NCBI GenBank assembly: GCA_902802105.1
Contig: CADCKR010000005.1
Span: 1 to 50,814, forward strand
DNA: 50,814 bases
Reading direction: 5' to 3'
Source of the DNA: an uncultured Ruminococcus sp.
Lineage (GTDB): Bacteria; Bacillota; Clostridia; Oscillospirales; Acutalibacteraceae
Positions 1 to 50,814 of this stretch are shown piece after piece (the first letter of the stretch is position 1; the number at the start of each line of letters is the position of its first letter). Below the pieces are notes generated by a model. That model was given only the letters and a program-made list of their open reading frames with translations, searched no databases and was not told the origin of the DNA. Both the position numbers and the translations under genes were made by a program.

Positions 1-284
1 TCCCCCGCCTACGCTTCGCTTAGAGGCGGGGGCTTCTCGCTCAAGTACAGCAACCTGTACAGTATCAACGAGCTATCCCCGTGTGTCCCACGGTTATGAT
101 AGATTTGCTGGCTATCTCGCTTTGCACCTTTAATTCTTGATTGGCTACAAGTCACGGAGGTCAATCTATCAGAATCCCTTATCATAGAGGAATGATTACC
201 CCTAATCCATTCTCCTTTCATAATTCTCTGCATTACGGCTTGGTTTTCGCTCTATTGTAATACAGGCTCATTCCGATTTTATCT
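1..284 (-). ncRNA. Putative structured RNA of the mini-element, omega-RNA-like
   Basis: This is the segment downstream of the promoter at 291-319. It can form a CCGTG..CACGG hairpin (79-93), a GTACAG-CAAC-CTGTAC hairpin (45-60) and the terminal GC hairpin (2-32), spaced as in the 3' end of tnpB transcripts, where omega (guide) RNAs overlap the right end of IS605-type elements. A 102-nt stretch (6-107) aligns without gaps to 47989-48090, and the CCGTG/CACGG hairpin is kept in both. That the RNA is made, and that it guides a nuclease, are inferences. A HEARO-type or plain MITE RNA is an alternative. Confidence 0.4.
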
Positions 285-290
285 GAATTT

Positions 291-319
291 ATTATAACAT
301 TCTTTATTTTTTATGTCAA
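291..319 (-). promoter_or_regulatory. Near-consensus sigma-A promoter inside the mini-element
   Basis: On the minus strand a perfect TTGACA (314-319) is followed after 17 bp by a perfect TATAAT (291-296). Transcription would start near 284 and run to the window edge through the structured segment. A GTCAGCC-TTGC-GGCTGAC type hairpin (330-347) lies just upstream. No open frame with an SD follows, so the product is more likely an RNA than a protein. Confidence 0.75.
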
Positions 320-460
320 GAAATAATAAGTCAGCCTTGCGGCTGACGGGCAATTCATCCCCCCGCCTTAGAGGCGGGGGACTTCTTGCCCATTTAGGTT
401 AAAAATGATACACTAATATTATCCTTCAAAACCTATATTTTGTCAATAATTTTATTTCCA

Positions 461-656
461 TTTAGTCAGAGGGACTTTCAGAGTGTGAAGCGTGGAGTGT
501 GGAGTGTGGAATCAGCGGCACAGAGCGAATAAATTGCATGATCATATATTTTTTGGTTGCGCTGCCTGTCTTTCTCATACCGCAGTCAGTACCGCCGCGG
601 AAAGTAAATCAGCGGCTCAGAGTTGGGAGCGGCAGCTTGCCGCCGGACACGGGGGC
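461..656. repeat. Mosaic intergenic repeat, island 1
   Basis: Gene-free DNA assembled from modules seen elsewhere in the window: a TTAGTC..GGGACTTTC piece (compare 29288-29325), GGAGTGTGGAGTGTGGA (compare 31745-31760 and 41090-41112 in inverted sense), a stretch around 535-594 ending CCGCAGTCAGTACCGCC (compare 36470-36526), and a GGAGCGGCAGCTTGCCGCC hairpin (626-644) followed by GGACACGGGGGCGG (compare the inverted copy at 31575-31600). No SD-led reading frame is present. It lies upstream of the membrane protein that starts at 758. Confidence 0.7.
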
Positions 657-757
657 GGAAATTTAACCTGATATTCATTATGCTTGACATATAAGACAAT
701 TAGCTATAAAATAATATGGGTGTTTGCCTGACAATTTTTAACGGATGGAGAGATGCT

Positions 758-2275
758 ATGGCTGAAAACAGATTTGTTCGATCAATGAAAAGCACGGATA
801 TTACCGGAAAACGCAGGCTTGGCGTAAGCTATATCCTGTTTCTGTTCATACTTGCAGTCATTTCTATCACAATATGCTCCAAATCGTCGCCTGTCTATCC
901 GCTGAACAACTGGGACGATGCAAACTGCTTCTTCACCGTCGGGCGCACAACCGTAAACGGTCAGGTCATGTACCGTGATATCTTTGAGCAGAAGGGACCC
1001 TGGCTGTATTTTATATACGCCTTTGCCGCTCTTATTTCAGGCGGATCATTCTTCGGAGCATATCTTATCGAAATTGCAGCCTTCTTTGTCTTTCTGCTGT
1101 TCAGCTCAAAGACTGTTCTGCTTTTCTGCGACAGACGGGCGGTTATCCTCATGCCGTTTATTGCTGCCGCTGTATGCACCGCTCCTGCATTTGAACAGGG
1201 CGGCTCTGCTGAGGAACTGTGCCTTCCGCTTATCGCATACAGTTTGTATGCGGGGCTGAAATCTATCGTCAGCGAAAAGCCCGTAAGCCGTTTGGAGTGG
1301 TTTTTTATCGGCATTACTTCCGGTACCGTGCTCTGGATAAAATTCTCGCTGCTCGGTTTCTATCTCGGCTGCGGTGTGTTTCTTGTTTTCTATTATATAA
1401 AGCAAAAATGGCACCGTGAGTTTATCAGCTTTCTGTTTATGCTGCTGGCCGGTGAAGCCGTTATATCCGTTCCGGTATTTGCCTATTTCATTATCAACGG
1501 CGCACTGCGGGAATTATTTGACGTTTATTTCTACTGCAACATTTTTGTGTATTCCGTAAGGTCTGTTGACAACCGCCTGCTCGCTGTAGTGCTGAATCTC
1601 TTTGAGGGCACAAAAAGCCTGCTTTACAGCTTCGGCTTTATCTGTGCGGTCAACATCTGCGGAGGAATATACCTGTTTTTCAGGTCAAGGCGTATGTTCG
1701 GGTTCGTGCTTTGTTCATGTCTCAGCGCATTCCTGCTGATATATGTCGGCGGAAGAAGATACATATACTACTCGCTCGTTCTTGCGGTATTTGCGCCTCT
1801 CGGCCTTGTGCTTATCTATAAGGTGCTGAGGCTGCTGCACAAAAAAAAGCTGCCGGACGGCAGCGGAATAAACACTGTATTCGGCTCATGTATGCTGTGC
1901 TACACTGTTCTGACTTCGCTTATATGGAGCCCGAACACCTACATGATGGCCTACAGCCGCAGCGATATGCCGCAGTACAAATTTGCGGAAACCATCTCGC
2001 AGACAAAGGATCCGACTATCCTTAATTTCAGGTTCCTTGACGGCGGCTTCTACACTGCCTGCGGCATCCTGCCGAACTGCCGTTTCTTCTGCGGGCTGAA
2101 TATTCCCTACGCCACAAGTGAGCAGGAGCGTTATGTGCGCGACGGTGATGTTGACTACCTGATAACCCGTGATGAAACGGTTCACCTTGAAAACTACAAG
2201 CTTATCAGTATCGAAAGCTTTGAAGCCCACAAAAACAGCTATTCGGTATATTATCTTTATCAAAAGATCACATGA
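758..2275 (+). CDS. Multi-pass membrane protein, GT-C (GT39/PMT-like) glycosyltransferase
   Basis: About 505 residues with roughly ten hydrophobic segments. Near the N-terminus an external loop carries NNWDDANCFFTVGR and then YRDIFEQKGPWLYF; an acidic pair followed by YRD-x-F-x-x-KGP is the pattern of polyprenyl-phosphate-sugar-dependent GT-C enzymes (PMT_2/GT39), which add sugars outside the membrane. The start is set at 758 because GGAGAG (747-752) lies 5 bp upstream; an earlier in-frame ATG at 716 has no ribosome site. A 38-residue membrane peptide follows after 12 bp. The acceptor cannot be told from sequence. Confidence 0.65.
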   Translation: MAENRFVRSMKSTDITGKRRLGVSYILFLFILAVISITICSKSSPVYPLNNWDDANCFFTVGRTTVNGQVMYRDIFEQKGPWLYFIYAFAALISGGSFFGAYLIEIAAFFVFLLFSSKTVLLFCDRRAVILMPFIAAAVCTAPAFEQGGSAEELCLPLIAYSLYAGLKSIVSEKPVSRLEWFFIGITSGTVLWIKFSLLGFYLGCGVFLVFYYIKQKWHREFISFLFMLLAGEAVISVPVFAYFIINGALRELFDVYFYCNIFVYSVRSVDNRLLAVVLNLFEGTKSLLYSFGFICAVNICGGIYLFFRSRRMFGFVLCSCLSAFLLIYVGGRRYIYYSLVLAVFAPLGLVLIYKVLRLLHKKKLPDGSGINTVFGSCMLCYTVLTSLIWSPNTYMMAYSRSDMPQYKFAETISQTKDPTILNFRFLDGGFYTACGILPNCRFFCGLNIPYATSEQERYVRDGDVDYLITRDETVHLENYKLISIESFEAHKNSYSVYYLYQKIT

Positions 2276-2287
2276 CAGGAAACGGAG

Positions 2288-2404
2288 ATGATCATTCTGT
2301 ATAACAAAAGAAAAAAGCTTATACGCATAGTAAGCCTGATACTCTGCATTATGATGGTTTTAGGCGCATTTTCCATACTTATGTATACTTTAAGCGGGAT
2401 CTGA
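2288..2404 (+). CDS. Small single-pass membrane protein (38 aa), DUF4044-like
   Basis: ATG with AGGA 7 bp upstream, starting 12 bp after the preceding stop, so it is probably translated from the same message. The peptide starts MIILYNKRKKLIRI and then has one hydrophobic helix ending at ILMYTLSGI. A basic N-terminus plus one helix resembles the short DUF4044-type peptides common in Firmicutes; this is a resemblance only. It is followed directly by a terminator, which marks it as the last gene of the unit. No function is claimed. Confidence 0.6.
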   Translation: MIILYNKRKKLIRIVSLILCIMMVLGAFSILMYTLSGI

Positions 2405-2450
2405 AAACAGACGCAGCGATCACACAAAATGATCTCTGCGCCTGTTTTTT
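2404..2450. terminator. Bidirectional terminator between convergent genes
   Basis: ACAG-A-CGCAG-C-GATCA pairs with TGATC-T-CTGCG-C-CTGT across a CACAAAA loop, with four A on the left and six T on the right. It ends the plus-strand pair and can also end ricT on the minus strand. Confidence 0.8.
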
Positions 2451-2458
2451 CTGATGCC

Positions 2459-3328
2459 TTAATTCTTTTCCAATTTTTTCAGCTTTTCCATTTCTGTGCG
2501 GTCGATCTTGATCTGACCGTCCTTGATGACTGTTACATCTGACACCTTGTATGTGTGCGGCGCTGCATCGGGCGATTTGTTCAGCGATACGCTGAGTATG
2601 CCCGTTATCAGGTTCACATCCACTACATTGCCCTTACCGTCAGGCGTGCTGACAAATGCGCCGATCTTGGGCGTCCTTTTGAGCAGGTCTGTATATGCCT
2701 CCTGCTCATATTTAAGGCAGCACATGAGCCTGCCGCAGGTGCCCGATATCTTTACAGGGTTGAGCGACATTCCCTGCTCCTTTGCCATCCTTATAGACAC
2801 GGGCTGGAAATCTCCCAGAAAGGTCTTGCAGCAGAACGGTCTGCCGCATATGCCAAGGCCGCCAAGCATCTTCGCTTCGTCCCTTACTCCGATCTGACGG
2901 AGCTCTATGCGTGTTCTGAAAACATAAGCAAGATCCTTTACAAGATCACGGAAATCTACCCTGCCGTCTGCGGTAAAGTAAAAGAGTATCTTGTTGTTGT
3001 CAAAGGTGTATTCAACATTTATCAGCTTCATTTTGAGCCTGTGCTCATTTATCTTCTGAGCGCATATCTCAAAAGCCTTCTTCTCCTTCTCACGGTTCTC
3101 GTTCACACGAACGATATCCTCATCAGTAGCCTTGCGTATCATCTTTTTCAGCGGATATGTTATCTCGTCATCGGGTATCATCCTGTTTGCCATTGCCACC
3201 TCGCCGCATTCTACTCCGCGGCTCGTTTCTACGATAACAAGATCGCCCTTGTTGAATTCATGTCCGTCAGGATCGAAATAATATATTTTTCCGACCTCTC
3301 TGAATCTTACTCCGATTATATATGCCAT
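2459..3328 (-). CDS. ricT: RicT/YaaT PSP1-domain protein
   Basis: 289 residues with the PSP1 C-terminal domain fold. Two cysteine clusters, GICGRPFCCKTF (about 160-171) and GTCGRLMCCLKYE (about 196-208), are the family hallmark; in B. subtilis the RicA-RicF-RicT complex binds two [4Fe-4S] clusters and is needed for RNase Y-dependent mRNA maturation and for sporulation and competence. The start has GGAGGAAATT directly upstream. It lies 13 bp after holB, the same neighbour order as B. subtilis holB-yaaT, which supports the call. The C-terminus after the PSP1 core is a short basic tail. Confidence 0.9.
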   Translation of the reverse strand: MAYIIGVRFREVGKIYYFDPDGHEFNKGDLVIVETSRGVECGEVAMANRMIPDDEITYPLKKMIRKATDEDIVRVNENREKEKKAFEICAQKINEHRLKMKLINVEYTFDNNKILFYFTADGRVDFRDLVKDLAYVFRTRIELRQIGVRDEAKMLGGLGICGRPFCCKTFLGDFQPVSIRMAKEQGMSLNPVKISGTCGRLMCCLKYEQEAYTDLLKRTPKIGAFVSTPDGKGNVVDVNLITGILSVSLNKSPDAAPHTYKVSDVTVIKDGQIKIDRTEMEKLKKLEKN

Positions 3329-3341
3329 AATTTCCTCCGTA

Positions 3342-4304
3342 TCATTCAGACCTCAGCACGGCACAAAGCCATGTGCTGTAAAAATTCAGGTTTACATTTA
3401 TATTCAGCACGTCCCTTGCGTGAAGGATGCTGCTCTGAAGCTTCAGCAGTCTCCTGCGTGAGAGCTTTGCGGCTATCTCCCTTGCGGCAGAGCCTGCATC
3501 GGACGCTCCAAGGGATGCTCTGACGCATTCCGCAGAAAGACTGCAAAGCCTGTCAAGGACTGAGACAGCAAATGCTCTGTCACGGGCTATGCTGCTCGTA
3601 AGCAGCAGCAGCGGATATTCAGAGGTCTGCGTTACCGCCCTGAGAATATCCTCGGCTGTTTTCTTTTCCTCTTCGCCGCCGTTTTCGATAAGCTCCAGTG
3701 CCGCTCCGATGTTCCCGCAGCAGTCGGCGGCCGCCTGCTGAATTATTTCGGGAGAAACGTCAGGTCTGAGCCTTAGCAGCACCTCTGCCGCTTCGCTGAC
3801 AGACGGCGGATAGAGCGTCATTACCCTTGAACGTGAGCGGACTGTCTGCAAAAGATTTGACGCAGAAAGAGCCGTCATAATAAACATGACATTCCTCGGC
3901 GGTTCCTCCAGTACTTTAAGAAAAGCATTCTGGGCGGCAGGCAGCATCTTTTCGCAGTTCAGCAGTATATACACCTTATTCGGCGCTTCATTGGGCTTTA
4001 TGTATGCGTCTGTCCTTATACTGCGCACTGCCTCGATATTCAGCTCTCCCGCCTTGCTTCCGTCTGCCGTAAAAATATCGGGATGTATTCCCTTTGCAGC
4101 CTTTATGCAGTTTGCGCACACCCCGCACGGACGCTCTCCTGATGAAGTGCAGACCGCATAGCCTGCAAGTATACCTGCAAGCGAAGATCTTCCGCAGCCC
4201 TTTTCGCCCTCTATTATTATTGCATGAGGAAGGCTGCTGTTCCTCATTGCTTCGGCAAGCTCATATTTCAGCTCGGCATTAGCCGCAAGATCACTTAACC
4301 GCAT
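3342..4304 (-). CDS. holB: DNA polymerase III delta-prime subunit
   Basis: About 320 residues. N-terminal AAA+ domain with GEKGCGRSS where the P-loop lysine is replaced by Arg, as expected in a delta-prime subunit that does not need to hydrolyse ATP. A four-cysteine zinc module follows (C-x8-C-x2-C-x2-C region starting VCTSSGERPCGVC). NAFLKVLEEPP and an SRS-type sensor region are clamp-loader signatures. It loads the sliding clamp with DnaX and HolA. The start is set at 4304: GGAGAG (4311-4316) lies 6 bp upstream, whereas an ATG at 4310 abuts the SD and an in-frame TTG at 4325 lies before it. ricT follows. Confidence 0.9.
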   Translation of the reverse strand: MRLSDLAANAELKYELAEAMRNSSLPHAIIIEGEKGCGRSSLAGILAGYAVCTSSGERPCGVCANCIKAAKGIHPDIFTADGSKAGELNIEAVRSIRTDAYIKPNEAPNKVYILLNCEKMLPAAQNAFLKVLEEPPRNVMFIMTALSASNLLQTVRSRSRVMTLYPPSVSEAAEVLLRLRPDVSPEIIQQAAADCCGNIGAALELIENGGEEEKKTAEDILRAVTQTSEYPLLLLTSSIARDRAFAVSVLDRLCSLSAECVRASLGASDAGSAAREIAAKLSRRRLLKLQSSILHARDVLNINVNLNFYSTWLCAVLRSE

Positions 4305-4329
4305 TATCATCTCTCCATCCTGCAAGCCT

Positions 4330-5604
4330 TTACTTCTCGCCGTTATCCTCTTCGGGCATACAAACGACAGTAACAGTGTTTATGCGGTTATCCTCAACAT
4401 CCTCAACAGTTACCTCCAGATTATCATAGCAGAATTTGCTGCCCTTTTTGGGGATATCTCCAAGCTGCTCGATCACCCATCCGCCGACAGACCTGCTCTC
4501 GGTGGTGAAATTCTTCGGGTCCTTCTTGACAAGATCAAGCATCTCGTTGATGTGAAGATCACCGCTTATCTCGAATTTGTTATCATCTATCTTGCTGAAC
4601 TTCTTTTCGACCTCTTCATCCTCGTCCCAGATATCGCCTACAAGCTGCTCGAGAAGATCCTCCATCGTCACGATGCCGAGAGTACCGCCGTAGTCGTCAG
4701 TCACGACTGCAATATGCAGGCGCTTGTATTTGAAATCGGCAAGTATTGACGGCAGAGTCCTTGAACGGTAAATGAAAAATGCAGGCTGTATCAGATCATC
4801 AAGCTTCGGAGCATCACTCTTGAGCAGGGCTTCAAGGTAATCCCTTGTATGAAGTATGCCAAAGATATTATCTATGCTGTCACGGTAAACGGGTATCCTT
4901 GAATACCTCTCCCTGAGTATTATCTCCCTGATCTTTTCGGGCGGGTCGTCGATGTCTATTGCCGTCATATCTACTCTCGGAGTAAGGATATCGGCAGCAG
5001 TCTTTTCGTCAAAATCAAGCGCAGACTGTACAAGCTCGCTTTCCTGTTCTTCAAGCACGCCCTCGTCCTCGATGCTCTCGACTATGTATTTAAGCTCATC
5101 CTCGGTCACTGTAGGCTCCTTTTCGGTCTTGCCCTTTGAAGCCACCCTCTTGGCAAGAGAGCTGAGCTTCAGCAGCAGGAACGTCACGGGAGAGAGCAGC
5201 AGCATTATCAGATAAAGCGGGGTCGAAAAAGCCATTGCGACCTTTTCGCTGTTTTCCTTTGCTATATTCTTGGGCAGCACCTCGCCGAAGATGAGTATTA
5301 CCACCGTCAGTATGACCGTACTCAGCAGAGTGCCGTTCGCCTCGCCGAAGAATGAAACAAAAAGCAGCGTACAGAGAGAGGATGCCGCAATGTTTACTAT
5401 GTTGTTTCCGACAAGTATAGCCGAAAGAGCTTTGTCGTAGTTTTCCGAAATGCGGTAGGCTTTCTTTGCTTTTTTGCTGCCGTTGTCGGCGTAGCTTTTC
5501 AGTCTTACCTGATTCACCGATGAATAAGCCGTTTCCGTTGAGGAAAAAAAGGCTGACAGCATCACAAGAAGAATTATTATTCCTGAAAGCAGCCAGGGAT
5601 CCAA
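4330..5604 (-). CDS. DUF21/CBS-pair/CorC-HlyC membrane protein (hemolysin-like, CNNM family)
   Basis: 424 residues. Four hydrophobic helices in the first 150 residues form the DUF21 domain (SAFFSSTETAYSSV near the start is typical), followed by a CBS pair (TPRVDMTAIDID, then VTDDYGGTLGIVTMEDLLEQLVGDI) and a C-terminal CorC_HlyC domain of about 80 residues. Members export or sense Mg2+/Co2+ (CNNM/YhdP/MpfA group); the exact substrate is not readable here. The start appears to be TTG with GGAGTGA about 9 bp upstream. The holB reading frame begins 25 bp after its stop, so the two may be cotranscribed. Confidence 0.85.
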   Translation of the reverse strand: MDPWLLSGIIILLVMLSAFFSSTETAYSSVNQVRLKSYADNGSKKAKKAYRISENYDKALSAILVGNNIVNIAASSLCTLLFVSFFGEANGTLLSTVILTVVILIFGEVLPKNIAKENSEKVAMAFSTPLYLIMLLLSPVTFLLLKLSSLAKRVASKGKTEKEPTVTEDELKYIVESIEDEGVLEEQESELVQSALDFDEKTAADILTPRVDMTAIDIDDPPEKIREIILRERYSRIPVYRDSIDNIFGILHTRDYLEALLKSDAPKLDDLIQPAFFIYRSRTLPSILADFKYKRLHIAVVTDDYGGTLGIVTMEDLLEQLVGDIWDEDEEVEKKFSKIDDNKFEISGDLHINEMLDLVKKDPKNFTTESRSVGGWVIEQLGDIPKKGSKFCYDNLEVTVEDVEDNRINTVTVVCMPEEDNGEK

Positions 5605-5807
5605 AATATATCACTCCAATTTTAATATTACGATTATATATTATAGGCAAAAGCAAAAGATTTATAATTCTATCAGAGAATTATTGCATAATATTTTACG
5701 ATTTAAAGCTCACGACTTCCCATAAAAGCGGGGGCTGCATTTTGTGGAAAATCACATACCGCAAGCAGTATGGACATTATTGCTAAAATAATATAATTAT
5801 TGTGCTG

Positions 5808-5836
5808 TTGATTTATGCAAAGGCAGATGATATACT
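5808..5836 (+). promoter_or_regulatory. Promoter of the GH13/MATE pair
   Basis: TTGATT (5808-5813), 17 bp, TATACT (5831-5836), then GGAGGTGA (5864-5871) 7 bp before the GTG start. The rest of 5605-5807 is AT-rich with no gene seen. Confidence 0.65.
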
Positions 5837-5878
5837 ATAATAAAATAATACAATATTTTCCACGGAGGTGACATTATA

Positions 5879-7633
5879 GTGAATACATCCGCTGTAAGAC
5901 ACAGAAGCACAGCCGATATGTGCTATGCCCTCGACAAAGACACGGCAGTTATCCGATTGCAGACAGGCAGGGACGTTGACAGGGCTTATATCATCTGCGC
6001 AGACCCCTTTCTGCATGAGCTGACAGGCAAAAAGAACTGGTACGGCCAAAAGCATGAAATGAAGCTTTTTATGGAGCTTGAGGATCATCTTATCTGGAGC
6101 ATCAAAATAAAGCCGCCCTTCAAGCGCCTGCAGTATTATTTTGAGGTCGTCAGCGACGGTGCGGATTATCTTGTCTATGACAACAAGGTATTGCCCGCCG
6201 ATTCAGGTGACAAAAGCCACAGACAATGCTTCAAGCTGCCCTGGATAAACCCTTCCGACATTATCGCACCGCCCGAATGGGTAAAGGATACAGTCTGGTA
6301 TCAGATAATGCCCGACCGCTTTGCCCGCAGCAGCGATACTCCTGACGAAAGGCTCGAAAAATGGGGAAAATTCAAGCCGTTTGTCTTCAACGTCATGTAC
6401 GGCGGCGACCTGAAGGGCATAACTCAGCGTCTGCCCTATCTGCACAGCCTTGGTATAAACGGTATATATCTCACTCCTGTTTTTGTTTCAAACACATATC
6501 ACCGCTACAACACCTTTGATTACAAAACTATCGACCCTTTGCTCGGAACAGGTGAGGATATGCGGGATCTCGTAAGCACTGCGCACAGTCTCGGAATACG
6601 CATAATGCTTGACGGTGTTTTCAACCACTGCGGAACGGAATTCTTTGCATGGAAGGACGTTTTTGAAAAGGGCAAGGATTCACCGTATTTCAACTGGTTC
6701 TTTATCAACGATGAGGAAAGCTTCCGCAAGCCGCAGCATGATACGGCTGACGGCAGATTCTTTACCTTTTCGTTCTGGGCAGGTATGCCAAAGCTGAACA
6801 CCAACAATCCCGATGTGATACGTTACTTCTGCGATATCTGCTCCTATTGGGTGCGGGAATGGGATATCGACGGCATACGCTTCGATGTAGGCGATGAAAT
6901 ATCCCACACCTTCCTTAAAGAGCTAAGGCGCACGCTTAAACCCCTCAGGAACGACCTTTTCCTGTTAGGTGAGATCTGGTTCGATTCCATGCCCTGGCTT
7001 TACGGCGATGAATACGATTCTGTAATGAACTATCCCACCTGCGGCTGTATAAACGGTCTGCACCGAGAGCCCGATATGTCCTCACGGGACTTTATGTATT
7101 CGCTCAACACCTGTCTTTCAATGTACCCTGAGCAGATCACTGAGGTATTGTTCAACTTCATTGACACGCACGACACCGTGCGCATCTCGGAGGAATGTGA
7201 CGGCAATACGGACCTGCTTCTGCAAAAGATAGCAATGCTCCTTACGCTTCCGGGTACGCCGTGCATATATTACGGCACAGAGATCGCACTCAGAGGACGG
7301 TCGCCCAAAGAGAACCGCCGCTGTATGCCCTGGGACAAGATCGACAAGGGCGTTTATGACAAGCTGCTGAGCGAGGTAAGCAGGCTTACCGCTATGCGCC
7401 ACGGCTTTCCTCAGCTGAGATCTTCCGATATAGAATTTGTACACAGTGAAGATCATCCCCGCCTGCTAAGATATTTCAGAAGCTCACCCGACGCCGAAAG
7501 CAGGATCGCCGTATGCATAAACGCCGAAAAAAGCGATGTATGCATAACCGCAAAAGGCAGGATGATCTATTCAAACCTTTATGAAAACAACAGGCTTATG
7601 CCCGACGGTATTTTGATATATGAAGAAAAATAA
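5879..7633 (+). CDS. GH13 neopullulanase / cyclomaltodextrinase-type alpha-glucanase
   Basis: 584 residues, the usual length for GH13_20 enzymes, with no signal peptide, so cytoplasmic. Residues 1-125 match the N-terminal CBM34-like domain used for dimerisation; the TIM barrel follows from VWYQIMPDRF (139-148). Conserved regions are all present: DGVFNH (245-250), GIRFD with nucleophile D336, LLGEIW with acid/base E365, and FIDTHD with H431/D432. It would hydrolyse imported maltodextrins, cyclodextrins or pullulan fragments. Start is GTG with a strong GGAGGTGA 7 bp upstream. The downstream MATE gene overlaps its 3' end by 14 bp. GH13 subfamily is inferred from the N-domain and the MPDRF motif. 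Confidence 0.88.
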   Translation: MNTSAVRHRSTADMCYALDKDTAVIRLQTGRDVDRAYIICADPFLHELTGKKNWYGQKHEMKLFMELEDHLIWSIKIKPPFKRLQYYFEVVSDGADYLVYDNKVLPADSGDKSHRQCFKLPWINPSDIIAPPEWVKDTVWYQIMPDRFARSSDTPDERLEKWGKFKPFVFNVMYGGDLKGITQRLPYLHSLGINGIYLTPVFVSNTYHRYNTFDYKTIDPLLGTGEDMRDLVSTAHSLGIRIMLDGVFNHCGTEFFAWKDVFEKGKDSPYFNWFFINDEESFRKPQHDTADGRFFTFSFWAGMPKLNTNNPDVIRYFCDICSYWVREWDIDGIRFDVGDEISHTFLKELRRTLKPLRNDLFLLGEIWFDSMPWLYGDEYDSVMNYPTCGCINGLHREPDMSSRDFMYSLNTCLSMYPEQITEVLFNFIDTHDTVRISEECDGNTDLLLQKIAMLLTLPGTPCIYYGTEIALRGRSPKENRRCMPWDKIDKGVYDKLLSEVSRLTAMRHGFPQLRSSDIEFVHSEDHPRLLRYFRSSPDAESRIAVCINAEKSDVCITAKGRMIYSNLYENNRLMPDGILIYEEK

Positions 7634-8978
7634 AACTCCTGACGACAGCAAGCCGCTGACACTTCCACGGCTCGTGTGGCCGATGATGGTGGAAACGCTG
7701 CTGTTCATGATGCTGGGCATGGTGGACGTGCTTGTGATGAGCCGCTATGACGACCTTGCCGCATCAAGCGTAAACACTGCAAATCAGGCTCTCTCTGTGC
7801 TGACGATCGTTTTTACGGTCATATCCGGCGCAGGAGGAATACTGATGACACAATACTTAGGAGCCGGAAAAAGACAGGATGCTTCACGTGCGGCCGCTCT
7901 TTCAATAGCGATGCAGTTTATCGCAGGCATCACGGTAAGCATTGTGCTGTTCGTATTCAGCGAACCGATACTGCGCTTTATCGGCGCAAAGGATACAGTG
8001 CTTGCCTTTTCACAGCAGTATCTTTCCGTCGTGGGCGGGTTCATGTTCTTTCAGTCCGTAATAAGCGCCATGACGGTTATTATGCGCAGCCACGGCAACA
8101 CGATGCTTCCTATGCTCGTGACAGGCGGAATGAACATTCTCAACACGCTGATGGACGTGATACTTGTGCCCGGCTTATTCGGATTTCCGCGAATGGGCAT
8201 ATACGGCGTTGCCTTCGCAACGGTTTTCAGCCGTGCAGCAGGATGTATTGTTCTGGGCATAGTGCTTTTCCGCCGTATAGAAAAGCCCTCGTGCTTCAGA
8301 CTGCTTAAACCGTTTCCGAAAAAGGATGTAGTGAGCTTTTTCAAGGTGGGCATTCCTGCGGCGCTTGAAACATTTTTGTACAACCTCTCGCAGCTTGTGA
8401 TAACCTCTATCGTACTCAACTGCCTGACTGAGAATGAGCTTATCGCAAAGACCTACATACAGATGATAACTGTATTTTTCTATATTTTCTCGGTTTCCAT
8501 CGGTCAGGCATCACAGATAATAATAGGGCACCTTGTAGGCGCAGACAAAACAGACGAGGCCTACAGACAGGGCGTAAGGTCGCACAAGGCTGCGCTTATC
8601 ATCGCGGTATCGGCTTCCGCAGCAGGAATACTGCTGCGAGTGCCGCTTATCTCGATATTCACATCTGATGCCGATGTTATCGGTATCGCTTCGGTGGTGC
8701 TGATAATCAACCTTCTGTTAGAATTCGGCAGAACGACAAATTTAGTGCTCATAGCCTGCCTGCGCGGAGCCGGAGACGTGTATTATCCTACAATATGCGC
8801 CGTGGTATCCAACTGGCTGATAAGTGTGCTCGGCACGTATCTTTTAGCTGTAGTATGCGGCTTCGGCATTTACGGACTGTGGCTTGCTCTTGCGCTTGAT
8901 GAATGTCTGCGCGGCGTGCTTATGATGATACGCTGGCACGGCGGCAAGTGGAAAACCAAAAAGCTCACGAATGCGTAA
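7620..8978 (+). CDS. MATE family multidrug/Na+ antiporter
   Basis: 452 residues, about twelve hydrophobic helices in two homologous halves. The N-terminal part (LPRLVWPMMVETLLFMMLGMVDVLVMSR) and GAGGILMTQYLGAGK are typical of MATE transporters (NorM/DinF type), which export cationic compounds in exchange for Na+ or H+. The start lies inside the end of the GH13 gene in another frame and no clear SD is seen, so translation is probably coupled. Its 3' end overlaps the convergent spoVAD by 14 bp. The substrate is unknown. Confidence 0.85.
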   Translation: MKKNKTPDDSKPLTLPRLVWPMMVETLLFMMLGMVDVLVMSRYDDLAASSVNTANQALSVLTIVFTVISGAGGILMTQYLGAGKRQDASRAAALSIAMQFIAGITVSIVLFVFSEPILRFIGAKDTVLAFSQQYLSVVGGFMFFQSVISAMTVIMRSHGNTMLPMLVTGGMNILNTLMDVILVPGLFGFPRMGIYGVAFATVFSRAAGCIVLGIVLFRRIEKPSCFRLLKPFPKKDVVSFFKVGIPAALETFLYNLSQLVITSIVLNCLTENELIAKTYIQMITVFFYIFSVSIGQASQIIIGHLVGADKTDEAYRQGVRSHKAALIIAVSASAAGILLRVPLISIFTSDADVIGIASVVLIINLLLEFGRTTNLVLIACLRGAGDVYYPTICAVVSNWLISVLGTYLLAVVCGFGIYGLWLALALDECLRGVLMMIRWHGGKWKTKKLTNA

Positions 8979-9975
8979 GGCTGATAAGGTGCGCTATTGA
9001 CGGTATGCTCTCTCCCTGCTGAGATGCTGTAGGTGACATGAGCGCTCCTGTTGCAGCAAACAATACGTTTTTCAGTTCACCCTTTGTAAGCTTCTGCATA
9101 ATATACGAGCAAAACACCGATGCAGAACATCCGCAGCCCGAACCGCCGCTGTGAACGTCCTGCCCTTCAATATCGTATATCATCAGCCCGCAGTCATTGT
9201 GTACCGGCGAAATGTCTGTGCCGTGCCTGTTGAGAAGCTTGATGAGCAGCTCTGAGCCTACCCTGCCAAGGTCGCCTGTCAATATAAGGTCATAATCGGT
9301 CGGCTTAGTGTTGGTGTCTTTAAGAAAGCGGCTTATCGTATCGGCTGCCGCAGGCGCCATTGCAGCTCCCATATTGGCTGCGTCCTTTACCTTCAGATCG
9401 TTTATGCGCCCTACCGTTACCGCATTTATCCTTACAGGCGACAGTGTACGGCTGACAAGCGCCGCGCCTGCGCCGGTAACTGTCCATTGAGCCGTAGGCG
9501 AACGCTGGCCGCCGTATTCTATCGGCAGACGGAACTGTCTTTCAGCTGTGCAGAAATGTGACGACGTTACCGCTGCCGCTCTCAGTGCTGCGCCGGAGGC
9601 CGTGAATATTGCCGCCATCGCAAGCGTCTGAGCCATAGTCGAACAGGCGCCGAACTGTCCGAGCAGAGGGATTTTAAGGCTTCTCAGTCCGTATGTTGAC
9701 GATATGCACTGATTTAGCAGATCGCCGGCAAATATCACGTCTATGCTTTCGGGAGCAGCCGCGGCTTTTCTGAGCAGTATTCTCACCGCCGTATTCTGAA
9801 GCTCGCTCTCGGCCTTTTCCCAGGTTTTCATGCCAAGCTTGTCATTGTTGAAGGCTACGTCGAAATATTTTCCAAGAGGACCCTCTTTTTCCTTTTTGCC
9901 TGCTATGCCGACCGATGCGTTTACAAACACACCCTCCGGCAGGCCTATGGTATCTTTTCCTATTCTTATCGGCAT
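8965..9975 (-). CDS. spoVAD: Stage V sporulation protein AD
   Basis: 336 residues with a thiolase-like fold: VIFAGDLLNQCISSTYGLR, QFGACSTMAQTLAMA and GGSGCGCSASVFCSY are conserved SpoVAD segments. SpoVAD sits on the spore inner membrane and binds dipicolinic acid during its uptake and release. The start is set at 9975 (MPIRIGKDTIGLPEG) because GGAGG lies 7 bp upstream; a longer TTG-led frame reaches 10011. In most sporulating Firmicutes it lies between spoVAC and spoVAE; neither is adjacent here, so it is an orphan copy. It converges on and overlaps the MATE gene. Confidence 0.88.
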   Translation of the reverse strand: MPIRIGKDTIGLPEGVFVNASVGIAGKKEKEGPLGKYFDVAFNNDKLGMKTWEKAESELQNTAVRILLRKAAAAPESIDVIFAGDLLNQCISSTYGLRSLKIPLLGQFGACSTMAQTLAMAAIFTASGAALRAAAVTSSHFCTAERQFRLPIEYGGQRSPTAQWTVTGAGAALVSRTLSPVRINAVTVGRINDLKVKDAANMGAAMAPAAADTISRFLKDTNTKPTDYDLILTGDLGRVGSELLIKLLNRHGTDISPVHNDCGLMIYDIEGQDVHSGGSGCGCSASVFCSYIMQKLTKGELKNVLFAATGALMSPTASQQGESIPSIAHLISLTHS

Positions 9976-10117
9976 TGCCCGCCCTCCGTTCAGTTTTTGT
10001 ATCACTATCAATTATTTCCGGAGGACAAGAAAATTATTCATGCTAATTCCTGATAAAAAATCAGACCGCAAAAATCGTCTGCTTTTTGTTAGGTATTAGT
10101 ATCATAATCAGAACAGC

Positions 10118-10147
10118 AAAAGCCGGCAGTAAATGCCGGCTTTTTTG
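10118..10147. terminator. Terminator, GCCGGCA hairpin
   Basis: GCCGGCA and TGCCGGC (7 bp) close over GTAAT-like GTAAA, flanked by four A and six T. It lies directly after the stop of the ATP-grasp gene on the minus strand and upstream of spoVAD, separating the two. Confidence 0.75.
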
Positions 10148-11146
10148 TCATATATCCATGTATTCTCTGTATCTCGGAAGAATACCTGTTTTGTTTTCGC
10201 TGAGACTTGCTCTCTTCTGAAAAACGCCGGGGAATGAATTGCCCTCGATCAGTACAGGGCCGTGATCGCTTATTGCAACATCCCATCCGACATAGCGCAC
10301 CTGCGGGATGACCTCTGCGGCCTTTTTTACAAGCTCGACCGCTTCGCTGAACATAGGTATCTGAAAGCCTATGATATCCGTGCCGGTTATAGGGTGCTTA
10401 GAGTAGAGTATATCGTCCTTGTCAATAGCGGGCACAGTCACCCTGCCGCTGTCATCGGGAAAGGTATACATACCGCCGCTTGAAAAGTTATCAACAATTC
10501 CGCCGTTGCCTATTTTGAGTATCGCATGAAGGAAACAGCCCTGACCGTCCTTGCAGAACGTGAACATACGTATGGAATTCACGGACTTTGCATACAGCAC
10601 ATCCATATCCGGATGCTGTACTATGAAAGCCTCGACAAGCTTCTGGTTCTTTTTTATTATGTCGTCATAGAGCTTTCTGAGGTCTGTGCTGTCGTCTGCG
10701 GTGTATTTCTCAACGCCAAATCCGCCCTGACCGTCAATAGGCTTGGCGATTATCGACTTATGCTTTTTCATAAACTCCGCAAACTGCTCAGGCGTCGTGT
10801 TGTTCATATCGAGCCAGTCACGGTTGAGGAAGGCAGAGAATTTCTTGTTGAATGTTACCTTATCATCAAAAAGACCCATGTATTCCTTTTCGTTGTATTT
10901 TTTGATAATGGCGTTATTTTTGCCGCGTGTAAGATAGGTCGCTCTCTGTTCCTCATTCAGGTTATAGAATTCAAATTCCTGATAGTCATGGTAACCCGCC
11001 TGAAACTTCATTCCGCAGTGTATCATGTCAAAGAATACGCCGAAAAAGCCCTTGTCGCACTTCTTGGAAACATTCTTTGCGATCCGGAACATCTTGCCGT
11101 AATCCATTTTTATAATTCTTGCGAGCATATATCTTATTCTTGCCAT
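10148..11146 (-). CDS. Sugar-transfer-associated ATP-grasp protein
   Basis: 332 residues. An N-terminal region with aromatic and basic residues (about 1-95) precedes an ATP-grasp fold: FNKKFSAFLNRDWLDM, then IIAKPIDGQGGFGVEKY (lysine and glycine-rich nucleotide loop, about 131-147), and a C-terminal YVGWDVAISDHGPVLIEGNSFPG in which acidic residues and the Asn ligate Mg2+. This is the ATPgrasp_ST pattern (PF14397-like), usually found with capsule or exopolysaccharide genes, where it is thought to ligate an amino or carboxyl compound to a sugar. GGATGTG lies just before the ATG. No polysaccharide gene is adjacent, so the substrate is open. Confidence 0.75.
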   Translation of the reverse strand: MARIRYMLARIIKMDYGKMFRIAKNVSKKCDKGFFGVFFDMIHCGMKFQAGYHDYQEFEFYNLNEEQRATYLTRGKNNAIIKKYNEKEYMGLFDDKVTFNKKFSAFLNRDWLDMNNTTPEQFAEFMKKHKSIIAKPIDGQGGFGVEKYTADDSTDLRKLYDDIIKKNQKLVEAFIVQHPDMDVLYAKSVNSIRMFTFCKDGQGCFLHAILKIGNGGIVDNFSSGGMYTFPDDSGRVTVPAIDKDDILYSKHPITGTDIIGFQIPMFSEAVELVKKAAEVIPQVRYVGWDVAISDHGPVLIEGNSFPGVFQKRASLSENKTGILPRYREYMDI

Positions 11147-11248
11147 ACGGTCACATCCAATCTTATTTTTAGCACCATTATAGTTTACAATACAGGCAGA
11201 GTTTTTTCAAGACCATATTTATACAAAAATATTTCCTTTATTACGGAT

Positions 11249-11372
11249 AAAAATTATCTCCGCTGATATCAGCAGCGGAGACAATGTTCTCTGCCCGCGC
11301 AGGCAGAGCTACGAAAAGCAATTTTCAGAATCCAGTGTTTCGGGAAAGGGTTTTACACCGTGTAACTTTCCG
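11249..11372 (-). terminator. arg operon 3' end: terminator plus two extra hairpins
   Basis: Reading after argF on the minus strand there are three hairpins in a row. The first (11339-11372) pairs CGGAAAG with CTTTCCG-like arms around an inner TTACAC/GTGTAA. The second is CTCTGCC/GGCAGAG (11289-11308). The third is TCTCCGCTG/CAGCGGAGA (11257-11281), followed by TAATTTTTATCC, the likely intrinsic terminator. No gene is present in 11147-11417. Confidence 0.65.
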
Positions 11373-11417
11373 ATGCAAAATTGATTTACCTGAATTTCCC
11401 TGAAGCGCTTTTATTTT

Positions 11418-12326
11418 TTAGTTTGAGAGACACTTGACCATGACTGCCTTCTGCGCATGGAGTCTGTTCTCGGCTTCCTCAAAGATCTCGTTTGCGTGTG
11501 CCTCAAAGACCTCCTCGGTGATCTCCTCGCCCCTGTGCGCCGGCAGACAGTGCTGTACCATAGCATCGGGCTTTGCAAGAGCCATAAGCTCAGCGTTTAC
11601 CTGATAGCCCTCAAATGCCTTTCTTCTCTTCTCGGCTTCGCCCTCCTGACCCATTGATGCCCATACGTCAGTGATAACAACATCAGCATCAACAGCGGCC
11701 TCCTTAGGTGTGCGGAACATCTGGAACCTGTCGCCGAATCCCTTAGCAAAAGCAAGCACATCCTCATGCGGCTCGTAGCCCTCCGGGCACGCAACAGAGA
11801 TAGACATTCCTGTTTTGAGAGCGCCTACGATGAGAGAATTCATCATGTTGTTGCCGTCGCCGATAAAGCACATTTTGAGCCCTGCAAGCTTGCCCTTGAA
11901 CTCACGGATAGTCATAAGGTCTGCAAGTATCTGACAGGGATGGCAGAAATCCGTAAGACCGTTTATGATCGGGATAGAGCCGTACTCTGCAAGCGCTTCG
12001 ACCTCCGCCTGCTCAAATGTTCTGATCATAATGCCGTCAAGATAGCGCGAGAGCACTCTTGCCGTATCCTGCACCGGCTCTCCCCTGCCGATCTGCATAT
12101 CCTTGGATGAAAGGAAGATAGGCTGACCGCCAAGCTGATACATTCCCACCTCAAACGACACTCTCGTTCTTGTGGACGCCTTCTCAAAGATAAGTCCGAG
12201 CGACTTTCCTTCAAGAAGCTTGTGCGGGATGCCGTGCTTCTGCTCGTACTTAAGCTGATCTGCAAGGTTGAGTATCTCCATGACCTCATCGCTTGTAAGA
12301 TCAAGCATTTTCAAAAGATGTTTCAT
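11418..12326 (-). CDS. argF: Ornithine carbamoyltransferase
   Basis: 302 residues. KASTRTRVSFEVG (carbamoyl-phosphate loop), DFCHPCQILADLMT (HPCQ, ornithine/CP site) and QHCLPAHRGEE (HCLP, ornithine site) identify ArgF. It joins ornithine and carbamoyl phosphate to citrulline in the cytoplasm, the step after ArgD/ArgJ and before ArgG. Its ATG overlaps the argD stop as ATGA, with GGAGG inside argD. It is the last gene of the operon; the 3' hairpins follow. Length is normal and all motifs are intact. Confidence 0.96.
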   Translation of the reverse strand: MKHLLKMLDLTSDEVMEILNLADQLKYEQKHGIPHKLLEGKSLGLIFEKASTRTRVSFEVGMYQLGGQPIFLSSKDMQIGRGEPVQDTARVLSRYLDGIMIRTFEQAEVEALAEYGSIPIINGLTDFCHPCQILADLMTIREFKGKLAGLKMCFIGDGNNMMNSLIVGALKTGMSISVACPEGYEPHEDVLAFAKGFGDRFQMFRTPKEAAVDADVVITDVWASMGQEGEAEKRRKAFEGYQVNAELMALAKPDAMVQHCLPAHRGEEITEEVFEAHANEIFEEAENRLHAQKAVMVKCLSN

Positions 12327-13504
12327 AATGTTTCCTCCATAGTATTTTTAAGGATCGTCAGTCCTTTGTTTATTTCGTCATAGCTTATCGTCAGCGGCGG
12401 GAGAAGTCTGAGGAGATTCTTTGCCGTGAGGATAAGCAGACCGTTCTCAACGCACCTTGCGGCCACCTGCTTTGCATTGTCCTTTTCGGTTACAATGCCT
12501 ATCATAAGACCCTGACCCCTTACCTCACTGACATTCGGCATTTTGAGGAGTTCTGCCCTGATATATTCGCCCTTTTCGTTTACCTCTTTCAGGAAGCCGG
12601 GCTGCGCAACTCTCGAAAGGACCTCAACGGCTGCTGCGCAGGCGACCGGATTGCCGCCGAAGGTAGTACCGTGTGTACCGGGAACGATGACGCCGCTCGT
12701 TTTTTTGCCGCTCAGACAAGCGCCCATCGGCAGACCGCCTGCAAGCCCCTTGGCTGAGGTAACAACGTCAGGTTCAAGACCGTAGCCCTGATAGCAATAA
12801 AAGCTGCCTGTTCTTGAAACGCCTGTCTGCACCTCATCTATCATAAGGAGAATATCCTTTTCCCTGCAAAGGCTCTGTATTTCGGCAACATATTCCTTAT
12901 CAAGCGGCATTACACCGCCTTCGCCCTGTATCAGCTCGATAAATACCGCACATACATCATCGGTGAGCTTTGATTTAAGGTCATCTGTATCGTTAGCCTT
13001 TGCATAGTCAAATCCCTCTGTAAACGGGAAGAAAAAGTTGTGAAAAACGTCCTGACCTGTTGCGGCAAGCGTTGTCACGGTCCTTCCGTGAAAAGAATTA
13101 ACAAGCGTAACGATCTTCTGTCTGCCCTCGCCGTATTTATCAAAGCTGTATTTTCTTGCGATCTTGATAGCGCACTCGTTGGCTTCTGCGCCCGAATTGC
13201 AGAGGAAAACCTTATCCATGCCCGAAAGCTCGCAAAGCTTCTTTGCCACCTCTGTCTGGAGCGGAGAATAATAAAGGTTTGAAATATGCTGCAATGATGC
13301 CGCCTGATCGGAAACAGCCTTTGTCCAGCCGTCATCACAATAGCCAAGACTGTTTACACCGATGCCGCTTGTGAAGTCTATATATTCCTTGCCCTCACAA
13401 TCCCATGCGGTAGCGCCCTTACCCTTTACAAGAGCGGTATTGAACCTACCGTAAGCATTCATCATATATTTTTGTTCATCATTTTTTATCTGTTCAAAAT
13501 TCAA
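12323..13504 (-). CDS. argD: Acetylornithine aminotransferase
   Basis: 393 residues, PLP-dependent class III aminotransferase: NSGAEANECAIKIAR, SFHGRT, and LLMIDEVQTGVSRTG, with the PLP lysine in TSAKGLAGG. It converts N-acetylglutamate semialdehyde to N-acetylornithine. A TTG start at 13504 is preferred: GAGGTG lies 6 bp upstream and the product then begins MNFEQIK as family members do; a GTG at 13513 is in frame but lacks an SD. A 74-83 bp gap from argB contains a short piece of the mosaic repeat. Confidence 0.94.
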   Translation of the reverse strand: MNFEQIKNDEQKYMMNAYGRFNTALVKGKGATAWDCEGKEYIDFTSGIGVNSLGYCDDGWTKAVSDQAASLQHISNLYYSPLQTEVAKKLCELSGMDKVFLCNSGAEANECAIKIARKYSFDKYGEGRQKIVTLVNSFHGRTVTTLAATGQDVFHNFFFPFTEGFDYAKANDTDDLKSKLTDDVCAVFIELIQGEGGVMPLDKEYVAEIQSLCREKDILLMIDEVQTGVSRTGSFYCYQGYGLEPDVVTSAKGLAGGLPMGACLSGKKTSGVIVPGTHGTTFGGNPVACAAAVEVLSRVAQPGFLKEVNEKGEYIRAELLKMPNVSEVRGQGLMIGIVTEKDNAKQVAARCVENGLLILTAKNLLRLLPPLTISYDEINKGLTILKNTMEETL

Positions 13505-13548
13505 TTTATACACCTCAGATCAATCATAGTCTTTAAAAGAAGGTTTCG

Positions 13549-13584
13549 GCAAAAGACCGCTGACGCACCTTCTTCTAAGAGCGG
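13549..13584. repeat. Fragment of the mosaic repeat inside the arg operon
   Basis: 36 nt between argB and argD match 36555-36590 without gaps at about 30 positions (shared core CCGCTGA-Y-GCACCTTCTTCT). With AAGAAGGT upstream (13536-13544) it can also close a hairpin against ACCTTCTT, which might affect readthrough or RNA stability between the two genes. Confidence 0.5.
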
Positions 13585-13587
13585 CAA

Positions 13588-14448
13588 TTAATAGAACATT
13601 GTGCCGATACCTTCATCGGAGAACATCTCGATCAGGATCGAATGCGGGATGCGGCCGTCAATGATGTGCGCGCGCTTTACTCCGCGGCGGACGGCTTCAA
13701 CGCAGCAGTCGATCTTCGGTATCATTCCGCCTGAGATTATGCCCTCACGCTTCAAAGACGGTACTTCGCTGACGTTGACAACAGGAATAAGTGTGCCTTC
13801 GTCATCCTTGTTGCGGAGAAGTCCTTTTATATCTGTCATAAGAATGAGCTTGGCTGCCTTCATCTCGGACGCTATACGCGCGGCGGCAAGGTCTGCATTG
13901 ATATTATAAACATCGCCGTTATATCCGCCCGCAACAGTTGATATTATCGGCACATAACCGTTCCTTGTAGCGTTCTCGATAACCTCTGTATGTATCTCGG
14001 TGATCTCACCCACAAAGCCAAGATCAACTCCTGACGCCTTCTTTTCAGCCATTATCATCCTGCCGTCAAGTCCGCAAAGACCGATGGCCTTGCCGCTGTG
14101 CTGCTCCAGAAGCTGCACAAGGCTCTTGTTCACCTTGCCTGCAAGCACCATCTGTACTATATCAATAGTTTCTTCATCAGTTACTCTCAGACCGTTTACA
14201 AAACGGCTCTCTTTGCCTATCTTGTTGAGCATTCCGCTTATCTCGGGACCGCCGCCGTGAACAAGCACGACATTTATGCCGATAAGCTGCAAAAGCACGA
14301 TATCGCTCATAACAGCATCCTTGAGCTCAGGGCTTATCATTGCATTGCCGCCGTATTTTACTACGATGGTCTTGCCTGCCCACTTCTGTATATAAGGAAG
14401 AGCCTGCACAAGCACGTTTGCTCTGTCCTGATCGGAAATATTACGCAT
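13588..14448 (-). CDS. argB: Acetylglutamate kinase
   Basis: 286 residues of the amino-acid kinase fold: TIVVKYGGNAM near the start (phosphate-binding lysine and glycines), VLVHGGGPEIS (substrate loop), NINADLAAARIA and GGMIPKIDCC (nucleotide site). It phosphorylates N-acetylglutamate, the second step of the pathway and the usual point of arginine feedback in organisms with ArgJ recycling. CAGGTG lies just upstream of the ATG. It starts 22 bp after the argJ stop. Confidence 0.96.
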   Translation of the reverse strand: MRNISDQDRANVLVQALPYIQKWAGKTIVVKYGGNAMISPELKDAVMSDIVLLQLIGINVVLVHGGGPEISGMLNKIGKESRFVNGLRVTDEETIDIVQMVLAGKVNKSLVQLLEQHSGKAIGLCGLDGRMIMAEKKASGVDLGFVGEITEIHTEVIENATRNGYVPIISTVAGGYNGDVYNINADLAAARIASEMKAAKLILMTDIKGLLRNKDDEGTLIPVVNVSEVPSLKREGIISGGMIPKIDCCVEAVRRGVKRAHIIDGRIPHSILIEMFSDEGIGTMFY

Positions 14449-14470
14449 TATTTACACCTGCCTGTTTTCA

Positions 14471-15697
14471 TCAAGTTCTGTAGTCGCCGTTGATCTTTAC
14501 ATATTCATAAGTAAGATCGCAGCCGTAAGCCTCGGCAGCGCCCTCGCCGTCATTCAGCTCAACAACGATGTCGATCTCGTCCTCGGTGAGGATAGTCTTT
14601 GCAAGCTCCTCTGAAAATTCTATTCCTGCGCCGTTCCTGCAGACGTCTATCCTGCCTGCCTTTGAAGCAAATGACACGTCTACCTTGTTTACATCAACGT
14701 CACAGCCCGAATAGCCTATTGCGCAGAGCACTCTGCCCCAGTTGGCGTCTGCTCCGAACATTGCAGCCTTGAGCAGGCTTGAACATATAACAGACTTTGC
14801 TACGCCTTTTGCGTCAGCTTCTGTCTTAGCACCTGTAACCATGCAGGTGAGCAGCTTTGTAGCGCCCTCTCCGTCCTTTGCCATCATTCTTGCAAGACCT
14901 CTGCATACAGCGGTGAGAGCTTCAAGGAAGATGTAATAATCGTCATTTTCCTCAGTGATCTCATCATTGCCTGCAAGACCCGACGCCATAACTGAAAGAG
15001 TGTCGTTTGTTGAGGTGTCGCCGTCTATGCTTATCATATTGAAGGTCTTGTCGGCAGCCGTCTTTACGGCCTTTCTTATCATATCTGCGGATATTGCAGC
15101 GTCTGTTGTTACAAAGCAGAGCATTGTTGCCATATTCGGATGTATCATGCCGCTGCCCTTTGAGATGCCACCGACCCTTACCGTCTTGCCGCCGATAACT
15201 GTTTCAACGGCCACCTCTTTTGGAACGGTATCTGTAGTCATTATAGCTTCGGCAGCATTAGCAGCGCCCTCACTGTCAGCCGTAAGCCCCGAAACAAGCT
15301 GATCCATGCCGTCCCTTATCGGCTCGATAGGAAGTATCTGACCGATAACGCCTGTTGAACCGACGATGATGTCGCCTGCGCTTATGCCAAGCTTTTCGGC
15401 AGCAAGACTGCACATCATTTCGGCCTTTTCTATTCCGTCTGCATTGCAGGTATTTGCGTTGCCGCTGTTTACTATGACAGCCTGTGCATAGCCGTCCTCA
15501 AGATTTTTCTTTGTAACGGTTATAGGTGAGCTTTGTACAAGGTTTGTGGTATATACGGCAGCGGCAGTACACTTTTTCTCGCAGAAGATAAGGGCAATAT
15601 CCCTCTTTGTCTTGTTCTTTCTGATGCCGCAGTGTATTCCCGAAGCCTTGAAGCCCTTTGCAGCAGTAACTGAGCCGTCAATGTATGTATATCCCAT
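14471..15697 (-). CDS. argJ: Glutamate N-acetyltransferase / amino-acid acetyltransferase
   Basis: 408 residues. The self-cleavage site is seen as HPNMATMLCF: the bond before the Thr is cut to give alpha and beta chains, and that Thr is the nucleophile. SGNANTCNADG, GSTGVIGQILP and GANWGRVLCAIGYSG are further family segments. It transfers acetyl from N-acetylornithine to glutamate, so the acetyl group is recycled and neither argA nor argE is needed; neither is present here. Whether it can also use acetyl-CoA cannot be read. GGAGGAAGG precedes the ATG. Confidence 0.95.
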   Translation of the reverse strand: MGYTYIDGSVTAAKGFKASGIHCGIRKNKTKRDIALIFCEKKCTAAAVYTTNLVQSSPITVTKKNLEDGYAQAVIVNSGNANTCNADGIEKAEMMCSLAAEKLGISAGDIIVGSTGVIGQILPIEPIRDGMDQLVSGLTADSEGAANAAEAIMTTDTVPKEVAVETVIGGKTVRVGGISKGSGMIHPNMATMLCFVTTDAAISADMIRKAVKTAADKTFNMISIDGDTSTNDTLSVMASGLAGNDEITEENDDYYIFLEALTAVCRGLARMMAKDGEGATKLLTCMVTGAKTEADAKGVAKSVICSSLLKAAMFGADANWGRVLCAIGYSGCDVDVNKVDVSFASKAGRIDVCRNGAGIEFSEELAKTILTEDEIDIVVELNDGEGAAEAYGCDLTYEYVKINGDYRT

Positions 15698-15721
15698 TTT
15701 ATCCTTCCTCCTTTTTACTTA

Positions 15722-16759
15722 TCAGAATGCCGGGGGTACTATTATAAGACCTGTTTTTTCGTCAAGACCGAAGATCAGGTTCATATTCTGTATTGCCTGA
15801 CCCGCAGCACCCTTGACCATATTGTCGATCGCAGAAATAGCGATAAACGTACCGGTGCGTTCATCTGTATGAAGTGAGATATCGCAGAAGTTTGAATATT
15901 TTATGTTGTGTATGTCAGCGTTTGCGCCGTCAGGAAGAAGTCTTACAAAGAATTCGTCCTTATAGAATTCCTCATAGGCTGCCCTGAGCTGCTCTTTTGT
16001 AACGCCTTCATTCATACGCGCATAGCAGGTAGATATTATGCCCCTGTTTACAGGCAGAAGGTGCGGCACAAAGGTTATCTTCACATTCTTGCCCGAAAGC
16101 TTTGAGAGTGTCTGCTCGATCTCCGGTGTATGGCGGTGATTTGCGACCTTATACGCATGGAAGCCCTCGTTCAGCTCAGGATAGTGACTGCCCTGATTAG
16201 GCTTTCTGCCTGCGCCCGTAACGCCTGATTTTGAATCTACGATTATACCCTCTGTGCTGACAAGACCGTTGACTATAGCCGGAGCAAGGGCAAGAGGCGC
16301 GCCTGTTGTATAGCAGCCGGGATTTGCAATGATCTTTTTGCCTTTTATATTGTCCCTGAAAAGCTCCGGCAGACCGTAAACCGAACGCTTATGAAGGTCA
16401 TGGTCAAGAAATTCGCAGCCGTACCATTCCTTGTATTCGTCTTCGCTCTCCAGTCTGAAATCAGCTCCGAGGTCGATAAATACCTTTCCGGCCTTATCGC
16501 ACTGAGCAGCAAGCTCCTGTGAAAGTCCGTGCGGAAGAGCCGCAAAGATAACGTCACTTTTTTCTACTGCCTCGTCCTGATTGCCGCACTCCATATCGCA
16601 AAGGCTCTTGTATGAGGGATATACCTCACTGAGCTTTTTACCCTCAAAGCTTACCGAGCTGATCGCTGCGATCTCAGCCTGCGGGTGTGTAAGAAGTATA
16701 CGTACAAGCTCTGCGCCTGCATAACCGGTCGCGCCAATAATACCTGCTTTTATCTTCAT
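15722..16759 (-). CDS. argC: N-acetyl-gamma-glutamyl-phosphate reductase
   Basis: 345 residues. GIIGATGYAGAELVRIL is the NADP-binding glycine loop; NPGCYTTGAPLALAP holds the catalytic cysteine; HRHTPEIEQ carries the active-site histidine. It reduces acetylglutamyl phosphate to the semialdehyde. The start is set at 16759 (MKIKAGIIGA) with AGAGG 8 bp upstream; a longer frame back to 16828 would overlap argH and has no SD. It follows argH after 25 bp. Confidence 0.95.
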   Translation of the reverse strand: MKIKAGIIGATGYAGAELVRILLTHPQAEIAAISSVSFEGKKLSEVYPSYKSLCDMECGNQDEAVEKSDVIFAALPHGLSQELAAQCDKAGKVFIDLGADFRLESEDEYKEWYGCEFLDHDLHKRSVYGLPELFRDNIKGKKIIANPGCYTTGAPLALAPAIVNGLVSTEGIIVDSKSGVTGAGRKPNQGSHYPELNEGFHAYKVANHRHTPEIEQTLSKLSGKNVKITFVPHLLPVNRGIISTCYARMNEGVTKEQLRAAYEEFYKDEFFVRLLPDGANADIHNIKYSNFCDISLHTDERTGTFIAISAIDNMVKGAAGQAIQNMNLIFGLDEKTGLIIVPPAF

Positions 16760-16784
16760 CGCTTTTACCTCTTTAATTTTTATT

Positions 16785-18155
16785 TTAATTGATCGCTTTG
16801 AGCACTCTTTCCGCCTGCGCAGCAACATTCACACTTGCCGGGCCGCCGAGAGCCCTGCGTCCGTTCACGCAGTTTTCAAGTGAGATAGCCTCATATACGC
16901 CCTCATCAAAGGTGTCGCATATTTTTTTATATTCATCTATGGGAAGCTCTTCAAGCGTTGTATTCTTTTCTATGCAGAGAGCCACAAGAGTTCCTGTAGC
17001 CTTGTAGGCGTCACGGAACGGAAGCCCCTTCTTAACAAGGTAGTCAGCGCAGTCCGTAGCGTTTATAAAGCCGTTTGCAGCAGCTTTGCGCATATTTTCG
17101 GGCAGCACACGCATTGTATCTATCATAGGCGTAAATGCAGTCAGGCACATCTTCACGGTATCGACTGCATCAAAAACAGCCTCCTTATCCTCCTGCATAT
17201 CCTTGTTATATGCAAGGGCTATTCCCTTCATAACGGTAAGCAGTGTCATAAGGTCGCCGAACACCCTGCCGGACTTGCCTCTTACAAGCTCTGCTATATC
17301 AGGATTTTTCTTCTGGGGCATGATGCTTGAACCTGTTGAGAAAGCGTCGTCAAGCTCTACGAACTTGAATTCCCACGAGCACCACATGATGATCTCCTCA
17401 GAAAATCTTGAAAGATGCACCATAATGATAGAAAGCGCAGAAGCCAGCTCCATGCAGAAATCACGGTCTGAAACGCCGTCAAGACTGTTCTGGCATATAT
17501 TCTCAAATCCAAGCAGACGGGCGGTAATCGTCCTGTCTATGGGATATGTTGTCGTAGCCAGAGCGCCGCAGCCAAGCGGCATTGAATCCGTGTGCTTATA
17601 TGCACATTCAAGCCTGTCAAGGTCACGCAGGAGCATTTCTGCATAAGCCATAAGATGGTGGCCGAAGGTTATCGGCTGTGCTCTTTGCAGATGAGTATAG
17701 CCCGGCATAACAGCATCTGCATACTGCTTTGCCTTATTGCACAAAACGGTGATAAGCTCCTTTACCTGAGCTTTGAGGTTCAGTATTTCTTTTTTAAGAT
17801 AAAGCCTGATATCAACAGCTACCTGATCGTTCCTGCTCCTTGCTGTGTGAAGCCGCTTGCCTGTCTGACCCAGCCGCTGAGTAAGCTCACCCTCGATAAA
17901 GGTGTGTATGTCCTCGGCATTCGGGTCGATAGTGAGCTTACCGCTGTCAATGTCGGCAAGTATGCCTTTAAGACCTTCGATAATTGCCGCAGACTCGCTT
18001 TTGTCTATGATGCCGCATTCGCCTATCATTTCGGCATGAGCTATGCTGCCTTCAATGTCCTCTCTGTACATCCTGCTGTCAAACGATATCGAGGAGTTGA
18101 AGTCGTTTGTTTTTTTGTCGATCTCTTTGGAAAATCTTCCTGCCCAAAGCTTCAT
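16785..18155 (-). CDS. argH: Argininosuccinate lyase
   Basis: 456 residues of the fumarase/aspartase superfamily. The signature GSSIMPQKKNPD is intact with its catalytic serine, and TRSRNDQVAVD and GYTHLQRAQPITFGH are conserved. It splits argininosuccinate to arginine and fumarate, the last step. Start 18155 (MKLWAGRFSK) is preferred because AAAGG lies 8 bp upstream; a GTG three codons earlier overlaps the SD. Its leader holds tandem 18-bp repeats and a perfect inverted repeat, so its expression relative to argG may be set there. Confidence 0.96.
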   Translation of the reverse strand: MKLWAGRFSKEIDKKTNDFNSSISFDSRMYREDIEGSIAHAEMIGECGIIDKSESAAIIEGLKGILADIDSGKLTIDPNAEDIHTFIEGELTQRLGQTGKRLHTARSRNDQVAVDIRLYLKKEILNLKAQVKELITVLCNKAKQYADAVMPGYTHLQRAQPITFGHHLMAYAEMLLRDLDRLECAYKHTDSMPLGCGALATTTYPIDRTITARLLGFENICQNSLDGVSDRDFCMELASALSIIMVHLSRFSEEIIMWCSWEFKFVELDDAFSTGSSIMPQKKNPDIAELVRGKSGRVFGDLMTLLTVMKGIALAYNKDMQEDKEAVFDAVDTVKMCLTAFTPMIDTMRVLPENMRKAAANGFINATDCADYLVKKGLPFRDAYKATGTLVALCIEKNTTLEELPIDEYKKICDTFDEGVYEAISLENCVNGRRALGGPASVNVAAQAERVLKAIN

Positions 18156-18180
18156 GTTCTTCACCTTTTCATCGTAAAAA

Positions 18181-18240
18181 TCCTTTTTATCGGGGAAATC
18201 CTTTTTATCGGGGATAACCTTTTTATCGGGGATAACCCTT
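18181..18240. repeat. Tandem 18-bp repeats in the argH leader
   Basis: Three head-to-tail units (18181-18198, 18199-18216, 18217-18234) of the form YCCTTTTTATCGGGGAWA, plus a partial fourth. On the message each reads CCCCGATAAAAAGG, and the argH ribosome site itself (GATGAAAAGG) looks like a further, diverged unit. The repeat therefore supplies several AAAAGG-type decoy or alternative ribosome-binding motifs just before argH. Confidence 0.75.
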
Positions 18241-18267
18241 TTTTCGAGTGAAAAAAGGGTTATCCCC
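18228..18267. repeat. Perfect 18-bp inverted repeat with 4-nt loop (argG-argH gap)
   Basis: 18228-18245 and 18250-18267 are exact reverse complements (GGGGATAACCCTTTTTTC) around GAGT. The left arm shares its GGGGATAAC with the tandem repeat, so the tandem units look like partial copies of one arm. There is no T-run after the stem on the message, so it does not look like a standard terminator; an RNA-stability hairpin, processing site or mobile palindrome are possible. Confidence 0.8.
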
Positions 18268-18361
18268 GGACCCCTTCCTAAAAAAGCTGATTTTTAACCG
18301 TACACGCCTGTCGGTCTTTATCGCTCCGGAAACCTTCTGACGGTTTGTATTCAACTTTATA

Positions 18362-18410
18362 AAACAACAGTCGGGCGGACAATGAATTCCACACTGTTCG
18401 CCCTGACTTA
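18362..18410 (-). terminator. Hairpin after argG, possible partial terminator
   Basis: On the minus strand AGTCAGGGCGAACA pairs with TGTCCGCCCGACT (one bulge) and is followed by GTTGTTTTATAAAG. This could reduce readthrough from argG into argH. Confidence 0.5.
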
Positions 18411-18439
18411 TTAACAAATCTTCATCTGAGTAAGGAAAA

Positions 18440-19660
18440 TTATTCCTTTACAAGACCCTTCTTTGCCTGTACCTTGATGGGAAGACCAAAGAGGTTGATG
18501 AAGCCTGCGCTGTCCTTCTGGTTGTAAACTTCATCCTCATCAAAGGTAGCAATATCCTCGTCATAGAGTGAGTATGGTGATGTAACGCCTGCATCAATGA
18601 TGTTGCCCTTGTAAAGCTTCAGCTTGACATCACCTGTAACTGTCTCCTGAGTGGAATCGACAAATGCCGAAAGAGCCTTTCTGAGGGGTGTGTACCACTG
18701 ACCGAAGTATACTAACTCTGCAAAGCGCAGACCTACCTGCTGCTTGTAGTGATAGGTATCTCTGTCGAGTGTGATCTCTTCAAGCTTGTTGTGAGCATGA
18801 TAGAGAATAGTTCCGCCGGGAGTCTCATAAACACCTCTTGACTTCATGCCGACAAGTCTGTTCTCTACAAGATCAACAATGCCGATGCCGTTCTCGCCGC
18901 CAAGCTTATTGAGCTTCTTGACGATCTCAACAGAACCGAGCTTCTCGCCGTCAACAGCCACCGGAACACCCTTCTCAAAGGAAATAGTGACATAAGTAGC
19001 CTTATCCGGAGCCTGCTCGGGCGAAACACCAAGCTCCAGGAAGCCTTCTTTATTATACATCGGCTCATTTGCGGGGTTCTCCAGATCAAGACCCTCGTGT
19101 GAAATGTGCCAGATATTCTTGTCTTTTGAATAGTTGGTCTCTCGTGTTATCTTGAGAGGAATATTGTGCGCCTCGGCATAGTCGATCTCCTCGTCACGTG
19201 ACTTGATGCTCCACTCTCTCCAGGGAGCAATGATCTTCATGTCGGGAGCAAATGCCTTGATAGCAAGCTCAAAACGAACCTGATCGTTGCCCTTGCCTGT
19301 GCAGCCGTGGCAGATAGCATCTGCGCCTTCCTTGAGCGCGATCTCAACTATACGCTTTGCAATAACAGGACGTGCAAAGGATGTTCCGAGAAGATACTTG
19401 CTCTCGTAAACAGCGTCTGCCTTTATTGTCGGGAAAACATATTCCTCGATGAATTCCTTGTTAAGATCCTCGATATAGAGCTTTGAAGCGCCTGTCTTGA
19501 GAGCCTTCTCTTCAAGACCGTCAAGCTCTGTACCCTGTCCTACATCACCTGAAACAGCGATGACCTCGCAGTTGTCATAGTTTTCCTTCAGCCAGGGAAT
19601 AATTATTGATGTGTCAAGTCCGCCTGAATAAGCAAGAACTACCTTTTTGATATCACCCAT
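18440..19660 (-). CDS. argG: Argininosuccinate synthase
   Basis: 406 residues. [19 protein letters not shown] carries the N-type ATP pyrophosphatase P-loop (SGGLDTS); [13 protein letters not shown] and ARPVIAKR are further conserved segments. It joins citrulline and aspartate with ATP. Start 19660 ([13 protein letters not shown]) has GGAGGT 8 bp upstream; a longer frame to 19705 runs into the promoter and is rejected. It is the first gene of the arg run and sits directly behind the promoter and ARG box. Confidence 0.96.
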
Positions 19661-19696
19661 GATGATTACCTCCGTGTCATTTAGATTACAGTATTT

Positions 19697-19724
19697 ATTA
19701 TACACGTTTTTTGTATAAAATCAA
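19697..19724 (-). promoter_or_regulatory. Promoter of argG and the arg operon
   Basis: On the minus strand TTGATT (19719-19724), 16 bp, TATAAT (19697-19702), about 30 bp before the argG ribosome site. No other convincing promoter was seen between the arg genes, so it may drive all seven. Confidence 0.75.
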
Positions 19725-19730
19725 GTGATT

Positions 19731-19748
19731 TTTGAATATTTATTCAGC
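19731..19748. promoter_or_regulatory. ARG box (ArgR/AhrC operator)
   Basis: TGAAT-ATTT-ATTCA at 19733-19746 matches the ARG-box consensus TGAATwwwwATTCA at every position and is a near-perfect palindrome. It lies 8 bp upstream of the argG -35 box. A weaker relative, TGTATATTTATCAG (19761-19774), lies further upstream. Binding of the arginine-loaded repressor here would shut off the pathway. The repressor gene is not in the window. Confidence 0.8.
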
Positions 19749-19934
19749 GCAGGCAACTTTTGTATATTTATCAGGTTTATTTTAATATCTCATTCGGGTT
19801 TTGTTGATAACATACATATATTTATGAGATATAGCCAAATATCAGCAGGAGTTTGGCGCATTTTACCATATCATAAGCGACGTCCGGCATAAGAAAATAT
19901 ACATTTATGCATAAAATAATGTATAATATACATT

Positions 19935-20300
19935 CCACTCTGTGCCGCCTGCAAGCTTTATGGAGTGCGGAGTTTGGAGCAAACTGTTATAGTGAATAGT
20001 GGATAGTGGATAGTAATCAGCGCCTGCTAAAGAAGTCTTTGCAAAGCACCGCTGATGCACCTGCTTCTACGGGAATGACTAAGGAATGAACAGAACAAAG
20101 CGAGTGTAAACGAGCGGAGCGGACACGGCACCGGCGGCTCGCCGGCGCAGGCTCTGCGCCAGCGTCTGCTAAAGAAGTCTTTGCAAAGCAACGCGGATGC
20201 ACCTGCTTCTACGGGAATGACTGCCTAATGAGCAAGAAGGAGCGACACAACCAACTAACGCCGTTGTTTTACACTCGCAGGGAGCGGAAAGGGGTGCGAA
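19935..20300. repeat. Mosaic intergenic repeat, island 2
   Basis: Holds GTGGATAGTGGATAGT, two copies of a 55-nt module (20026-20080 and 20168-20222: GCTAAAGAAGTCTTTGCAAA at the start, CTACGGGAATGACT at the end), a GCGAGTGTAAACGAGCGGAG segment, two adjoining hairpins CCGGCG-GCT-CGCCGG (20131-20145) and GCGCAG-GCT-CTGCGC (20145-20159), and AACGCCGTTGTTTTACACTCGCAGGG cut as 20256-20285. The same order of modules appears inverted at 31600-31735. No SD-led gene is present between 19661 and 20385. Confidence 0.75.
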
Positions 20301-20304
20301 ACAC

Positions 20305-20332
20305 TTGATTTATGCGCGATATCGTGTATAAT
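20305..20332 (+). promoter_or_regulatory. Promoter of the split-barrel gene and rnhA
   Basis: TTGATT (20305-20310), 16 bp, TATAAT (20327-20332), 53 bp before the ATG. It begins directly after the mosaic repeat island. Confidence 0.65.
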
Positions 20333-20385
20333 TAGATTATCACATCAAGCAAGCTGATGTTTAATTTTTTGAAGGGATATAACGT

Positions 20386-20862
20386 ATGTTCAGAGATATT
20401 GCAAGAAAAAAACAAAAGCTCTCCTCAGATGATTGTATCGGACTGCTGAAAAATGAAAAACGCGGAGTTTTATCTGTGATCGGAGATGACGGTTATCCTT
20501 ACGGCCTGCCGATCAACCATTATTATGACGCAGAGGACGGAAAGCTGTACTTTCACAGCGGCAAGACCGGCCATAAGATCGACGCCATAAAGAACTGCAA
20601 TAAAGCCTCCTTCTGCGTGTATGACAGCGGATACAGAAGATCCGGCGAGTGGGCGCTGAATTTCAGGAGCGTTATAGTTTTCGGCAGGACAGAGATAGTC
20701 ACCGACCACGACAAGGCTATTGAGATAAGCAAAAAGCTCAGTCTCAAATTTACAGATGACGAAAAATACATTGAAAATGAGGTAAAAGGCTTCGGACAGG
20801 CTGTGCTTGTCTTTGCGCTGGTTCCCGAACATATAACGGGAAAGTCTGTTAAGGAAGCCTGA
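20386..20862 (+). CDS. Pyridoxamine 5'-phosphate oxidase-like flavin split-barrel protein (NimA type)
   Basis: 158 residues. The segment RGVLSVIGDDGYPYGLPINHYYD, then LYFHSGKTGHKIDAIKNCNKASFCVYD, is typical of the NimA/PNPOx-like group: small FMN (or haem) binding dimers acting as cytoplasmic reductases. Some members reduce nitroimidazoles; that activity cannot be assumed here. AAGGGAT lies about 9 bp before the ATG. rnhA follows after 15 bp and probably shares the message. Confidence 0.8.
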   Translation: MFRDIARKKQKLSSDDCIGLLKNEKRGVLSVIGDDGYPYGLPINHYYDAEDGKLYFHSGKTGHKIDAIKNCNKASFCVYDSGYRRSGEWALNFRSVIVFGRTEIVTDHDKAIEISKKLSLKFTDDEKYIENEVKGFGQAVLVFALVPEHITGKSVKEA

Positions 20863-20877
20863 GAAAGGAATGATCCG

Positions 20878-21321
20878 ATGAAGGTAATAGAAATGTTTAC
20901 CGACGGCGCGTGCAGCGGTAATCCGGGACCGGGCGGCTGGGGCACCATATTGAGATACAACGGTCACGAAAAGGAGCTTTCAGGCGGCGAAGCACAGACC
21001 ACCAACAACCGCATGGAAATGCTTGCCGTTATTGAAGGGCTGAAAGCTCTGAAGGAGCCCTGCGAGGTACACCTCACAAGCGATTCTCAGTACGTATGCA
21101 ACGCTATACAGAAGGGCTGGGCGCGAAGCTGGAAAAAGAACAACTGGATAAAAAGCGACAAAACAAAAGCCAAAAACGCCGAGCTCTGGGATGAAATGCT
21201 CTCTCTTCTTGACAGGCACAAGGTCATTATCAACTGGGTAAGAGGACACAACGGCCACCCCGAAAACGAGCGCTGTGACAGTCTGGCGGTTGCTCAGGCA
21301 AAAAAATACGCTGAAAAATAA
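20878..21321 (+). CDS. rnhA: Ribonuclease HI
   Basis: 147 residues. Active-site carboxylates are D9 (MFTDGACSGNPGPGGWG), E47 (NNRMEMLAVIEGL), D69 (LTSDSQYV) and the last Asp in HPENERCDSLA; the catalytic-loop His is in VRGHNGHPENE. The basic protrusion (KKNNWIKSDKTKAKN) is present. It cuts RNA in RNA-DNA hybrids, for example R-loops and primers. The SD AAAGGA precedes the ATG. A strong terminator follows. Confidence 0.95.
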   Translation: MKVIEMFTDGACSGNPGPGGWGTILRYNGHEKELSGGEAQTTNNRMEMLAVIEGLKALKEPCEVHLTSDSQYVCNAIQKGWARSWKKNNWIKSDKTKAKNAELWDEMLSLLDRHKVIINWVRGHNGHPENERCDSLAVAQAKKYAEK

Positions 21322-21333
21322 AATGCATAAACA

Positions 21334-21392
21334 TAAAAAATACACCGGAAGCAGGACATTGTGAAGCGTCCCTCCGGTGTATTTTATTTTTT
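21334..21392. terminator. Bidirectional terminator between rnhA and the DMT gene
   Basis: AAAATACACCGGA (21337-21349) pairs exactly with TCCGGTGTATTTT (21373-21385). The 23-nt loop is long, but A- and T-runs flank both arms, and the two genes converge on it. The stop of the minus-strand gene overlaps the right arm. Confidence 0.8.
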
Positions 21393-22277
21393 TCTGCGTT
21401 CATGCGCAAAGATGCCCTTTTTATTGTTGTACATAAATGTCAGCACTGCCATTGCGCATATTATCACGTAGCCGACAACGCTGTAAATGTCCGGCACCTC
21501 TCCGAGGAACACAAAGCCGAGCATCGTTGCAAATATTATCTGCGAATAATCATATACCGATATCTCACGCGCAGGCGCGTTGGAATATGCCGCAGTTATC
21601 GAAAATTGTCCGCCTGTTGCCGCCAGACCTGCGCCAAGCAGCATAAGGAGCTGCTGCCATTCCATGCTGTGATAGTCGAATATCAGGAAGGGCAGCATAG
21701 AGATACACGAAAACGCCGAAAACACAAATACTATCCTTGCGCCCGGCTCTTCCCTTTGTCCGAGTATGCGAACCATCGTATAGGCAAAGCCGGCGCACAT
21801 ACCGCCGAAAAGACCTATTGCTGACGGAAGCAGCTCCACATTCTGAAATGACGGCTTGATGATAAACAGTGTTCCTACAAAAGCTACGAAGACCGCAGTT
21901 CCCTGCACAAGTGTGAGCTTTTCTTTAAGTATCATCCACGAAAACACAATGACAAAAAACGGCGACATCTTATTCAGCATTGATGCATCCGAAAGCGGTA
22001 TCTGTCCAAGGGCGTAAAAATTGCAGACTATTCCGAATGTGCCCACTGCGGAACGCAGCAGCAGAAATTTCAGGTTGCCCTTTTTCCAGCGGAACCCGCT
22101 GCCGTTTTTTAAAAGTATCACAAGCGCAAAGAAAACCGCCACAAGGTTGCGGAAGAAGCTTTTCTGAAATGCCGGGATATCTCCCGACATACGCACCAAA
22201 AGGTTCATAACGGCAAAGCAGAATGCCGACAGTATCATGTATACAATAGCCTTGTATTTCAGATTTATCTTCGGCAT
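21384..22277 (-). CDS. EamA/DMT-superfamily transporter
   Basis: 297 residues, ten hydrophobic helices in two EamA repeats. LVRMSGDIPAFQKSFFRN and LGQIPLSDASMLNKMSPFFV are typical of the S-adenosylmethionine/RhaT-like DMT subgroup, whose members move amino acids, nucleotide sugars or metabolites; the substrate here is unknown. Start 22277 (MPKINLKYKAIVYM) has GGAAGTGA about 6 bp upstream; the longer frame to 22385 overlaps the DHHW gene and lacks an SD. It is the last gene of the O-acylation operon, 19 bp after the DHHW stop. Confidence 0.82.
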   Translation of the reverse strand: MPKINLKYKAIVYMILSAFCFAVMNLLVRMSGDIPAFQKSFFRNLVAVFFALVILLKNGSGFRWKKGNLKFLLLRSAVGTFGIVCNFYALGQIPLSDASMLNKMSPFFVIVFSWMILKEKLTLVQGTAVFVAFVGTLFIIKPSFQNVELLPSAIGLFGGMCAGFAYTMVRILGQREEPGARIVFVFSAFSCISMLPFLIFDYHSMEWQQLLMLLGAGLAATGGQFSITAAYSNAPAREISVYDYSQIIFATMLGFVFLGEVPDIYSVVGYVIICAMAVLTFMYNNKKGIFAHERRKK

Positions 22278-22296
22278 TCTGCTCACTTCCGTTAAT

Positions 22297-23436
22297 TCAG
22301 AATAAGTATGAAAGGTTCGTATCCTCAGAAAGGTTCGAGAGTGAATACAGAACCAGTACAGCATCGGCATTTTCGCTTTCCGCAAGCGCCGATACTTCTT
22401 TTTTGTAATAGCGGAGATCGACCATGATGATCTCGCTGTAATTCAGTGAAAGAAAAGGTACTAATGTGTGCGCATAGGAATCCTTGATAACAACTATCTT
22501 TCCGCCCTTGGCGTCCTTGTTCTTTATGCGGACAAGACTATGGTTGCCGTCAAGAAATACAGGGTACTTATCATCGTTTTCAAGCTGCTCACGGAAGAAA
22601 TAGCTTTTTCCGCTCTTTTTGTCGTCGCCGTCAGCTATTTCGACCGAAACAGCGTCGCTGCTCTGGTCAATGCACTTCCAGAGCTCGATATTATCCGGCG
22701 GAACGAACCACAAAGCGCTTTTTGAATATGACGTACCGTAGAAGCCGTCTATCGTTTCCTTATTGAACCTATCCTCTGCTACAGGAGCATAGCCCATAGC
22801 ACTGCCAAGCCCGCAGTAGCACTCATAGGCGCCTGCGGATGTCCAGTGATGGTCAGTCCTGTAATAGAGCTGTCTTGATGAAGCCTTTTCCTCGAAAAGA
22901 CTTACCGAGTCAAAATATTTTACCTTGCTGCCAAGAGCATTCTTAACGCCCTCGATAAGCTCGGCATCCTTATATTCATCATGGTTCCACGGAAGCTTGT
23001 CACTGTTGATATAGCCCGATGAAGGCAGGACTGTCATATATACGGGAATGTCTATATCCTCGGCAAACTCCTTGATGTAGCCGGCATTTTTGATGAGGTT
23101 TTCTCCTCCCTGCGCAGGCTTCGGCAGCAGGAAATCATCAGAGCCGAGATAGACGCCTTTTGAGCCGTTCCTGCCGGAAATAAGCTCATAGTCCGCATTA
23201 AGACCGACAAAGAAATTTCTTGCAGGCATATGGTCGGAAAGATAAGTGTCAAGCTCCTTCTGAAAGCTGCCGTTGAAAAGCGTTTCGGCTGTCAGCTCAG
23301 GGAAATCCGCAAGGACACGCTTTTCCTGAGGAGAATAATGCTCCTTCGGGATAATTATCCACAGAAGCATAAAAGTAAAGATAAAACCGCAGAAAACAAA
23401 TGTCGGCAAATACTTGAAGAAATTCCTGATTTTCAT
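22297..23436 (-). CDS. DHHW/AlgJ-like extracytoplasmic O-acetylation protein
   Basis: About 379 residues: one N-terminal helix (IRNFFKYLPTFVFCGFIF) and an outside domain. YRTDHHWTSAGAYECY is the DHHW motif, and GSDDFLLP and VIKDSYAHTLVPFL complete the SGNH-like core seen in AlgJ/AlgX and in the DHHW family (PF14286). Such proteins work with an MBOAT partner to place O-acetyl groups on an exported polymer. The MBOAT gene is directly upstream (14 bp). Start 23436 has GGAGG 5 bp upstream; four extra codons reach 23448. The polymer is not known. Confidence 0.85.
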   Translation of the reverse strand: MKIRNFFKYLPTFVFCGFIFTFMLLWIIIPKEHYSPQEKRVLADFPELTAETLFNGSFQKELDTYLSDHMPARNFFVGLNADYELISGRNGSKGVYLGSDDFLLPKPAQGGENLIKNAGYIKEFAEDIDIPVYMTVLPSSGYINSDKLPWNHDEYKDAELIEGVKNALGSKVKYFDSVSLFEEKASSRQLYYRTDHHWTSAGAYECYCGLGSAMGYAPVAEDRFNKETIDGFYGTSYSKSALWFVPPDNIELWKCIDQSSDAVSVEIADGDDKKSGKSYFFREQLENDDKYPVFLDGNHSLVRIKNKDAKGGKIVVIKDSYAHTLVPFLSLNYSEIIMVDLRYYKKEVSALAESENADAVLVLYSLSNLSEDTNLSYLF

Positions 23437-23450
23437 ATTTACCTCCATTA

Positions 23451-24848
23451 TCAGAACTTAAAGTAAAGGAACGGGTTGTATGCGCTGCTTGCAAGTGCGG
23501 AAACACAAAGCAGCAGAGCAAGCACACAGCCTGCGTTGTCGATCACGCAAATAACCGGCTTTGACTTTATCTTGTGGTAGATAAAGGTGAAAAGCGGCGT
23601 TGAAACAAGGGCGGCGGCTATAAGCAGAGGTATGTATGAGATAACGGTAGGCACAATGCTGCCGCTCATCATAAAGCCGCTGCTGCCGAACAGTCTTCCG
23701 ATAAATTCAGCCATTTCCGCCATATCCTCAAAGTAGAACAGCACCCATCCCAGAACTATAAGCAGCAGAGAATAGATATGCCCTACGAAGGCAGGAGCTT
23801 TTTTGAGAAGCTTTAGCAAGAAGCTCTTTTCAATGATAAGTATAATTCCGAAGTAAACGCCCCAGAGAATGAAGTTCCAGCTTGCTCCATGCCACAGTCC
23901 TGTAAGGAACCAGACAACGCTCATATTTATTATCTGTCTGCCAAGTCCCTTGCGGTTGCCGCCGAGAGGAATGTAGACATACTCACGGAACCATGTGCCA
24001 AGAGAGATATGCCATCTTCTCCAGAATTCGGTTATGCTCTTTGAGATGTATGGATAGTCGAAGTTTTTCATAAACTCAAAGCCGAACATCTTGCCAAGAC
24101 CGATAGCCATATCCGAGTAGCCGCTGAAATCAAAATATATCTGAAATGTGTATGCGATTATTCCTACCCATGCGCCAAGCGCGCCGGCGGATTCGCCGCT
24201 TCTTCTTACGCTGTCCCAGAGTACGCCCATCTGATTTGCAAGCAGGACTTTTTTGGAAAGACCTACAAGGAATATCCTGACGCCTTCAGTAAACTGCTGA
24301 AGACTCTCACGGCGGTTCACAAGCTGTTCGGCCACATCAGAATAGCGCACTATAGGACCTGCTATGAGCTGAGGGAACAGTGAAACATAGGTACCGAAAG
24401 CGATTATATTCTTCTGCACCTTTACCGTGTTCCTGTAGACGTCGATGGTATAGGACATAGTCTGGAAGGTATAGAATGAAATGCCTATCGGAAGCGACAC
24501 CTTGATTATCGGTATGTTCAGGAAGGGCATCACAAAATTGAGTGTTTCGCCAATGAAGCCCGCATACTTGAAAAATCCGAGCAGACCGAGGTTAAGCACT
24601 ATCGCTGTAACGAAAATAGTCCTTGAAAGGGCTTTTTTCTCACGGTTTATGCCGATAAGTATTGCCGCAAAATAGTTGATGAGTATGGATACCAGCATAA
24701 GCAGCACCAGCATCGGCTCACCCCATGAGTAAAACACGAGGTCAACTATCAGCAGAGTAAGGTTCCTGAACCGGCGCGGCGTTATATAATAAAGCGCAAG
24801 CACGACCGGCAGGAACATAAACAAGAATATAAAGCTTGAAAAGACCAA
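23451..24848 (-). CDS. MBOAT O-acyltransferase (AlgI/DltB/PatA type)
   Basis: 465 residues with about eleven hydrophobic helices. YPYISKSITEFWRRWHISLGTWFR and LTGLWHGASWNFILWG contain the two conserved histidines of MBOAT enzymes, the second being catalytic. The family takes an acyl group, usually acetyl, across the membrane and hands it to an SGNH/DHHW partner that modifies alginate, teichoic acid, peptidoglycan or another surface glycan. The start is TTG with a modest GGTGGTG upstream. It is flanked by the DUF4358 lipoprotein (23 bp) and the DHHW gene (14 bp). Confidence 0.9.
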   Translation of the reverse strand: MVFSSFIFLFMFLPVVLALYYITPRRFRNLTLLIVDLVFYSWGEPMLVLLMLVSILINYFAAILIGINREKKALSRTIFVTAIVLNLGLLGFFKYAGFIGETLNFVMPFLNIPIIKVSLPIGISFYTFQTMSYTIDVYRNTVKVQKNIIAFGTYVSLFPQLIAGPIVRYSDVAEQLVNRRESLQQFTEGVRIFLVGLSKKVLLANQMGVLWDSVRRSGESAGALGAWVGIIAYTFQIYFDFSGYSDMAIGLGKMFGFEFMKNFDYPYISKSITEFWRRWHISLGTWFREYVYIPLGGNRKGLGRQIINMSVVWFLTGLWHGASWNFILWGVYFGIILIIEKSFLLKLLKKAPAFVGHIYSLLLIVLGWVLFYFEDMAEMAEFIGRLFGSSGFMMSGSIVPTVISYIPLLIAAALVSTPLFTFIYHKIKSKPVICVIDNAGCVLALLLCVSALASSAYNPFLYFKF

Positions 24849-24871
24849 GCAGACACACCACCGATCTCAGA

Positions 24872-25450
24872 TTATTTCAGGTAATCGTTGAAAATTGTCT
24901 TGATCTGATCTGCACTGCCTGAAATAACGAGAGATACATAATTTCCGTTTACATCAACAGTTGCCTTCTCAATGATAGCTGCCTGTTCGGGAGTATAGCT
25001 CTTTATTACGTTGTAAACAGACTCCCAGTTTGCCTGAAGCGCAGCGCGGATAGCCTCAACATCGTCTGCTGTCTTAGCCTTGATGTAGATGATCTGATCC
25101 TGTGTTACGCCGTCGATGCAGTAAAGGCCTGCAAACTCTTCCATCTGGCTTTCTTCAAGTCCGAAGGTCCTCTTTATCCTTTTTGCGGTATAGTCGTTTG
25201 TTTCAGCGGGGAATTTTACCTCTGCCTTTACCTTTTCAAGAGCCTGAGTCAGATTTCCGGATGCGGGAGCTTCCGTTGATGCGGCTGAGCCCTCTGCATC
25301 GGATGCGGGAGCTTCAACAGAAGCAGTTGATCCGGTCGAAGCCGGAGCCGATGAGGCGCTGTTGTCTGAACCTCCGCCGCAGGCGCAGAGCGCAAGGCAA
25401 AGTGCTGATGCTGCGAGAGCAGCAAAAATAGTCCTGAATGTTTTTTTCAT
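24872..25450 (-). CDS. DUF4358 lipoprotein
   Basis: 192 residues. Lipobox LCLALCAC gives a lipid-anchored cysteine at about 24, followed by a Ser/Ala/Glu-rich linker (about 25-68). The folded part (LEKVKAEVKFPAE to IFNDYLK) matches the DUF4358 pattern, including GLYCIDGVTQDQIIYIKA and an ALQANWESVYNVIKSYTPEQ helix. DUF4358 genes often sit beside MBOAT or SGNH genes in Clostridia (recalled, not searched), which fits its place here. Role unknown; an accessory of the acylation machine is the obvious guess. AGGAAG precedes the ATG. Confidence 0.8.
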   Translation of the reverse strand: MKKTFRTIFAALAASALCLALCACGGGSDNSASSAPASTGSTASVEAPASDAEGSAASTEAPASGNLTQALEKVKAEVKFPAETNDYTAKRIKRTFGLEESQMEEFAGLYCIDGVTQDQIIYIKAKTADDVEAIRAALQANWESVYNVIKSYTPEQAAIIEKATVDVNGNYVSLVISGSADQIKTIFNDYLK

Positions 25451-25517
25451 TTTGATTTCTTCCTTTCATTATCCTTGATTTCTTATTTTTTAAAAGCAGC
25501 AGCTTTTTAAACTTAAC

Positions 25518-26699
25518 TCAGGCAACGTGATTTTTCAGGTAGTCTACCCATACCGCGCAGCCTGCATCGGAGAAATGCAGACCCATTGCTGTAGGATCGC
25601 CGCAGTATTCATAGACAAGGTTGCCGTATCCGTCATCCATCGCAGAAGCAACGTCAAGATAGATATATCCCCTCTCCTGACAGATCGGCTGTATTTTTTC
25701 GTTGAATTCGGCAATAGTCCTGTTGTTGAGATCCCTGAGCTGCATATTCTCAAGCATCGGCGTAACCGACTGGACGTATATCACCGCATTCGGGCATTTA
25801 TCGGCAATGCGCTGAGTTACGGTCTTCATAGCCTCTACAGCGCCGTCAACGCCGTACATTCCGATATCGTTCATGCCGAGCATGATAAATATCTTTGCAG
25901 GGTTTATATATGCAGCGCCGTCATCGACAAGAAATTTCTGTCCGTTATAATACGGGTGCACATTGTCAGGATCGTTGAGATCCCATTGCGCATTGTTATA
26001 TCCAAGACTGCCGGCGCACAAAAACTCTGCATCTCCGAGAGAGCCGTAGTCAGCATAGTAGGATAATTTCAGAGTAACGCTGTCACCGATGAAAAGAGCA
26101 TCGTCAAACCAGCCTGCATCGACCGCAGTGCCGGAAGGAGTTACAGAAGGACGCGATACAGGTTCTTCCCTGCTGCTTTCTTCCTCAAGGTATTCCTCTT
26201 CGCTGCTTTCTTCTTCACTGTCCTTTGAGCCTTCGTCAGCGCTTTCTTCTTCGCTGTCCTCTGAGCCTTCGTCAGTGCTTTCTTCTTCGCTGTTCTCTGA
26301 GCCTTCGTCAGTGCTTTCGCCTTCGCTGTCCTCTGAGCCTTCGTCAGTGCTTTCACCTTCGCTGTTCTCTGAGCCTTCGTCAGTGCTTTCACCTTCGCTG
26401 TTCTCTGAGCCTTCGTCCGCAGACTTTTCGTTTTCCTGCTCTGAGGTGCCGGATCCGGAAGCCTTGCTTTCATCCTTTGAAGCCTGAGCGGAGCTGTCCT
26501 TTGATGAGGCATCGGATGAAGTCTTTTGCTTATCGGAGCTTTCCTTTATCGGCAATGTTGACTTTTCTTCCGTTTCGCTTGCTGTTTCGGATATCTCAGC
26601 CGATGAGTCACTTTTTTCATCGACCTTATTATTTTTTGAGCAGGCACAGAGCGACATTACAAGAGCCGCTGAAATAATTGCTGCAAAAAGCTTTTTCAT
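25518..26699 (-). CDS. SGNH/GDSL-hydrolase lipoprotein with acidic repeat linker
   Basis: About 393 residues. Lipobox VMSLCAC; then a Ser/Thr/Lys linker and six 12-residue acidic repeats of the DEGSENSEGEST kind; then an SGNH domain from DAGWFDDALF. Catalytic blocks are visible: FIGDSV (Ser), AGSLGYN (Gly), LGMNDIG (Asn), and GLHFSDAGC (Asp/His). Such proteins add or remove O-acetyl groups on surface glycans. Start 26699 has GAGGT just upstream. Its paralogue lies 10 bp upstream in the operon and has the same catalytic domain without the repeats. Confidence 0.85.
   Translation of the reverse strand: MKKLFAAIISAALVMSLCACSKNNKVDEKSDSSAEISETASETEEKSTLPIKESSDKQKTSSDASSKDSSAQASKDESKASGSGTSEQENEKSADEGSENSEGESTDEGSENSEGESTDEGSEDSEGESTDEGSENSEEESTDEGSEDSEEESADEGSKDSEEESSEEEYLEEESSREEPVSRPSVTPSGTAVDAGWFDDALFIGDSVTLKLSYYADYGSLGDAEFLCAGSLGYNNAQWDLNDPDNVHPYYNGQKFLVDDGAAYINPAKIFIMLGMNDIGMYGVDGAVEAMKTVTQRIADKCPNAVIYVQSVTPMLENMQLRDLNNRTIAEFNEKIQPICQERGYIYLDVASAMDDGYGNLVYEYCGDPTAMGLHFSDAGCAVWVDYLKNHVA
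26209..26424 (-). repeat. Coding tandem repeat, six 36-bp units
   Basis: GAGCCTTCGTC recurs at exact 36-bp steps (26227, 26263, 26299, 26335, 26371, 26407). Each unit encodes DEGSE-(N/D)-SE-(G/E)-ES-(T/A). The units differ only at a few positions, so copy number could change by slippage and alter linker length. Confidence 0.85.
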
Positions 26700-26709
26700 T
26701 ACACTTACC

Positions 26710-27570
26710 TCACTGCACATTAGCTTTCAGATAGTCTGCCCATATCTTGCAGCCCTCATCCGTAAAGTGAAGACCCATTCCGTTGGGGTTATCGTCTGTG
26801 GGCGGGTCGCCGCAGTATTCGTATACAAGGTCGCCGTTTTCATCCGATACGGCAGAGTATACATCAAGATATTTATATCCCTTTTCTGCGCAAACCTCTT
26901 TAAGCTTTTCGTCAAAGGCTCTGATATTGTCATTGTTAAGATCGCCAAGTGAACTGTTGCTTACCATAGGAGTAACGGATTCTATATATATGACCGAATC
27001 CGGACACTTCTCTGCAAGCTTGTCAGTGACTGTTTTCATAGCGTCTATCGTGTCGTCTACACCGTAAAGGCCGATATCGTTCATGCCCATCATCACAAAT
27101 ATCTTTTTGGGTTTAAGACGCTCAACGCCGTCAAAGATAGTGACCTTCTCGCCGTTATATACCGGATGGACGTTATCCTCGTGGTCGATATCCCAAAGCG
27201 AATTGTTATAGCCAAGGCTGCCGGCACACAGGAACACAGTTTCGCCAAGATCGCCGTTATCGGCATAGTATGAGAGCTTTAATGTAACACTGTCACCGAT
27301 GAACACGGCGTCATTGAACCAGCTTGCATCAACAGGCGTACCTGCCGGCTGAGATTCGGCGGAGCTTTCATCTGATGTTTCCGTACTCTGCTCTGCATTG
27401 CTCTGTTCCACGGAGCTTTCCTCCTCAGACTGCTGCACAGCTGATTCCTCCGCAGCGGATGACTGTGGTGTGTCTGATGCTTTGGTATTGCCGGAGCCAC
27501 CCGAAGAGCAGCCTCCGACCAAAGCCGCCGCAAGGATAACAGCAGACAATAATATTGCCTTATATTTCAT
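26710..27570 (-). CDS. SGNH/GDSL-hydrolase lipoprotein (paralogue)
   Basis: 286 residues. Lipobox ALVGGC, a Ser/Glu-rich linker of about 60 residues, then an SGNH domain beginning DASWFNDAVFIGDSVTLKL. GDS, AGSLGYN, MGMNDIG and GLHFTDEGC blocks are all intact. It is closely similar to the downstream paralogue across the whole catalytic domain, showing a tandem duplication. Start 27570 has GGAGG 7 bp upstream. It is the first gene of the acylation operon, behind the promoter at 27661-27689. Confidence 0.85.
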   Translation of the reverse strand: MKYKAILLSAVILAAALVGGCSSGGSGNTKASDTPQSSAAEESAVQQSEEESSVEQSNAEQSTETSDESSAESQPAGTPVDASWFNDAVFIGDSVTLKLSYYADNGDLGETVFLCAGSLGYNNSLWDIDHEDNVHPVYNGEKVTIFDGVERLKPKKIFVMMGMNDIGLYGVDDTIDAMKTVTDKLAEKCPDSVIYIESVTPMVSNSSLGDLNNDNIRAFDEKLKEVCAEKGYKYLDVYSAVSDENGDLVYEYCGDPPTDDNPNGMGLHFTDEGCKIWADYLKANVQ

Positions 27571-27660
27571 TTCAATACCTCCATTTAGCAATTATCAGTA
27601 TACAACACACAAAATATCTGCCGGCAAATATCTTTATTATTACCGGCCGGACAACTATAT

Positions 27661-27689
27661 ATTTTACCGCTTGAACACCCTGTTGTCAA
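27661..27689 (-). promoter_or_regulatory. Promoter of the O-acylation operon
   Basis: On the minus strand a perfect TTGACA (27684-27689), 17 bp, TAAAAT (27661-27666). About 90 bp of leader precede the first SGNH gene and contain a CCGGCCGG/CCGGC pairing (27615-27650). Confidence 0.75.
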
Positions 27690-27749
27690 CATAAATTCGC
27701 CGCCAAACGACTGTTTTTTACATAAAGATACAAGCAAATATCAAACCGA

Positions 27750-27985
27750 TTATTTTTCAAATGATCTTATCCAGTCAAGAATACTGTCATATCCTGCTTT
27801 TCCGGAAGCAGCTGCAAGACCAAGATGTACAATATCCTCGTCAGAGGGTGAAATATGTATGCCATTCATTTCAAAAAAGGTAAGCATAACATACATACCT
27901 GATCTCTGACACCGGCATCGCCGCCTGTCTCCTGTGCTATGAGCTGATGCATCAGCAGCACTTTTTCCTGACTGAATTTTATCAT
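27750..27985 (-). pseudogene. Broken Doc (death-on-curing, Fic-fold) toxin
   Basis: An N-terminal part starting at 27985 reads MIKFSQEKVLLMHQLIAQ then ETGGDAGVRDQ, as in Doc toxins, and then leaves frame and stops at 27866. In another frame the same DNA continues GMYVMLTFFEMNGIHISP and ends at 27750 with a Doc-like C-terminus. The middle, including the Fic motif HxFxxGNxR region that should precede GMYVML, is missing: about 50 codons have been deleted with a frame change near 27895-27905. The toxin cannot be active. Family assignment is from recall of the Doc pattern. Confidence 0.8.
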
Positions 27986-28077
27986 TTTGCCAGCTCCTCA
28001 AATGCTTTGTGATATTTTTCAAGAATATGCTTTGAGATCAGCTCAATAATACTCTTTGCATAGTCTTTTTCACTCAT
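27982..28077 (-). CDS. Small antitoxin-like protein (31 aa) upstream of broken Doc
   Basis: Reads MSEKDYAKSIIELISK, then HILEKYHKAFEELAK, a short amphipathic helix. Its stop overlaps the Doc start as ATGA, the usual toxin-antitoxin coupling. It may be a complete short antitoxin, or the C-terminal remnant of a longer Phd-type one, since Phd neutralises Doc with a C-terminal helix. It lies 20 bp after queA and may be read from the queA message. Confidence 0.55.
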   Translation of the reverse strand: MSEKDYAKSIIELISKHILEKYHKAFEELAK

Positions 28078-28097
28078 TTTTCTATCTTCCGATTCGT

Positions 28098-29123
28098 TCA
28101 GACGATCAAAGTGCAGTCCCCGAAGCTAAAAAATCTGTACCTTTCTCTGACAGCAGTTTTGTATGCGTTCATAATATTATCAAAGCCCGCAAAAGCCGAT
28201 ACAAGCATTATAAGGGTGCTTTCCGGAAGATGAAAGTTTGTGATAAGGCCGTCTATCACCTCAAATTTGAAGCCGGGATAGATAAAAATATCCGTCCATC
28301 CCTCGCTTGCCTTTATGCAGCCCTCTTTTTTTGCGACTGTTTCAAGGGTGCGGCAGCTTGTTGTTCCTACAGAAATGACACGGCCGCCGTTTTTCTTGGT
28401 CTCGTTTATAAGGCGGGCTGTTTTTTCGCTCATTTCATAATGTTCGGAATGCATCTTATGCTTTGTCACATCATCGACCTTTACGGGTCTGAACGTGCCA
28501 AGACCTACATGAAGAGTAACAAAGCCTATCTTAACGCCTTTTTCCTCCGCTTTTCTGAGCAGCTCCCTTGTAAAGTGCAGACCGGCTGTAGGAGCAGCTG
28601 CGGAGCCTCTTTCGCGGCTGTACACTGTCTGATAGCGTTCCTGATCCTTCAGCTTTTCGTGAATGTACGGCGGCAGCGGCATCTGTCCAAGCCTGTCAAG
28701 CGCCTCATAAAAATTACCCTCACATTCAAAATCAACAATGCGGTTGCCGTCGTCTGTAACGTCAGCGACCCTGCAGGTCATAATACCGTCACCAAAAACA
28801 AATTCCGCGCCGGGCTTTGCTTTTCGGCCCGGTTTTGTAAGTGTCTCCCAGCGGTTTCCGCTTATATTGCGCAGGAGCAGAAATTCCACATTTGCGCCTG
28901 TTTCCTTTTTCCTGCCGAAAAGCCTTGCGGGAAGCACTCTCGAATCATTGAGTATCAGGCAGTCGCCTTCACGGAGATGGTCAAGTATATCATAAAAATG
29001 CTCATGCGAAATCTCGCCGGTCTTTCTGTCAAGAACAAGCATTCTCGAACTGTCGCGCGGTTCAGCCGGAGTCTGTGCGATAAGCTCTTCCGGCAGATCA
29101 TAATAAAAGTCACTTGTTTTCAT
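28098..29123 (-). CDS. queA: tRNA preQ1(34) S-adenosylmethionine ribosyltransferase-isomerase
   Basis: 341 residues of normal QueA length. [20 protein letters not shown] at the start, [18 protein letters not shown], then [10 protein letters not shown] and [10 protein letters not shown] are family signatures. It moves the ribosyl part of SAM onto preQ1 in tRNA to make epoxyqueuosine. The rest of the queuosine pathway (tgt, queG/queH) is not adjacent. AAAGGAT precedes the ATG. The toxin-antitoxin remnant follows after 20 bp. Confidence 0.95.
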
Positions 29124-29166
29124 GGGGATTATCCTTTCTCACCTTTATCTTTCATACATAATAACC

Positions 29167-29194
29167 ATTATACACATACGCATCCAAAATGCAA
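29167..29194 (-). promoter_or_regulatory. Promoter of queA
   Basis: On the minus strand TTGCAT (29189-29194), 16 bp, TATAAT (29167-29172), about 43 bp before the queA start. Confidence 0.6.
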
Positions 29195-29228
29195 GCCTGA
29201 AACAAAAAAGATCACGGAAGGCATAACA

Positions 29229-29325
29229 TAAATCAGCGGCGTTAGTTTTTTGGTGTTGCTCATTTATGCTCATTACTTAATTCAGCTTTCGGGGGGGACT
29301 TCCGCTTGAAAGTCCCCCCGACTAA
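29229..29325. repeat. Mosaic intergenic repeat, island 3
   Basis: CGGCGTTAGTTTTTTGGTGT (29236-29255) recurs at 31632-31651. It is joined to a very strong hairpin (GGGGGGACTT pairing AAGTCCCCCC, about 29290-29317) whose left arm resembles GGGACTTTC at 468-480. No gene is seen in 29195-29359. Confidence 0.65.
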
Positions 29326-29359
29326 GGAAATAATATATAATGCTGATAATGAAAGCAGT

Positions 29360-29731
29360 TTAATCAATAACGATCATAAGGTGCGGCAATCTATCCGAAA
29401 TGGATATCCTTACTTTTTTGCCCTGATAAAACTTTCTGCAGCTCCGTGTTCCCTTCATTGAGATCTTGTTGAAAGTTTTTCCCATATATGTATATTCCAC
29501 GACAGGAAAATACCAGCCTGCCTCCTCGCCGTCACCGCAGCCCGGATATATATACTTCCGCAAAGACGGCGGCAGGCTCGTAACAACATCAGTAACAACT
29601 CCCTTTCCGGAAATCGTATAGCAAATTCTCGGCTTGTCGCTTTTTAAGCTTTTGTAGCCTGCAACACCCATAACAACAAAAATAACAGCAATGAATAACA
29701 ATATGAATATAAAATTCAACGCTGATGACAT
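29360..29731 (-). CDS. Small membrane-anchored protein, DUF3592-like
   Basis: 123 residues: an N-terminal helix (ALNFIFILLFIAVIFVVMGV) and an outer beta-rich domain with WYFPVVEYTYMGKTF, GKKVRISISDRLPH, which resembles DUF3592 proteins. Function unknown. Start 29731 (MSSALNF) has AGAGGTG upstream; longer frames reach 29785 but would run through the pckA terminator hairpin. It stands alone between repeat island 3 and pckA. Confidence 0.6.
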   Translation of the reverse strand: MSSALNFIFILLFIAVIFVVMGVAGYKSLKSDKPRICYTISGKGVVTDVVTSLPPSLRKYIYPGCGDGEEAGWYFPVVEYTYMGKTFNKISMKGTRSCRKFYQGKKVRISISDRLPHLMIVID

Positions 29732-29754
29732 ACGCCGCACCTCTTTCCGCATTA

Positions 29755-29795
29755 TAGAAAATCTGTCCGATGCCTGTAAAGACACCGGACAGTTA
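29755..29795 (-). terminator. Terminator of pckA
   Basis: CTGTCCG (29763-29769) pairs with CGGACAG (29786-29792). On the minus strand it is followed by ATTTTCT, about 30 bp after the pckA stop. Confidence 0.6.
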
Positions 29796-29822
29796 AAAGC
29801 CTGATCAAGCTGTTTTGTTATA

Positions 29823-31436
29823 TCATACCTTCGGGCCTGCTGCTACAAGAGCCTTGCCTGCCTCGTTGGTCTCATACTTCTTGAAGTTCTTGACGAATCT
29901 TGAAGCAAGATCCTTTGCTTTCTCGTCCCATACTGCGGGATCTGAATATGTATCTCTGGGGTCAAGAATGCCTGTGTCAACGCCCGGAAGCTCTGTGGGT
30001 ACCTCGAAATCGAAGTAAGGGATCTTCTTTGTGGGAGCATCCTTGATAGAGCCGTTGAGAATAGCGTCGATGATACCTCTTGTATCCTTGATCGTGATCC
30101 TCTTGCCTGTGCCGTTCCAGCCTGTGTTTACAAGATAAGCCTTAGCGCCGCTCTTTTCCATTTTCTTTACAAGCTCCTCGGCATACTTTGTCGGATGGAG
30201 CTCAAGGAAAGCCTGACCGAAGCAAGCAGAGAATGTGGGAGTAGGCTCTGTGATGCCGCGCTCTGTACCTGCAAGCTTAGCTGTGAAGCCTGAGAGGAAG
30301 TAATACTGTGTCTGCTCAGGTGTAAGAACAGATACAGGCGGAAGAACGCCGAATGCATCAGCGGAGAGGAAGATCACATTATCGGCAGCAGGGCCGGATG
30401 AGATCTTGTTTACATTCTTAACTATCTTCTCGATATGCTCGATAGGATAAGAAACACGTGTGTTCTCTGTAACGCTCTTGTCGTCGAAGTCGATCTTGCC
30501 GTCAGCATCAACAGTAACGTTTTCAAGGAGAGCATTTCTCTTGATAGCGTTGAAGATGTCAGGCTCGCTGTCCTTATCAAGGCCGATCACCTTTGCATAG
30601 CAGCCGCCCTCAAAGTTGAATACGCCGTTATCGTCCCATCCGTGCTCGTCATCACCGATAAGAAGACGCTTCGGATCTGTAGAAAGAGTGGTCTTGCCTG
30701 TACCTGAAAGGCCGAAGAAGATAGCTGTGTGTTCGCCGTTCATGTCGGTATTTGCAGAGCAGTGCATTGAAGCCATGCCCTGGAGAGGCAGGAAGTAGTT
30801 CATCATAGAGAACATACCCTTCTTCATCTCGCCGCCGTACCATGTATTGAGGATCACCTGCTCACGGCTTGAAACATTGAAGAGAACAGCTGTTTCGGAG
30901 TTAAGGCCAAGCTCCTTATAGTTTTCTACCTTAGCCTTTGAAGCTGTATATACAACGAAGTCAGGCTCAAAGCTCTCCTGCTCCTCAGCTGTGGGCTTGA
31001 TGAACATATTTTCTACAAAGTGAGCCTGCCATGCCACCTCCATAATGAAGCGGACAGCCATGCGTGAATCCTTGTTTGCGCCGCAGAAAGCATCTACTAC
31101 ATAGAGCTTCTTGCCTGAAAGCTCTTTGAGTGCCAGAGCCTTGCAGGCACTCCATGCTTCCTCGCTTGCAGGATGGTTGTCGTTGGGATATTCAGGTGTT
31201 GTCCACCATACAGTATCCTTTGACTTTTCATCCATAACGATAAATTTATCCTTGGGTGAACGTCCGGTATAGATACCTGTCATTACGTTAACTGCTCCAA
31301 GCTCGGTGACCTGTCCTTTTTCGTAGCCTTCAAGTGAAGGATCTGTCTCATCCTTGAAGAGCTGCTCATAAGAAGGATTATAAACTATTTCCTTCACATC
31401 GCTGATACCGTATTTGGTAACGTCAATATTTGCCAT
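29823..31436 (-). CDS. pckA: Phosphoenolpyruvate carboxykinase (ATP)
   Basis: 537 residues. [14 protein letters not shown] is the kinase P-loop; [25 protein letters not shown] holds the metal-binding Asp and family signature; [17 protein letters not shown] and NPRDTY-like [12 protein letters not shown] regions fit the ATP type. It interconverts oxaloacetate and PEP. In rumen/gut anaerobes it often runs toward oxaloacetate to make succinate with ATP gain (family knowledge). Start 31436 ([10 protein letters not shown]) has AAGGGG 8 bp upstream; a longer frame back to 31487 is not supported. Confidence 0.95.
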
Positions 31437-31519
31437 TAAGATAACCCCTTTTCTTTTTAGCCGACAAAGCATCGTACCCACAGGCACATCAACGCATTGC
31501 CGTCCTTAATAACAATAAT

Positions 31520-31549
31520 ATAATACACTAAAAACAGTATATTTGTCAA
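31520..31549 (-). promoter_or_regulatory. Promoter of pckA
   Basis: On the minus strand a perfect TTGACA (31544-31549), 18 bp, TATTAT (31520-31525), with a leader of about 75 bp. Confidence 0.65.
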
Positions 31550-31568
31550 TACAACATCGAAAATATCC

Positions 31569-31863
31569 CGTGTCCGCTGCGGCAAGCTGCCGCCCCCGTG
31601 TCCGCTCCCGCTCCCTGCGAGTGTAAAACAACGGCGTTAGTTTTTTGGTGTCGCTCCTTCTTGCTCATTCGGCAGTCATTCCCGTAGAAGCAAGTGCATC
31701 AGCGATGCTTTGCAAAAACTTCTTTAGCAGACGCTTTTAACTCTACACTCCACACTCCTAACTCCTAACTAATTTTCTGGCGGCATTGACTAAGGTATGT
31801 GTTGAACAAGCAGATAATCGGGAGCGGCGGCTCGCCGGCGAATTGGGAGCGGCGTCTCGCCGG
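31569..31863. repeat. Mosaic intergenic repeat, island 4
   Basis: Inverted relative to island 2 with the same module order: GCGGCA-AGC-TGCCGC hairpin (31579-31593), GTGTCCGCTCC, ACACT-type segment with CGGCGTTAG (31620-31645), CTCCTTCTTGCTCATTCGGC, the 55-nt module (about 31670-31729), ACTCCACACTCCTAACTAA, then GTATGTGTTGAACAAG and two 25-bp hairpin units (31814-31838, 31839-31863). These units stop 7 bp short of the stop codon of the minus-strand gene at 31871. No gene lies in 31437-31870. Confidence 0.75.
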
Positions 31864-31870
31864 CGCTGAA

Positions 31871-33205
31871 CTACTGAACGATATCCGGAAGCTCAGTGTA
31901 GTCTATGTATATGCCGTCCTTGTTGAAAACGCTTGCGTTCAGATCATCGTCTACGGTTATGTCGTAGAACACCTTGTACTTTTCTTTCCTCTCGGTGACA
32001 GAGTAGCAGGTGAATGAGATCGTGAAGCTGCCTTTTCTGTAGGTCTTGAAGCTGAATGTATCCTCATAGGGAGCATAATTATCCGTCTTTGTAATGTCGG
32101 CTACAAGGTTGTCGCTTATCTCACAGCTCCATTTGCTGCCGGTCTCTGTTTTTCCAAGTGAAACCGAAAAGCTGCCTGTTACCTGCTTTGGCTCGGGAAG
32201 CTGCTTTTCCGTATAGCTGCCGTCCGACTGATTGACGGTATAATTCAGGTTCTTGTCAACGGTCACATCGTATGACAATTCATACTTCTCGCCGTTATAG
32301 GTGTTATACTCAAGACCGATGCTCGTTCTGCCGGCTGCCTTGGTCCTGAAATGGTATTCAAGGATCACGTATGTTTTCAGATCCTCCAGCGCAGCAGGCT
32401 TTTCTGCAACGTAATAATCAAGCACATCGCTGTCGGTGAAATTGCATTTCCAGAAATACGGAGAAGCTATCGGCGATCTGACGGTTATCACAAACTCTGT
32501 CGGTGTCTTGGGAAGAGTTTCGGATACAGTCAGGCTGTAATAGCCCTCTTTCAGCTGATCGTCATCGTCTGCGATCTTGATGCATATATCATATTCGCCT
32601 GCAGCGGTCGGACGCCATTTTATGTAATCAGCAGGACCGAAGCCGCTGAGAGTGCTCCATGTATATTCATCCTTGCGCTTGTAATAAAACGCGCAGTTTA
32701 CATTGCCGTAGCCGCCCTCGTGATCTGCACTCAGCTCCACCGTATTGCCGATCTGAATAAATGAAGTGCTGATATAAGGCCTGCCGATAAGCTCACGGGA
32801 AACTCTTACATTGAAGAACTTCCGACCTATAGTCTGACCGAACTTGATCTTTATGCATACCTCATAATCGCCCATAGTTGTCGGCGACCAGTTGTAATCC
32901 TGAACATCGCTGAAATCACTGAGCGTAAACCAGATGAAGCCCTTGGCTCTGAAAGAAAAAGAATATGTACACTTTGAAGGGTCTACGCCCTTGGGCGCCG
33001 CATGAAGCAGCACTGATCCTCCCTGAAATATCCTTTCCGCACTGATATATGAGTTATTGATCGAATCGTCATATTTCTGCGTAAGCGCATTCGCTGCAAG
33101 GTTATGGAGAGGCTCTGCGTTGACCGATACCCCTGCCGCAAAAACAAGCATTGCCGATATTATCAGTGTAAGCAGCCGTGTGACTATCTTATGTTTTCTT
33201 GTCAA
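31871..33205 (-). CDS. Secreted multi-domain protein, Y_Y_Y-like and chagasin (I42)-like repeats
   Basis: 444 residues. Signal peptide (LLTLIISAMLVFAAGVSVNA, cut after NAE region). Two domains of about 85 residues follow (about 50-135 and 136-225), each with a WSPTTMGDYEVCIKI / WRPTAAGEYDICIKI strand like Y_Y_Y or PKD-type modules. Two further domains of about 105 residues (about 226-335, 336-440) have KW-C, an Asp-rich loop and YELSYDVTVDKNLNY / YKVFYDITVDDDLNA ends, resembling inhibitor I42 folds. Binding rather than catalysis is likely. Start is TTG with GGAGG upstream. All domain names are by eye. Confidence 0.6.
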   Translation of the reverse strand: MTRKHKIVTRLLTLIISAMLVFAAGVSVNAEPLHNLAANALTQKYDDSINNSYISAERIFQGGSVLLHAAPKGVDPSKCTYSFSFRAKGFIWFTLSDFSDVQDYNWSPTTMGDYEVCIKIKFGQTIGRKFFNVRVSRELIGRPYISTSFIQIGNTVELSADHEGGYGNVNCAFYYKRKDEYTWSTLSGFGPADYIKWRPTAAGEYDICIKIADDDDQLKEGYYSLTVSETLPKTPTEFVITVRSPIASPYFWKCNFTDSDVLDYYVAEKPAALEDLKTYVILEYHFRTKAAGRTSIGLEYNTYNGEKYELSYDVTVDKNLNYTVNQSDGSYTEKQLPEPKQVTGSFSVSLGKTETGSKWSCEISDNLVADITKTDNYAPYEDTFSFKTYRKGSFTISFTCYSVTERKEKYKVFYDITVDDDLNASVFNKDGIYIDYTELPDIVQ

Positions 33206-33262
33206 TTCGTTTACCTCCGTACCTTTATTATTTATACAGTCTATTATAGCTGTACAATACTA

Positions 33263-33291
33263 TTATTATCATATAAAACAGCATCTGTCAA
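33263..33291 (-). promoter_or_regulatory. Promoter of the secreted protein, embedded in the alaS terminator
   Basis: On the minus strand TTGACA (33286-33291), 17 bp, TAATAA (33263-33268). The whole -35 box lies inside the left arm of the alaS terminator hairpin. Confidence 0.6.
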
Positions 33292-33320
33292 TATTTCAGG
33301 GAATAAATTGACAGATGCTG
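33270..33320 (-). terminator. Terminator of alaS
   Basis: CAGCATCTGTCAAT (33279-33292) and ATTGACAGATGCTG (33307-33320) are perfect 14-bp inverted arms around a 14-nt loop. On the minus strand the stem is followed by TTTTATATG. Confidence 0.8.
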
Positions 33321-33382
33321 ATATATTGGATATGCGATTTTGTATTATTTTTGTTGTACTTTGCAGTAATGCGGCAAGAATA

Positions 33383-36013
33383 TCATTCCTTTATGCTGCC
33401 GAAGATTATATCGTTTACCTTATCAAGAGCTGCTTCGATCTTTGATGCATCGCCTACGCCTGCCATAGCTCTTTCGGGCTTGCCGCCGCCCTTGCCGTCA
33501 ACAAGCTCTGCCACCTGCTTGATGAGCTTTCCTGCATGAAGTCCCTTTTTCTGAGCCTCGATTCCGCAGACAACAGCAAGGTTTGCTTTGCCTTCATCAA
33601 CAGCAAAAAGAACGGCAGCGCTCTTGGGTGCGACTTCAAGCACTCTGTCGCACATTCTCTTGAGTGCGGCGGAATTCATGCCGTCAAAGCGTCCCTTGAT
33701 GATCCTTACGCCCTTTTCGATAACAGAAACGCTGAATATATTATCAAGCGCCATTGCTGATACCCTTGTGTTAAGACGGTCTATCTCCCTGTCCTTCTCC
33801 TTCAGCTCGGCTGCTGCGCTCTCACATGAGGACGCAAGATTTGCAGCATTGGTGATCTTCAGAGCCTTCATGCATTCGATGGTGGTATTCTTATATTCAT
33901 CAAGCATTGTAAGGACGTTCCTGCCCGTAACAGCCTCGATCCTTCTTACGCCCGATGCAACGGAGCCTTCGCTCTTTATCCTGAACAGACCGATCTTCGA
34001 GGTGTTCTCTATATGCGTACCGCCGCAGAACTCCTTTGAGAAATCGTCTATCATAACAACTCTTACGATATCGCCGTATTTCTCGCCAAAGAGAGCCATA
34101 GCGCCAAGCTTCTTTGCTTCCTCTATCTTCATTTCCTTTGTTACGACGTCAACACCGCTGAAAATCTCTTCGTTGACGAGAGCTTCTATCTGAGCAAGCT
34201 CCTCATCTGTCAGAGCAGAGAAATGAGTGAAGTCAAAGCGCAGCTTTTCGCTGTCAACAAGCTGGCCTGCCTGCTCAACGTGTGTGCCGAGGACCTTTCT
34301 GAGCGCAGCCTGCAGCAGGTGAGCCGCCGTATGGTTGCGCATTATCGAGAAGCGGTTCTCCTTGTTTACCTCTGCGCTGACAGTCTGACCGACCTCGACA
34401 GTTCCCTCTGCGATATGGCAGTGATGCATATATATCCCGTTGTTGTCCTTAACGGTGTCAAGCACTTCAAGCTTTGTTTTGTCGGCAAGGATAACGCCCC
34501 TGTCGCCTACCTGACCGCCGCTTTCTGCATAGAACGGGGTTTTGTCAAGCACGATGACCACATCATCGCCTGTACCGCCGAATTCGACTCTCTCACCGTC
34601 TTCAACGATCGCAGCTATCCTTGAGCTTGAAGCAAGCTCGGTATAACCGATAAATTCAGTCTTGTCTATACCGCTGAAATCAACGCTGTCGCTGAGCCAT
34701 GCATCTGCGCCTGCATTCTTTCTTGCGTTCTTTGCCCTTATCTTCTGCTCTTTGAGAAGCTCGTTATAGCCGTCTGTATCTACAGTAAAGCCCTTCTCCT
34801 CTGCGACCTCTCTGATAAGGTCTATCGGGAAGCCGAATGTGTCATTAAGCCTGAAAGCATCCTCTCCCGTGATGCGGTTGGTCTCGGATCTCTTCATTAT
34901 ATCATCAAGGAGCGCAAAGCCCTGATCGAGAGTTCTTCCGAAGCTCTCCTCCTCTGTCTTGATGACCTTTACTATAAGATCGCGCTTTTCGGAAAGCTCA
35001 GGATAAGATGCATTCTCCTGTATAACTGTATCAACTACCTTGTAAAGGAAGCTGTCCTTTATGCCGAGAAGTCTGCCGTGACGTGCCGCCCTCCTGAGCA
35101 GTCTCCTGAGAACGTAGCCTCTGCCCTCGTTTGAAGGCATTACGCCGTCACCGATCATAAATGTAGTGCTTCTGATGTGGTCGGTTATAACACGCAGTGA
35201 AATATCCGTCTTTTCGCTCTCGCCGTAGCTTACGCCTACAAGCTCAGATATTTTCTTCATTATGTTCTGCACCGTATCAACAAGGAAAAGATTATCCACG
35301 CCCTGCATCACACAGGCAAGTCTTTCAAGACCCATGCCGGTATCAATGTTCGGATGATCCATCGGGGTATAATTTCCGTGTCCGTCATTTACAAACTGTG
35401 AAAATACGTTGTTCCATACCTCAACATATCTGTCACAGTCGCAGCCTACGCCGCAGTCCGGCTTGCCGCAGCCGTATTTTTCACCTCTGTCAAAGTAAAG
35501 CTCAGTACAGGGGCCGCAGGGACCTTCGCCGTGCTCCCAGAAGTTGTCTTCTTTGCCAAGTCTTTTAAGGTGAGACGGGTCAACGCCTACTTCATTTGTC
35601 CATATATCCCATGCCTCGTCATCGTTTTCGTAAACGGATATATATATCTTCTCGGCAGGCATTTCAAGCACCTTGGTAAAGAATTCCCACGCCCATGCCA
35701 TAGCCTCATGCTTGAAGTAATCTCCGAAGGAAAAGTTTCCGAGCATTTCAAAAAAAGTACCGTGACGCGCGGTAATGCCTACCCTCTCGATATCGGGAGT
35801 ACGTATGCACTTCTGGCAGGTAGTCACCCTTGTTCTCGGAGGAGTCACCTCACCTGTGAAGAATTTCTTCATAGGTGCCATACCGGAGTTGATGAGAAGA
35901 AGGCTGTTGTCGTTGTTGGGTATGAGCGGAAAGCTCGGCAGTCTGAGATGTCCCTTTGACTCAAAGAAGGACAAATACATTTCTCTTAATTCATTCAATC
36001 CTGTCCATTTCAT
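33383..36013 (-). CDS. alaS: Alanyl-tRNA synthetase
   Basis: 876 residues, full length. The class II core begins MKWTGLNELREMYLSFFESKGH; TRVTTCQKCIRTPDIERVG and GNFSFGDYFK are motif segments. The editing domain has HTAAHLLQAALRKVLG and CGGTHIENTSKIG (zinc ligands), and the C-terminal C-Ala/DHHA1 domain ends the protein. GYGKPDCGVGCDC-type cysteines (YGCGKPDCGVGCDCDRY) are typical. Start 36013 has AAAGGGTG about 7 bp upstream; a longer frame to 36292 runs through the T-box and is rejected. Expression is set by the upstream T-box. Confidence 0.97.
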   Translation of the reverse strand: MKWTGLNELREMYLSFFESKGHLRLPSFPLIPNNDNSLLLINSGMAPMKKFFTGEVTPPRTRVTTCQKCIRTPDIERVGITARHGTFFEMLGNFSFGDYFKHEAMAWAWEFFTKVLEMPAEKIYISVYENDDEAWDIWTNEVGVDPSHLKRLGKEDNFWEHGEGPCGPCTELYFDRGEKYGCGKPDCGVGCDCDRYVEVWNNVFSQFVNDGHGNYTPMDHPNIDTGMGLERLACVMQGVDNLFLVDTVQNIMKKISELVGVSYGESEKTDISLRVITDHIRSTTFMIGDGVMPSNEGRGYVLRRLLRRAARHGRLLGIKDSFLYKVVDTVIQENASYPELSEKRDLIVKVIKTEEESFGRTLDQGFALLDDIMKRSETNRITGEDAFRLNDTFGFPIDLIREVAEEKGFTVDTDGYNELLKEQKIRAKNARKNAGADAWLSDSVDFSGIDKTEFIGYTELASSSRIAAIVEDGERVEFGGTGDDVVIVLDKTPFYAESGGQVGDRGVILADKTKLEVLDTVKDNNGIYMHHCHIAEGTVEVGQTVSAEVNKENRFSIMRNHTAAHLLQAALRKVLGTHVEQAGQLVDSEKLRFDFTHFSALTDEELAQIEALVNEEIFSGVDVVTKEMKIEEAKKLGAMALFGEKYGDIVRVVMIDDFSKEFCGGTHIENTSKIGLFRIKSEGSVASGVRRIEAVTGRNVLTMLDEYKNTTIECMKALKITNAANLASSCESAAAELKEKDREIDRLNTRVSAMALDNIFSVSVIEKGVRIIKGRFDGMNSAALKRMCDRVLEVAPKSAAVLFAVDEGKANLAVVCGIEAQKKGLHAGKLIKQVAELVDGKGGGKPERAMAGVGDASKIEAALDKVNDIIFGSIKE

Positions 36014-36044
36014 TTTTATCACCCTTTGCTTAATTTGCCGCCGT

Positions 36045-36275
36045 GAGAAATAAAAAAGACCCTTTCGCCTGTATGGGACGAAAAGATCCGTGTTACCACC
36101 CAAATTGCGCGCCAAAGACGCGCCGCTCAAAGGCCATAACGCAGCCATGCGTTGCGGTTTTCCGCAAATGCTCCGAGTCAGCCCAAGCAGCCTTCCGTAA
36201 AAACCTCTCATCAAACGGTTTTCTCTCTTTGACGGCGGTATTGCTCTTTTTCTCATCACAGCAGCATATATATAC
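36045..36275 (-). promoter_or_regulatory. T-box riboswitch controlling alaS (tRNA-Ala sensor)
   Basis: On the minus strand the leader has a Stem I with AGAGAGAAAACCG and GATGAGAGG (distal loop type), a candidate specifier GCT (Ala) at 36180-36182 inside GGGCTGACTCGG, and the T-box proper GGGTGGTAACACGG (36089-36102), whose TGGT fits the ACCA end of tRNA-Ala. It is followed by a 12-bp terminator stem (GATCTTTTCGTC 36077-36088 with GGCGAAAGGGTC 36058-36069) and six T. Uncharged tRNA-Ala would favour the antiterminator and alaS synthesis. Confidence 0.9.
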
Positions 36276-36281
36276 AATACT

Positions 36282-36309
36282 ATTATAATCAAAAAATCCT
36301 CCGTGTCAA
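36282..36309 (-). promoter_or_regulatory. Promoter of alaS
   Basis: On the minus strand a perfect TTGACA (36304-36309), 16 bp, a perfect TATAAT (36282-36287), just upstream of the T-box leader. Confidence 0.8.
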
Positions 36310-36371
36310 TGAAAATTTTCGTGAAGAGCGTTTTTTCATCATTTTGATCAAAAAAAATCGCCTTTCAGCAG

Positions 36372-36400
36372 TTGTATCCCCGCCTTGACTGTGGTATAAT
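36372..36400 (+). promoter_or_regulatory. Candidate plus-strand promoter, far upstream of a lipoprotein gene
   Basis: TTGTAT (36372-36377), 17 bp, TATAAT (36395-36400). It would give a leader of about 235 nt that includes mosaic island 5 before the gene at 36645. Confidence 0.45.
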
Positions 36401-36461
36401 CCTGATATTGACTGAATTAAGTTTGGAGTTATTCAAAATTGTAAAGTTAAAAGTTTATAAT

Positions 36462-36600
36462 ACGCAAGCATATACTTTTTATGGTTACGCTGTCTGTCTC
36501 TCTCATGCCGCAGTTAGTACCGCCAGAGTAATTATGTCTGCTAAAGCAGTCTCTGCAAAGCGCCGCTGATGCACCTTCTTCTGCGGGCGGAAAGCTGCGG
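36462..36600. repeat. Mosaic intergenic repeat, island 5
   Basis: CATATACTTTTTATGGTTACGC..CCGCAGTTAGTACCGCC (36469-36526) matches 538-594 with a few changes. GTCTGCTAAAGCAGTCTCTG and GCAAAGCGCCGCTGATGCAC (36537-36574) belong to the 55-nt module of islands 2, 4 and 6. It lies in the leader of the lipoprotein gene. Confidence 0.7.
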
Positions 36601-36644
36601 AATGAGTTTTTTAGATATCACATAAATAAGGAGAAAAAGAAACA

Positions 36645-37496
36645 ATGAAAAAAACAGTTATTGCCCTGATTGCGGCTATGATGATACTGTCAATGGCCGC
36701 CTGCCGGAACGATAAAAACACAAAATCAGACTCTATACCCGAAGGAACAAGCACAGCTTCTGCATCAGAACAGCTTTCGGATGCTCAGAGCAGCATAACG
36801 CCTGAAAGCAAGGATAACAGCAGCTCTCCTTCCGGAAGCACAGTCGAACTGCCTGATGCAGAAGAAGCGACCTTCAATTCCGACAAGGATTACAGCGGCA
36901 CCGTTACCGGAAAATTCGTGGATGTGAGCAAGCTCTCCGACAAAACAAAGACCTGTGTTGTGGATGTACTCAACGGAGACACACTGACACTTGATGCCGA
37001 GGGAAAGTTGGCTATCGCAAAAGGCATATCAATAGATTTCAGCGCAAATATCAGAAAGGATAAGGAAAACACCTCGTTCCACATGATAATCGCCGGACAG
37101 GAATCAGCCGTTATAAGAAACGAAAGCGGCACCTACGTTATCGACAACAGCTCAAAGACAGCGACCCTCAGCAAAGCCGAAAGCTCTGACGAAAACGAAA
37201 GCGCATTCTATACAAATCCCGCTTCGGGCAAGGTCGTTTCGTTTATCGCATCACTTTTCGGAAAAGAACCTCTCACCTATTCAAAGAGCGGCTCTGAGGT
37301 ATTCGAGGGCGAAGCTCTGACCTATGAGGAATATACTGTCGGCAGCATAATCATACGGCTTTATTATGACGGCAATACAATAAAATATGCTTCAATAGAC
37401 AAAAGCGGAGCCGTATCTACAGTAAAGGTAAATACCCTTACAGCCAAAGTCGAACCCGATTCATTCAAAATTCCTGAAGGATATACTATAAAGTAA
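36645..37496 (+). CDS. Lipoprotein of unknown function
   Basis: 283 residues. Signal peptide with lipobox LSMAAC (Cys20), then a Ser/Thr/Asp-rich linker to about 65, then a folded domain with alternating hydrophobic and charged strands, ending KVEPDSFKIPEGYTIK. Strand pattern and the final FKIPEGY are reminiscent of LolA/LppX-like or outer-surface lipid carriers, but this is weak. GGAG lies 11 bp before the ATG, a long spacing. It is flanked by a repeat island upstream and a strong terminator downstream, so it is a single-gene unit. Confidence 0.6.
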   Translation: MKKTVIALIAAMMILSMAACRNDKNTKSDSIPEGTSTASASEQLSDAQSSITPESKDNSSSPSGSTVELPDAEEATFNSDKDYSGTVTGKFVDVSKLSDKTKTCVVDVLNGDTLTLDAEGKLAIAKGISIDFSANIRKDKENTSFHMIIAGQESAVIRNESGTYVIDNSSKTATLSKAESSDENESAFYTNPASGKVVSFIASLFGKEPLTYSKSGSEVFEGEALTYEEYTVGSIIIRLYYDGNTIKYASIDKSGAVSTVKVNTLTAKVEPDSFKIPEGYTIK

Positions 37497-37543
37497 CCGT
37501 AAGCAAGACTGGTTCATTACCGTTTGCAGCAGCACAGCAAATA

Positions 37544-37588
37544 CCGCAGTATGCCGATATCTCACGGCACACTGCGGTGCTTTTTTTC
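37544..37588. terminator. Bidirectional terminator, lipoprotein / vanZ
   Basis: CCGCAGTATGCCG (37544-37556) pairs with CGGCACACTGCGG (37565-37577) with one mismatch over an 8-nt loop; TGCTTTTTTT follows. The vanZ stop at 37562 lies inside it on the other strand. Confidence 0.8.
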
Positions 37589-38140
37589 TCTGTATTTTCT
37601 TTTTATCCTATGGTACAGACGGTACAGTCCATATCCGACGGCCGCACCTGTTGTATTCAGGATGAGATCGTCAACATCGGTCGTCCTTTCAAGCGGTATC
37701 TGCACTGTTTCTATAATGAGCGATATAAAAAAGCCCCTCACAAGCGTCTGTGAATAATTGGTTCTGTACAGTACCGCTATGAAAATTCCTACCGGAACAA
37801 AAATGCCTATATTGCCGATAACATTAAAAATAAAACCTCTGTATAAAAAAACATTCTGCCCCGACTCAATAAGCTGCTTTATAATTATATAAAACGGTAT
37901 AAGATATATTTTATTAAGACCCGGATTATATATAAACGTCTGTGTAAAAAGCATTATCAAAAAGGTCATAAACAGCAGCAATATTGTTTCATGCACCATG
38001 TCGGGCTTGTCTGAAAGATCGGTCTTTTTTCGTTCTTTAAGATAAAGCAGCCGCAAAAAAATACATATCGGCAGAAACAACAAAACCAATGCCGTTCCCT
38101 CTGACAAAAACTTAGCTAAATATTGGATCACAGTTCTCAT
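37562..38140 (-). CDS. VanZ-like membrane protein
   Basis: 192 residues with four to five helices. NVIGNIGIFVPVGIF and the SLIIETVQIPLERTTDVDDLILNTTGAAVGYGLY stretch, cut here as SLIIETVQ and DVDDLILNTTGAAVGYG, are the conserved VanZ blocks. VanZ of Enterococcus gives low teicoplanin resistance; chromosomal relatives are of unknown role and should not be read as resistance genes. Its ATG overlaps the whiA stop (ATGA), so it is coupled to whiA. It is the last gene of the hprK-murB-rapZ-whiA run. Confidence 0.85.
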   Translation of the reverse strand: MRTVIQYLAKFLSEGTALVLLFLPICIFLRLLYLKERKKTDLSDKPDMVHETILLLFMTFLIMLFTQTFIYNPGLNKIYLIPFYIIIKQLIESGQNVFLYRGFIFNVIGNIGIFVPVGIFIAVLYRTNYSQTLVRGFFISLIIETVQIPLERTTDVDDLILNTTGAAVGYGLYRLYHRIKRKYREKKHRSVP

Positions 38141-39063
38141 TTGCCCTTTAGCTCCTCCGCTATAGCCATAAGCCGCTGTATACGGTGGTTTGCGCCCGAA
38201 CGGCTTATCGGCACGGGCAAAGCGCTGCCAAGCTCTCTGAGATTGAACTCCGGGTGCTCTACGCGAAGCATAGCCATCTCACGAAGATCCTCAGGAAGAG
38301 AATCAAGACCGCGCTTTTCACGTATCAGGTCAATGGCGATCAGCTGCTTTGCCGATGCATCGGCTGTTTTATTAAGATTGGCAGTTTCAGAATTGATCCT
38401 GCGGTTCACACGGTTCCTTACGGATTTTACCATTCGGCTCTGCATTATATTCAATGCAGACATAGGCGCGCCGATGTAGGTCAGCATATCCTCTATGTTA
38501 TCGCTGCCCTTGATGTAGACCACATAGCTGCCCTTGCGCAGGACAGTTTTCGGTTCGGCGCTTATCTCCTCTATCTCGCCTATTATCCTTTCAAGGTCGG
38601 ATGCAAGGTTCTTATGCGGAACAGAAAATTCAAGATGATAGTCCTTGTCGGGGTCGCTCACGCTGCCGCATACAAGAAAAACTCCCCTGAGAAAGCAGGC
38701 GTGTGCACCCTCACCGTCAATATTTGCCCGGTTTATGCGCAGGCTCGGCTGAGCGCGGTCGTGACCGAAAAAGTCAAATATCCTTGCGCAGTCCGATCTG
38801 TCGGGAACAGAAAGATAATAAAGGCTGCTCTCCCCCTTGCGCCTTGTAAGCTTTACCTCAAGGTCAACAATAGCTCCCGTAAGCGATGCAAGACCCTCTG
38901 AATAAGTCATTGCGGCAGGGCGTGATTCGGTAGTCATGGAAACAGCAGAAGAACTGAACTGCTTTGAAAACAAGGCCATTCCGTATATCAGAGCTGTTTT
39001 CTGTTCAGGTGAAAGCTCTCCTGCTGCACAAAGTGATTCCTTGGTTTCCTTTGAGAAAGACAT
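38137..39063 (-). CDS. whiA: WhiA family DNA-binding protein
   Basis: 308 residues. N-terminal part resembles a degenerate LAGLIDADG fold (FLRGVFLVCGSVSDPDKDYHLEF is typical), and the C-terminal helix-turn-helix is ENLRE-type: EHPEFNLRELGSALPVPISRSGANHR, cut as NLRELGSALPVPISRSG. WhiA controls division in Bacillus and sporulation septation in Streptomyces. It starts 6 bp after the rapZ stop, with GGTGATA as ribosome site. In many Firmicutes yvcK lies between rapZ and whiA; it is absent here. Confidence 0.93.
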   Translation of the reverse strand: MSFSKETKESLCAAGELSPEQKTALIYGMALFSKQFSSSAVSMTTESRPAAMTYSEGLASLTGAIVDLEVKLTRRKGESSLYYLSVPDRSDCARIFDFFGHDRAQPSLRINRANIDGEGAHACFLRGVFLVCGSVSDPDKDYHLEFSVPHKNLASDLERIIGEIEEISAEPKTVLRKGSYVVYIKGSDNIEDMLTYIGAPMSALNIMQSRMVKSVRNRVNRRINSETANLNKTADASAKQLIAIDLIREKRGLDSLPEDLREMAMLRVEHPEFNLRELGSALPVPISRSGANHRIQRLMAIAEELKGK

Positions 39064-39069
39064 ATATTA

Positions 39070-39939
39070 TCACCGCTTATTCTTTGAAACATCTCTGTGG
39101 TGTATGACAGCTCTCTGTCTGGATTCAATAATATGCTGATAGAGCACTCTCGTGAGCGTGACAGAACGGTGCTGGCCGCCTGTGCAGCCGATAGCTATGA
39201 CAAGTTGGCTTTTGCCCTCGGAAAGATAGAGCGGAAGAGTGTAGTCAACAAGCGATATCATCCTTTCGGCAAAGCCCTTCGACTGCTCAAAGCTCATCAC
39301 ATAATCATAAACGCAGGCTTCAAGTCCGGTGTGCTGCTTCAGTTCAGGGATATAGAATGGATTCGGCAGACAGCGCACATCAAACACAAGGTCGGCTTCG
39401 GCAGGTATACCGTACTTAAATCCGAAAGAAATGCAGGTAACAGTCATGCCCAATGCAGCGTTGCCAAGGAACAGCGCAGCTATTCTTTCTCTTAGCTGTG
39501 AGCCGGAAAGCAGAGACGTATCTATAACATAATCAGCTCTTGCCTTTACGTGCATAAGAAGGCTGCGTTCAAGGGCAACCGCATTTTCGGTAGATCCCTT
39601 GCTGACATCCACAAGGGGGTGCTTGCGGCGTGTTTCTTTATAACGCCGCAGAAGAACATCGTCCCTTGCATCGAGGAACAGTATCTTGTAGTTCTTTTTG
39701 TCTGATCTGAAGCTGTCAAGAGCCTCAAACAGGTCGTCAAATGCATCGCCTGCCCTGACATCGGTAACTACTGCGATCTTCTTCATTCTCTCGTCCGATG
39801 ATCTTTCGCACAGATCGTAAAATGTCGGCAGGAGCATCGGAGGGATATTATCTACACAATAATATCCGATATCCTCCATGCTTTTCATAGCAACGGATTT
39901 TCCGGCGCCGGAAAGACCCGTTATAATAATAAATTCCAT
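39070..39939 (-). CDS. rapZ: RapZ/YvcJ nucleotide-binding protein
   Basis: 289 residues. P-loop GLSGAGKS is at residues 7-14; CVDNIPPMLLP, then FLDARDDVLLRRYKETRRKHPL and IGCTGGQHRSVTL near the C-terminus are the family signatures. E. coli RapZ guides RNase E to GlmZ; Firmicutes members bind nucleotides and affect competence and UDP-GlcNAc responses, with the exact role less clear. Start 39939 (MEFIIITGLSG) has AGGTGA 5 bp upstream. It lies between murB and whiA. Confidence 0.93.
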   Translation of the reverse strand: MEFIIITGLSGAGKSVAMKSMEDIGYYCVDNIPPMLLPTFYDLCERSSDERMKKIAVVTDVRAGDAFDDLFEALDSFRSDKKNYKILFLDARDDVLLRRYKETRRKHPLVDVSKGSTENAVALERSLLMHVKARADYVIDTSLLSGSQLRERIAALFLGNAALGMTVTCISFGFKYGIPAEADLVFDVRCLPNPFYIPELKQHTGLEACVYDYVMSFEQSKGFAERMISLVDYTLPLYLSEGKSQLVIAIGCTGGQHRSVTLTRVLYQHIIESRQRAVIHHRDVSKNKR

Positions 39940-40002
39940 AATTATCACCTGATTGACGGAGCACTGTAATCTGTCTGCAAGTGATGCGGCAGAAAAAGCG
40001 CT

Positions 40003-40914
40003 TTATGTTCTGCCGATAAACCTTACCTCACAGCAAAGCTCAACATTTTTCTTTTCCTTTACTTCCTTTTTTATGTGGTCGATAAGTCCAAGCACATCAT
40101 TTGCGCTTGCACCGTTGTCATTTACAATAAAGCCTGCGTGTTTCGGGCTGACCTGAGCGCCGCCGTATTCATAGCCTTTAAGTCCGCATTCTTCGATAAG
40201 GGCGGCAGCATATCCGTTTACAGGACGCTTGAACACACTGCCTGCGCTGGGATGGTTGATGGGCTGCTTTGTCTTGCGCTGCTCCATAAGCTCCTGCATT
40301 TTTTCGGTTATCACATCCTGTGGCCTTGGCTCAAGCCTGAATGATGCGCGAAGGATTATATTATCCGTATCAGTAAACGCGCTGTGACGATAGGAAAAAT
40401 CAAGCTCATCATCCTTGCAGCGTTTTATATTGCCGTCCTTGTCCATATAATCGACAGAGAATACGATATCCTTTATTTCTCCGCCGTAGGCTCCCGCGTT
40501 CATATATATTGCTCCGCCTACAGAACCCGGGATACCCCATGCAAATTCAAGTCCGCCCAAGGACATATTCCTTGCAAAGTTGCACAGTCTTGCAAGCGTA
40601 GAGCCTGCACCGCAGCGCACTATATTATCGTCTGCAAGCGTGATCTCGTTAAATTCTCCGTCAAGCCTGATAACAAGCCCCTCGATGCCGTTATCGGAAA
40701 CAAGTATGTTTGAGCCAAGCCCAAGTATAAAATACGGTATGTTTCGTTCCCTGCAAAGCAGGATTATATTTCTGAGCGAACGCACATCCCTGACAGAGCA
40801 AAAGCAATCTGCCTTGCCGCCTATGCGGAAGCTTGTATGGCTTTTCATTTCTTCGTCAAGCTTTATTTCTGCGTTTTCTCTGCTCAGTATATCAATAAAT
40901 TCTTTTTCTATCAT
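40003..40914 (-). CDS. murB: UDP-N-acetylenolpyruvoylglucosamine reductase
   Basis: 303 residues, type II MurB. FAD-binding segments FILGLGSNILVSDNG and FAWGIPGSVGGAIYMNAGAYGGE (cut as GIPGSVGGAIYMNAGAYGGE), the active-site Ser in PSAGSVFKRP, and the C-terminal KHAGFIVNDNGAS block are all present. It reduces UDP-GlcNAc-enolpyruvate to UDP-MurNAc for cell wall synthesis. AGGAGATATT precedes the ATG. It is separated from hprK by a 308-bp repeat island, unlike the tight spacing usual for this block. Confidence 0.95.
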   Translation of the reverse strand: MIEKEFIDILSRENAEIKLDEEMKSHTSFRIGGKADCFCSVRDVRSLRNIILLCRERNIPYFILGLGSNILVSDNGIEGLVIRLDGEFNEITLADDNIVRCGAGSTLARLCNFARNMSLGGLEFAWGIPGSVGGAIYMNAGAYGGEIKDIVFSVDYMDKDGNIKRCKDDELDFSYRHSAFTDTDNIILRASFRLEPRPQDVITEKMQELMEQRKTKQPINHPSAGSVFKRPVNGYAAALIEECGLKGYEYGGAQVSPKHAGFIVNDNGASANDVLGLIDHIKKEVKEKKNVELCCEVRFIGRT

Positions 40915-40954
40915 AATATCTCCTTATATTCGCTTTTATATAAAAAATTCGCCT

Positions 40955-41222
40955 TCGCCAGCGCCGGCGAGCCGCCGGTGCCGTGTCCGCTCCGCTCGTT
41001 TACACTCGCTTTGTTCTGCTCATTCTTTAGTCATCCCCGTAGAAGTTGGTGCATCCGCGGTGCTTTGCAAAGACTTATTTTACGCTTAAACTCCACACTC
41101 CACGCTCCACACTCCTAACTAATTTTCTGTATGTGTTGAACAAGAAGCGAATCGGGAGCGCAGGCTCTGCGCCGAATTGGGAGTGCAAAGCCTGCGCCGA
41201 ATCGGGTGCGGCAGCTTGCCGC
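40955..41222. repeat. Mosaic intergenic repeat, island 6, between hprK and murB
   Basis: Inverted relative to island 2. It holds CGGCG-AGC-CGCCG (40964-40978), CCGTGTCCGCTCCGCTCG, the TTTACACTCGCTTTG segment, a 55-nt module (about 41028-41083), CTCCACACTCC repeats, TAACTAATTTTCTGTATGTG, then three exact-length 25-bp units (41148-41172, 41173-41197, 41198-41222). The last unit ends flush against the hprK stop codon. No gene is seen. Confidence 0.8.
41148..41222. repeat. Three tandem 25-bp hairpin units with changed stems
   Basis: Each unit is CGAATYGGGWG plus a hairpin. The hairpins are GCGCAG-GCT-CTGCGC, an imperfect GTGCAA-AGC-CTGCGC, and GCGGCA-GCT-TGCCGC. The first and third keep full pairing though the stem sequence differs, and the GCT loop and the CGAATYGGG linker stay constant. 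Confidence 0.75.
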
Positions 41223-42185
41223 TTAGAATGGTATCGTCTTGACATTTCCTTCTTCCTCTTCGGGAAGATCAAGACCAAGAAGCTGGAACAGCTCTCTTGC
41301 GGCGTTGTAGCCCATCTTGCGCTGACGGTTGTTCATGGCTGCGACCTCGATTATAACAGCAAGGTTACGTCCGGGCTTTACGGGAATGGTAAGTATCGGC
41401 ACCTGATTTCCGAGTATCTCGGTCATTTCGTTGCTCATGCCCATACGGTCGTAAACCTTTTTGTTGTCCCACTGTTCAAGGTTTATGACCATGTCTATCT
41501 TTTCGCTGAGCTTGACGGAGCCCATACCGAAAAGCCTTCTTGCATTGATAATACCTATGCCTCTCAGCTCTATAAAATGACGTATGTTTGCAGGGGAAGT
41601 GCCTATGAGCTGCTTGTTTGAGATACGCCTTATCTCAACCGCATCATCGGCTATAAGACGATGGCCTCTCTTGACAAGCTCGATGGCTGTCTCGCTTTTT
41701 CCTACGCCGCTGTCGCCGACAATGAGAAGTCCTTCACCATAGACCTCAACAAGTACGCCGTGTCTTGTAACTCTCGGTGCAAGCTCGGTATTGAGCATTG
41801 AGATAAGCGACGCCGAAAGCACAGAGGTAGTCTCAGGGCTGCGCAGTACGGGTATCTTGTACTTTTCGGCGGCATTCATCAGCTCACCGTAGGGAATAAT
41901 GTTCCTTGTAACGATGATAGCAGGCGGCTGAAGAGAAAACAGTCTTTCTATGACGTGATATCTCTGCTCTGTGCTGAACCGGTTCAGATAGCTGTTCTCG
42001 GTGTTGCCGAAGATCATTATACGTGAATTATCGAAAAAGTCAAGGAACCCTGTAAGCTCAAGCCCCGGCCTTGTGATATCCCTTGAAACTATCTTGATGG
42101 TTTCCGGGTCATCGGGCATATATGAGACCTCAAGCTCGATCTCCTTGATTATTTTTGCAAGCGATACGGAAAACTTGTTTTCCAT
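41223..42185 (-). CDS. hprK: HPr kinase/phosphorylase
   Basis: 320 residues. Walker A GDSGVGKS at 157-164, catalytic RHGVLVEVYG histidine at 142, and the signature ELRGIGIINARRLFG. It phosphorylates Ser46 of HPr in response to ATP and fructose-1,6-bisphosphate and reverses it with phosphate, the switch for carbon catabolite control in low-GC Gram-positives. Start 42185 has GGAGGTG 4 bp upstream; a longer frame to 42245 lacks an SD. It heads the hprK-murB-rapZ-whiA-vanZ run. Confidence 0.95.
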   Translation of the reverse strand: MENKFSVSLAKIIKEIELEVSYMPDDPETIKIVSRDITRPGLELTGFLDFFDNSRIMIFGNTENSYLNRFSTEQRYHVIERLFSLQPPAIIVTRNIIPYGELMNAAEKYKIPVLRSPETTSVLSASLISMLNTELAPRVTRHGVLVEVYGEGLLIVGDSGVGKSETAIELVKRGHRLIADDAVEIRRISNKQLIGTSPANIRHFIELRGIGIINARRLFGMGSVKLSEKIDMVINLEQWDNKKVYDRMGMSNEMTEILGNQVPILTIPVKPGRNLAVIIEVAAMNNRQRKMGYNAARELFQLLGLDLPEEEEGNVKTIPF

Positions 42186-42274
42186 TTTTGCACCTCCGTT
42201 GGCAGAAAATAAAAATATAGGTACGATCATCAGATCCTCCGGCATCCGAATGGTGTGCCGGTCAATTACTTATA

Positions 42275-42303
42275 TTCATTATATACTATTTTTTTCTATT
42301 TTG
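42275..42303 (-). promoter_or_regulatory. Candidate promoter of hprK
   Basis: On the minus strand TATAAT (within GTATATAATG, near 42276-42281) with a weak TTTCAA 17 bp upstream. A CCGGCA/TGCCGG hairpin lies in the leader (42239-42261). Confidence 0.4.
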
Positions 42304-42408
42304 AAAGTGTTTTATTATAAAAATAACAGGAATTTAAAAAAAGTCTTTCGTTTGAATGCACAACATGATATAATATTATTTATCTATAATAACAGAATTG
42401 GTGATGCT

Positions 42409-43599
42409 ATGCGTATTTTGATTTTCACCGAGGTGCTTGCTCCCTATGTCAGCGGTATTTCAAGCTATGTTGAGGTACTCAGAAAAGGTCTGGAGGAGCT
42501 TTCACATCAGGTTCTTATTGTCACATCCTCTCCGCACATAAAGGAAGCATCCTACAAAAACGGCGTGATACGCTGTCCTGCCAAGTTTGTAAACAACAAA
42601 TACGGCTACGAGTGCAAGAACTACAACGACCCGAAAATAATTTCGTTTATTTCAAGCTTTGACCCTGACGTTGTTCATATACATACTGATACAAAGATCG
42701 GATATATGGGGCTTATCGTTGCGGATAAGACCAATTCTCCCGTGGTGTTTACCATACACGACTACTTCATGGACCGTTTTGCCGCCGACAGCTCAAAGCT
42801 GCTCTGGAACGTAAAGACATACTTTGAAAAGCAGCATTTCAGGGATATGCTTGATAATGCAGACGTTGTAACATCCTCATGCAGCAGGGCGGCGATCTTC
42901 GTGCAGAAGGCCGAGCGCAGGAAAAAGGTCTTTCTCATCCGCTCAAATACCGATACCGATCAGTTTGACTACAATAATTCTACCAAGGTGTCGATCAGAA
43001 AGATGCGCCAGAAGCTCGGCTTGTCAGAGAATGCTACCGTTGCTGTGTTTGCAGGCAATCTTACGGTTGAGAAAAACCTTGAATTCGTGCTTTCGGCATT
43101 TGCCGCGCACCTGAAAAAATCCGACAACATACAGCTGCTTATAGTTGGCGACGGCACGGAAACGGATTATCTGAAAAGCCTCTGCGCAAAGCTGAAAATA
43201 AAGGATATGGTGGTTTTTGCGGGAGCCGTTGCAAACTCGATCATGCCGGATATTTATTCCGCCTGCGATATATATGTCTGCTCTGCCGATGACAGCCTTG
43301 TATCCATGTCATTCTTAGAGGCTATGGGCTGCGGTCTGCCTGTGCTTGTCAAGGAGGACAAGGAAAAGATCGTCAACAAGATGATAAAGCACGGCACAAA
43401 CGGCTTTGTATTCTCCAAAAAAGCAGAATTCATAAAATATCTGAAAACGCTCTCAATGCTCAGCGAAAGCGACCGCAGGCGCATACGCCAGATAGTGCGT
43501 GATTCGCTTGTTACAGCAGACCACAGCACTATGGCCGAGCAGTATGTAAAGGCCTACGGTATCGCAAAGAAAAAATATCTGCACAGACGATTCAGATGA
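42409..43599 (+). CDS. GT4 family glycosyltransferase (MGDG synthase-like)
   Basis: 396 residues with the GT-B fold. The N-terminus MRILIFTEVLAPYVSGISSY and the C-terminal donor domain with FAGNLTVEKNLEFVLSAF, SADDSLVSMSFLEAMGCGLP are GT4 hallmarks (the E-x7-E pair lies in the last). Sequence style is like diacylglycerol alpha-glucosyltransferases or mannosyltransferases that make membrane glycolipids. No transmembrane helix, so membrane-associated cytoplasmic. Start is set at 42409; the long upstream extension in the same frame is antisense to hprK and rejected. TATAAT at 42369-42374 is a possible -10 box. Confidence 0.85.
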   Translation: MRILIFTEVLAPYVSGISSYVEVLRKGLEELSHQVLIVTSSPHIKEASYKNGVIRCPAKFVNNKYGYECKNYNDPKIISFISSFDPDVVHIHTDTKIGYMGLIVADKTNSPVVFTIHDYFMDRFAADSSKLLWNVKTYFEKQHFRDMLDNADVVTSSCSRAAIFVQKAERRKKVFLIRSNTDTDQFDYNNSTKVSIRKMRQKLGLSENATVAVFAGNLTVEKNLEFVLSAFAAHLKKSDNIQLLIVGDGTETDYLKSLCAKLKIKDMVVFAGAVANSIMPDIYSACDIYVCSADDSLVSMSFLEAMGCGLPVLVKEDKEKIVNKMIKHGTNGFVFSKKAEFIKYLKTLSMLSESDRRRIRQIVRDSLVTADHSTMAEQYVKAYGIAKKKYLHRRFR

Positions 43600-43614
43600 T
43601 CCGGATAAAGCCAT

Positions 43615-43664
43615 AGCAGTCCGGAAAGATAAGTTCGGCGCTGCGATTATTTTCCCGGACTGCT
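43615..43664 (+). terminator. Long hairpin between the GT4 gene and nspC
   Basis: AGCAGTCCGGAAA (43615-43627) pairs with TTTCCCGGACTGCT (43651-43664), one bulge. It lacks a strong T-run, so it may be a weak terminator or a stability element. Confidence 0.5.
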
Positions 43665-43691
43665 GTAAATAATAAATGTGACGGTGATAAA

Positions 43692-44831
43692 ATGGATATT
43701 CAGAACATACTGAAACAGCTCCCCACTCCCTGCTACGTTATTGACGAAGCGGCGCTTATAAAAAACCTTGATATACTCAGCTATGTTGAAAAGCAGACCG
43801 GCTGCCATGTTCTGCTTGCACAAAAGGCTTTTTCTGCATACAGGCTTTACCCGCTTATCTCACAGTACATAAGCGGCACTACGGCAAGCGGTATTTTTGA
43901 AGCAAGGCTCGCACGTGAAGAAATGGGAAACAGACAGGTACACGTTTATTCTCCTGCGTTCCGTGACGAGGATTTTGACGAGCTTCTGAAAATATGCGAC
44001 CATATCGTATTCAACTCGTTTTCGCAGTGGAAGCATTTCCGCAATAAGGCTGCGCAGCACCCTGAGATCGGATTCGGCCTGCGCATAAACCCCGAATACT
44101 CTGAAATAGAAACGGATATTTACAATCCGTGCTTTACAAATTCAAGGCTCGGCATCACACTCGCCAACTTTGAGGAAAATGAGCTTGACGGCATCAGCGG
44201 CCTGCATTTTCATACAATGTGCGAACAGGGCGCAGATACTCTCGAAAGGACCCTTGAGATAGTTGAGCAGCGCTTCGGAAAATATTTCCATAGGATGAAA
44301 TGGATAAATTTCGGCGGCGGCCATCATATCACAAGAGCGGATTATGACGTTGAGCGGCTGATAAAGTGCATAAACGGCATAAAAAACAAATACAGCGTTC
44401 AGGTATATATTGAGCCGGGTGAAGCCGTTGCACTCAATGCAGGATGGCTCGTCACCTCTGTGCTTGACCTGATAAAGAATAACATGGATATTGCTGTCGT
44501 AGATACTTCGGCCGCCTGCCATATGCCCGATGTGCTTGAAATGCCCTACCGCCCGATGATAACAGGCTCCGGAAAGCCGCAGGAATATCCGTATACTTAC
44601 CGGCTCGGCGCTCCCACCTGCCTTGCCGGAGATGTGATAGGCGACTACTCGTTTGAAAAGCCGCTTTCCATCGGCGACAAGCTCGTATTCACGGATATGG
44701 CTATATATTCAATGGTAAAGAACAACACCTTTAACGGTATGCCTCTGCCCTCGATATATCTTCTTAAAAGCGACGGCAGCACAGAGCTTTTGAAGCAGTT
44801 CGGATATGACGACTTCAAGCGCCGTTTGTAA
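43692..44831 (+). CDS. nspC: Carboxynorspermidine decarboxylase
   Basis: 379 residues, PLP enzyme of the alanine racemase/ornithine decarboxylase fold III. PTPCYVIDE at the start, PLP lysine K45 in LLAQKAFSA, HFHTMCEQG, NFGGGHHIT, EPGEA and the conserved Cys in SAACHMPDVLEMPYRP identify NspC. It decarboxylates carboxynorspermidine or carboxyspermidine in the alternative spermidine route common in gut bacteria. The partner dehydrogenase is not adjacent. Only a weak SD (GGTGATAAA) is seen. An AEC transporter follows after 37 bp. Confidence 0.93.
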   Translation: MDIQNILKQLPTPCYVIDEAALIKNLDILSYVEKQTGCHVLLAQKAFSAYRLYPLISQYISGTTASGIFEARLAREEMGNRQVHVYSPAFRDEDFDELLKICDHIVFNSFSQWKHFRNKAAQHPEIGFGLRINPEYSEIETDIYNPCFTNSRLGITLANFEENELDGISGLHFHTMCEQGADTLERTLEIVEQRFGKYFHRMKWINFGGGHHITRADYDVERLIKCINGIKNKYSVQVYIEPGEAVALNAGWLVTSVLDLIKNNMDIAVVDTSAACHMPDVLEMPYRPMITGSGKPQEYPYTYRLGAPTCLAGDVIGDYSFEKPLSIGDKLVFTDMAIYSMVKNNTFNGMPLPSIYLLKSDGSTELLKQFGYDDFKRRL

Positions 44832-44868
44832 AGTGTAAAGAAAAAGGAATGCAAAGGGGTCGGATATT

Positions 44869-47834
<2,966 letters not shown>

Positions 47835-47873
47835 CAGACATCAAGTCTGAACGGTCATACGCGAGAAAGCGAT

Positions 47874-47924
47874 AATACACCTGAAACTGCAAGCATTATT
47901 TACAGTTCAGGTGTATTAATTTTT
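47874..47924 (+). terminator. Terminator of ligA
   Basis: AATACACCTGAA-A-CTG (47874-47889) pairs with CAGTTCAGGTGTATT (47903-47917), then AATTTTTG. The stem is long and nearly perfect. Confidence 0.85.
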
Positions 47925-47933
47925 GTCAAACCA

Positions 47934-47962
47934 TTGCAATAATACTGTAAATATTATATAAT
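47934..47962 (+). promoter_or_regulatory. Promoter of the dCMP deaminase gene
   Basis: TTGCAA (47934-47939), 17 bp, TATAAT (47957-47962). The leader of about 195 nt runs antisense through the mini-element relic at 47989-48090. Confidence 0.6.
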
Positions 47963-47979
47963 TTATAACAGATATGACA

Positions 47980-48125
47980 TACTCCGGCCGACTGCGCTTC
48001 GCTCAGATGCGGACGCTTATCGTTCAAGTACGGCAGACTGTACAGTATAAGCGATTTGTCTCCGTGTATACCACGGTCTCGATAGCTTTGTCAATAACAA
48101 AGACCACGGCGGTATAAACCGTTCT
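47980..48125 (-). mobile_element. Decayed relative of the mini-element's RNA segment
   Basis: 47989-48090 aligns without gaps to 6-107, with roughly three quarters of positions identical. CCGTG..CACGG and CTGTACAG are kept, but the terminal GC hairpin is degraded and no left-end hairpin or promoter is seen on the minus strand. It is therefore an old, end-truncated copy, now forming the 5' leader of the deaminase gene. Confidence 0.65.
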
Positions 48126-48162
48126 GTTCTGAAATAAAAAATATAAACGGAAGTGATATTCT

Positions 48163-48648
48163 ATGCGTACTGACAAGATCAACTATTACCTCGACATCGC
48201 AGAAACTGTTTTAGAACGCGGCACCTGCCTGCGGAGGAACTACGGCGCGATCATCGTAAAAAATGACGCTATTATTTCCACCGGATATGTTGGCGCACCC
48301 CGCGGAAGAAAAAACTGCATCGACATGGGCTTTTGCGTCCGTGAAAACCTGAATGTCCCGCGCGGTGAGCGTTATGAGCTTTGCCGCAGCGTTCATGCGG
48401 AGCAAAATGCGATCATAAACGCCGCAAGAGAAGATATGATAGGTTCCGTTATGTTCCTTGTCGGCAAGGACGCAAAAACCGGCGAATATGTGCAGAACGC
48501 CTCTGCCTGCTCACTCTGTAAGAGAATGATAATCAATGCCGGTATCGAAAAAATAATCATTCGCAACAGCAAGACCGAACACACCGATATTTTTGTCAGT
48601 GACTGGATAATCAACGATGAATCTATCGCGGGCGTTATGGGATATTGA
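48163..48648 (+). CDS. Deoxycytidylate (dCMP) deaminase family protein
   Basis: 161 residues. Zinc motif HAEQNA (H78, E80) and CSLCK (C116, C119), plus TGYVGAPRGRKNC and a cysteine-rich middle, match the ComEB/dCMP deaminase group. It would make dUMP from dCMP for thymidylate synthesis; a cytidine or tRNA deaminase is less likely given SVHAEQNA. The ribosome site CGGAAGTGA lies before the ATG. Its leader is the element relic described above. Confidence 0.88.
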   Translation: MRTDKINYYLDIAETVLERGTCLRRNYGAIIVKNDAIISTGYVGAPRGRKNCIDMGFCVRENLNVPRGERYELCRSVHAEQNAIINAAREDMIGSVMFLVGKDAKTGEYVQNASACSLCKRMIINAGIEKIIIRNSKTEHTDIFVSDWIINDESIAGVMGY

Positions 48649-48671
48649 TATTTTTGCACAATAGAGAAATT

Positions 48672-48710
48672 TGCTAAAATATGCTAAAAAATTCTAAAAA
48701 TTTTATAAAA
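48672..48710. promoter_or_regulatory. Phased A-tracts upstream of mscL
   Basis: Four successive 10-bp steps carry an A-run at the same phase (GCTAAAAT, GCTAAAAAA, TCTAAAAAT, TATAAAAAG), immediately upstream of the mscL -35 box. A-tracts at helical spacing bend DNA and can act as an UP element. Confidence 0.5.
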
Positions 48711-48713
48711 AGA

Positions 48714-48743
48714 CTTTACTACAGTAAAGCGATGTGCTATAAT
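48714..48743 (+). promoter_or_regulatory. mscL promoter with palindrome over the -35 box
   Basis: TTTACT (48715-48720), 17 bp, TATAAT (48738-48743). CTTTACT-AC-AGTAAAG (48714-48729) is a perfect 7-bp inverted repeat covering the -35 box, a possible operator. Confidence 0.55.
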
Positions 48744-48779
48744 AATCATATAATTTTTATATGAAAGGTGTAAAAAACT

Positions 48780-49256
48780 ATGGGAAAACTAATGAAGGAA
48801 TTCAAAGAATTCGTAATGAGAGGCAATGTGCTTGATCTTGCTGTCGGCGTTATCATCGGCGGCGCATTCAACAGCATCGTTACTTCTCTTTGTAATGACG
48901 TTATCATGCCCGGCGTAGCATGGATCGTTGCTACAGCTTCCGGTATGGATCTTGTAAACCCTGATACAAATCAGGTAGAGTTTGCAAGAGCATTACAGTC
49001 TTTGAATGCCGGCCCGATCAATTTCGGCAATTTCATCGGTGCAGTCATAAGCTTCCTTATCCTTGCTCTTATCATCTTCATGTTTGTAAAGGGTATCAAC
49101 AAGCTCATGGCAGTCGGAAAGAAGAAGGAAGAGGAAGCTGCTCCTACTACAAAGAAGTGCCCCTTCTGCAAAAGCGAGATCGACATCGAGGCTACACGCT
49201 GCCCGCACTGTACTTCAGTAATTGAAGAGCTCGCAGAGGAAGCAGTTAAGAAATGA
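48780..49256 (+). CDS. mscL: Large-conductance mechanosensitive channel with C-terminal zinc ribbon
   Basis: 158 residues. MKEFKEFVMRGNVLDLAVGVIIGGAFNSIV (cut as FVMRGNVLDLAVGVIIGGAF) is the MscL N-terminal and pore helix; a second helix follows (FIGAVISFLILALIIFMFV). The channel opens under membrane tension on osmotic downshock. After the usual charged tail there are about 30 extra residues with CPFCKSEIDIEATRCPHC, a two-CxxC zinc ribbon, which E. coli-type MscL lacks. AAAGGTG precedes the ATG. A hairpin (49282-49298) follows. Confidence 0.92.
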   Translation: MGKLMKEFKEFVMRGNVLDLAVGVIIGGAFNSIVTSLCNDVIMPGVAWIVATASGMDLVNPDTNQVEFARALQSLNAGPINFGNFIGAVISFLILALIIFMFVKGINKLMAVGKKKEEEAAPTTKKCPFCKSEIDIEATRCPHCTSVIEELAEEAVKK

Positions 49257-49294
49257 TCTCTCTCCATGAGAAGAAAAAGCCCTGAGGCCTGCCC

Positions 49295-49513
49295 TCAGAG
49301 CTTGAAATCATCGGCGGTAAATTTCGGAAGTGTCGGCATGGATTGCGGCTCACGCTTTAACGGGTCATAAACGTATCTTTTACAAGTGTCCGCTGCAATT
49401 CCATACCCGAAACGACACACCGGATTACCGCTGTTGTTTTTTTCGGAGCATCTGCAATATTCACATTTCGGCGGGATATTGTTTCCGAAAAGCTTTTTCT
49501 TTGACAAAAACAT
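49295..49513 (-). CDS. Small Cys4 protein of unknown function (72 aa)
   Basis: Starts MFLSKKKLFGNNIPPKCEYC; cysteines are arranged C-x2-C-x11-C-x10-C with a closing YVYDPLKREP and TLPKFTADDF. Small proteins with this layout (C..C...C...C, then YDPLKREP) recur in Clostridia as conserved hypothetical, probably zinc-binding, proteins (recalled). Start 49513 has GGGTGG 6 bp upstream; a longer frame to 49558 overlaps the promoter region. It converges on mscL. Confidence 0.7.
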   Translation of the reverse strand: MFLSKKKLFGNNIPPKCEYCRCSEKNNSGNPVCRFGYGIAADTCKRYVYDPLKREPQSMPTLPKFTADDFKL

Positions 49514-49549
49514 TTTGATCCACCCTTTATCAATACATATTACAATACA

Positions 49550-49578
49550 ATTATACATTTATTGCTGCAATATGTAAA
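49550..49578 (-). promoter_or_regulatory. Promoter of the small Cys4 gene
   Basis: On the minus strand TTTACA (49573-49578), 17 bp, TATAAT (49550-49555), about 40 bp before the start. Confidence 0.6.
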
Positions 49579-49602
49579 TACCTATATTTCAGAGGTTGTG
49601 CT

Positions 49603-50439
49603 ATGGTTTTCAGGAGTAATAACACGGAGCTTAATTTTGTTGACGGAGTAGGGTTTCTCACCTTTCCGTCTCTTTCGGAGCTGGGCTTTGTCAGACATGC
49701 GTTTTCTACACGTATCGGCGGCGTCAGCACAGGTGACTACAAGTCGATGAATCTAAATTTCAAGCGCGGTGACGATCCGGAAAACGTCACCAAAAATTAC
49801 AAGATATTCTGCAATGCTGCCGGTTTCGACTACAGCACCCTTGTAAGCTCATCTCAGGATCACAACATAAATGTCCGATGTGTTACAAAAGCAGACTGCG
49901 GCATCGGCATATATCGTGAGCATGACATGACAAGTGTTGACGCTCTCGTCACGAACGAACCCGGCGTCACTCTTGTAACTCACTATGCGGACTGCACTCC
50001 CCTGCTTTTTGCCGATCCGGAAAAGAAGGTCATTGCGCTTGCTCATGCGGGCTGGCGCGGCACTGTTGAAAAGATCGGCGAAGCGGCTGTCGATGTAATG
50101 ACTGAAAAATATGGCTGCGACCCCACCGATATTATCGCTGTAATCGGTCCTGCGATAGGTCCGTGCTGCTATGAGGTCGATACTCCCGTATATGAGCGCT
50201 TTGCCTCGCTGACCGAGCTGAAACCCGCCTATTTCACCAAAAGCCTTGGTCACGGGAAATATCTTGTCGATCTGAAAGAAACCAACCGCCGGATGCTGCT
50301 TGAATCCGGCCTGCTGAGCATAAACATCACCATAAGCGACGTCTGCACCAAATGCAACAGCGGGCTTCTATTTTCTCACCGCGCAAGCGGCGGCAGGCGC
50401 GGCGGACTTGTTGCCATGATGGCGATTAACCCTGATTGA
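49603..50439 (+). CDS. pgeF: Peptidoglycan editing factor PgeF / YfiH (DUF152)
   Basis: 278 residues. Zinc ligands H87 (SSQDHNINV), C131 (HYADCTPLLF) and H148 (AHAGWRGT) are all present, and IGPAIGPCCYEV is the family signature. In E. coli PgeF removes L-Ser wrongly built into peptidoglycan precursors; older names are polyphenol oxidase or laccase-domain protein. Adenosine-processing activity has been reported for relatives. AGAGG lies 7 bp before the ATG. A clean terminator follows. Confidence 0.93.
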   Translation: MVFRSNNTELNFVDGVGFLTFPSLSELGFVRHAFSTRIGGVSTGDYKSMNLNFKRGDDPENVTKNYKIFCNAAGFDYSTLVSSSQDHNINVRCVTKADCGIGIYREHDMTSVDALVTNEPGVTLVTHYADCTPLLFADPEKKVIALAHAGWRGTVEKIGEAAVDVMTEKYGCDPTDIIAVIGPAIGPCCYEVDTPVYERFASLTELKPAYFTKSLGHGKYLVDLKETNRRMLLESGLLSINITISDVCTKCNSGLLFSHRASGGRRGGLVAMMAINPD

Positions 50440-50478
50440 TGCAAGTGCGCTTTTTATAAACGATCCATATACACATTC

Positions 50479-50510
50479 AAGAGCCTGTTTTAAGCAGGCT
50501 CTTATTATTT
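50479..50510 (+). terminator. Terminator of pgeF
   Basis: AAGAGCCTG (50479-50487) pairs exactly with CAGGCTCTT (50495-50503), followed by ATTATTT. Confidence 0.75.
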
Positions 50511-50574
50511 GCCGCGCTATTTTACGAGAATTTCACACACAATCATTTCAGCACCCCCCTGTTTTTCAGAATCC

Positions 50575-50814
50575 ATGCCAAAAGAGCCCCGAACTCCGCT
50601 CTGCAAGCGGCTTTCGTGGCATTTCATCTTTTTTGTGTGCACAACATTCGCTTGGTTCACAAGTAAAGATGAGGTTATCAACCGCTTGTCAGCAAACGCT
50701 GATTATGGCGTAAGCATCGTCGAGTCCTTTGCTCCGCCTGAGAACTGGCTGCCGGGTCAGGAAGTAAACAAGGATGTATATGCTGTTAACACAGGTAATG
50801 TTGCTGCTTTTGTT
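50575..50814 (+). CDS. TasA/camelysin-like SipW-type secreted protein (5' part, cut by window)
   Basis: An open frame from ATG 50575 runs to the window end. Basic residues and a short hydrophobic stretch (RLSWHFIFFVC) lead into TTFAWFTSKDEVINRLSA, the classic SipW-type signal-peptide end and start of the mature TasA/CalY fold, then WLPGQEVNKDVYAVNTGN, the conserved P-G-x-x-V..V-x-N-x-G motif. Such proteins form fibres or are camelysin-like. No SD lies before the ATG and the hydrophobic core is short, so the N-terminus may be damaged or start elsewhere. Confidence 0.7.
   Translation, partial: MPKEPRTPLCKRLSWHFIFFVCTTFAWFTSKDEVINRLSANADYGVSIVESFAPPENWLPGQEVNKDVYAVNTGNVAAFV

Follow-up and report, generated by a model that had tools for sequence, protein, structure and literature searches.

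Islands of shared modules between genes

What are the short repeats that recur between genes in this part of an uncultured Ruminococcus genome, and how did they come to be there? In the window, the whole 50,814-nucleotide stretch analysed here, a first-pass annotation had described six islands built from shared modules. Inspection of all six stretches shows that they are real, the modules common to them lying far above chance. In the list below letters and numerals are module codes, and gene names here and elsewhere (argG, pckA, murB, hprK etc.) are our reading of ORF translations, hence "-like".

461..656, + strand: island 1, a run of GTGGAG heptamers followed by a type 2 left arm, modules s and k, and a hairpin
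566-653: module string 2skCd of island 1, with the GCT-strand hairpin at 629-643
13522..13591, + strand: seventh copy, a degraded 55-nt body unit lying between argB- and argD-like genes
19935..20300, + strand: island 2, two units arranged head to tail, the first sEZF-d-hairpins AB and the second EZ-fg-d, with hairpins at 20131-20145 and 20145-20159
29229..29325, - strand: island 3, right-arm piece (fg, reversed) plus the GGGGGGACTT / AAGTCCCCCC hairpin of another repeat family
31569..31863, - strand: island 4, a full unit running from hairpins through left arm 1, module s, the heptamer module t, EZ, fg and d to a hairpin
36462..36600, + strand: island 5, degenerate left arm 2, s, EZ, hairpin remnant
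40955..41222, - strand: island 6, a full unit with hairpins c,b followed by arm 1, then t, EZ, F and d, and hairpin A at the other end
40964..40978, - strand: right-end hairpin of island 6, CCGGCG-GCT-CGCCGG, preceded by GGCA on its strand
41208..41222, + strand: left-end hairpin of island 6, its GCT strand GCGGCA-GCT-TGCCGC on the window's + strand, inverted relative to the right end

Two of the six stretches need qualification. The one at 36462-36600 is recognisable as an island but too degenerate to yield three strict module matches, and that at 29229-29325 contributes a right-arm piece of the family whereas its remainder belongs to the separate GGGGGGACTT hairpin family. Positions 20029-20152 and 40957-41080 are inverted copies of each other (124 nt, 94% identity). 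Some ORFs in a mechanical list for the window run across islands. The islands are too short to hold a transposase.

Using a dictionary of 22 module words and counting as an island any place with at least three module matches, we found 63 islands in the first 235 kb sampled and 73, totalling 18.0 kb, once the sample was enlarged to 276 kb of the 2.0-Mb genome; the family is thus larger than the six islands of the window. Island queries of 196, 295 and 111 nt returned at least 63, at least 77 and 22 matches in the own genome, respectively (E<=1e-3, own place counted; 40 first-look candidates scored for the two longer queries). At most 12 candidates per genome were scored in one multi-genome search. 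Islands have a median length of 215 bp (maximum 660) and obey a single grammar: one or more hairpins, then an arm, on the left; a body consisting of a 55-nt unit, single or tandem; and on the right an arm followed by one or more hairpins. With islands oriented by majority, 451 body-module matches run forward and 8 in reverse, 7 of the latter from a second element, in agreement with the common module order proposed initially. Modules are lost, gained and tandemly duplicated among islands, which occur in both orientations, also as first described. Some islands nest within a second element, for example on contig C46, and the genome holds two further MITE-like families.

Hairpin ends and inverted arms

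Three hairpins dominate, each 15 nt long with a 6-bp stem and a GCT loop. Stem pairing is 6/6 in 115 hairpins and 5/6 in 26. A 5' tag, GGGA (58), GGGT (30) or GGCA (21), precedes 109 of 131 GCT-strand hairpins; neither GTAG nor CGTC is found among the 16 tags that cover 127 of the 131. The hairpin pattern has 180 matches in the own genome and a single match when read backwards; its tagged form has 134. All 39 hairpins preceding a left arm present the AGC-loop strand and 45 of 48 following the right side present the GCT-loop strand, and hence the two ends are inverted. The intergenic location claimed earlier holds, since only 9 of 165 hairpins fall inside called genes while 79% of the sampled DNA is called coding. 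Hairpins are also found in tandem without the body of the own genome (L091, L093) or solitary, which counts against the explanation that we favour below.

Left and right arms are imperfect inverted copies of each other. Aligned with the reverse-complemented right arm, the left arm scores 15.1 on average (29 pairs), compared with a mean of 11.3 for shuffled alignments (sd 0.4, highest of 200, 12.6). Arms paired across different islands score equally (15.2), and arm type 1 or 2 shows no linkage to type F or f (17:3 and 6:2, p=0.61), from which it follows that arms have been reshuffled among islands. The conserved hairpin ends and the inverted arms had both escaped the first-pass annotation.

Orthologous gaps and gene context

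The islands are absent from the corresponding gaps of relatives: in 8 of 8 relatives read for the murB-hprK gap of island 6 (59 other genomes matched), in 3 of 3 on the pckA side and in 2 of 2 for the gap before 36645. Homology to two relatives stops at 19934, just before island 2, in an AT-rich stretch upstream of an argG-like gene, and homology to three relatives ends at 31567, next to island 4; island 6 terminates at the stop codon of an hprK-like gene. Copy number and island-free gaps together suggest that the islands are mobile. The relatives compared represent one genome per species, which, as regards insertion polymorphism, counts against our preferred explanation.

Gene context was tabulated from simple codon-usage gene calls. 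The 51 islands with two called neighbours lie between 34 co-directional, 14 divergent and 3 convergent gene pairs, against 35, 6 and 11, respectively, for background gaps of at least 60 nt (divergent versus convergent, p=0.013), counts that do not amount to an unbiased census because the island sample was selected by similarity. They exclude 14 of 65 islands with no called neighbour on one side, and in 7 islands the overlap with a called gene exceeds 10 nt. This contingency test and that on Y1 genes below were run on tabulated counts.

Distribution in the genus and class

Pattern matches range from 0 to 303 per genome across 64 genomes of the genus, 19 of which, the own genome included, hold at least 40; amplification is patchy within the genus. 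Outside it, the tagged hairpin occurs once or twice, never more, in 17 of 390 class genomes, while the untagged pattern reaches 33 per genome, so that a few tens of untagged matches carry no diagnostic weight. These genus and class counts go beyond the places listed individually.

In relatives, identical hairpins follow GCGAA-N-GGGA-like flanks and surround other bodies. Among nine relatives (5-62 kb each), between 0 and 10 of the 1727 recurrent 14-mers that lie near hairpins in the own genome were found per relative. The hairpins are common to related species, and the body is species-specific in the relatives examined. That sister species cap different bodies with the same hairpins had likewise gone unnoticed, as had the closeness of the design to BIME/REPIN, NIME and BOX elements.

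A viral, phage or plasmid carrier received no support, exact-pattern scans of viral contigs giving 0 stretches and blastn of one island no match. The single match of a 22-nt body word in a collection of named genomes, which may omit the own genome, lies in another bacterium inside a 349-aa ORF and was taken as chance; that ORF was judged glycosyltransferase-like.

Relationship to known repeat systems

Composite repeats between genes are familiar from enterobacteria, Neisseria and streptococci. The literature searched, available in part, yielded no account of such repeats in this bacterial group, and none of six 15-nt hairpin strings occurs in it; with 0 gathering-score Rfam matches in the window, the earlier remark that the family bears no established name holds within these searches.

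The comparisons that follow rest on the portions of the cited papers available to us. Like BIME/REP/REPIN elements, the islands have 5'-tagged short palindromes in inverted pairs around a linker, form tandem mosaics and occupy intergenic gaps in many copies (PMC8266576, PMC3116915), but here the tag is another one, a RAYT was not found, one loop sits on three interchangeable stems, and bodies are longer, multi-module and species-specific. CGTC REPs also seem to lack a dedicated transposase, yet they carry a CGTC tag, stems of 8-9 bp and loops of mostly 4-5 nt, as opposed to GG[GC][AT], 6 bp and GCT here (PMC3733652). NIME/dRS3 arrays of Neisseria meningitidis are likewise intergenic and combine inverted-end 20-bp repeats with 30-160-bp families (PMC3898611). 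However, dRS3 reads ATTCCC-N8-GGGAAT, a pattern that none of the tabulated end hairpins matches, whereas our islands have GC hairpins with a GCT loop and a fixed module order (PMC3898611). BOX of Streptococcus pneumoniae, compared by its described design rather than by boxA-boxB(n)-boxC sequence, is a composite in which end modules flank middle units that vary in number, and it nests with other repeats (PMC3049150). BOX has target duplications (PMC3049150); our islands have hairpin ends and alternative arms, and in 10 of them no such duplication was found.

Alternative explanations

The islands could be true REPs/BIMEs (REPINs), their hairpins being the REPs of a RAYT (TnpA-REP) since lost or located in the missing tenth of the genome. 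A short perfect palindrome with a 3-nt GCT loop, a 5' tetranucleotide and inverted pairs is the group-3 REP layout in the available part of PMC8266576, in which the S. maltophilia REP also has a GCT loop; moreover, the palindromes are many, mostly intergenic and paired in inversion around a linker, and 16 of 61 genus members have Y1 matches. We nevertheless regard this reading as doubtful. The tag is GGGA/GGGT/GGCA rather than GTAG or CGTC, and no palindrome-flanked Y1 gene was found in the genome: PF01797 (Y1), which may not cover group-3 RAYTs, matches nothing in the own genome, which is 89.5% complete, while the same search was positive in 6 of 14 controls, among them E. coli. Y1 matches are unrelated to hairpin number in the genus (5 of 18 hairpin-rich genomes, 11 of 43 others, p=1), only 1 of the 17 Y1 places read in relatives, out of at least 40, has a hairpin within 1.2 kb, and the hairpin-rich relatives G077 and G070 (95-98% complete) have no Y1 match.

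An ordinary MITE family with a DDE parent transposon would account for the ~200-bp unit, the inverted ends a few hundred bp apart and the island-free gaps, and would have company in the two other MITE-like families, but appears unlikely. Target duplications, which the first-pass annotation had proposed looking for, are absent from the 10 islands with hairpins at both ends (mean longest shared word 3.5, shuffled 3.99); end hairpins vary, arms are unlinked, units are tandem, and inspection by eye of the places on contigs C1-C24, part of the 180, revealed no element-oriented hairpin pair with 1-4 kb of other DNA between its members. Little or no support emerged for a structured regulatory RNA or transcription signal (terminator, attenuator or mRNA stabiliser) copied into many gaps, an idea we consider improbable even though the hairpins have six GC-rich pairs, some islands adjoin stop codons, and relatives carry, by eye, a terminator-like hairpin at the position of island 4. 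Of three folds, covering two islands, one on both strands, one gave z -2.8 and the others -1.5 and +0.6; 85 copies of the body unit (84 distinct) have no consensus structure, arm co-variation within islands is absent, and the preponderance of divergent over convergent gaps argues against terminators, which would favour convergent ones. That the islands are assembly artefacts of the metagenome bin, as the several contigs ending within them might suggest, is highly improbable: other islands are contig-internal and between genes, two in the window have both flanks syntenic in relatives, and the same hairpins occur in many further genus genomes.

Proposed origin and significance

On balance, the islands probably belong to a genus-wide family of non-autonomous mosaic repeats, REP-like and hairpin-ended, that act at the DNA level, were seeded by an enzyme supplied in trans, lost or unrecognised, and were later remodelled by recombination. 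This explanation builds on the observed anatomy, copy number, gap preference, varied bodies under shared ends, island-free gaps and arm reshuffling. The initial view of a non-autonomous, recombining family distinct from a simple MITE fits the ordered modules, inverted hairpin ends, reshuffled arms and island-free orthologous gaps, and is partly supported overall. Each element consists of inverted GC-rich hairpins (6-bp stem, GCT loop, GG[GC][AT] tag 5' of the GCT strand) and inverted arms around a species-specific body. An enzyme that recognises the hairpin together with its flanking sequence, probably in the form of folded single-stranded DNA by analogy with REPs, would have seeded copies in intergenic gaps; it may act in trans, have since been lost or have been overlooked here. 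Recombination and slippage among copies, at short common words such as CGGCAAG, would then have produced the mosaic. Alternatively, the family may have grown through slippage and gene conversion alone.

Identical end hairpins around species-specific bodies indicate that the ends are conserved, and hence that something may recognise them. More tentatively, the genus could harbour, or have harboured until recently, a Y1/RAYT-free, hairpin-recognising mode of mobilisation, with interchangeable GCT-loop, GG[GC][AT]-tagged hairpins as portable ends and bodies as cargo captured by each species. The 64 genus genomes, with their 0 to 303 pattern matches, form a natural series for finding the associated gene, and offer a test of whether RAYTs are necessary for REP-like repeats at all.

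Extent and grammar of the island family

The six islands of the window (461-656, 19935-20300, 29229-29325, 31569-31863, 36462-36600 and 40955-41222) were all read and compared with one another. Searched against the bacterium's own assembly (2,000,699 bases in 50 contigs, 89.5% complete), three island queries of 196, 295 and 111 nt had at least 63, at least 77 and, for the last, 22 hits with E≤1e-3, the query's own place being counted. Islands, defined by at least three hits from a 22-word module dictionary, were then counted in ~276 kb of this genome, a sample chosen by similarity since it consists of stretches around query matches; 63 were found in the first sample and 73 after its enlargement. 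The modules, reported by the first-pass annotation as a mosaic intergenic family, thus do recur elsewhere in the genome. The 73 islands total 18.0 kb (~0.9% of the genome), with a median length of 215 bp and a maximum of 660 bp; 65 carry a body or right-arm piece and a few are mainly a second element (below). Window 13522-13591, between argB- and argD-like genes, holds one more copy of the 55-nt unit, the seventh, in degraded form.

With orientation set by the majority of body modules, the island grammar runs from left hairpin(s) and left arm through s, either k or heptamer module t, body and right arm to d and right hairpin(s). The left arm is of type 1 (CTTGTTCAACACATAC) or type 2 (CTGTCTTGCTCATACC), the body starts with unit E or G and goes on to Z, single or in tandem with k, and the right arm is F or f-g. 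The most frequent neighbours are EZ (60), kE (34), ZF (32), sk (30), Fd (27) and 1s (22), and body modules gave 451 forward hits and 8 reversed, 7 of the latter being the second element. Island ends are inverted, since hairpins immediately 5' of arm 1 or 2 all show the AGC-loop strand (39 of 39), and 45 of the 48 that follow d, F or g show the GCT-loop strand; the remaining 3, of left type, are interpreted as opening a further unit. The dominant 15-mers in sampled islands are GCGGCA-GCT-TGCCGC (47), GCGCAG-GCT-CTGCGC (41) and CCGGCG-GCT-CGCCGG (23), with six of six stem positions paired in 115 hairpins and five of six in 26. The tag, four bases 5' of the GCT strand, is GGGA in 58, GGGT in 30 and GGCA in 21 of 131 hairpins. 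By simple codon-usage gene calls, 9 of 165 hairpins fall within genes, versus 79% of the sample called coding.

The 7-bp tandem words TTAGGAG, TGTGGAG and GGATAGT occur in islands genome-wide (e.g., window 19991-20012) and in stretch L092. For the first kinds of 7-bp word, the sample contains 15 runs, each 2-4 units long; relatives carry related or different words.

Left arms aligned to the reverse complement of right arms score 15.1 on average (29 pairs), versus 11.3 for shuffled left arms (sd 0.4, maximum of 200 sets 12.6) and 8.6 without reverse-complementing. Right arms from other islands align as well as own-island ones (15.2), and arm types 1/2 and F/f are unlinked (17:3 vs 6:2, p=0.61). 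Consequently, the inversion of the arms is genuine, and they undergo reshuffling rather than co-evolution. Joints fall at shared words, CTTCTACGG being followed by GCGGCAA 25 times, GAATGAC 18 times and GACTATC 10 times, and CGGCAAG is common to hairpin c and module k.

Other elements and repeats

The second element is MITE-like, with ends CACGGAAATCAATTTT / AAAATTGATTTCCGTG and an internal hairpin, and is interrupted by islands, e.g., on contig C46. A third, short element has inverted ends GGCAATACCGCACAAAGA / TCTTTGTGCGGTGTTGCC enclosing one GCT-loop hairpin; contigs C7, C9 and C17 begin within it.

Places of the second and third elements
C14:14144-14762 (stretch L025), second element
C46 (stretches L032 and L037), second element
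C1 (stretch L067), second element
Stretch L187, about 990-1105, third element, flanked by TTAA
Stretch L179, about 950-1108, third element, flanked by TAAG

The window also holds a separate hairpin family at 29290-29325 (GGGGGGACTT...AAGTCCCCCC), present on several contigs, some also with GCTTTCGGGG repeats; 36-bp tandem repeats at 26161-26448, encoding a Ser/Glu-rich linker in an SGNH-hydrolase-like gene with an adjoining paralogue; 18-bp tandem repeats (CCTTTTTATCGGGGATAA) at 18164-18253, on the start side of an argH-like gene; and two adjoining hairpins at 330-395, GTCAGCCTTGCGGCTGAC and CCCCCGCCTTAGAGGCGGGGG, a pair which we take to resemble an IS200/IS605 right end.

RNA reading and gene context

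Fold z-scores were -2.8, -1.5 and +0.6 (two islands, one on both strands), and 84 distinct body units yielded no consensus structure, performing no better than column shuffles. Islands lie in divergent and convergent gaps at 14:3, versus 6:11 for background gaps (p=0.013; similarity-chosen sample, our own gene calls). Counted by eye, the element runs opposite to gene direction in 22 of 34 co-directional pairs (p=0.12).

Distribution among relatives

The hairpin pattern, counted in 119 genomes (64 of the genus, 55 outside), gave 180 hits in the own genome versus 1 for a control pattern. Nineteen of the 64 genus genomes, own included, have at least 40 hits (up to 303), other members going down to 0; the 55 outside have at most 33 each, controls giving 0-23. 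The tagged pattern occurs 134 times in the own genome and once or twice in 17 of 390 other genomes of the class, a set without genus members.

In relatives, the same hairpins follow a GCGAA-N-GGGA-like flank and cap different bodies. Own DNA gave 1727 recurrent 14-mers next to hairpins, of which each of nine relatives (5-62 kb each) contains 0-10; relative G019 has 434 recurrent 14-mers of its own, 5 of which occur in own-genome DNA. A whole-island query, with at most 12 candidates scored per genome, matched 12 of 59 relatives, everywhere over a short piece. In the listed matches from 14 relatives, 11 of which gave any, none spans the 55-nt unit. By eye, two tagged hairpins in relative G007 (stretch L094, near 1501-1538) apparently lie near a reading-frame start, possibly in frame.

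Origin of the islands and comparison with REPs

Upstream of a pckA-like gene, three relatives align as far as base 31567, the island start, beyond which they have 65-188 bp of other DNA with a terminator-like hairpin (by eye). The island is absent from the murB-hprK gap in 8 of 8 relatives read (59 other genomes matched the query) and from the gap before the gene at 36645 in 2 of 2. At argG, the match to two relatives stops at 19934, where the neighbouring gene also differs. In the 10 islands bounded by hairpins on both sides, no target duplication was found. An origin by insertion is favoured by the copy number, the sharp island boundaries and the island-free gaps. Recombination between copies would then remodel the islands, as favoured by the unlinked arms and shared joints.

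Like REPs, island hairpins combine a palindrome, a 3-nt loop, a 5' tag and inverted pairs. The GCT loop is common to them and to the S. maltophilia REP as described in PMC8266576, according to which loop reversal impairs cleavage. Unlike in REPs, the island tag is neither GTAG nor CGTC. A search for the REP-type transposase family Y1 (PF01797) gave no match in the own genome (89.5% complete). Of 61 genus members, 16 had a Y1 match, and its presence was not associated with how many hairpins a genome holds (5 of 18 hairpin-rich genomes vs 11 of 43 others, p=1). Forty Y1 places were listed in relatives; of the 17 read, 1 lies within 1.2 kb of a hairpin. A literature text search found none of six hairpin strings, and searches by term gave, to judge from their listings, no relevant account of such repeats in this bacterial group. 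By analogy, the island family would thus work like REP/BIME elements, but given the different tag, the lack of a Y1 match in the own genome, and the independence of Y1 from hairpin number and, at all but one of the 17 places read, from hairpin position, we do not file it as one of them.
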